A stretch of 34,396 nucleotides of DNA from Phormidesmis sp. RL_2_1. GTDB lineage: Bacteria; Cyanobacteriota; Cyanobacteriia; Phormidesmidales; Phormidesmidaceae. The notes below the pieces were generated by a model. It saw only the letters and a program-made list of their open reading frames with translations. It was not told the DNA's origin and did not search any database. A program made the translations under genes and the position numbers. Of the stretch, positions 1-34,396 are shown piece by piece. The DNA lies in the NCBI GenBank assembly GCA_012033015.1, contig JAAUPS010000021.1:1-34396 (forward strand), read 5' to 3'. The stretch's first letter is position 1, and each line of letters starts with the position of its first letter.

Positions 1-2
1 TC

Positions 3-974
3 TCTTCTCCAGAAACCCTAGAAATTAGCACCACCAGCGTTTTTCCTCGCGAGCGGCTGTACCAAGCAGCAGGCGTGCCGGGGGTAGCGCGGGCCATGCC
101 CTTATACAGCGGCTATTTGCTCTGGCGCAACCCGCAGCCTCCCCACGCCAGCCGCGCCATTTTCATCTACGGCTATAACATTGACGATCCGGTATTCACC
201 ATGCCTGAGCTGCAATCGCCCGCCGCCAAGCAAACGCTCAAGCAGCCCAACGTCGTCTATTACGATCGACTCTCTCGACCTGAATTTGGCCCAAGTGAGG
301 TCGGCACAATCACCGAAGCCGATGCCCGCCAAGTCACCATTGGCGGCAACTACAGCCTGGGAGGTGGCTTTTCTGCCGATGCCACCCTCATCATGAGCGA
401 TCAAAACTTCGCCCGCTATCTTTCACCGCGCCCGCTAGATTTAATCGATACAGGGCTGATTCAGCTCGAACCCGGTGCCAATCCTGAGCGCGTCGTCAAG
501 GCGCTGCGCCAAACATTGCCCAGCGATGTGGAGGTTTTCACCAAAGCTGGCATTATCAACCGCGATCAGACCTACTGGATCGCTTCGACCTCAATTGGGT
601 TTATCTTTGGGCTAGGCGTACTGGTCTCTTTTATTGTAGGCATTGTGATTGTCTATCAAATTCTCTACACCGATATTCGCGATCATCTGCCCGAATACGC
701 CACCATGAAAGCCATGGGCTACCGCAATCGCTATTTGTTTAAGGTGGTTTTGCAAGAGGCGTTACTGCTAGCCGTTATGGGCTATATCCCAGGGCTGATG
801 ATCGCTTTGGGGCTCTATGAATTTACCCGGCGAGCCACAGCCGGTGGCTTACCCATGGCCATGGATGGCGGCAGGACAATTTTTGTCTTAACGCTAACGG
901 TGCTGATGTGCAGTGTCTCAGGAATGATTTCGGTTCGCAAAGCCCTATCGACCGATCCAGCAGAGGTCTTTTGA
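3..974 (+). CDS. devC: DevC-type ABC transporter permease, 5' end outside window
   Basis: Membrane permease of a DevBCA-type (MacB/FtsX-like) exporter, which works with a HlyD-like DevB adaptor and a DevA ATPase to move substrates such as glycolipids across the cell envelope. The frame is open to the window edge: codons upstream of the GTG at 75 read ...SVFPRERLYQAAGVPG, matching the RRRLYQI region of the next gene, so the start lies outside and about 325 residues are visible. A periplasmic loop is followed by three hydrophobic segments in the last 130 residues (IGFIFGLGVLVSFIVGIVIV; the LLLAVMGYIPGLMIALGL region; the VLTLTVLMCSVSGMI region), as in FtsX-fold permeases. The ending RKALSTDPAEVF is typical of DevC. 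The next permease starts 2 bp after the stop, so the genes are surely co-transcribed. The symbol is by family only; the transported substrate is unknown. Confidence 0.9.
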   Translation, partial: SSPETLEISTTSVFPRERLYQAAGVPGVARAMPLYSGYLLWRNPQPPHASRAIFIYGYNIDDPVFTMPELQSPAAKQTLKQPNVVYYDRLSRPEFGPSEVGTITEADARQVTIGGNYSLGGGFSADATLIMSDQNFARYLSPRPLDLIDTGLIQLEPGANPERVVKALRQTLPSDVEVFTKAGIINRDQTYWIASTSIGFIFGLGVLVSFIVGIVIVYQILYTDIRDHLPEYATMKAMGYRNRYLFKVVLQEALLLAVMGYIPGLMIALGLYEFTRRATAGGLPMAMDGGRTIFVLTLTVLMCSVSGMISVRKALSTDPAEVF

Positions 975-976
975 GC

Positions 977-2215
977 ATGTTGAACAGGTTGAACAGGTTG
1001 AACAAGTTGAACGGGTTGAAGCGTTTGTTGAAATTGGTGCCCTTTAAGCGGGTGCCTTTGGCTTGGCTGAACCTCACCCACGATCGCAAACGCTTTGCAA
1101 CATCGCTGGCAGGGGTGGCATTTGCGGTCATGCTGATGTTTATTTTCACAGGCTTTATGAACGCCCTGTACGACTCCCAAATACAGCTACTGACCAAGCT
1201 GAATGGAGAAGTGATTGTCGTCAATCGCTTAAAGAGCAATATGTTTGTGCCCCGCTCTTTTGCCCGCAGACGTCTCTACCAAATCCGAGCTTTTGACGGT
1301 GTAGCCGATGCCTATCCGTTCTATTTGAGTGAGGGCAATTGGAAAAATCCCCTGAGCAAAAAGTCTTTTTCTGTTCGGACTTTAGCCTTTAGTTTGGGCG
1401 ATCCGGTACTCACCATGCCAGAGATCAATCGCCAGCTTGCGGCCTTGCAACTTCCTAATACGGCCTTAATGGATAGTCGAGCCCGCCCTGAAATTGGCCC
1501 GACTGAAGCAGGTATTGTTTCTGAGCTAGCAGATCAAACCCTGCATATTGTGGGCAGCTTTGAGCTAGGCACCGATTTTGCTGCGGGCAATGGCAATTTG
1601 GTGATGAGCGATGTCAACTTTTTGCGCTATTTTGCCAATCGAGGCCCTGAGGAAGAGCCGCGCAGCTTTGCCACGGTTGATTTGGGCATTGTTAAGTTAG
1701 AGCCAGGAGCGGATATTGCTAAAACGGTAGCAGCCCTACAAGCGGCCCTACCAGAAGATGTCAGTGTCTTGCCAAAAGATGGCCCCACTGGCTTTGTCAT
1801 GCGTGAGCGGCTTTATTGGCAAGACAATACCAGTATTGGCTTTGTGTTTTCGCTGCTGACCAGCATGAGTTTTGTGGTGGGGATCATTTTGGTGTATCAA
1901 ATCCTCTATACCGATGTCGCTGATCACTGGGCTGAATATGCGACGCTCAAGGCGATGGGCTATACCAATTACTATTTGCTGACGGTGGTGCTACAGGAGG
2001 CGCTCTTTCTCTCACTGTTGGGGTTTATCCCTGGTTTTTTGATCAGTAACTTGCTGTATGCGGGGGCGGCCAATGCCACCGGGCTGTTTTTTCAGATGAC
2101 GACCCAGCGGGCGCTAAATTTATTCGTAGCAACCTTTATGATGTGTATTGTTTCTGGTGCTATTGCTGTTCGGAAAGTGCAGGCCACCGATCCTGCCGAA
2201 GTCTTTGGCGGTTAG
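977..2215 (+). CDS. devC: Second DevC-type ABC transporter permease
   Basis: Second permease of the same exporter, 412 residues from the ATG at 977. An in-frame ATG at 908 would overlap the previous gene by 67 bp and adds non-homologous sequence, so 977 is preferred; AGAGG at 962-966 can serve as ribosome binding site. One N-terminal transmembrane helix (about residues 40-60), a periplasmic domain with LGDPVLTMPEIN and RPEIGPTEAG, then three helices near the C terminus and the ending RKVQATDPAEVF. It aligns along its length with the preceding permease but is clearly diverged, so the pair is an old duplication and may form a heterodimer (inference). The first 15 residues (LNRLNRLNKLNGLKR) are encoded by a 9-bp tandem array and lengthen the usual short DevC N terminus before VPFKRVPLAWLNL. 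The ATPase gene follows after 23 bp. Confidence 0.92.
   Translation: MLNRLNRLNKLNGLKRLLKLVPFKRVPLAWLNLTHDRKRFATSLAGVAFAVMLMFIFTGFMNALYDSQIQLLTKLNGEVIVVNRLKSNMFVPRSFARRRLYQIRAFDGVADAYPFYLSEGNWKNPLSKKSFSVRTLAFSLGDPVLTMPEINRQLAALQLPNTALMDSRARPEIGPTEAGIVSELADQTLHIVGSFELGTDFAAGNGNLVMSDVNFLRYFANRGPEEEPRSFATVDLGIVKLEPGADIAKTVAALQAALPEDVSVLPKDGPTGFVMRERLYWQDNTSIGFVFSLLTSMSFVVGIILVYQILYTDVADHWAEYATLKAMGYTNYYLLTVVLQEALFLSLLGFIPGFLISNLLYAGAANATGLFFQMTTQRALNLFVATFMMCIVSGAIAVRKVQATDPAEVFGG
980..1024. repeat. 9-bp tandem array in permease N terminus
   Basis: Five units of TTGAACAGG (units 3-5 diverged) directly after the start codon of the second DevC gene. The unit is a multiple of 3 and encodes LNR/LNK/LNG/LKR, a basic amphipathic extension ahead of the first membrane helix. 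Confidence 0.9.
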
Positions 2216-2238
2216 TGGATGCACCTACAAGATAAATC

Positions 2239-2981
2239 ATGATTACCCCTTATTCAGAAGCGGTTTTTGTTCCTACCGATTCACCGCTGGCAATCAAAAT
2301 TGAGCATCTCAACTTTCACTTTGGCGTAGGTGAGATTAAAAACAGGTGCTTTTCGATATTTCGCTGGTGCTGCCCAGAGGGCAAATTATTATTTTGACAG
2401 GCCCTTCCGGCTCCGGAAAAACCACCCTACTGACCCTGATTGGGGCGCTGCGTACGCTGCAGTCGGGGAGTTTGCAGGTTTTGGGCCATGAGCTAGTAGG
2501 GCTGCGCACCCAAGAGCTAATTGATATTCGCCGCAATATCGGCTTTATTTTTCAATCTCACAATTTATTTGAGTCGCTAACAGCCAGCCAAAATGTAGAA
2601 ATGTCTGTTGAGCTGACAGGCAAGTTTGACACTAAGCGGCGGCAGGCAGCGGATATGCTGGCAAAGGTGGGGTTAGCCAATCGGGTGGACTATAAGCCAA
2701 AGGCCCTGTCGGGCGGCCAAAAGCAAAGAGTGGCGATCGCTAGGGCCATGGTCAACCGACCCCAAATTATCTTGGCCGATGAGCCGACCGCCGCCCTCGA
2801 TAAAGCCTCAGGGCGAGATGTGGTGACCCTCATGCGCCAGCTCTGCGAAGAACAGGGCAGCACCGTGCTGATGGTAACCCACGACAACCGCATCCTTGAT
2901 GTTGCCGATCGCATTATTAACCTCGTTGATGGTCGGCTAGAATCAGACACAACCCCCGATGAGTACCATCTAACTCACTAA
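2239..2981 (+). CDS. devA: DevA-type ABC transporter ATPase, single-base frameshift
   Basis: ATP-binding subunit of the DevBCA-like exporter. Starting from the ATG at 2239 the frame reads MITPYSEAVFVPTDSPLAIKIEHLNFHFGVGEIK, the standard DevA N terminus, then is lost. The rest (LFDISLVLPRGQIIILTGPS...) is in the -1 frame. The break is at the A-run 2338-2342: one more A would give GEIKKQVLFDISL and a 247-residue protein, the normal DevA length. Walker A is GPSGSGKTT, the signature LSGGQKQRVAIARAM, Walker B IILADEPTAALD and the H-loop VTHD; all lie after the break. A GTG at 2346 could start a 211-residue protein lacking the first beta strand, but no good ribosome binding site is seen. Either a sequence error, a true mutation or slippage. 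Confidence 0.88.
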
Positions 2982-3066
2982 GGGACTTGCGTGCAGAAAA
3001 TAATATTAATATCCCAGGCTGGAGTCAGGGTAAAAGGGCAAGGAGCAAAGGGAAAAGGTGGTATAG

Positions 3067-3092
3067 CACAGTAAGGATGCATTCTTGCTGTG
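3067..3092. repeat. Dispersed 26-bp palindrome, copy 1
   Basis: Arms CACAGTAAG and CTTGCTGTG around GATGCATT. One of four related copies in the window (also 6708, 11817, 30687), all intergenic. This one lies 85 bp after the devA stop. Confidence 0.8.
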
Positions 3093-3260
3093 TCTTGGTG
3101 AGCATTGAGACTATGAGGCCCTAAAATTTCTCTTAAGACTGTTTTTCTAATCACTTATTTTTTCACTGTTTCTCTCACATTGTTTTTCTAAACCGTTTCT
3201 GTAACATTGACATTTCTACAGCCCTTCGCGATTTCTAGCCAATTCTCTCCAGCGACTAGC

Positions 3261-3320
3261 CCAACCACTGGGTCAACCACTGGCCTCACCATTGGCCTCA
3301 CCACTGGCCCAACCACTGGT
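3261..3320. repeat. 12-bp tandem array upstream of nudC
   Basis: Five units related to CCAACCACTGGC immediately before the GAGGAG that precedes the nudC ATG. The array is open in the nudC frame from a TTG at 3207 and could encode a Thr/Gly repeat extension (TTGSTTGLTIG...), but the family does not have one. Confidence 0.85.
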
Positions 3321-3326
3321 GAGGAG

Positions 3327-4097
3327 ATGACACTGTCTACTCTGTGGTTTATTTGCGACGGGTCAAACTTAGTGGTCACAGGGGATTGCCCGACCTTTCC
3401 CCAAGCCAAAACCCTAGAATCGCTTGGCATAGCGGCTGTCAGAACTCAGTTTTTGGGCTATTTGAACGGTCAGCCCTGTGTGGCGGCTGCGCTTAGCCCA
3501 GCGGCAAGCTTACAGGGGCCGTTCGGCCTAAGTCACTTGCGGGGGCTATATGGGCAGGTGAATGAGGATTTATTTGCGATCGCAGCCCGCGCTGTTCAAA
3601 TCGTCGATTGGGATCGCACCCATCAGTACTGCGGTCAATGCGCCACACCCACCATTCAGCTACCCACCGAAAGGGCCAAGCGCTGCCCCAACTGCAAGCT
3701 CAGACAATACCCCAGACTCGCCCCCGCTGTGATTATGCTGATTTCTAAAGGGGAAGAGATTTTGCTCGCCCGTGCACCCCGCTTTCGCGATGGCATGTAC
3801 AGCGTACTTGCAGGGTTTGTAGAACCCGGTGAATCGTTAGAAGAAACCGTTACCCGAGAAGTCCGTGAAGAAGTCAGCATAGAGATCCAAAACATTCGCT
3901 ACTTTGGATCTCAGCCTTGGCCTTTTCCCAACTCTCTCATGGTAGGTTTCACCGCTGAATATGCCAGCGGTATCCTGACGCCAGAGCCCAGCGAAATTGA
4001 AGACGTCGCTTGGTTCACCAAAGACAATTTACCGCCTGTTCCCGGTAAGCTCAGCATCGCCCGTAAGTTGATTGACTGGTTTATTGAGCGCCAGTAA
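3327..4097 (+). CDS. nudC: NAD(+) diphosphatase NudC (Nudix hydrolase)
   Basis: Cleaves NAD(H) to NMN(H) and AMP; in enterobacteria the enzyme also removes NAD caps from RNA. 256 residues from the ATG at 3327, almost the length of the E. coli enzyme. An in-frame TTG at 3207 would add 40 residues made mostly of a tandem array, so it is not chosen. Four zinc-ligand cysteines form CGQC...CPNC (about residues 96-117). The Nudix box runs from GFVEPGESLEE to REVREEVSI; the usual Gly near its end is Ser. The family signature SQPWPFPNS follows, which separates NADH pyrophosphatases from other Nudix enzymes. GAGGAG directly abuts the ATG, a very short ribosome-binding spacing. Converges on the beta-barrel gene with a 41-bp gap. 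Confidence 0.93.
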   Translation: MTLSTLWFICDGSNLVVTGDCPTFPQAKTLESLGIAAVRTQFLGYLNGQPCVAAALSPAASLQGPFGLSHLRGLYGQVNEDLFAIAARAVQIVDWDRTHQYCGQCATPTIQLPTERAKRCPNCKLRQYPRLAPAVIMLISKGEEILLARAPRFRDGMYSVLAGFVEPGESLEETVTREVREEVSIEIQNIRYFGSQPWPFPNSLMVGFTAEYASGILTPEPSEIEDVAWFTKDNLPPVPGKLSIARKLIDWFIERQ

Positions 4098-4138
4098 TCA
4101 TCTGGCAAGCATCCCGCCATCATCTAAGAAAATGCCGA

Positions 4139-4834
4139 TTAGAACGCGCCAAAGTTGTAACCGACCCCTACCGTAACCCCAAAATCAGTGTCATTTAACA
4201 CCCCTAAGTTAGCCTGGGCGTTGAACGTAAACTGACGAGACAGCGGAATATCTGCCCCGGCTGAAAGCAACAGATTAAAATCGTCGCCATCATCATCATC
4301 CGCATAAGAAGCGCCAACTCCGGCATAGGGAATGAGTTGAAAGCCACCGATCTCAGCAGAATATCGAACAAAGTCGTAGGTGACAGGAACAAGTACAGAA
4401 AAATCGTCACCAATCAACACAGAAGGGCGCAAAGCGATCTGATCTGCGATCGCAATTTTGCTGATAACCGCAAATGACACATCATCGGCATAGCCAAAGT
4501 CAGCCCCCACCCCAATAAAACTGGAATTAGCAGCACGCCCCGACGTGCGCCGACGACCTTGAGCCAGTTCTACAGCAGATGGCTCTGCAGCCAGATAGCT
4601 TGACTCAGATGCAGCCTGCGACGTCGCCGGTTCAATCGGCATCAGCTCCACCGCAGATAAGCCTTCAGAGCGTTGTTCAGACGGTTGTTCAGACAATTGT
4701 CCAGACAATTGTCCAGACAATTGTTCAGACGGTAGATCGCTCAAAGGCTCTGCCTGTGCTTGTACAGGCAGAGATATGCCCATGATGAGCACAGCAAAGC
4801 CAAATGCACCCCAAAATCGCTTACTCACAAACAT
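4139..4834 (-). CDS. Outer-membrane beta-barrel protein (OmpA/opacity-like), secreted
   Basis: 231 residues. Signal peptide MFVSKRFWGAFGFAVLIMGI followed by SLPVQAQA. Next is a low-complexity linker (about residues 30-80) with SEQL/SGQL repeats. The C-terminal part (about 100-231) alternates polar and hydrophobic residues as in small beta-barrels (FIGVGADFGYADDVSFAVIS; the GVGASYADDDDGDDFN turn) and ends in VGVGYNFGAF, with a terminal aromatic residue as expected for BAM-dependent assembly. It resembles the OmpA-like/opacity barrel class of cyanobacteria, but I cannot assign substrate or function. The acidic DDDDGDD loop could bind cations (speculative). Divergent from the DUF4399 gene, with an 11-bp inverted repeat 72-96 bp upstream of its start that may be a shared operator. 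Confidence 0.8.
   Translation of the reverse strand: MFVSKRFWGAFGFAVLIMGISLPVQAQAEPLSDLPSEQLSGQLSGQLSEQPSEQRSEGLSAVELMPIEPATSQAASESSYLAAEPSAVELAQGRRRTSGRAANSSFIGVGADFGYADDVSFAVISKIAIADQIALRPSVLIGDDFSVLVPVTYDFVRYSAEIGGFQLIPYAGVGASYADDDDGDDFNLLLSAGADIPLSRQFTFNAQANLGVLNDTDFGVTVGVGYNFGAF
4672..4731. repeat. 12-bp tandem array in beta-barrel gene linker
   Basis: Five units of ATTGTCCAGACA/GTTGTTCAGACG coding on the minus strand for SEQ/SGQL-type repeats between signal peptide and barrel. In frame. Confidence 0.85.
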
Positions 4835-4905
4835 CTTGATGTACTTCTCCTCAGTGTTCTTTATAGAGTTCCTTATAGATCAAAAAGCCAGTTCACAGGA
4901 ATGTT

Positions 4906-4930
4906 CAAATACCGATGATATCGGTATTTG
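4906..4930. promoter_or_regulatory. Perfect 11-bp inverted repeat between divergent genes (operator candidate)
   Basis: CAAATACCGAT, 3-bp spacer, ATCGGTATTTG: perfect dyad of 25 bp in the gap between the divergent beta-barrel and DUF4399 genes. It is not followed by a T-run and is far from any gene end, so a dimeric regulator site is more likely than a terminator. The regulator is unknown. Confidence 0.55.
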
Positions 4931-5180
4931 ATATTAAGGCCGATTCCTTTACAAAATAATTCTGCAGATTAATTTTAATTTCTCTTGCTTGCTGCCGTTT
5001 CCTGTGCTTTTCATAACTTTGTACAGACTTTGTACAGTTTGAGAATATCGACTAATGCTGTCTTTAGCATGTGCCTATAGGCTGAGCAACAGTTTGTATT
5101 TAAGATGGTAGAGAGGCCATCATTGGGCCATGAACTCACAGCCACCCGGCGCAGCCACTACCTATTCCACTACCCCTACC

Positions 5181-5186
5181 TATAAT
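5181..5186 (+). promoter_or_regulatory. Possible -10 box for DUF4399 gene
   Basis: Consensus TATAAT 12 bp before the ATG at 5199. No good -35 hexamer is seen 17 bp upstream. If used, the transcript would start almost at the ATG and exclude the upstream start at 5130. Confidence 0.3.
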
Positions 5187-5198
5187 AGAATTATATCC

Positions 5199-5693
5199 AT
5201 GAACTATTCCCTAAAGCTTGTTCTACAGCGTATCTCATCAGCCATTTATCACTGGGCAAAGCCTTTCGCTATTTTGGCGATGTCTTTGATACTGATTGAA
5301 TTATGTAACCTATCACCCGTCTTAGCCGCAGGCCAACTCTCCCATGCCCCTGAAACGGCCAAGGTCTATATTATTTCCCCCACAGACGGGCAAGTTGTCC
5401 CTGAAGAATTTACAGTGAGGTTTGGCCTATCAGGGATGAGAATCGCCCCTGCCGGTACGGATAAAGCCGGTACAGGACATCACCATTTACTCATTGATTT
5501 GGATGAACTCCCTGAACTGACTGAGCCACTCGCTGCAACTGCCCATATCAAACACTTTGGTGGCGGCCAAAGCGAGACCACCCTCAACCTGCCACCCGGT
5601 GAGCACACGCTGCAACTACTACTAGCCAACTACACCCACGTCCCCCACGATAACCCAGTGCTATCTGAGAAAATTAGCATCACAGTAAAGTAG
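5199..5693 (+). CDS. Secreted DUF4399 protein
   Basis: 164 residues from the ATG at 5199; an in-frame ATG at 5130 (with GAGAGG 13 bp upstream) would add 23 residues before the signal peptide and is less likely. An N-terminal hydrophobic segment (about residues 24-44, FAILAMSLILIELCNLSPVL then AAG) looks like a signal peptide or anchor. The mature part carries the DUF4399 hallmarks: VYIISPTDGQVVPEEFTVRF, the GHHHLLID motif, HFGGGQSET, LPPGEHTLQLLLA and HVPHDNPVLSEKI. The conserved His residues of GHHH, HFGGG and HVPHD suggest metal binding or a compact beta-sandwich, but no reaction is established for the family. Faces the periplasm or outside. Divergent from the beta-barrel gene. Confidence 0.88.
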   Translation: MNYSLKLVLQRISSAIYHWAKPFAILAMSLILIELCNLSPVLAAGQLSHAPETAKVYIISPTDGQVVPEEFTVRFGLSGMRIAPAGTDKAGTGHHHLLIDLDELPELTEPLAATAHIKHFGGGQSETTLNLPPGEHTLQLLLANYTHVPHDNPVLSEKISITVK

Positions 5694-5705
5694 ACCCCAT
5701 AGCAC

Positions 5706-5765
5706 AGCGTAGAAACCAGCAGCGTAGAAACCCGCAGCGTAGAAACCCGCAGCATAGAAACCCAT
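5706..5765. repeat. 15-bp tandem array, intergenic
   Basis: Four units of AGCGTAGAAACCCGC between the DUF4399 stop and the NYN gene. Non-coding here. The rest of this 180-bp gap shows nothing recognisable. Confidence 0.9.
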
Positions 5766-5873
5766 ATGACAGAGCCGCAGCAGAGGGTTTTAGAGGGTTT
5801 CAAAGAGTTTGGGCACAATAGAGCCAGATCTGCCCTGACCCAACGCTGAGTGGCTTCTCTGCTCATAAGCACT

Positions 5874-6694
5874 ATGTCGTTATCACAACCGCAAATTGCC
5901 CTGCTGATCGATGCCGATAATGCACCTGCAGCAAAATTGAAGCTGTTTTGACTGAAATTACCAAGCATGGAGTGGCGAATGTGCGCAGAGCTTACGGCAA
6001 TTGGAAAAGCGCTCAGCTCAAGCCCTGGGAAGACTGCCTGCATGAGTACGCCATTCGCCCCGTGCAGCAGTTTGACTATACCAAAGGCAAGAACGCAACC
6101 GATGTGGCTTTGATCATCGATGCGATGGATTTGCTATACACCCAAAAATTAGATGCATTTGCGATTATTTCTAGTGACTGCGATTTTACCCCTTTGGTGA
6201 TGAGGTTATTGACCAACGGGCTCACAGTTTATGGCTTTGGAGAAAAGAAAACACCCTCTCCTTTTATTCAAGCTTGTTCAACTTTTTTATATTTAGAAGA
6301 GCTTGGAGAAAAGACTGCCGCAAAGAGCACACAAAAGACTGATAAAAAAACCTCACAAAAGAAAGAGAAAGCCTCCAGTCAGAATGCTAGCGCTCAAGCC
6401 GCCAAAAAATCTACAGGCTCATCGGCTGCAAGCTCATCATCTACAGGCCCCAGACAGCCCGGTAAAACTCTCAAGCAAGATACCAAACTCATCAATCTCT
6501 TGAGAAGCGCTGTGACCAGCATTAAAGAAGACGACGGCTGGGCGCGTTTATCTAAAGTGGGGGCTCATATTTCAAGTCAGGTCTCTTTCGATCCGCGTCA
6601 CTATGGCTATGCCAAGTTAAGCGCTTTGTTTGAAGCAATCGACCTATTTGAAATTCGGCGGCAAGATAAAATGATTTACGTACGCAGCAAGTAA
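5874..6694 (+). CDS. NYN (LabA/PIN-like) + OST-HTH/LOTUS protein, single-base frameshift
   Basis: Predicted RNA-processing protein, 273 residues after repair. The ATG at 5874 reads MSLSQPQIALLIDADNAPAA then is lost at the A-run 5933-5936; one extra A restores AAKIEAVLTEITKHGVANVR. The NYN domain (about 1-140) has the acidic residues of this PIN-like nuclease fold: LLIDADN, GKNATDVALIIDAMD and ISSDCDFTPL. A Lys/Ser/Ala-rich linker (about 145-205) leads to an OST-HTH/LOTUS domain (about 205-270, SIKEDDGWARLSKVG...ISS...YGYAKLSALFEA), a fold that binds RNA. This arrangement is widespread in bacteria; the known cyanobacterial relative LabA affects clock output, but a role here is not shown. Ends 52 bp from the convergent hydrolase-like gene, with a palindrome in between. 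Confidence 0.85.
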
Positions 6695-6707
6695 CACGTT
6701 CATATAG

Positions 6708-6736
6708 CAAAGTAAGAATACATCCTTATTACTTTG
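6708..6736. repeat. Dispersed palindrome, copy 2
   Basis: CAAAGTAA ... TTACTTTG arms with an internal ATACAT and a 3-bp insertion. It lies between convergent genes (14 bp from one stop, 10 bp from the other), where it could act as a bidirectional terminator hairpin. The flank TTAGTCGAGTT is shared with copy 4 (GAGTCGAGTT). Confidence 0.75.
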
Positions 6737-6745
6737 TTAGTCGAG

Positions 6746-7819
6746 TTAGCCTTTTGTTAAAATATCCATCACAATCTCTAACGTTTGGCTCAGGTGACTA
6801 GGCCCAGTGGGGAGTTGGGCCTGTGAATCAATTGGGCCAGAAGGGCCGTTGTGACTCACTGGGCCAAGGGAGATAAACTGCACTCGCCCTTCTGCTTTGG
6901 CCTGATTCCAGCTAGACCAAGCAATCAGCGGCCAGCGCTTAGGAAACATGACAGCACCCATTTTGGCCAAAAGATCGCGATCGCCCGTTAAATGATACAG
7001 CCGATCAATCGCTGCTACACCATTATTGCCACTGACGACCCCCGCCAAAGAAATCACCTCAATCGGCGCATCCAGCGCGTACTTAAGGTAGCTCACCGCC
7101 CCTAATGCCACCTGCGCGCCACCGCTGTAGCCCAACAGGGTAATCGGCGTACCGAGGCGATAGCCCTGCTGGCGCAAACTGTTCAAAATCACCTGCGCTG
7201 TTCCCCGATTGAACACCGGGCCGTAGCGATTATCGGTCGAAACTGCCACCTGAAAGGTATTGCGCAAATTGATAAAAATATCCAGCGGACTTTGAGGATT
7301 CCATGCCTCAATGCGATTAACCCAGCGCCAAAAAGATGCAAACGGTCTTTGCGCTGTCAGCGGACGATTGAGCGCAGAGTAGGCCATCACATTTTGAATA
7401 AACACCATATCTGCCGGTAACACCGCAGCTAGCCTATTCAAAAAGGTTTGCACCCGAGGCGGATAGTCAGCGCTGCTTTGAGAAATACCATCTAAATACA
7501 CAATGTAGCGACGCGGAGCCTGCACCGATGACCTATTGGCAACGCCTGTGAGCTGTGCAGGCAGCCTACAAGGAATATGAGTTTCAATGCCATCGCCATA
7601 CCAACCGGCCCACCAGCCCAACGACTCAAATGGTGATAATAACCCTGCCACCAGCAAAGCTATCAAACTGACGCGGGCCAAATCGAAAACCAAATTCAGC
7701 AGCTTACTGTTAAACGCCAAGTACCACTGCAGCCATTGAGCGTTGATCGGCGAGAGCAACACAATGGCCCCTACCGTCAACAAAATAACCGCGCTCAGCT
7801 TCACCCATCGTCTATTCAC
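6746..7819 (-). CDS. Membrane-anchored alpha/beta-hydrolase-like protein
   Basis: 357 residues from a GTG at 7819; no ATG start or ribosome binding site is visible, because a 13-bp tandem array begins 1 bp upstream. Two N-terminal hydrophobic helices (about 8-25 and 42-65) are followed by a soluble domain. RYIVYLDGISQSSADYPPRV starts the fold, and LLGYSGGAQVALGAVSYLKY carries a nucleophile-elbow motif (GYSGG, Ser about residue 231). The C-terminal part has LISLAGV-type strands (VISLAGVVSG) and a possible catalytic His in LGPVSHNGP. I know similar conserved cyanobacterial hypothetical proteins but no established function; lipase, esterase or acyltransferase activity is only inferred from the elbow. 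Same strand as the Yip1 gene upstream, 193 bp apart. Confidence 0.75.
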   Translation of the reverse strand: MNRRWVKLSAVILLTVGAIVLLSPINAQWLQWYLAFNSKLLNLVFDLARVSLIALLVAGLLSPFESLGWWAGWYGDGIETHIPCRLPAQLTGVANRSSVQAPRRYIVYLDGISQSSADYPPRVQTFLNRLAAVLPADMVFIQNVMAYSALNRPLTAQRPFASFWRWVNRIEAWNPQSPLDIFINLRNTFQVAVSTDNRYGPVFNRGTAQVILNSLRQQGYRLGTPITLLGYSGGAQVALGAVSYLKYALDAPIEVISLAGVVSGNNGVAAIDRLYHLTGDRDLLAKMGAVMFPKRWPLIAWSSWNQAKAEGRVQFISLGPVSHNGPSGPIDSQAQLPTGPSHLSQTLEIVMDILTKG

Positions 7820-7820
7820 A

Positions 7821-7943
7821 GATATTCATCACAAATACTCATCACAGATAGTCATCGCTGGATATTCATTACAGACACTCATCACAGATAGTCATCGCTG
7901 ATACTCATCACAGATAGTCATCGCTGATATTCATTACAGATAG
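7821..7943. repeat. 13-bp tandem array upstream of GTG start
   Basis: Nine units of GATAYTCATCACA / GATAGTCATCGCT (one 1-bp insertion at 7860), with a higher-order alternation of the two unit types. The array ends 1 bp from the start codon of the hydrolase-like gene, so it is the 5' leader of that gene. The unit is not a multiple of 3, in line with a non-coding position. Confidence 0.9.
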
Positions 7944-8012
7944 CCAGCCGACTTATCGGCCTAGGATGCTATTTTCGCGCAAGTCTCTCAGCTATATTCA
8001 CAATAAATATAA

Positions 8013-8741
8013 TCATTTAAAGTCATCTATGGTGTTGATCTTGCTTCCTTTAGAGAATCTTTGGGATGTTGTTGTTGTTTGAGATTCCTCAAAAGATTTA
8101 TCGAGATCGGCTCGCTGTGGCCTTAGCCCTGAGTACAGCTCTTGAGCCAGTCGAGTACGGTTAGTAATCAGATCTTCTCCGGCAACCCAGTTGGTAATCC
8201 ACTGGCCTAAAGAAGCAATCGGTTGGCCCACTGTTTTTTGTAGTAGTTGCAGTACGATCCAACCAAGAGCAGCCCCTTCAAATGCCGCCCAGCGTCCTAG
8301 GGGGGTAATGGCATCGATCCCCACGATCACAGCTAGCAGCGTCCAAATGGAGAGCAGGACGAAAATCGCCCCTCCAAAATAAGGAAATATCACAAAAATA
8401 CTTAGCATGAGCGGCGCGTAGCTAAAGCCCAGCGTTCGCAGCACAGCAACAAAAGAGAGATGCCCTGCTAAGCCAAAGTTGAGAATTGCCCAGGTACTGA
8501 GCACCCAAAAGCCATAGCCAATGACAAAAAAGCAGGCTGAAATCAATACACTCAGCACAAACCGCACAGGCCGTACTTGATTGATAAAAAGCACCACAAC
8601 TTGGCTTAGCGATTGGGCCAATCCGGCAATAAAAACCACCGTTAGCGCCGCTAGCAAACTGTGGGGCTGGGTATGGATGCTCTGAAAAGTCTCAACCTTA
8701 AGAGCCAATGCACCGGATACCAGCGACCAAAAGTGAGCAAT
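8013..8741 (-). CDS. Yip1-family integral membrane protein
   Basis: Polytopic membrane protein, up to 242 residues, with five hydrophobic segments between about residues 35 and 170. The conserved pattern INQVRPVRFVLSVLISAC, LRTLGFSYAPLMLS and ALGWIVLQLLQKTVGQPI matches cyanobacterial Yip1-domain proteins; the function is unknown. The start is uncertain. Homologues begin near xxFWSLVSGALAL, and here that position has only an ATT codon (8741, directly after an in-frame TGA and an AAGG). The first standard alternative is a TTG at 8708 (ALKVETF...), which loses 11 residues. An ATT start is rare but known. The C-terminal 45 residues are polar (SFEESQTTTTSQRFSKGSK). Upstream on the same strand lies pyrC, 185 bp away. 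Confidence 0.8.
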   Translation of the reverse strand: MAHFWSLVSGALALKVETFQSIHTQPHSLLAALTVVFIAGLAQSLSQVVVLFINQVRPVRFVLSVLISACFFVIGYGFWVLSTWAILNFGLAGHLSFVAVLRTLGFSYAPLMLSIFVIFPYFGGAIFVLLSIWTLLAVIVGIDAITPLGRWAAFEGAALGWIVLQLLQKTVGQPIASLGQWITNWVAGEDLITNRTRLAQELYSGLRPQRADLDKSFEESQTTTTSQRFSKGSKINTIDDFK

Positions 8742-8839
8742 CCTTCAGCCAATGCTCCTTCGCCGTTCCGTTGGCTGATGCCTAGTGCTATCCCTAGATT
8801 GAGTATCTCTAAATTCACGCCTACTCGTTGATCGTTAAA

Positions 8840-8899
8840 ATACACTGCTAGATACACTGCTAGATACACTGCCAAATATATTGCTAAATACATTGCTCT
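8840..8899. repeat. 12-bp tandem array between pyrC and Yip1 gene
   Basis: Five units of ATACACTGCTAG (last two diverged). It lies just after the pyrC stop. On the minus strand it is open and would read YLAVYLAVYLAV, but that frame has no homology. Confidence 0.9.
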
Positions 8900-8926
8900 C
8901 TAGCATATCTTGATCAATTCATCAGC

Positions 8927-9955
8927 TCACGCCATCTGCCACATCAGCTCACTCCCAGCACCCAAAGGCACAAGCTGCGAGTCAACAAAAGGCACCTCAT
9001 CGGGAATTCGCCAGCTCGTTTTAATCAACGTTATCTGCTCGGTATTGCGCGGAAGCTGGTAAAAATCTGGGCCATAGAAGCTGGCAAAGGCTTCGAGTTT
9101 ATCAAGGGCATTGGCATTTTCAAATACTTCTGCATACAGCTCTATGGCATGTAACGCTGAAAAGCAGCCTGCACAGCCACAGGCATTTTCTTTGCGATCG
9201 CGCGAGTGGGGCGCACTATCTGTCCCTAAAAAGAACTTGGGGTTGCCTGATGTTGCTGCCTGCAACAGTGCCTGACGATGTCTCTCACGCTTCAAAATAG
9301 GCAAACAATAGAAGTGAGGACGAATCCCCCTGTTGAACAGCGAATTGCGATTATATAACAGATGCTGTGGCGTAATGGTTGCGGCTATATGGTCATGAAC
9401 TAAGACAAACTCCACAGCATCTGCAGTCGTGATATGTTCCATTACCACTTTCAACTGAGGAAATCGTTGTCGTAGGGGCATCAACTGCTGCTCAATAAAG
9501 ACTTTCTCACGATCAAAGATATCAACAGCTTTATCCGTCACCTCTCCATGTAGCAGTAGGGGCATCTCCAGTCGCTGCATGACTTCAAAGACCGGATCAC
9601 AGTTGCGAATATCTGTCACCCCAAACTCTGCGTTGGTGGTCGCTCCGGCCGGATAGTATTTCACGGCCTGAACAAACCCAGATGCCTGAGCAGCAAGCAC
9701 ATCTTCTGGGCTCGTTTGATCAGTTAGGTAGAGTGTCATCAGCGGCTTAAACTGTTTGCCTGCCGGAATGGCTGCCAAAATGCGATCGCGATAAGCCGCC
9801 GCATCTGCTAAATCGCGTACTGGCGGCTTTAAATTTGGCATGACAATAGCACGGGCAAACTGGCGCACCGTATGCGGTAAAACCGCCTGTAGCGCCTCGC
9901 CGTCGCGTAGATGGAGATGCCAATCGTCAGGTCGAATCAAAGTAAGCTTTTGCAT
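8927..9955 (-). CDS. pyrC: Dihydroorotase (class II, PyrC)
   Basis: Third step of de novo pyrimidine synthesis: reversible ring closure of carbamoyl-aspartate to dihydroorotate, in the cytosol. 342 residues from the ATG at 9955, the usual size of the E. coli-like monofunctional type; the frame runs further up to 10003, but [16 protein letters not shown] is the normal N terminus. Zinc ligands HLHLR (about residues 13-17), the carbamylated lysine in [18 protein letters not shown] and VMEHITT, and the catalytic Asp in [10 protein letters not shown] are all present. [20 protein letters not shown] is also typical of this class. No obvious frameshift. Stands alone with 48 bp or more to neighbours; co-transcription with the Yip1 gene downstream is possible. 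Confidence 0.96.
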
Positions 9956-10159
9956 CTTGTCATCATAGGACAAGCTGAGGCTTAACGTGCGGCATTGCAG
10001 CATCGCACCTAGGAGCGCGCAATGGAACGATGCGCCTCCAGGCGGCTCGTTTGAATAACGCGCTGCTCTAGCTGGCCCGGTGTGTGCACATCAGCTTTAA
10101 AGTATCAGCTTTGAGAACCCAGTCCGCCAGTCATGGCTGACCGATCAAATAGCCCCCCC

Positions 10160-10181
10160 CAGCCTTAGCCCAGCCTTAGCC
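10160..10181. repeat. 11-bp direct repeat at gene end
   Basis: Two copies of CAGCCTTAGCC after a C8 run, at the 3' end of the flavoprotein-like gene (its stop codon is at 10181-10183). Confidence 0.7.
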
Positions 10182-11695
10182 TAGAAAGAGAGCTGAAGGA
10201 CAGAATTTTTCTCTTCTACACGCCTTTCAACGTTAATACACCGCTGATTCAAAATATGGTCAGCGGCTGTAAGTCCGCTACGCATAGCGCCTTCGATCGA
10301 CATATCACGATGCAAACCATGTCGGCCTACCATCTGTAAATTTTCAAAGCCTTTGAGATAGTCTTGCAGGATGGATAAATGCCTGACATAGGCCGTGTCA
10401 TAAATGGGGTAGGCATTAGCTTGCCAGATGATTGGACAGTCGTCTGCCGATTGAGAGACGAGGCCAGCATCTGTGACTAACCTCATATCGGCTAACTCTT
10501 GCTGAGCCATGCGCATCAGTGTAGCCTTGTCCATACACCAGATTGCATCACCTTCATTGCAAAGGTACTCCATGCCAAGACAAATTTGGCTCTTATTCTC
10601 TGCTGTAGCTACACGCCAGTTTTGATAATGGTGAATGCGACTGACCTGGAACTCAGAGCTAGGAACATGTATGCAACGATCTGGCCAAGCTTCTAGACCC
10701 CAAGACTCTAATCCCCAAGATTTTAGACCTTCAGATTGCACCTTAACGATCACTGGAACAACTATGCGAGCGCGATGCTTCAAGCTCTCTGCAATTTTGC
10801 GAATAGCGGGTGGTGCAGGCGGATTTAAGCTTTTGACAAACGCTGCAACTGGCAAACCCACGATAAAGTCATCTGCGTTGATGGCTATCGTTTTGTCGTC
10901 TTGTTGAATCACGACTCGCGCTATTCGATGCCCCGTATGTTCAACCCTAACCACTTGGGCATTAGTCTTGACCGAAGACTTGGCTTGCTCAATGAGTTTT
11001 TGGCACTTACCCCACAGCATACTGGGGCCTAACTTAGGGTAGTCACAAGAGCGCTGTTGTAGGATCGGCACATTGCTGCTGCCGACAAGGGCACTGGCTA
11101 CGGCTGTGAACAGGGAGAGTCCTTCTATTTTGTGAGTTGCCCATTCTGCATGGAGTTCATGGCCCGAAATACCCCATGTTTTTTTAAGGTATGGGTCAAA
11201 AAAAATGCGATATAGGTGACGGCCAAATCTCATGGTTAGCCAGTCTTCGAGAGTATTGGCCTCAGCATTTGAATTGCCTCTAGCATGGCCTGTTTGGAAC
11301 TGGGACTGGGCATGGAAGTAGCTCAGGGCCGTGAGAACAGTGTCAATAGGGCCGAGGTGTTTGAGGGCATTGGTGAGGGAAAGGGGATAGTCGAAAAGGC
11401 GATAGCGGTAGTAAATGCGCGATCGCATAGTGGCAGAAATCATGCGATCGCCAGCACCCGGCACCCAAGAAGCATCCAAAATTTCTTGACACAGCGCTTT
11501 GATATCTGCCGATTCAGCCCTAAAAGGCTGAGCGGCTATGTCTAGAGGGTAGGCGCGATAGGTTTCAGTGCGAGCATAGCCCCCCACCTGAGCATCTGGC
11601 GTTAAAACAATCACAGATTGATCATGCTTAACCAGTTCATAGGCCGCTATCAAGCTCGCAGGTTCTGCGCCAATATTAACCGTACAAAATACCAT
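10181..11695 (-). CDS. FAD-dependent oxidoreductase-like protein with altered FAD-binding motifs
   Basis: 504 residues, full-length for the protoporphyrinogen-oxidase/UDP-galactopyranose-mutase-like flavoproteins of cyanobacteria. Family landmarks are clear: AAYELVKHDQSVIVLTPDAQ, VGGYARTETY, WLTMRFGRHLYRIFFDPYLK, KKTWGISGHELHAEWATHKI, YPKLGPSMLWGKCQKLI and NLQMVGRHGLHR. However, the dinucleotide motif expected as GxGxxG reads GAEPAS (about residues 9-14), and the usual DIGGHRFF reads DIAAQPFR. Two of three glycines and the GGH contact are therefore lost, so FAD binding is doubtful even though the frame is intact. A 15-bp array adds SWGLESWGLEAW in a loop. Substrate unknown. It may be a repurposed or decaying paralogue. 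Start chosen at the ATG 11695; the upstream 516 bp is repeat-rich. Confidence 0.8.
   Translation of the reverse strand: MVFCTVNIGAEPASLIAAYELVKHDQSVIVLTPDAQVGGYARTETYRAYPLDIAAQPFRAESADIKALCQEILDASWVPGAGDRMISATMRSRIYYRYRLFDYPLSLTNALKHLGPIDTVLTALSYFHAQSQFQTGHARGNSNAEANTLEDWLTMRFGRHLYRIFFDPYLKKTWGISGHELHAEWATHKIEGLSLFTAVASALVGSSNVPILQQRSCDYPKLGPSMLWGKCQKLIEQAKSSVKTNAQVVRVEHTGHRIARVVIQQDDKTIAINADDFIVGLPVAAFVKSLNPPAPPAIRKIAESLKHRARIVVPVIVKVQSEGLKSWGLESWGLEAWPDRCIHVPSSEFQVSRIHHYQNWRVATAENKSQICLGMEYLCNEGDAIWCMDKATLMRMAQQELADMRLVTDAGLVSQSADDCPIIWQANAYPIYDTAYVRHLSILQDYLKGFENLQMVGRHGLHRDMSIEGAMRSGLTAADHILNQRCINVERRVEEKNSVLQLSF
10685..10729. repeat. 15-bp tandem array inside flavoprotein-like gene
   Basis: Three units of CCAAGAYTCTAGACC type; in frame, encoding LKSWG/LESWG/LEAW. 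Confidence 0.85.
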
Positions 11696-11749
11696 GCACC
11701 CTTAAGCCCCTTGCCCTCTATAGCTTCTGTCGAGTGAGTTAGGACAATA

Positions 11750-11779
11750 GCAATTCTCCTCGGAGAGGCTACGCCAACG
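11750..11779. repeat. Cyanobacterial GCGTAGCC-type hairpin repeat
   Basis: On the minus strand it starts CGTTGGCGTAGCCTCTCCG and ends GAATTGC, with a TCTCC/GGAGA stem. It is similar to short interspersed repeats common in cyanobacterial genomes and related to the modules at 11931 and 32097. Confidence 0.65.
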
Positions 11780-11816
11780 CTGAAAGCCTTGACTAGCAGC
11801 AACTCACTCACCAAGA

Positions 11817-11842
11817 CAAAGTAAGAATGCATCCTTACTTTG
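11817..11842. repeat. Dispersed 26-bp palindrome, copy 3
   Basis: Perfect 9-bp arms CAAAGTAAG / CTTACTTTG around AATGCATC. Best-conserved copy of the family; it lies 122 bp upstream of the flavoprotein-like gene. Confidence 0.85.
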
Positions 11843-11858
11843 CTACATGTAGCGTTTC

Positions 11859-11917
11859 TCACTTGGCTAGACTACAGATATTTCGGTGAAACCTTTACAG
11901 AACAACAGGCCAAGTGA
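11859..11917. mobile_element. 59-bp inverted-repeat element, copy A
   Basis: Bounded by TCACTTGGC and GCCAAGTGA (perfect 9-bp terminal inverted repeats). 52 of 59 positions match copy C at 34317-34375, and copy B at 32145-32203 is the same length. No coding capacity, so a MITE-like or REP-like non-autonomous element is inferred. Confidence 0.75.
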
Positions 11918-11930
11918 CTCGCGGTTCCCC

Positions 11931-11965
11931 GTTAGCGTAGCCTCGCCGTCGGCGTTATGCATCCG
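11931..11965. repeat. Companion module of the 59-bp element
   Basis: Begins GTTAGCGTAGCCTCGCCGTC and ends ATGCATCCG. It lies 13 bp from copy A; the same module is found beside copy B in the same relative orientation, so the two travel together. Confidence 0.7.
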
Positions 11966-12160
11966 AAAACTACTGTCATGCAATCAGTGAGATTACTGAT
12001 TCACCATAGCAAATACATCTAGTGGCAGAAAAGGCTGCGCGATCGCCCCCATCGATGACTTGTTGATGTAGGGCAATTTTAGCAAGCTTGTGTGAAGATG
12101 AATCCCGACCGGAAACCTCAAAAACATGGCATAAGTCAGGCACAAATATAAGCGATAAAT

Positions 12161-12208
12161 ACAGAGCTATATAGGCACAGAGCCATATAAGCACAGGGCT
12201 ATAGAGAA
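12161..12208. repeat. 16-bp tandem array
   Basis: Three units of ACAGAGCYATATARGC (last one diverged), directly downstream of the 5-oxoprolinase stop. The unit is not a multiple of 3 and lies in non-coding DNA. Confidence 0.85.
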
Positions 12209-12211
12209 GAG

Positions 12212-15200
12212 CTATTGGGATGGCAAACCATATCCCCCACCGCCCGGTGTTTCAATCACAATGGCATCTTCGGGCTGCATTTCAACCGTAGCGGTAGAAG
12301 CGAGCACTTGCGAAGTGCCATCCTTTCGCCTCAGTAAAGCGCGACCGCACGCACCAGCTTTGCCCCCTGCCAACCCAAAAGGCTCAGTGAGACGACGATT
12401 TGAAAGCAAATTAGCCGTCATCGCCTGCCGAAAGAGCAAATGTCTCACAACGCCATTGCCCCCTCGATACTGGCCCGCACCCCCACTGTGCGCGCGAATC
12501 GAAAATTCTTTAACCAACACTGGAAACCGCAGTTCTAAAATTTCTGGGTCAGTTAATCGAGAATTGGTCATATGGGTTTGTACAGCATCTGTTCCGTGAA
12601 AGTCAGGGCCTGCCCCTGAGCCACCGCAAATAGTCTCGTAGTACTGATACTGACCGTTGCCAAAGGTGACATTGTTCATCGTGCCTTGGGAAGCGGCTAG
12701 CACGCCCAAAGCACCATACAGTGCATCGGTGATCGCCTGAGAAGTCTCTACATTGCCCGCTACGACCGCCGCCGGATAGCGTGGGTTAAGCATAGAACCA
12801 GCGGGCACGCGAATCTCTAAAGGTTTGAGGCACCCGGCGTTCAGCGGCATAGCGCTCTCTACAAGCGTCCGAAAAACATATAGAACAGCAGCTTTGCACA
12901 CGGCAAGAGGAGCATTGAAGTTGTTGGGCTGTTGGGCCGATGTCCCGGCAAAATCGATCACAGCGCTGCTATCAGTCGGATTTAGAGTGATAGAGACTGT
13001 GATTTCAGCGCCGCAGTCCATGGGTACATGACAGTAGGTTGGCTGGCTGTGCCGCTGGCAAAGCTGTGCGATCGCACGGCGAACAGCCTGCTCAGCATTA
13101 TCTTGCACATGCTGCATATAAGCTTGAACGGTGCCAAGGCCAAACTGCTCAACCATGCGCTGAAGTTCTTGAGTGCCTTTATTATTGGCCGCGATTTGAG
13201 CTTGAAGATCTGCAATATTTTGGGCCGGATTACGGGCCGGATAAGGGCTATCTGCCAGTAGATGACGTAATTCTGTCTCTTGGAAGGTTGGTGCTGTGAC
13301 TGTACTGCCTGCTACCAACAGAAAATTATCCAGTAAGACCCCTTCCTGAGTGAGATCGGTGCTGCGACCAGGCATAGAGCCTGGTGTAATCCCACCAATG
13401 TCGGCGTGGTGTCCGCGAGAAGCGACAAAAAACAAGGGTTTCTCATCAGTCTTCTCTGTGCCTCTGACCTTAATAAACACAGGCGTAATCGCCGTGATAT
13501 CTGGTAGATGGGTACCGCCATTGTAAGGATTGTTGGAAATAAATACATCGCCTGGTTGGAAAGGCCGAATTTTGTCGGCCATGAGCGCCTGTACGCTTTC
13601 GCCCATGGAGCCTAAATGAACAGGAATGTGGGGTGCATTGGCGACAAGCTGCCCTTGGGCATCGAAAATAGCACAGGAAAAATCTAGACGCTCTTTGATA
13701 TTTACCGATGAGCTGGTGTTTTGTAGGGTGAAACCCATTTGCTCTGCGATCGCCTGAAACAGATTATTAAAAATCTCTAACCTGACGGGATCAGGCGATG
13801 AACCAACCATGCTTTGCTGCGCTGCACGATCTGGTGCGTCACGATCTGGTGCGTCACGATCTTGTGCGTCACGATCTTGTGTTTCAAGGTGTTGCTGCGT
13901 CAACATTAAATCGCCGCTATCACTCACTACAGCATCCCATCCGGGCTCTATCACATTGGTTCCAGTGGGCTCTAAAACAATCGCAGGGCCGACCAACCGC
14001 TGGCCTGCCAGCAAACTGTGACGATAAAACACAGGTGTATTGTGCCATTGTCCGGCTGAAAACACAGAAACTGTTTTCACTGCCCCAAGGCCATCTGCAG
14101 CAGGGACATGCTCAATGGGTAATCTTGCCTCTTCTAGCCTTGCCTCTTCTAGCCTTGCCTCTTCTAGCCTTGCCTCTTCTAGCCTTACCCCTGCTGCTAA
14201 CGCTTGCTGCGATAACGCTTGAGTTTTACCAATGGCTTCGGCGGTTATCGTCGCCACCACCAATCCCTTGCCCGGTAGCGTGATCCCGTATTGCTGCCGG
14301 TAGCGTTGTTCAAACTGTTGTCGCATGGCCGCTGGTGGAGCAAGATCTACCGCCAGCGTCGAGTCTGCCCCTGCATAGCGCAGGTGAAGCTGACAGTGCA
14401 CATCGAGAGTGTCGATATCCTGGTAGCCTTGGGCGCGTAAAGCCTCTGTTGCCGTGTGGGCCAGGGTTTCAAGCTGCGCTTTTATCGGTGCGATCGCAGC
14501 TTCTGCAGAAGTCCCTTCTAACAGGGTCATCTCTATCGACTTTTCCTTTAGCACCCGCCGATCCGCTAGGCCCATACCATAAGCCGAAAGCACCCCCGCA
14601 TAGGGATGAATCAAAATACTCTTCATGCCTAAGCTTTCTGCCAAGCGACAGGCATGTTGGCCGCCTGCTGCACCAAAACAGCACAAGGTGTAGTCGCTGA
14701 CATCGTAACCACGCTGCACAGAGATCTTTTTAATAGCGTTGGCCATGTTGTCTACAGCAATAGCCAAAAAACCCTCAGCGATTTGCTCAGGCCGCTGTTG
14801 TCTGCCCGTAGCGGTAACAACATCTCGGCTGATCCCCTCAAACTGAGCCTGCACGACACCATCATCTAACGGCTGATTGCCACTCGGGCCAAAGACCTGG
14901 GGAAAAAATTGAGGCTGAAGTTTCCCTACCATCACATTGCAGTCGGTTACCGTCAGCGGCCCGCCCTTACGGTAGCAGGCTGGGCCGGGATCAGCACCAG
15001 CAGAGTCAGGGCCAACGCTATAGCGATCGCCATCAAAACGTAAAATCGAGCCACCGCCCGCTGCAACCGTATGAATGGCCATCATCGGCGCGCGCATTCG
15101 CACCCCCGCTACTTCTGTTTCAAAAACACGCTCATAGTCTATTCTGGTTGCGTCTATTCTGGTTGCGTCTATCCTGGTTGCTGCTATTCTGGGTGCTGCT

Positions 15201-16207
15201 CTCTCGGGCGCAGATCCAGACACGGTTCCGGGCACTGTTTCAAGCGGAGCTCTTTCCCCATTAAAGTGCGCTACATCGGTTGAAGTCCCCCCCATATCAA
15301 AGGTAATAATTTTGTTAAAGCCTGCCATTCGGCTGGTTTGCACCGCGCCAACAATGCCCCCTGCAGGGCCAGAGAGAATACTGTCTTTTCCCTGAAAAAA
15401 TTGAGCAGGTGTCAAGCCCCCATTAGACTGCATAAACAAAAGCTGCGGCTGCACCTCATGCGAGCCATTGCCGCCGCTTAACGCCTGCTCAATGCGATTC
15501 ACATAGCGGCGTAACAAGGGAGATAAATAGGCATCGACAACCGTGGTATCACCCCGGCTCACCCATTTAATCAGCGGGCTTACTTGGTGAGAAACCGATA
15601 TTTGCGTAAAGCCAACCTGTTGGGCTAAGGCCGCGACTTGGCGTTCATGGGTAGGGTAGCGGTAGCCGTGAATAAACGCGATGGCACAGGCTCTGAGGCC
15701 GCTGTCATAAGCCGTTTGTAAATCAACGAGCAGTTGTGCTTGGCGAGCAGGGGTAAGCGATTGCAGCACCTCACCATCTGCGCTCACTCGCTCAGATACC
15801 TCCACAACTTGCTCGTACAGCATATCGGGCAGCACAATGTGTCTGGCAAAAATGTCAGGTCGGTGTTGGTAGCCAATCCGTAGACCATCGCGAAAGCCCT
15901 TGGTGGTGATCAAAAGGGTGCGATCGCCCTTGCGCTCTAGTAGCGCATTTGTCGCCACCGTCGTACCCATTTTTACCACCGCAATTTGCGCCGCCGGAAT
16001 CCGCTCCCCTGCAGCGACTGCCATCAGCTCACGAATGCCTTGAATAGGCGCATCCTCATAGCGTTCAGGATTTTCCGACAGCAGCTTGTGCACCACCACG
16101 GAGCCATCCGGACGCTGGGCCACAATATCGGTAAATGTGCCCCCCCGATCAATCCAGAACTGCCAGCGTCCCTGAGTATTTTCAGAAGCGGGTACAAAAA
16201 GCACCAA
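12212..16207 (-). CDS. 5-oxoprolinase (ATP-hydrolysing), HyuA-HyuB fusion
   Basis: Opens 5-oxo-L-proline to L-glutamate with ATP, a step of glutathione turnover; cytosolic. 1331 residues in one frame, like eukaryotic and many bacterial fused oxoprolinases (about 1250-1300). The HyuA half (about 15-730) starts [19 protein letters not shown] and has [13 protein letters not shown], the ATPase-like motif, and [10 protein letters not shown]. The HyuB half (about 800-1325) has [40 protein letters not shown] and [16 protein letters not shown]. Three pentapeptide arrays are inserted: RIDAT (about 340-360), LEEAR (about 670-695) and QDRDA (about 775-795). The last two sit at or near domain boundaries, which explains the extra length. 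The start is TTG 16207 or GTG 16204, both with GAGGGG suitably upstream; no ATG is available. Divergent from the pentapeptide-repeat gene. Confidence 0.92.
13825..13884. repeat. 15-bp tandem array in 5-oxoprolinase (A/B junction)
   Basis: Four units of CACGATCTGGTGCGT, coding [10 protein letters not shown] in the linker between the HyuA and HyuB halves. Confidence 0.92.
14124..14198. repeat. 15-bp tandem array in 5-oxoprolinase
   Basis: Four identical units of CTTGCCTCTTCTAGC plus a diverged fifth, coding LEEAR repeats. Confidence 0.93.
15137..15196. repeat. 15-bp tandem array in 5-oxoprolinase
   Basis: Four units of GTCTATTCTGGTTGC (third and fourth slightly diverged), coding RIDAT/RIAAT. 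Confidence 0.92.
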
Positions 16208-16378
16208 AAGTACCCCCTCAGGTGATACCTAATTTGTCTAGCCCATCGACATGATAGAAGCAAGGTATAAAAAATAGCACGTCAGCCACATGAGATGCTC
16301 ATATTCTTAGGACATGATAGGAATTGGGGCATCTGTTGTTGTGCTGTAACAACCCAACGATATCAAGCCAAATCTACC

Positions 16379-17047
16379 ATGGACTATTTAAATTTAATTG
16401 AAGATAGTGTAGATCGGTGGAATCAATGGCGGCTAGAACATCCCCAGATGATGCCTGATCTCAGTGGTGCCAACTTGAGTCAAAACTATTTGTTTGAAGC
16501 AAATCTCAGCGGCACTAACTTGAGCGGGGCAAATCTTAGCCGTGCCTGCCTCATTGGCGCAGATCTCAGTCGAGCTAACCTCACTGGCGCTGACCTACAC
16601 GGCGCATATATGGACAAAGCAAACTTGCTCTATGCCAACTTGAAGCAGGCTCGACTCACCGGCGCTAGCCTACGAGAATCTAACTTGAGCTATGCAGATT
16701 TGTTTGAAACAGAAGTGAGCGAGGCCGACTTAGAAATGGCTAATCTCTCCGGGACTTGTTTGGTTGTCAACATTTCTGCGACCCAAAAGATTAGCAGTGC
16801 GCCCGCCGATGCCGCTAATCAAGAATTTGCCATTAGAGAATCCATCATCAGAGAATCTGCCATTAAGCAGGCAATGATTGAAAAAATCAATCGTCTATCG
16901 CCAGCTCGTAAGCATCACGCGTTCCAAGCTGGCCTACTTTACCTGACAAAACCCACACCTAGCCAATGTTCTATACCCAAGTTTAGCCCGTCCTTTAGCG
17001 ATCGATTTAGTCAGCCCTCTGAGCCCAGAAACGAACTCAAAAGTTAA
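16379..17047 (+). CDS. Pentapeptide-repeat protein
   Basis: 222 residues from the ATG at 16379; the frame extends to an ATG at 16295, but the first 28 residues there are Cys-rich and unlike the family. Residues 25-120 form about 18 A(D/N)LSX-type repeats (SGANLSQNYLFEANLSGTNL, then ANLSRACLIGADLSRANL), predicting a right-handed quadrilateral beta-helix. The N terminus (YLNLIEDSVDRWNQWRLEHP) is the helical cap common in cyanobacterial members. After the helix come a short repeat (IRESIIRESAIKQ) from a 15-bp array and a polar tail. Such proteins are numerous in cyanobacteria, and function is known for few (some mimic DNA). No signal peptide, so probably cytosolic. Confidence 0.9.
   Translation: MDYLNLIEDSVDRWNQWRLEHPQMMPDLSGANLSQNYLFEANLSGTNLSGANLSRACLIGADLSRANLTGADLHGAYMDKANLLYANLKQARLTGASLRESNLSYADLFETEVSEADLEMANLSGTCLVVNISATQKISSAPADAANQEFAIRESIIRESAIKQAMIEKINRLSPARKHHAFQAGLLYLTKPTPSQCSIPKFSPSFSDRFSQPSEPRNELKS
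16829..16873. repeat. 15-bp tandem array in pentapeptide-repeat gene
   Basis: Three units, GCCATTAGAGAATCC, ATCATCAGAGAATCT and a diverged one; in frame. Confidence 0.7.
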
Positions 17048-17123
17048 CCCAGAAGACAGTCCGTCTTTTGCCTAATGTCAGTCCATCGCTTAGGATTCTA
17101 AGGCTATACTTTGACCTGGGTTT

Positions 17124-17427
17124 ATGACAGATTCTCTGCGCAAAAAGAAAATTCTCTCCGTAGGCATTGGGGCCCACGGGGTCGTAGCGGTCGGCGTAAC
17201 CGCCCATGGCATTTTTTCTATTGGCATCATTTCCCATGGCATTGTTTCTATCGGCGTGATTTCGATGGGCGTCTTTTCCGCTGGGATTGTCTCTAGTGGG
17301 GGTATTGGCTGGCGGTCTCATTTCGATGGGGGTAATGACAGCTAGCCCCTCTAGCATGGGGCTCATGACCCATGGCGAGCAGCACGATATGCAAATGCCC
17401 AACCACGATGACATGCAGCACCCATAG
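17124..17427 (+). CDS. Small pentad-repeat protein with Met/His-rich tail, single-base frameshift
   Basis: From the ATG at 17124 the protein reads MTDSLRKKKILSVGIGAHGV and continues as 5-residue units each ending in Gly (VVAVG VTAHG IFSIG IISHG). The register is lost at the G-run 17298-17302. Removing one G continues the same periodicity without a break (IVSSG VLAGG LISMG) and gives a 100-residue protein stopping at 17425-17427. The repeats suggest a very small beta-solenoid or a hydrophobic membrane-seeking sheet. The repaired tail reads LMTHGEQHDMQMPNHDDMQH: His, Met and Asp residues that could bind copper or another metal (inference). Similar Gly-pentad proteins exist in cyanobacteria, with no known function. 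Without repair, a 73-residue protein ends at 17345. Confidence 0.65.
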
Positions 17428-17500
17428 CCAACCTAACTGCCTTCTTGCCGCAATCAGCCGATGCAACGACTAACCCAAAGGCTATTGTCACAACAGGTGT

Positions 17501-20409
17501 TTAGAATTTGCCCTGAAGCGCAGCCACACAGCGATCACAAATCAGCGGATCGGCAGCCGATTCACCTACAGATGTAGCGTAATTCCAGCAGCGATCGCAC
17601 TTCTGCCCGTCAGCATCTACCACAGCAATCATCAGCCCTTCCGTACCACCGCTATACTTCGCCCCTGCCAAATCATCCACACTATCGACAAGCTCTACCT
17701 GAGAAACTAAAAACAAATAACGCAGCTCATCGACTTGATCTAAACCGGTTGCCACACCTTCCGTCGGGTTCATCGTCGCCAACTTTGCCCGCAAATCAGC
17801 ATCTGCAACAAACAGCTTAAGCTTCGCCTGCAAAGAAGAACCAATCGCTTTATCAGAACGCGCTTGTTCTAATACCGTATTGACCTCATCGCGAACGGTA
17901 CGCAATTGAGTCCATACCTCCGTGAGTTCCGGCTGTTGCCACTGATCGTCTAGCTTTACCCAGCCCGATTCAAACACAGATGCGCTCGGCGTTTCATAGG
18001 GCAAAAACTGCCAAATATCTTCAGCCATATGGGAGAGCACAGGCGCTATTGCCTTCGCCAAACTCTCAATCGCCACCGCTAATACCGTCTGACAACTGCG
18101 TCGCCGCACAGAATCTGCAGCGCTAATATACAGGCGATCTTTTGCAATATCCAAATAAAAATTCGACAAATCCACCACACAAAAATTTTGCACCGTCTGG
18201 AAAAACTGAAAGAACTGATACGACTCAAACGCTGTCTTCACATCAGTGAATACTTCCGTCATCCGGTGCAACATATAGCGATCTAATTCAGGCAGCGCCG
18301 CATAGGCCACCCCGTCTTTCGTCGGATCAAAATCATACAAATTACCTAACAAAAACCGCGCCGTATTGCGAATTTTGCGATACACATCCGACATTTGTTT
18401 AACATTGCGCATCCCTAGTCGCATATCGCCCGAGTAGTCCACCGAAGACACCCACAGCCGCAGCACATCTGCGCCGTAAGGCGGTTCCTGCTTTTGGTTG
18501 CTACCGCCCTCAATAATCACCTTCGGATCGACCCCATTACCCAGCGACTTACTCATTTTGCGCCCATTCTCATCCAGCACATAGCCATGAGTCAGCACCT
18601 GCCGGTAGGGCGCACAGCCATTCGTTGCCACACTGGTCAGCAGGCTAGACTGAAACCAACCTCGGTGCTGATCAGAACCTTCTAAATAAATCTCCGCCGG
18701 ATATGTGAGCCCTTCACGCTGCTGTACGACAGCCGCCCAAGAAGAGCCTGAATCAAACCATACATCCATAGTGTCTGTGCCTTTTACATAGGTCTTACCA
18801 TCATGGCGATAGGGCTCAGGCAACAACGCTTCCACACTCATCTCCCACCAAGCATCCGAGCCCTTTTCAGCGACAATCGCCTGCACATGAGCAATCGTTT
18901 CTGGGGTCATCAACGGCTCACCAGTCACCTCATCATAAAATGCAGGAATCGGCACCCCCCAACTCCGCTGCCGCGAAATGCACCAGTCCGAGCGCTCCGA
19001 GACCATCGCCGTAATTCGGTTTTGCCCTTGCGCTGGGATCCATCTCACCTGATCAATCGCCTCTAGTGCTTCATCGACAAAGCCTTTTACAGAAGCAAAC
19101 CACTGCTCTGTTGCCCGGTAAATGACTGGCTTTTTCGTCCGCCAATCGTAAGGATACTTGTGGGCATAGGGTTCGTGTTTTAACAGTACTTTCTCTTCTG
19201 TGAGCGCTTCAATGATGGTGTCGTTAGCTGTTTTCAGCACATTTAGCCCTTCAAAAGCACCGGCTTCAGCAGTAAAGTTACCCCGCTCATCCACCGGACA
19301 TAGAATGGGTAAATTCTCTCTTTTACCTACCAAAAAGTCTTCTTGACCGTGGCCCGGTGCGGTATGAACCAGTCCTGTCCCTGATTCGGTAGTGACATAG
19401 TCGCCGCCAACCACAATCGGACTAATGCGATCAAAAGCACCATCTTTTTCAGCTAAAGGATGGCGGTAAGTTGAGCCGACTAGCGCCTCACCAGGGATCT
19501 GAGCGACCAAGCTTAAGCCCTGGCCAAATTTCTCCGATAGCCTTCCAGCTAGCTCTTTGGCCACAATCAAATACTTAAATGGCTCGCTCGAAGCACTCTC
19601 TACCACCCCATAGGTCAGTGCCGGATTCACCGCCACGGCCACATTCGCCGGAATCGTCCAAGGTGTTGTTGTCCAAATAGCCACACCCAAGCTTTCTAAA
19701 TAAGGTGCTAGCGTCGCTTTTGCAGCCTCAGATGCCCCCACCATTGGAAAAGCAATATAGATACTCGGAGAAATATGATCTTCAGGGTACTCCAGCTCCG
19801 CTTCGGCCAGCGCCGTTTGCGATGAAGGGCTCCAGTGAACAGAGCGGAGCCCTCTATAGATGTGGCCGTTTTCTACCATTTGCCAAACACCCCGAGTTGC
19901 GCCGCCTCATACTCTGGCTGCAGCGTCATGTAAGGATTTTCCCAATCTCCCCACACGCCATAGCGTTGGAAGCCTGCGCTCTGCTTTTCGATGGTTTCTA
20001 GGGCAAATGCTTTGGCTTTTTGCCGTAAGGACAATGGCGTCAGCTCTCGCCGCACCGAAGACTTAAGCTTTTGCAGCACCTTCAGCTCAATCGGCAACCC
20101 ATGGCAGTCCCAGCCGGGCACGTAGCGCACCTTGCGCCCCTGCAGGCTTTGATACTTGTTGACAATGTCTTTAAGAATTTTATTGAGCGCATGGCCCATG
20201 TGCAAATCGCCATTGGCATAGGGTGGCCCATCGTGCAGGATGAAGGGCTCGCCAGGATTCTGCTGAGCAATTTTTTCATAGAGGTTTTGCTCGCGCCAGT
20301 AAGCCTGTAGTTCCGGCTCACGCTTAACGGCGTTAGCTCGCATACTAAAGTCGGTTTGAGGCAGTAGCACGGTTTCTTTGTAGCTTTTAGAATCACTCAC
20401 AATGGTCAC
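17501..20409 (-). CDS. ileS: Isoleucyl-tRNA synthetase, single-base frameshift
   Basis: Charges tRNA-Ile; essential in the cytosol. 969 residues after repair. The N-terminal part (from GTG 20409, or GTG 20400) holds the HIGH-type motif in [16 protein letters not shown] and stops after GVFGKW at 19873. The rest resumes in another frame at [18 protein letters not shown]. The break is at the A3 run on the coding strand (plus-strand T-run 19879-19881): one extra A gives [15 protein letters not shown], exactly as in other IleRS. The editing domain ([16 protein letters not shown]), KMSKS in [11 protein letters not shown], the [11 protein letters not shown] region, and the C-terminal zinc site CDRCWNYA...CDRC are present. 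The gap to the Ycf66-like gene upstream is 95 bp. Because the enzyme is indispensable, a real frameshift is unlikely unless another copy exists. Confidence 0.95.
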
Positions 20410-20504
20410 TTGGGCGGTTGGGTTAAAAGGCGAATTATAGAGATGGAATAGAGATGAATCAGAGGGCTGAGGTCATTTTGCCTTGAAGTTCGATTCGCTT
20501 CAAG

Positions 20505-21815
20505 TCAATCGTCCCAGTTGCTTTCTTCTTTGAGGTTGGAGTTGAGGGTGGAGTTGAGGTTGGGTCTGGGTGGATCGGCAAGGGCGGCTTCGGCAGGCGC
20601 TGTAGTAGCCCCAAAGGGAACAGAGTTTGGAGCAGTGGGCTCAGAGGAATCTGAGGAATCTGAGGAATCTGAAGAAAATGAAACCGACTGCGCAGAATCA
20701 ATCGGCGGCTGTCGCCGGGGAATATCAATCACAGGCTTAGCAGGCTTGGGTCGAGTTAATGCGGTGATGAGGTCTGTAGCCCAACTGATGATAATGAACG
20801 GTGCTGCCAATAGGCTAGGTTTTTTCTGATTTTTGGGCGGAGCTGCCGATCGCTCTGCGGGGGGATCATCTGTCATCGGCGCATCTATGTCCCAATCATC
20901 ATTCCAGTCACTTTCGTTGGCAGCTTCGTTAGCGGCTTCGTTAGCGGCTTCGTTAGCGGCTTCGTTAGCGGTTTCGTTGGCGGTTTCGTTGGCGGTTTCG
21001 TTAGCGGCTACAGGGGTTACGGCTGCTCGGTTGCTGTCATCGGCGGCTGGTTTATCAGCGGCTGGTTTATTAGCGGCTGGTTCGATAAGGATAGACCTAT
21101 TGTCAGACTCGGGTTGATTTGCTTTCGAAAGCTCTGTTTCGCGCTGCCCTGCTTGAGCCGTGTCAGCGTCTTTGGTATCTGATTTAGTATCTGATTTAGT
21201 ATCTGAGAAAGATTCATCTGTAGCTGTTGCTGAGGGCTGCTCTGCTGTGATGTTAGGGCTTTCTATGGAGATCACTTTGGCCTCGGCAAAGCTGGGCAAG
21301 TTTTCGTCTAGTTGGGCGATCGCATCTTCTGAGACAGGTTCATCGGGCATATCTGCCAAAATGCCATCTTCGACAAACTCATAGTCATACACCGGGCGTC
21401 GCCGAGGATCAATACGCTCATCCAAAGCTCGCTTTTCCAAACGCAGCGGCACCGGTTCAGTAGGGGCAATCCGCAGTTGATTGATCTGATTTTTGGCCCA
21501 ATCACTCACCACTTCTGGGGTAATCACCACCGGCGTTTGCTGGTAGACAGGCGTTTTTTCTCGGCGGATAGTCAGCGTTTGCCAAGCCAATGCACCAATC
21601 AGCATGACCGCTGCCATCTGTCCTAGCAAGACCAACAGCGTCATTTGCCCCGCGCCAAACCACAGCACAAGGGCATAAACCAAGCCCAAGCCACTCCATG
21701 CAAAATCTAATGGACGGTGCACTTCTGGGTAAAAGAAGGCCGCCAGATAAAAAGTAAAGCTGCCTAGACCTAGCAACACAGCTAGGATATCAGCCAGTAA
21801 GGTATTTGCGAGCAT
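20505..21815 (-). CDS. Ycf66-like membrane protein with long repetitive C-terminal region
   Basis: 436 residues from the ATG at 21815; an in-frame ATG at 21869 adds 18 residues, and neither has a clear ribosome binding site. The first ~95 residues fit the Ycf66 family of cyanobacteria and plastids: three hydrophobic segments (ILAVLLGLGSFTFYLAAFFY; SGLGLVYALVLWF; LLVLLGQMAAVMLIGALAWQ) and the PEVHRPLDFAWSGLGL loop, then TLTIRREKTPVYQQTPVVIT. The function of Ycf66 is unknown. A long acidic disordered region follows, containing RRPVYDYEFVED and several in-frame arrays (DTKS, ANET/ANEA, KPAAD, SSD). Near residue 355 a further hydrophobic segment (FIIISWATDLITAL) is seen. The sugar transferase gene lies directly upstream on the same strand, and IleS downstream. 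Confidence 0.75.
   Translation of the reverse strand: MLANTLLADILAVLLGLGSFTFYLAAFFYPEVHRPLDFAWSGLGLVYALVLWFGAGQMTLLVLLGQMAAVMLIGALAWQTLTIRREKTPVYQQTPVVITPEVVSDWAKNQINQLRIAPTEPVPLRLEKRALDERIDPRRRPVYDYEFVEDGILADMPDEPVSEDAIAQLDENLPSFAEAKVISIESPNITAEQPSATATDESFSDTKSDTKSDTKDADTAQAGQRETELSKANQPESDNRSILIEPAANKPAADKPAADDSNRAAVTPVAANETANETANETANEAANEAANEAANEAANESDWNDDWDIDAPMTDDPPAERSAAPPKNQKKPSLLAAPFIIISWATDLITALTRPKPAKPVIDIPRRQPPIDSAQSVSFSSDSSDSSDSSEPTAPNSVPFGATTAPAEAALADPPRPNLNSTLNSNLKEESNWDD
20641..20676. repeat. 9-bp tandem array in Ycf66-like gene
   Basis: Four units of TCTGAGGAA, coding SSD repeats on the minus strand; in frame. Confidence 0.9.
20913..21008. repeat. 12-bp tandem array in Ycf66-like gene
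   Basis: Eight units of TTCGTTAGCGGC (variants GGC/GGT), coding ANEA/ANET. Longest array in the window by unit count within a gene. Confidence 0.95.
21046..21090. repeat. 15-bp tandem array in Ycf66-like gene
   Basis: Three units of GCTGGTTTATCAGCG (last diverged), coding KPAAD-type repeats; in frame. Confidence 0.85.
21175..21210. repeat. 12-bp tandem array in Ycf66-like gene
   Basis: Three units of GTATCTGATTTA (last diverged), coding SDTK; in frame. Confidence 0.88.
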
Positions 21816-21896
21816 TCGCCAGTGAGAGTTGCCTATTTTTAGATAGGGCTTTACGGTTTGCTTATCCATTGTGTAGGATAAACGCCGCAGTGAGGC

Positions 21897-22964
21897 TTAC
21901 ATCGCCCCAGATTTTTTGCTAAAAAGCACCAGTACCGTCCTGATAATAAGCTGCACGTCGTACAGCAGACTCCACTTACGCTGATATTGCAAATCTAGCT
22001 GAATGACTTCTTCAAAAGTCGTGACGGTAGAACGGCCATTGACCTGCCATTCACCGGTCATTCCTGGCTTCACATTCAAACGCTGCCACTGAGACACTTC
22101 GTACTGCTCAATTTCATCCGGCGTGGGCGGGCGAGTACCCACCAGGCTCATATCCCCTTTGAGCACATTCCAAAACTGAGGAAACTCATCTAAGCTGGTA
22201 CGCCGTAAAAAGCGACCAATTTTAGTAATGCGCGGATCTTGATCATTTTTGAACAAAGGCCCTTGGATTTTATTGGCCACCTCACGCTTGCGGGCTTCAG
22301 CATCTATCACCATAGAGCGGAATTTCCAAATTCTAAAGCGCTTACCCATCCAAGAGCAGCGGGTTTGGGCAAAAAATATGGGGCCGCCATCTTCACGTTT
22401 GATAGCGATCGCAACTACCACAAACAAGATCGCCGTCAAACCCAAGCCCACTAATGCCCCGATAATATCCATCGCTCGCTTTGCCTTAGAGCGAACCGAT
22501 GGATGGGTCTCAGGCAACTTTTTCAAAGCCGTTTTAAGACTTGCCGGCGTAGGGTCTACATCCGGGACAAACCCGACCGCTGGAGTCGGCTCAATGTGAA
22601 AAATCTTGTCTAGCTCAGTCAAAGACAGTGCCATCATCACCTGAGCAGGCACGTTGATCAAACGCAGCTTGGCATTTTTTGACTGACAGAGCTTGTGGCC
22701 AATGACCAAGGCGCCAATCCCGCTGCTGTCAATAAAAGTCGTTTCAGCAAAGTCTAAAACAATTTCCTTAAGCCCAGGGTGCCTAGCAAACGCCTGCTGA
22801 CAGATTCGCTTAAAAGAAACGGCTTCCACCACCGTAAATGATTTGGTGAGCTTAATCGTACCCATCGACTCCAAAACAGTGGCTTCAAAGTGAGCTTCAC
22901 TGGTCGTTTCATTGGCAATTGGACTGAAATCATGATAACGGCTTGGCATAGCACAAAGCTGCAT
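21897..22964 (-). CDS. STAS domain-sugar transferase fusion (polyprenyl-phosphate hexose-1-P transferase)
   Basis: 355 residues in two parts. Residues about 25-130 form a STAS (anti-sigma-factor-antagonist) domain with FIDSSGIGALVIGHKLC; the second Ser of DSSG corresponds to the phosphorylated Ser of SpoIIAA-type proteins. Residues about 160-355 form a bacterial sugar transferase (WcaJ/WbaP C-terminal type): KRAMDIIGALVGLGLTAI membrane segment, GGPIFFAQTRCSWMGKRF, RIWKFRSMV, RRTSLDEFPQFWNVLKGDMS, LVGTRPPTPDEI and KPGMTGEWQVNGRS. These enzymes put the first sugar phosphate on undecaprenyl phosphate for exopolysaccharide or glycan synthesis at the inner membrane face. The fusion suggests control by a kinase/phosphatase partner switch (inference). 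ATG at 22964 or 22949. The Ycf66-like gene begins 27-81 bp downstream, so an operon is likely. Confidence 0.93.
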   Translation of the reverse strand: MQLCAMPSRYHDFSPIANETTSEAHFEATVLESMGTIKLTKSFTVVEAVSFKRICQQAFARHPGLKEIVLDFAETTFIDSSGIGALVIGHKLCQSKNAKLRLINVPAQVMMALSLTELDKIFHIEPTPAVGFVPDVDPTPASLKTALKKLPETHPSVRSKAKRAMDIIGALVGLGLTAILFVVVAIAIKREDGGPIFFAQTRCSWMGKRFRIWKFRSMVIDAEARKREVANKIQGPLFKNDQDPRITKIGRFLRRTSLDEFPQFWNVLKGDMSLVGTRPPTPDEIEQYEVSQWQRLNVKPGMTGEWQVNGRSTVTTFEEVIQLDLQYQRKWSLLYDVQLIIRTVLVLFSKKSGAM

Positions 22965-23075
22965 AAATAATTGTCAATTTCCAGCCTCCAATAGTTTTCC
23001 CAAAGAACCTATGTCCTCACTGACAGGAAAACGAAGCACTAGAATCCGGTGCTCAAAATATCGTGCACTAAAACA

Positions 23076-23101
23076 TAGCAAATTTAGCTAGCAAATATAG
23101 C
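23076..23101. repeat. 13-bp direct repeat
   Basis: AGCAAATTTAGCT followed directly by AGCAAATATAGCG-like sequence, intergenic, about 115 bp upstream of the sugar transferase. Confidence 0.6.
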
Positions 23102-23360
23102 GCCTTAAAGATAAGCACTCATTGAAGAACGAATGCCGGAATGTATTATACGAACAAAATAAAAATGATAGACGCAGTTAGTGACAGATGCCCTGGTTTC
23201 ACAGTCATGAAAATACTAACGCTAAACTGTGAAAATGCACAAAGAAGCAGGTGAACGTGTTAACGGACGTCTGTTTTCACGGACACAAATTTGACAGCAC
23301 GTCTTTATTGTCTTGTTCTTAACAGGTGCCTGGTTGACCAGAGGTCTTTTTGGCAGGCAC

Positions 23361-23396
23361 ATCTACCCTTGTATACAGATCTACCCTTGTATACAG
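23361..23396. repeat. 18-bp direct repeat
   Basis: Two identical adjacent copies of ATCTACCCTTGTATACAG, intergenic; each holds the dyad GTATAC. Confidence 0.9.
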
Positions 23397-23414
23397 ATAT
23401 GTCTGAATACGTTC

Positions 23415-23455
23415 CAAAAAATAGCACTCAAAAAATAGCACTCAAAAATAACATT
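23415..23455. repeat. 14-bp tandem array
   Basis: Two identical copies of CAAAAAATAGCACT and a diverged third, 50-85 bp after the beta-helix gene stop. Confidence 0.85.
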
Positions 23456-23501
23456 CAGGCTCCAAAAATATTCAACCCCAAAATATTCATTCAGCCCTAG
23501 C

Positions 23502-26052
23502 TTAAGGCAGCACACAGCTACTATCTGTACTGCCAGCGCTGGTAATTGTGGTAGGCCCAAGCGCATTCAAAGGCGCTGTTGGAAAAGTCGCCCTGCCGCT
23601 GACAACAATAGCACCAACATTATTGGCAAAAGTATCATACCCAAAGGTGCCTGCTGGTACGATCGTTGTTGATAATGCTGGTGCTGCAACAGACGTAGCC
23701 GTAATTCCATTCAACACGTAATAACCATTTGGGGCAGTATTATTTTGTAGCTTTAAACACATTGATGGTGTGTTTGTCGGTGCTGGGGGCGCTGCAGAAC
23801 CGCTAAAAGAGAGACATCGTTGCCAGCGATCGCACCAACACCCGCCCCTGCAGCGTCATTCCCTTGAATGACCGCATTCACCGTCGGCGCAGCCGGTGTC
23901 AAAGCAGAAGCCGTATTTGTCACTAAGTTGTTAACCACCGCAATTTTCTCATCTTGGCTATCAATCACAGTATTGTTCTCAATCGCCAAGGCTAAATCGC
24001 CATCGGCAAAAGTAGCCACCACAATGCCAAAGCCACCATTACCCATGACCGGCAGTGGACTAACCGGATTACGTGTAATGCCGGTTTGGGTGACACCACT
24101 TTGCTGCACCCGATTGTGTGAAATTGTGAGTTGTCCGGCTTGGTCACTGTTATGGAAAAATAAAATACCATCTCCCCCCGAACGACTGACCGTATTTCCC
24201 GACACAGTGCCAGCAAATATCGCATGACAAGACATAGCGGTTGTATTACCGCAAGTTTCCAACTCTATTGCTGAGTTGCCTGCTCGATCAATTTGATTGT
24301 TCGTCACACTCACGGTCACTTGAGACATATCATTAGCCTCCAAATCAATGCCATCACCATCACTCCTGAGAATATTGCTAATCTGGTTCTCACTGATAGC
24401 TAAGGTCAAATCAGCCGTTCCCGTTAGCTCAAACCTCATACCGTCATTAGTAGCAGTATCAACAATATTGTTGGCAATAGTCACCTTTGCTTGCCCTGAA
24501 TTTTGGGTCAAAGAGATAGCGCGATTGGTAGCATTGGTGATCAAATTGTTGCGAATCACCACATCCCCCATCCCATTGACAAGATTCACCCCATTAGCAG
24601 CACCCGCAATTTCAAAACCAGAAACACTGTTATTGCCCCCGGCCAGCGTAATACCGTTGACACCTGCAGCCGCAACCAATGGACGAGCCCCTGTACCCAT
24701 ACTCGGCAGCGTCACCAGACCAAACTGAGTGGGCAATGTTGTTGTTGTTCCTATATCGCCATAAACCTGCACCCCGGCTGGAATGGTAAAAGGCTCTAAA
24801 TTGTTTGTTCGGCTATCGCCTGCTTGAACATACACCACTTCGCTGGAACTCACGTTTCTCAGCGCCGTATTATTAGCATCTGTAGTACCCGCCCCTAATG
24901 TCGTAAACGGACTACTGACAGCACCATTGCCCTGATTAGGATTAGTCGCATTAGGTGTCACATGGCGAAAAGTGTAGGCTTGACCAGTATCTGGATCAGT
25001 CGCGATCACTGTTTCGCTGGGCATCCCACGCACTTCACTGCGCACAACAACACTACTATTGCGAGTTAAGTCCTCTGCTGCCCTTGCCCATAAAGGCGAT
25101 TGGCCCGATGATTGGCCCGATGATTGACCAGATGATTGACCAGATGATTGACCAGATGATTGGCCCGATGATTGACCAGCGTCGCGATTGAGCTTACCAG
25201 AGCGTTGAGAGCCCCCGCCAAACCCAGTCCCAATTGAAAAAGCCACCTGAGTGCCAAAAATACCATCACTCTGGACACCTAGGCCCAGCCTCAAACTGTT
25301 GGCCACCCGGTGATCTAAGCGCAGAGCCCCTCCTAGGGCATCGCCTTGATAATAAACTCTGCCGTAGCCCCACAGGCTACCAACACCGCCAAAATGACCT
25401 AACCGTAATCCAGCTTCTAAATCTGCGCCGCCCAATACTTGCTCAAACGACTGCAAGCCTCCTTGGGTAACAAATAACTGATTTCCCTGAAAAAAGAATT
25501 TAAAACTTGATGAGTTGCCGTAGCATCACCAATTTGACTGCTGGTGTTACCGATCGGAATATAGCTATTAAAATGCACATCCCAAGTATCACCCAATAGC
25601 TCCATGCCCAGCCCTAGCTGGTTGAATGTGCTGTTTCCTGTATCTCGAACGTCATAAGACGCGTAGCTGCCTAACAGCATGTTGTCTAGACGCCAGCGCT
25701 GACCCAAAGCAAAAGTTCCACCCCAATGGCCACCACTATCTACACGTGCACTGCTGCTAATGAATGTGACGCGCTTTCCGGCTGTTTGTATTAGCGGAAT
25801 AAATCCATTAATACGAGTAAAGCTGCGTCCGTTGTCACCATTACGTGGGGAATTAAAATCAGCGCTAAAGCTGGGCGTTAAGCGCAAGTCGGCAGCAGAA
25901 CCAGCCGATGCCACCGTCGGTGTTGCTATCGATGGCACTGGGTCTGTCTCAACGGCAGACTTTAAAGCGATATCTTGGGCAACAACAGGAAACGCCAAGT
26001 AAGCTGCCAAACCGGCGGTAGACAAAGTAATTACAGAGAGGTTGCAAAACAT
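23502..26052 (-). CDS. Inverse-autotransporter-like surface protein with beta-helix passenger, two frameshifts
   Basis: 850 residues after repair. Signal peptide MFCNLSVITLSTAGLAAYLA (FPVVAQ) and an N-terminal beta-barrel (about 55-260) with FSADFNSPRNGDNGRSFTRI, DNMLLGSYASYDVRDTG, LGLGMELLGDTWDVHFNSYI and a GVGSLWGYGRVYYQGDA-type segment. Next comes a QSSG linker made by a 12-bp array, then a right-handed parallel beta-helix (about 330-740; repeats such as NSVSGFEIAGAANGVNL, VVIRNNLITNATN). A short C-terminal domain with two Cys (MCLKLQNNTAPNGYYVLNG ... SSCVLP) follows. Frame breaks lie at the T-runs (plus-strand A-runs) 25490-25495 and 23805-23808; one extra T in each restores FFQGNQLFVTQGGLQSF and SLFSGSAAPPAPTNTPSM. 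An outer-membrane adhesin or surface fibre is the likely role. If the breaks are real, the gene is dead. Confidence 0.82.
25098..25181. repeat. 12-bp tandem array at barrel-passenger junction
   Basis: Seven units of GATTGGCCCGAT or GATTGACCAGAT, in frame, coding SGQS repeats. The mix of two unit variants, each in runs, points to unit duplication after divergence. Confidence 0.95.
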
Positions 26053-26087
26053 ATGAAAAAAGCAAGATCAATATGTCACACCTTTGC

Positions 26088-26126
26088 CTGAGTATTCTGG
26101 CTGAGTATTCTGGCTGAGTGTGCTGG
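26088..26126. repeat. 13-bp tandem array
   Basis: Three units of CTGAGTATTCTGG (third diverged), 36-74 bp upstream of the surface-protein ATG. Confidence 0.92.
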
Positions 26127-26220
26127 CAGGCACGATATCGATACAGGTTTCCCTAGCCTAAGGACTGACTAACAAAATTTGATGACATGGAAACGTTGTA
26201 AGCACCTCGACAGACGCTAT

Positions 26221-26280
26221 AGCTCTTACAGCATTAGCTCTTACAGCATTAGCTCTCACAGCATTAGCTCTCACAATATT
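26221..26280. repeat. 15-bp tandem array
   Basis: Four units of AGCTCTTACAGCATT (TC/CC variants), just after the stop of the LIC_10190-like gene. Confidence 0.93.
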
Positions 26281-26300
26281 TTCGGTATGGGGCGATCGCT

Positions 26301-28184
26301 TTAGTGAGGCCCAGGAGCAACAAAACCCCCTTTTATACCTAGCTGTGGGTTTCGTAGTTTTATATCGGATCGCGGGTTTTGAACGCAGGGTAGTGTGGCT
26401 GCCCAGCATTCTCCTCTTTCGTTTTGCACGACGAAATAGACAATGCCGTTTAATGACTGTACTTGCGATGTTGGGATAGCCAAAGGCGGCGGTAAAAATA
26501 GGCGATCGCGCCCTGTTTCACTGGCCTGGATAGAGACAACCATTGCCGACAAAAGGCCAACGGTCAAGAGAGAAGCCGCCCTCGGTTTAGTCACTAATTT
26601 GAGCATCGGGTTGAGGCATATGCGGTGGCGCAATGGGCCTAATCGCTGTGTCAGCAAATGCTCGTGATGATGCTCCTGATGATGCCCCTGCCAACGCTCA
26701 AGTATGATTGCTCCAGTGAGCGCAGGCAACAGCAGTAGGTATCCCATCCCGAAGCGAAAGAGTGGTGCTGCTTGCAGCATAAAGCCAATACCGATGACAC
26801 TCAAAATTACCAGCCAAACCATCGCCATACGCCGCGATCGCTCAAATATCTGGGGCGATCGCCTCAACAAACCGACTGCCATCGCCCCTGAAAGAACAAG
26901 CAAAAGCACAATCAGCTTGCTCGACTGATTAAAGGCAAACCACTGCTGAAATAGCCATAGATATGGATTTACATCCGGTGGTGGCTGACCAAACCAAGCC
27001 GTGCCACCACGGGAAGCAGCCAAAAGAGATTGCATTTGAGCAGCAGGCGGCGACCATGGCAGATCGAGGCAGGCGAACGTTGAAGGGTATAGCGGACAGC
27101 CTGAAACCACAATTTCTGACGTTAAAAACGGTAAAAGGAGACCACCTATCACTAAACTACCAATGGCTAACCCTTTGAAACTGAGATGATTGTAAAAATA
27201 AAACGCACCAGCTACGACCAGCAGCGGTAGAGCCGTGAGTTTCATTGAAACGGCTGCTACAGATAGCACGAGCGGCAGCAGCGCTGGGCCAATAGCATCA
27301 CCCATAGTCGATGAATGAGATCCCTCAACAGGGACATTGGATGGTTCGACATTGGATGGCTCGACATTGGATGGCTGGCTCTGCTGATAAAAGCCTTTAG
27401 CAGAATCTACCGTCGGTTCGGCCACGATTAAAATCGACCATGCCACCATGACGGTCAATAGCGCGATCACAATATCGGGTGAGGCCGATACTGTAATCAC
27501 TGACAGCAGATGGGTTTGGGTCACCAGCAGGCACACCGTCAACGACAACAGCAGCAACAGCCAGTCGCTCAAAAGAGCCCGCTGGCGAAGGATACGCCCT
27601 AGCACAATGGCCATTTGCCCAATCGCCACCAGTAAAATAAACCCATTCATCACAGCGCTGGCACGGCCTTCTAGTCCAGGCGGATTAAATGGCGCGGCAA
27701 TCGCAAACCAAGCAGACATAAAGCCAAACTGTCCATTCAGCAGCGCCAGCCCAGGGGTCACCCCATATTCACTCAGCCAACGAATCAGGCCATAGTGATA
27801 CAGCCCCGTATCTATCCAAGTAACTTTCTGGCTGGCAAAAACCGCGATTATCCCCGCCCATAGTCCATAGCCCATCAGCCAAACTCGTAGGGCCACCGAT
27901 AGGCGAGCCCACCCATCTCTCAACTCAGCGCGTACCGCCCCAAAGCTCAACGCGAACAATAGCCACACAGCAGCTACAGCCAAACCTATCGGCGGCGAAA
28001 GCGGCAAAAAAATTGCCGTAGCCAACAGAGAAATAGCCAGAATAGATAGGCCCAGCCAAACGGCGGCGATCGCCCGATCGCCCAGCCGCAGTTGTTGCTC
28101 CACCTGCATCCAGTGCAGCACAAGGCACCCTACGATCAAACAAAGGGCGATGAGGCCTGTCCAAACCAGCACAAAATAGAGCAT
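26301..28184 (-). CDS. Polytopic membrane protein, LIC_10190-like
   Basis: 627 residues, ATG at 28184, with about 12 hydrophobic segments. The first periplasmic loop region reads WIDTGLYHYGLIRWLSEYGV then TPGLALLNGQFGFMSAWF, which resembles the conserved motif of LIC_10190-type bacterial membrane proteins; Asp and His in DTGLYHY are comparable to the catalytic region of GT-C glycosyltransferases. Function unknown; a lipid-linked sugar transferase or polysaccharide-related role is inferred. A 15-bp array codes SNVEPSNVEP in a cytoplasmic or periplasmic loop (about residues 275-290). The soluble tail (about 570-627) holds two Cys (GECWAATLPCVQ). Starts 28 bp after the stop of the next membrane protein gene, so the two are one operon. 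Confidence 0.8.
   Translation of the reverse strand: MLYFVLVWTGLIALCLIVGCLVLHWMQVEQQLRLGDRAIAAVWLGLSILAISLLATAIFLPLSPPIGLAVAAVWLLFALSFGAVRAELRDGWARLSVALRVWLMGYGLWAGIIAVFASQKVTWIDTGLYHYGLIRWLSEYGVTPGLALLNGQFGFMSAWFAIAAPFNPPGLEGRASAVMNGFILLVAIGQMAIVLGRILRQRALLSDWLLLLLSLTVCLLVTQTHLLSVITVSASPDIVIALLTVMVAWSILIVAEPTVDSAKGFYQQSQPSNVEPSNVEPSNVPVEGSHSSTMGDAIGPALLPLVLSVAAVSMKLTALPLLVVAGAFYFYNHLSFKGLAIGSLVIGGLLLPFLTSEIVVSGCPLYPSTFACLDLPWSPPAAQMQSLLAASRGGTAWFGQPPPDVNPYLWLFQQWFAFNQSSKLIVLLLVLSGAMAVGLLRRSPQIFERSRRMAMVWLVILSVIGIGFMLQAAPLFRFGMGYLLLLPALTGAIILERWQGHHQEHHHEHLLTQRLGPLRHRICLNPMLKLVTKPRAASLLTVGLLSAMVVSIQASETGRDRLFLPPPLAIPTSQVQSLNGIVYFVVQNERGECWAATLPCVQNPRSDIKLRNPQLGIKGGFVAPGPH
27336..27380. repeat. 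15-bp tandem array in LIC_10190-like gene
   Basis: Three units of ATTGGATGGCTCGAC, in frame, coding SNVEP in a loop. Confidence 0.9.
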
Positions 28185-28212
28185 CTAAAATAATATCCGC
28201 CAGCCATAATAA

Positions 28213-30594
28213 TTACGGCATTAGCTTGTAAATAACAGGTGCTTTCGTCGCATCTTTACCAAAAACAGGTATAAAAACCTGCCGCTGTCGATTGAGCTGC
28301 ACCAAAACCTCATATTCTTTCTGTGGCACCCTAGGGCCGGTAGCGACCCACTGGATATTTTGTCGGTATAGATACGCTAACCAATCGCTAGGCCGTTCGC
28401 GATCGAAGGGAATATTTAAAACCTGTCGGTTCAGATGTTTGCCATAAAAAAGATAGCTGCGATTGCTAGAAAAATAGGCAATCCTCTCATCAGGCTGAAC
28501 ATTCTCTTCAATGTAACGATAAATACCCTGATAGAGTTCATCTCGCAAGCCATCTCGACTCTGGCGCATTACCCAACTACCCCACACCAACAACACAACG
28601 CATATCCCTATGCCAAACAAATACAAACACAAACGAGACGACAGCTTTCGCCGTTTCAACACACAACCGTCAACCACGCTGGCAACTTGATTTGGATAGA
28701 GACGAGCGCCCACAACCGTAAATATCAGGACAAGCAGTCCCATATAAACCAATGCATAAACGCTCATACCGGCCAAGTTGTCCGTTAACAATTGCCAAGC
28801 TTGAGCGATCGCAGTTACAGGATCACGACCAAATGTGCTGATGATTTGACTTGGCCAAATAGCTTTTTCAGCAACAAAAGCTCCTTTTCTAATAGCCTCA
28901 AAGGCAATGCTGCCTATAATGCCTGAAAAGCTGCTGAGCAAAGTTATCCCTAAGACGGCCCGTGGTGAAATTTGTAATACCGTAGCCGTGACAGCCGCAC
29001 CCATGCCTAAAATGCCCAAAACAGGAAATCCATACCGAAGATTAAAACCGACTAATGGAGAAAACTCCCCCACGTCGGAACCGGCAGCACTATAGGGCGT
29101 ATTCCAATACAAAAAGGTAGTTGAAAGCAGCAAAAAAACTAAACAAAAGAGAGTTTTACGGTTGTCATCGTCGCCTTTGAGCCAAGCGATAGGTAACCAA
29201 ATAACCTGTAAAACCAGCGCTAAAAAAGGCAGTTGTAGCCGAGCAACAATGTGAATAACATAGGTTTTCCAATCGCTTAAATTGAAAAAATCAAACTGAT
29301 AGGTAAGGGTGAATCGCTGGAAATACAAAAGCTTTGACCACAGCGCATCTAAATCAAATCTGACCAAATAGGATTTTACTGCATCAGCTTTTGCAACAGC
29401 GCTATCCACACCAGCGCTGCTTTCTTCAACAAGCTGAGACTTTGCCGTCAGGCTGGCAATCTCTAGGGCATGGTGCACATACCAAAAAGCACCCAGCCAC
29501 AATAAAAAAATAAGCCCAAGATAGAGAATGATAACTTGTCTCTTAGGCGCAATAGTCTTGAGCGGATTCAGCTTTGATTGATTGGGAAGATGCTGGTGTT
29601 TCCGGTAACGTAGCTCTAGAGCAATCATGATAATCACTAAAAAAGCACCATAAATAATTCCAGGCGTTTTAATCCCAGCCAGCATCCCTAATGAAACGCC
29701 AAACATCGATAAATCTAACGGCTCACGGGTTTCGTTATAAGTCAGTGCAAAACATAGCGCTACCGTAAAAAAAGCCGCTAGGGGTAAATCAATATGCAGC
29801 GTGGTGACATGGTTCAGCAGCATGGGCACGCTCAATACTAAAGATGTTGCCGCCAGGCTGTAGAACCGGGCAGCACCAACCCTGATGCACAGTAGGTACA
29901 CCGCCAGTCCAAGCATTGTCCAAGCCAGCAGCATTGGCAATGCCACTAGAAAATCTTCTTGAAAGGGCAATAAGCACAGCACAGAAAGAATGTGCCAATC
30001 ATAGGGATATTGATTAGCAGAAGGATGGCTAAAAATCCAATAGCCAGCAGGATCCAATAAAGTTAGGCTGCCTGTTTGATACCAACGGGCAACAGCAGGC
30101 AGATGAAACCAGAGAGAGTCGTAGTTGGTTATCGGCTGAGTCGCCACTCTGATCAAAAGAATGGCCCCGACGACGAGAATCGAGATGAATATCAACCATT
30201 CTGAAGGCTTGAGGGGTTGCCTATGCTGTAACAGTGATGGCGATGTAGCAGAAGGCGATATGGCAGAAGGTGATATAGCAGAACCAGTAGGGGCTTTTGT
30301 GGTTTTACACAGCAACAGTCCCAGCAAAAACATCGTAGCTTCTATGGTGATCACAGGGCCTAGCCAGAGCTGATGCACACTGCCTAATAACAGCCCCAAA
30401 GCGACTTGGACGATGCTCCAAACAGTAGAGATGAACAGCCACCTGTAGGGAAAAGATGCGACATGCGCTGAAGAATGATAGGTCTGTAGTAGGACAAAAG
30501 CGAGCGATACAGGGCCAGCTACAATCATCAAGAATGTGAACAATTCCCAAAGATGCTGTGTCATCGTCATATGAGCAATCCCCGGCAAAACCAT
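28213..30594 (-). CDS. Glycosyltransferase family 39-like membrane protein
   Basis: 793 residues from ATG 30594; ATG 30570, with GGGGA about 8 bp upstream, is an alternative start that removes 8 residues. About 12-14 membrane helices. The first large loop has TNYDSLWFHLPAVARWYQTG followed by HPSANQYPYDWHILS, similar to the acidic loop motifs of GT-C enzymes (ArnT/PMT type, polyprenyl-phosphate sugar donors). A C-terminal periplasmic domain follows (about 690-793, EENVQPDERIAYFSSNRSYL, WVATGPRVPQKEYEVL). The role is probably glycan transfer on the outer face of the inner membrane; acceptor unknown. A 15-bp array codes SAISPSAISPSATS near residues 105-118. In operon with the LIC_10190-like gene downstream. 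Confidence 0.82.
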   Translation of the reverse strand: MVLPGIAHMTMTQHLWELFTFLMIVAGPVSLAFVLLQTYHSSAHVASFPYRWLFISTVWSIVQVALGLLLGSVHQLWLGPVITIEATMFLLGLLLCKTTKAPTGSAISPSAISPSATSPSLLQHRQPLKPSEWLIFISILVVGAILLIRVATQPITNYDSLWFHLPAVARWYQTGSLTLLDPAGYWIFSHPSANQYPYDWHILSVLCLLPFQEDFLVALPMLLAWTMLGLAVYLLCIRVGAARFYSLAATSLVLSVPMLLNHVTTLHIDLPLAAFFTVALCFALTYNETREPLDLSMFGVSLGMLAGIKTPGIIYGAFLVIIMIALELRYRKHQHLPNQSKLNPLKTIAPKRQVIILYLGLIFLLWLGAFWYVHHALEIASLTAKSQLVEESSAGVDSAVAKADAVKSYLVRFDLDALWSKLLYFQRFTLTYQFDFFNLSDWKTYVIHIVARLQLPFLALVLQVIWLPIAWLKGDDDNRKTLFCLVFLLLSTTFLYWNTPYSAAGSDVGEFSPLVGFNLRYGFPVLGILGMGAAVTATVLQISPRAVLGITLLSSFSGIIGSIAFEAIRKGAFVAEKAIWPSQIISTFGRDPVTAIAQAWQLLTDNLAGMSVYALVYMGLLVLIFTVVGARLYPNQVASVVDGCVLKRRKLSSRLCLYLFGIGICVVLLVWGSWVMRQSRDGLRDELYQGIYRYIEENVQPDERIAYFSSNRSYLFYGKHLNRQVLNIPFDRERPSDWLAYLYRQNIQWVATGPRVPQKEYEVLVQLNRQRQVFIPVFGKDATKAPVIYKLMP
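30239..30283. repeat. 15-bp tandem array in GT39-like gene
   Basis: Three units of GGCGATATGGCAGAA, in frame, coding SAISP repeats between two membrane helices. Confidence 0.9.
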
Positions 30595-30686
30595 ACCTAG
30601 CGTTGTTCAGTTATCCTAAATTAAATCCTCCTGATAAATCCTCCTAAATCGGAGCCAACTTACCTAGATATCGCACCTAGATATCG

Positions 30687-30712
30687 CAAAGTAAGGATGA
30701 ATTCTGACTTTG
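30687..30712. repeat. Dispersed 26-bp palindrome, copy 4
   Basis: Arms CAAAGTAAG / CTGACTTTG (one mismatch) around GATGAATT. The flank GCGAGTCGAGTT matches copy 2. Lies 93 bp upstream of the GT39-like gene. Confidence 0.78.
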
Positions 30713-30837
30713 CGAGTCGAGTTGACTATTATCCTATAGCGGCTTGAGCAGACAAGACTGTTCTAAGCCACTCGACAGATGCAACATTATAATATGCCTT
30801 GATATGTACGGAGATGGCATGAGGCCATCCGGAAAAT

Positions 30838-30889
30838 AGCATGGCCAAAGAGCATGGCCAAAGAGCATGGCCAAAGAGCATGGCTAAAT
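30838..30889. repeat. 13-bp tandem array
   Basis: Four units of AGCATGGCCAAAG (last diverged), downstream of the alpha/beta hydrolase gene; unit not a multiple of 3, non-coding. Confidence 0.93.
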
Positions 30890-30949
30890 GCTCGCAATAC
30901 CTCACCGTTATCGGCCTGAGCTACTGAACTGAGAAGCGATGGGTATTTT

Positions 30950-31956
30950 TTACGCTTTTGCCGACGCCGACAATGCCTTCAGGGCAAAATATTGAATCTT
31001 CACTAAATGGCCAGCCGTTTTGTACTCGGCGGCTGCGTTGTGATGAACATCCGATTCCACTAAAATCAGTGTCTTAAGGCTACGTGCAGCTTGGTAGAGA
31101 TTTTGACCCATGACCGCTGGAATGAGCGGATCACCCGTGGCGTGAATGAGTAAAATCGGTACCCGCAGGCTGCTCACTTTTCTCAGCGATTCAAATTTTT
31201 GATTGACAATCCACCGCACTGGTAATAACCGCGAGTAGCGGTAGCGCTTGACCATTTCTGCCATGGAGGTAAACGAATTGTGGACGATAATGCCTGCAAG
31301 ATCAGGATGTCTGGTCGCTAGGTCTATCGCGATCGCACCCCCCAAAGAATGTCCATACAAAAAATCTCATCTGCTGCGATTTCTTGTACTTGCGTGAGAT
31401 AGGTCAGTGCTGCTTCTGCATCTTCATATAGCGAGGTCTCCGAAGGAAAGCCCCCCTCACTCAGGCCATAGCCGCGATACTCCACCAGCAAAACATTAAA
31501 ACCCAACTGCCTCAGCCAAAATGCCTGAGTCACATTAAACCCAATATTGAGATCCGCCCCATGAAAATAAATCAGTGTGCCAATGCGATTTTTAGGATGG
31601 GGAATCCACCAGCTATGAAGATGTTCAAGATGCTTAGCCGCCTTATCTGCCGGGATCCAAACCTCCTCATATTTAAGATTGTAAGAGGCTGGTGTGGTTT
31701 GTAGAACATGGGAAGGGTGATACAGCAGCCTAGGCTGAATCACCCAAAGGGTGGCTATTAACAGCAAGTAAAAAAGGAGAATTGCGATCGCTAATCGCTT
31801 CAGTCGTAGCCTCCATTGACGGCGAAAACGACGCTGTAACAACAGCTTGAAAATAATCCAGACGACGACAACCGGCACCCATACATCAGCGATATTGCTC
31901 AAAAATAAGCCCAACTGCACAAACAGTGTGAAAAACAATGAGGCTATTGCTGCCAT
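30950..31956 (-). CDS. Membrane-anchored alpha/beta hydrolase, single-base frameshift
   Basis: 335 residues after repair, from the ATG at 31956 (a TTG at 31974 is also in frame). An N-terminal membrane segment (about 1-25) and a second (about 50-75, LAIAILLFYLLLIATLWVIQ) precede the catalytic domain: LIYFHGADLNIG oxyanion region, VEYRGYGLSEG, and nucleophile elbow YGHSLGGAIAIDLA. The charge-relay Asp is in LLIHATGDPLIP and the His in VESDVHHNAA. This is the Bem46/ABHD13-type layout. The frame is lost at the T6 run (plus-strand A-run 31359-31364) just before the elbow; one extra T gives ADEIFLYGHSLGG. Substrate unknown. Without repair, the active serine is separated from the N-terminal half. 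Confidence 0.88.
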
Positions 31957-32040
31957 ATCGATGCAACTATCCAATCCAGCGCTAAAATTAAAGCTTAAAA
32001 GCTTGGCAGCGTTTGGGCTGGCGTGTGATAAAGATACTTA

Positions 32041-32085
32041 ACAAAGATACCGAAAACAAAGATACCGAAAACAAAGATACCGAAT
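32041..32085. repeat. 15-bp tandem array
   Basis: Three units of ACAAAGATACCGAAA, intergenic. Confidence 0.93.
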
Positions 32086-32096
32086 ATAGCGTGTGC

Positions 32097-32133
32097 CGGA
32101 TGCATAACGCCGACGGCAAGGCTACGCCAACGG
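32097..32133. repeat. Companion module beside copy B
   Basis: Reverse-complement match of the module at 11931-11965 (GGATGCATAACGCCGACGGC followed by a GGCTACGCCAACG end), 11 bp from copy B. Confidence 0.75.
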
Positions 32134-32144
32134 GTACACGCGCG

Positions 32145-32203
32145 TCACTTGGCCTGTTGTCACGTAGAGGCTTCAGCCAGCGTGCTGTACCTTAGCCAAG
32201 CGA
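32145..32203. mobile_element. 59-bp inverted-repeat element, copy B
   Basis: Bounded by TCACTTGGC and GCCAAGCGA. Inverted relative to copies A and C and more diverged inside, but exactly the same length, with the same companion module on the same side and a CTATAGC on the other side (also at copy C). Confidence 0.7.
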
Positions 32204-32242
32204 CCCAAGCTATAGAAAAGACTTGAAAGCAAATCACGCCAT

Positions 32243-32759
32243 ATGGATGAACAGACATCTGACAAAACCCCAAAATGGTTAGGCCGAATTCCTAAATGGC
32301 TCAACGATGGAGCTTCATTTGTTGCAGCTTTGCTCGGCATCTTAATCGCATGGCAAACCTTTAAGCTCAATAGCGAAATAGATAGGCTCAACGAAAGCAT
32401 TGAAGCATCTTCTTTAATCGGTGAGTTAATTGGCTCATTGACCTCTGAAGATCTCAAACAAGATATTGCCTTACTGACGCTAGACTATGCCCTCACCAGC
32501 GATCCCAACGAAACTAACAACGCCAGAGAAAATCGCCATAAAAAGCTGGTTGCAGAGATTTCGGCCAGCTTGCTAAACAATCGCAATCTCTCTGTTGAAG
32601 AGGGCAGCGATACCCTTGCTCGCAGTCGCCAAACTGATCGATCTTTCCAACTGGTCACGGGCACATCTCGTCCCCAACCAACAGTTAGAGCTATGGGTCG
32701 TTTCAAAAGGGGCCGACTGCCGAGCCAGTCGGACAGCCGCCGCCAGTCATAGCAATTAA
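32243..32759 (+). CDS. Hypothetical single-pass membrane protein, possible frameshift
   Basis: No family recognised. From the ATG at 32243: polar N terminus (MDEQTSDKTPKWLGRIPKWL), one hydrophobic segment (about 23-40, GASFVAALLGILIAWQTF), a helical coiled-coil-like stretch (LNSEIDRLNESIEASSLIGE) and a soluble part to about residue 120 (DIALLTLDYALTSDPNETNN). After VEEGSDTL the frame turns Arg/Ser-rich and ends at 32752. In the +1 frame the sequence LLAVAKLIDLSNWSRAHLVP continues naturally and ends at 32759; removing one C from the run 32613-32615 would join them into 171 residues. It may be the start of a larger truncated gene. It lies between 59-bp element copies B and C. GC content and style like its neighbours. 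Confidence 0.5.
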
Positions 32760-32781
32760 GACGGCATTCACCCGTATCTGC

Positions 32782-34209
32782 CTATCCGGCTATGGAACGT
32801 CGCCAATTAAAGAACTTTTTGAGCAGATTTTGTAAGAAGGTGTTTTTGGCGTATTTTTGCTTCGTGAGCTGCAGCGCCGTTTTCGGGCTAATTTCACTGA
32901 GCGTCGGATACACATGAATGCACTGCAGCGCACTCACCTTGAGGTTTTGACTCATCGCCATCACCGCTTCATGGATCAACTCTCCTGCATGGGGCCCGAC
33001 AATATGGGCCCCGAGGAGTTCACCATTGCTTTTAGTAATAAATTTAGCAAAACCATAGCCTGCAGCTTCAGCCAAAGCTCGATCTACACCGTCAAATCCC
33101 TGACGCAATACATACACATCATCGCCATAGCGATCGCGCGCCTGCTTCTCCGTCAGACCAACCCGCGCCAGCTCAGGATCCGTAAACGTCGCCCAAGGAA
33201 TCACCCGGTAGTCCGCTTTTTTGGTAGGAAAGATCAGCGCATTCTGCATCGCCACACCGGCCTCATAACCGGCTACGTGCGTAAATTGATAGCCGCCAAT
33301 CACATCGCCTGCAGCATAGATACGCTTATTGCTCGTGCGCAGTTTGGCATCGACCTTGATGCCTTTTTTGTCATAAGCGACACCAGCCGCCTCCAGGTTC
33401 AAAGACTCCACATTAGGCGTACGGCCCGTTGCAATCAAAATCTCATCGACCACAATCGTTTCACGACCGGTAAAAATGTGCTTTCTGCCATCAATCACCG
33501 CCACGCTTTCCGCCCGAGTGTGATTGAGAATGCGCACCCCCTCATCCTGCATTCGCTGCTGCACCACGACCGCTGCCTCAGGATCTTCTTTCGGCATAAT
33601 CACATCGCGGCTCGACAGCAGCGCTACCTCAGAGCCGAGCCGCGCAAAAGCCTGACCCAATTCGCAGCCAATCGGGCCAGCGCCAATCACCGCCAGAGCA
33701 TCGGGCCGATTTTTGACATTGAAAATTTGTTCATTGGTTAAAAAGCCTGCTTCTTTGAGTCCTTTCACAGGCGGTACGGTAGGACGAGAGCCGGTCGCCA
33801 CCAAAAAAGCCCGAGCCTTAAGCTGCCGACCATTGACCTCAAAGGTTTGTTCGTCAATAAACTGACCGCTACCGTAAATAACATCTACCCCGAGTTTTTC
33901 AAATCGCTCTGTAGAGTCATGCTCTTGAATGGTGTCAATTACTGAGTGAACGTGATTCATGGCTTCATCCAGCTTAATGGTAGGCACACTGGTATAGATG
34001 CCAAAACGGGAGGCCGTTTTTACGTTGTAGGCAATCTGCGCAGCATGAATCAGCGATTTGCTGGGTACACAGCCGTAATGCAAACAATCGCCGCCTAATA
34101 AGTGCTTTTCAACTAGCGCCACCTTAGCGTTGATCTGCGCGCCCGCGCTAGCAGCCACTAACCCCGCCGAACCACCACCAATCACAACTAAGTCATACTC
34201 TACAGACAT
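32782..34209 (-). CDS. MerA/LPD-like FAD pyridine-nucleotide-disulfide oxidoreductase
   Basis: 475 residues from the ATG at 34209, chosen because GAGGAA lies 8 bp upstream and the FAD motif follows at once; the frame extends 7 codons further. FAD-binding YDLVVIGGGSAGLVAASAGA, redox-active disulfide GGDCLHYGCVPSKSL, second FAD motif ATGSRPTVPP, NAD(P) motif VIGAGPIGCELGQAFARLGS, FAD motif RIYAAGDVIGGYQFTHVAGY and dimerisation domain HIVGPHAGELIHEAVMAMSQ. The C-terminal base position reads HVYPTLSE: Tyr replaces the His of lipoamide dehydrogenase (HPTLSE), as in mercuric-reductase-like proteins. So it is not a pyruvate-dehydrogenase E3. Lacks the NmerA domain and any membrane domain. Substrate unknown; often annotated mercuric reductase in cyanobacteria. 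Confidence 0.9.
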   Translation of the reverse strand: MSVEYDLVVIGGGSAGLVAASAGAQINAKVALVEKHLLGGDCLHYGCVPSKSLIHAAQIAYNVKTASRFGIYTSVPTIKLDEAMNHVHSVIDTIQEHDSTERFEKLGVDVIYGSGQFIDEQTFEVNGRQLKARAFLVATGSRPTVPPVKGLKEAGFLTNEQIFNVKNRPDALAVIGAGPIGCELGQAFARLGSEVALLSSRDVIMPKEDPEAAVVVQQRMQDEGVRILNHTRAESVAVIDGRKHIFTGRETIVVDEILIATGRTPNVESLNLEAAGVAYDKKGIKVDAKLRTSNKRIYAAGDVIGGYQFTHVAGYEAGVAMQNALIFPTKKADYRVIPWATFTDPELARVGLTEKQARDRYGDDVYVLRQGFDGVDRALAEAAGYGFAKFITKSNGELLGAHIVGPHAGELIHEAVMAMSQNLKVSALQCIHVYPTLSEISPKTALQLTKQKYAKNTFLQNLLKKFFNWRRSIAG

Positions 34210-34316
34210 CGATACTTCCTCGTAACACAAGCTATCTAACTGAGAGTATGCCGTTGATCTGAGTCTTTGCTGAGAGTATGCCTAAAAAAATATAGATTTT
34301 TCAGCTATAGCGTCTC

Positions 34317-34375
34317 TCACTTGGCTAGAGTCCAGATATTTTGGTGAAACCTTTGCAGGACAAAGGGCCAAGTGA
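34317..34375. mobile_element. 59-bp inverted-repeat element, copy C
   Basis: Perfect termini TCACTTGGC / GCCAAGTGA. Seven differences from copy A. Preceded by CTATAGCGTCTC. A truncated companion module (GTAGCCTGTACCGAATGCATC-like) runs into the window end. Confidence 0.8.
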
Positions 34376-34396
34376 GTAGCCTGTACCGAATGCATC

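Follow-up and report, generated by a model that had tools for sequence, protein, structure and literature searches.

Short tandem duplications in Phormidesmis genomes and a junction base preference that points to topoisomerase I

The short tandem arrays of the genome studied here have been left by a process that produces tandem duplications of about 8–19 bp, mostly without pre-existing repeats. The process prefers C at position -4, a site that lies outside the copy, four bases from the junction, on the strand running into the copy. We consider it probable, at roughly 0.6, that this process is of the topoisomerase I type, with bacterial TopA as the agent, and that its products are filtered by reading frame and by their location in loops. 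If true, this would be a natural mechanism by which tandem repeats are born from unrepeated sequence. In the genome of this DNA (G000) and that of its congener G001, hundreds of events were sampled whose junctions can be read; they fall in a narrow range of sizes and show little microhomology. Since the junction base preference names a candidate enzyme, the question becomes testable.

Arrays in the window and across genomes

In the window, the whole stretch of 34,396 nt, TRF identified 27 arrays with a score of at least 50 and units of 8–24 bp (Table 1), and in dinucleotide-preserving shuffles no array was found in 19 of 20 and one array in 1 of 20; the arrays are real. A preliminary description had likewise listed 27 arrays, and 23 of them are in the TRF set, with starts within about ten bases. 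Three others score lower (10158 and 10692 with 48, 23076 with 45), the one at 16829 is missing from the TRF output even when the threshold is lowered to 30, and 17207, 20530, 26658 and 30662 are present in the TRF set only. The preliminary description is inexact for 971–1020, which straddles the start codon of the second FtsX-like gene, and for 7816–7942, where the array has two levels, 13 bp being nested in 66 bp. The coding stretch at 17207, with a period of 15/30 bp, is probably an ordinary hydrophobic protein repeat.

Table 1. Tandem arrays and duplications in the window, with TRF scores.
Position	Strand	Feature	TRF score	Comparison
971..1020		9-bp array (5.6 copies) across start codon, at N-terminal end of second FtsX-like gene	72	aligned to G005
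3255..3319		12/13-bp array (24-bp higher order), gap before NADH-pyrophosphatase-like gene	74-79	
4664..4733		12-bp array, outer-membrane-protein-like gene	64-94	
5016..5037		exact young duplication of 11 bp, no microhomology, C at -4 on either side	44	
5705..5763		15-bp array, gap	104	
7816..7942		13-bp array and 66-bp higher-order duplication, gap	133-213	
8838..8897		12-bp array, gap	78	
12161..12203		16-bp array, gap	65	
13825..13881		15-bp array, interdomain loop, 5-oxoprolinase-like gene	100	insertion vs congeners
14124..14186		15-bp array, 4.2 perfect copies, 5-oxoprolinase-like gene	126	
15137..15196		15-bp array, 5-oxoprolinase-like gene	92	loop absent in G002-G004
17203..17278	+	15/30-bp periodic stretch, small gene; probably ordinary protein repeat	51-94	
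20530..20563		12-bp array, Ycf66-like gene	61	
20644..20676		9-bp array, Ycf66-like gene	59	
20913..21009		12-bp array, 8 copies, Ycf66-like linker	145	
21039..21082		15-bp array, Ycf66-like linker	74	
21171..21206		12-bp array, Ycf66-like linker	65	
23361..23398		18-bp array, gap	76	
23415..23448		14-bp array, gap	68	
25098..25179		12-bp array, 6.8 copies, beta-helix-like gene	122	
26088..26127		13-bp array, gap	66	
26220..26275		15-bp array, gap	98	
26658..26690		12-bp array, 627-aa gene without Pfam match	52	
27333..27376		15-bp array, 627-aa gene without Pfam match	81	insertion vs G004
30239..30283		15-bp array, 793-aa gene without Pfam match	69	
30662..30688		13-bp duplication, gap	54	
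30834..30888		13-bp array, gap	96	
32040..32084		15-bp array, 3 perfect copies, gap	90	

The array process is genome-wide and lineage-specific. G000 contains 0.71 arrays per kb (286 kb sampled) and G001 0.61 per kb (1,137 kb sampled from an assembly that is 98% complete, in 140 contigs). This is about 3 to 18 times the density in the five congeners G002–G006 (0.04–0.22 per kb), so that the equal density which, according to the preliminary description, would have refuted its proposal is not seen; other cyanobacterial samples average 0.05–0.08 per kb, and outside the cyanobacteria the value is 0.04 per kb. One distant cyanobacterium, MS004 (G058), reaches 0.74 per kb. In a five-protein tree G000 and G001 are unresolved within a star-like genus (supports of 45–59 except for G002 with G003 and for the outgroup), and the 5-oxoprolinase tree pairs the two (98/89). 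In the latter tree G002–G004 group with G009, apart from G000, G001, G005 and G006, which likely reflects gene transfer in that gene.

Cyanobacteria also have another class of short tandem repeats, the STRR, heptanucleotide repeats with a 7-bp unit in fixed families. The arrays found here are not STRR: units of 5–8 bp occur in only 2 of 219 (G000) and 15 of 756 (G001) arrays of any period, 9–19 bp units making up 204 and 698 of them, and the units look unrelated to each other, as had been remarked from the window. Bacterial minisatellites (VNTRs) are alike in having tandem units of 9–19 bp that are in frame within genes, but they occupy few loci, whereas the densities of about 0.6–0.7 per kb extrapolate to thousands of arrays per genome. 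Species-specific abundance and multiples of three in genes are also reported in passages of a survey of prokaryote satellites (PMC6749651), which counts long satellites by a stricter definition than ours and finds few species with more than 4 per Mb; the word "cyanobacteria" is absent from its main text. Among the titles and abstract openings of one literature collection we recognised no description of the phenomenon in bacteria or cyanobacteria, and the passages of PMC3836704 and PMC12699852 held nothing useful on it.

Reading frame and location of arrays in genes

In genes nearly all surviving arrays are in frame. When the arrays of the window were assigned to ORFs by hand, all 15 in-gene arrays had a unit length of 9, 12 or 15 bp. 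Among the 12 gap arrays the unit is a multiple of three in 5; here the array at 3262 was entered with the 13 bp of its consensus, although the TRF period is 12. Across 1.42 Mb of G000 and G001, with genes from a home-made ORF caller and arrays at gene edges excluded, multiples of three were found in 329 of 357 coding arrays but, among those between genes, in only 154 of 407; Fisher's test gives an odds ratio of 19 (p 6.5e-60). The tie between unit length and coding phase suggested from the window thus extends to this larger sample. The proposal of one process that duplicates local segments of 9–18 bp and is filtered by selection for frame is supported.

The arrays in genes had been said to sit in linkers and loops, and this holds for those that could be aligned, which lie in tolerant loops. 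Where G000 and G001 both have repeats in a given loop, the repeats differ between the two genomes; those arrays are therefore not old and frozen, as identical copies would have suggested, although the comparison is one of congeners and not of strains. The further idea of an adaptive protein tuning is not supported. Per kb, arrays are 6–7 times rarer inside genes than between them (0.29–0.30 versus 1.75–2.03), as expected if most arrays are merely tolerated. Biased mutational input together with selection for frame can remodel loops in many proteins.

Birth of young duplications and the base at their junctions

Young two-copy intergenic duplications of 5–7 bp are at or near the shuffle level (those of 6 bp in G000 somewhat above it, 21 versus 12.4), a strong excess over shuffles extends from 8 bp up to 16–19 bp, and the class of 20–60 bp contains one event only (23 bp). 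Microhomology is absent in 81 of the 224 young duplications of 10–19 bp and amounts to at most 2 bp in 148, while an extra match of at least 5 bp is present in 59. Classical slippage between short direct repeats could make and expand arrays in genomes that slip more or correct less, and some of these 59 may come from it; in addition, the higher-order periods of 24 and 66 bp suggest that whole blocks were copied through homology once the arrays had been born. Since flanking microhomology is mostly absent, however, ordinary slippage is not the creator of most young duplications. It also fits poorly with the little or no excess at 5–7 bp, with the single event at 20–60 bp and with MutS1 and RecJ being matched in 16 of 16 genomes, and it does not predict a base preference at the junction. 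We thus regard slippage as an unlikely explanation for the arrays as a whole; birth between flanking direct repeats may fit a minority.

The preference for C at -4, a position outside the copy, was present at 68 of 178 duplication ends in the discovery set. Four later sets, pooled, gave 110 of 278 ends against a background of 0.234 (p 1.3e-9): new G001 contigs as first replication set (13/40, p 0.06, not significant alone), young duplications of other cyanobacteria (36/92), multi-copy arrays of G000 and G001 (51/124) and arrays of other cyanobacteria (10/22). The largest deviation in the discovery and first replication sets was never equalled in 2,000 shifted-junction controls. With 132 of 342 ends, C at -4 is a preference and not a rule. 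A T at -5, present at discovery, showed no clear excess in the first replication set, and non-cyanobacteria had no C excess at -4 (7/34 versus 10.9 expected).

At ambiguous junctions, any C at -4 was observed in 39 of 50 events against 31.5 expected for x=1, in 23 of 28 against 21.9 for x=2, in 11 of 11 against 9.8 for x=3 and in 9 of 9 against 8.5 for x=4, so that such events contribute little past one extra base; the x>=3 control had a slight C excess (216/840 versus 196.8 expected, p 0.065). In multi-copy arrays the excess is found at one end (17/62 at the start, 34/62 at the end). No strand bias relative to genes was seen among 88 in-gene events (31 sense, 36 antisense with C at -4). C was present at both ends in 22 events against 24.9 expected if independent, a number that does not separate models with one nick from models with two.

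Tandem duplications free of microhomology are also predicted if staggered breaks from two opposed nicks of any origin undergo fill-in and an end-joining ligase then connects the ends, which has been described in mammals and plants. Such products of staggered breaks are known with Cas9 nickases in eukaryotes, and according to passages of the same report (PMC8355091) small tandem duplications in mouse cells depend largely on Ku80. An ATP-dependent-ligase-like gene is present in each of the seven searched genomes of the genus, but it is shared by the low-density G002–G006, was not found in the high-density MS004 and, occurring in 11 of 16 genomes, was rejected as the cause. Ku (PF02735) was rejected likewise, being detected in 1 of 18 genomes searched and not in G000, G001 or MS004, so that joining needs another agent. 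As C at -4 is also left unexplained, we consider joining of staggered breaks improbable.

A failure to process flaps or hairpins (Pol I 5' nuclease, SbcCD), through which small loops or flaps would be sealed in, appears quite improbable. MS004 indeed lacks both a long SbcC match and an SbcD match over the cut-off, but of 16 genomes it is the only one missing these. G000 and G001 have SbcD over the cut-off and long SbcC matches, the latter scoring under the curated cut-off, as is the case in 12 of the 16 genomes. For the 5' nuclease of Pol I, the domain was found in 55 of 58 genomes including G000 and G001, where its conserved blocks align, and a defect in it is thus not a likely cause. Losses of MutS1 and of RecJ were discarded as causes too. 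The preliminary description had suggested looking for unusual mismatch-repair or translesion polymerase genes; none were seen, MutS1 being present in all 16 genomes searched and Y-family polymerases having one match each in G000 and G001, the same as in the low-density G003 and G004, none in G006, G013, G042 and G055, and up to 5 elsewhere. None of the repair genes searched tracks array density across the genomes covered.

Footprints of excised transposons would need no microhomology either, since target-site duplications do not, and assembly artefacts come to mind because the G000 draft contains frameshifts in essential genes. The lengths are spread over 8–19 bp, unlike those of one element, similar densities are found in the separate assemblies of G001 and MS004, and frame filtering is not expected of artefacts, making this explanation very improbable.

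Topoisomerase I as candidate agent

Cleavage by bacterial topoisomerase I prefers C at -4, according to passages of two reports (PMC7587558, PMC6101483), and it is from this match with the junction base that we infer TopA as the agent. An edge-base preference known from this enzyme suggests a possible route by which new tandem repeats are born. TopA would cut one strand where C lies at -4; the 3'-OH would then be free, and the 5' end would stay bound to the tyrosine of the enzyme. A polymerase might extend the 3'-OH by 8–19 nt before resealing, and ligation of the held 5' end onto the extended 3' end would give a looped extra copy that replication would fix as a tandem duplication. Alternatively, two opposed TopA nicks and fill-in could yield the same product. 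Once born, copies would grow and shrink by ordinary slippage or recombination.

A laboratory precedent is the topA R168C mutator of E. coli, in which, according to Bachar et al. (PMC6954433), short head-to-tail duplications of 2–19 bp arise from unrepeated sequence, independent of existing repeats, and the point-mutation rate does not change significantly. Our young duplications share the upper limit of about 19 bp and the independence from repeats, and the genomes give a natural counterpart to this mutator. The duplications here differ in being natural, fixed in wild genomes and 8–19 bp in size, with little or no excess at 5–7 bp. The C preference lies outside the mutator's own description, the paper having found no known topoisomerase I motif at its hotspots. 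It is also conceivable, with a chance we put slightly below even, that some wild cyanobacteria are natural topoisomerase I duplication mutators, in which resealing errors of TopA keep making 8–19 bp repeats genome-wide and seed variation in loops and spacers, a state that perhaps arose more than once (in this genus and in the distant MS004).

Candidate causes of the high rate in G000, G001 and MS004 are a variant or a paralogue of TopA, a change in supercoiling, and inefficient repair of complexes between TopA and DNA. TopA was compared in G000 and G001, with residue numbering from a passage of PMC7587558. In TopA1 of both genomes the equivalents of R168, R169, D172, R173 and Y177 are conserved (RR..DR...Y in the alignment), and as the R168 position is kept, the change known from the E. 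coli mutator does not account for the process here. A second TopA-like protein of G001 carries D at the 169 and K at the 173 position when aligned by eye.

Distribution and frame of the arrays

With Tandem Repeats Finder (TRF; units of 8-24 bp, score at least 50), 27 short tandem arrays were called in the 34.4-kb window; of 20 dinucleotide-preserving shuffles of the window, 19 gave no array and one gave a single array. The preliminary description had also listed 27, of which 23 are in the TRF set, three score 45-48 and one, at 16829, is absent at score 30; TRF adds four (see table). When arrays were assigned to ORFs by hand, all 15 in-gene arrays of the TRF set had units of 9, 12 or 15 bp, as had been described, and 5 of the 12 gap arrays had a unit length divisible by three.

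The window is the entire contig C5 of a draft genome, G000 (5.56 Mb, 436 contigs, 95.7% complete, 7% contamination). Under identical TRF settings (units 9-19 bp), density was 0.71/kb in G000 (204 arrays per 286 kb, window included) and 0.61/kb in the congener G001 (698 per 1,137 kb). The preliminary description had named an equal density in other cyanobacteria as speaking against its reading; five further congeners (55-74 kb each) instead had lower values, 0.15, 0.12, 0.17, 0.22 and 0.04/kb. Means were 0.05/kb in a family-level sample (13 more genomes, 20 kb each), and densities were 0.05/kb in a class-level sample (7 genomes), 0.08/kb in 22 named cyanobacterial loci (one, L037, overlapping a family sample) and 0.04/kb in 56 non-cyanobacterial loci; single 20-kb samples scatter, with 0.20/kb in G042 and 0.15/kb in G007. 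The MAG named Thermosynechococcaceae cyanobacterium MS004 (G058) had 0.74/kb over 84 kb, still about 0.68/kb without L098, the locus that drew attention to it (21 of 62 arrays), and all 23 of its coding arrays are in frame. An uncultured Pseudanabaenaceae MAG (G044, 71 kb) is not clearly high: its 0.30/kb drops to about 0.19/kb once L035, the first of its loci (12 of 21 arrays), is set aside. The arrays are genome-wide and lineage-specific, and since G001 and G058 are separate assemblies, they are no artefact of the frameshift-rich G000 draft. A Parabeggiatoa MAG locus (L052) had 0.45/kb (units 8-24 bp, 15.6 kb), which is high among non-cyanobacteria.

In G000 and G001 pooled, units were multiples of three in 329 of 357 coding arrays versus 154 of 407 intergenic ones, gene-edge arrays (23 and 115) being omitted, and density was 0.29-0.30/kb within genes versus 1.75-2.03/kb between them. 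The earlier observation was right, as was its reading as a process that duplicates local segments and is filtered by frame, and the phenomenon is larger than is visible from the window. A 5-oxoprolinase-like protein carries three arrays, all in loops that are shorter in congeners, and two of these loops hold different repeats in G001; the same pattern holds for the linker of a Ycf66-like protein and for one loop in a protein of 627 aa. Of seven genes in an alignment check, three could not be aligned with any of the available congener sequences. This placement fits tolerance and gives no sign yet of a benefit; the adaptive 'protein-tuning' suggested earlier is not supported.

Several other features lie in the window. 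Two coding stretches of 15/30-bp periodicity resemble repeats of the ordinary protein kind: one, which includes the TRF array at 17207, has a hydrophobic GI(V/I)SI-type repeat, and the other lies in a pentapeptide-repeat gene. Congeners contain dozens of partial matches, many from G004 and G003, to an intergenic repeat of about 75-160 bp that is dispersed in the window. Some genes, including isoleucyl-tRNA synthetase, are broken into overlapping or adjoining frames, and the Pol I and TopA1 genes are split in G000 and intact in G001; the split frames are probably sequencing indels of the draft and not real pseudogenes.

Coordinates of features (window positions unless a contig is named)
Feature	Position
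Array added by TRF	17207
Array added by TRF	20530
Array added by TRF	26658
Array added by TRF	30662
Periodic coding stretch	17203-17278
Periodic coding stretch	16549-16605
Dispersed repeat	11807-11965
Dispersed repeat	32085-32220
Dispersed repeat	34300-34396
Dispersed repeat	30680-30780
Broken frames	17501-20409
Broken frames	2288-2981
Broken frames	5880-6694
Broken frames	23753-26052
Broken frames	30950-31974
Second TopA-like gene of G001 (784 aa)	G001:C45:132378-134732

Birth of the duplications

The raw process was read from exact duplications that have two copies and stand alone. Within intergenic sequence (55 kb from G000 and 111 kb from G001), duplications of 5-7 bp were close to shuffle level (largest departure 21 versus 12.4, at 6 bp in G000), a strong excess began at 8 bp and reached 16-19 bp, and only one event had 20-60 bp. 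Coding events of at least 9 bp were nearly all in multiples of three. The whole young set comprises 270 duplications with 9-19 bp units. Classical slippage, which uses flanking direct repeats, was considered as their source; however, among 224 events of 10-19 bp the junction had no extra matching base in 81 and at most two in 148, and therefore most births occurred without such repeats. At least five bases matched in 59, and a minority of births may use flanking repeats or be worn three-copy arrays. Low-density samples have fewer young duplications, but these too are mostly short and have little microhomology, and high-density genomes may thus raise a general process, not a private one. A survey of prokaryotic satellites (PMC6749651) and one of microsatellites in Leptolyngbya-like strains (PMC8619395) deal, in the parts consulted, with repeat classes that differ from these arrays.

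A cytosine at the junctions

The most useful new fact is a base preference at the junctions, which allows a testable claim on the origin of tandem repeats. In 89 zero-microhomology duplications (286 kb of G000, 737 kb of G001), C at -4, the fourth base outside the junction on the strand reading into the copy, had a frequency of 0.37 at the start and 0.39 at the end (reverse complement), against a background of 0.22-0.23; T was elevated at -5 as well. A replication test was defined before new G001 contigs, 400 kb in all, were analysed. In these, 13 of 40 ends had C at -4 (p 0.06 against a background of 0.21), while T at -5 was not clearly enriched. With first and new G001 data pooled, -4 deviated most of 16 positions, unmatched in 2,000 shifted-junction controls. 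C at -4 was then fixed as the hypothesis before further, previously unused data were tested. Young duplications had C at -4 at 36 of 92 ends in other cyanobacteria (expected 23.1) and no excess in non-cyanobacteria (7 of 34, expected 10.9). With one ambiguous junction base, 39 of 50 events show it in some alignment (expected 31.5); two to four such bases added little signal.

Multi-copy arrays, a set thought of afterwards, had C at -4 in 51 of 124 junctions when of whole-number copy length (G000 and G001; expected 28.5), in 31 of 100 with one extra base (expected 22.6) and, as a control, in 216 of 840 with at least three (expected 196.8); whole-number arrays of other cyanobacteria had it in 10 of 22 (expected 5.1). 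The four cyanobacterial exact-junction sets combined give 110 of 278 (one-sided binomial p 1.3e-9, ends taken as independent). In a separate count by event, 110 of 171 carry it at one or both ends (expected 69.6). In the multi-copy arrays of G000 and G001 it gathers at the end junction (34 of 62, versus 17 of 62 at the start), despite their arbitrary orientation.

Topoisomerase I as a candidate agent

For bacterial topoisomerase I, the literature (PMC7587558, PMC6101483, in the parts used here) describes a preference for C at position -4 relative to the cleavage site, a covalent bond to the cleaved 5' end and noncovalent contacts with the 3'-OH end. According to the consulted parts of Bachar et al. 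(PMC6954433), E. coli topA R168C gives rise to new tandem duplications, 2-19 bp long, for which existing repeats are not required. The size ceiling and repeat independence are common to that mutator and the duplications here, whereas a base preference of this kind is missing at its hotspots, where the same parts report none of the known topoisomerase I cleavage motifs. On these grounds we propose TopA as the agent, a step from signature to enzyme that we infer. TopA would cleave, the 3' end would meanwhile be extended by 8-19 nt, and the enzyme would reseal its own 5' end onto it, yielding a duplication with no need for Ku. Ku-type end joining of staggered breaks was considered as well, but Ku was not found in G000 or G001. 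Flap or hairpin nuclease loss and transposon footprints were also considered, and across the genomes searched the gene surveys revealed no repair gene that is present or absent in step with array density. In G058, SbcC gave no long match and SbcD only one below the threshold; SbcD exceeded the cut-off in each of the remaining 15 genomes of that search.

Both G000, where the frame is broken downstream of the active site, and G001 have a TopA1 in which the YMRTDS block and the residues binding the -4 cytosine are conserved. In the second G001 TopA-like protein, by-eye alignment places D and K at two of the positions that bind this cytosine in E. coli TopA; its gene itself contains 12- and 15-bp arrays.
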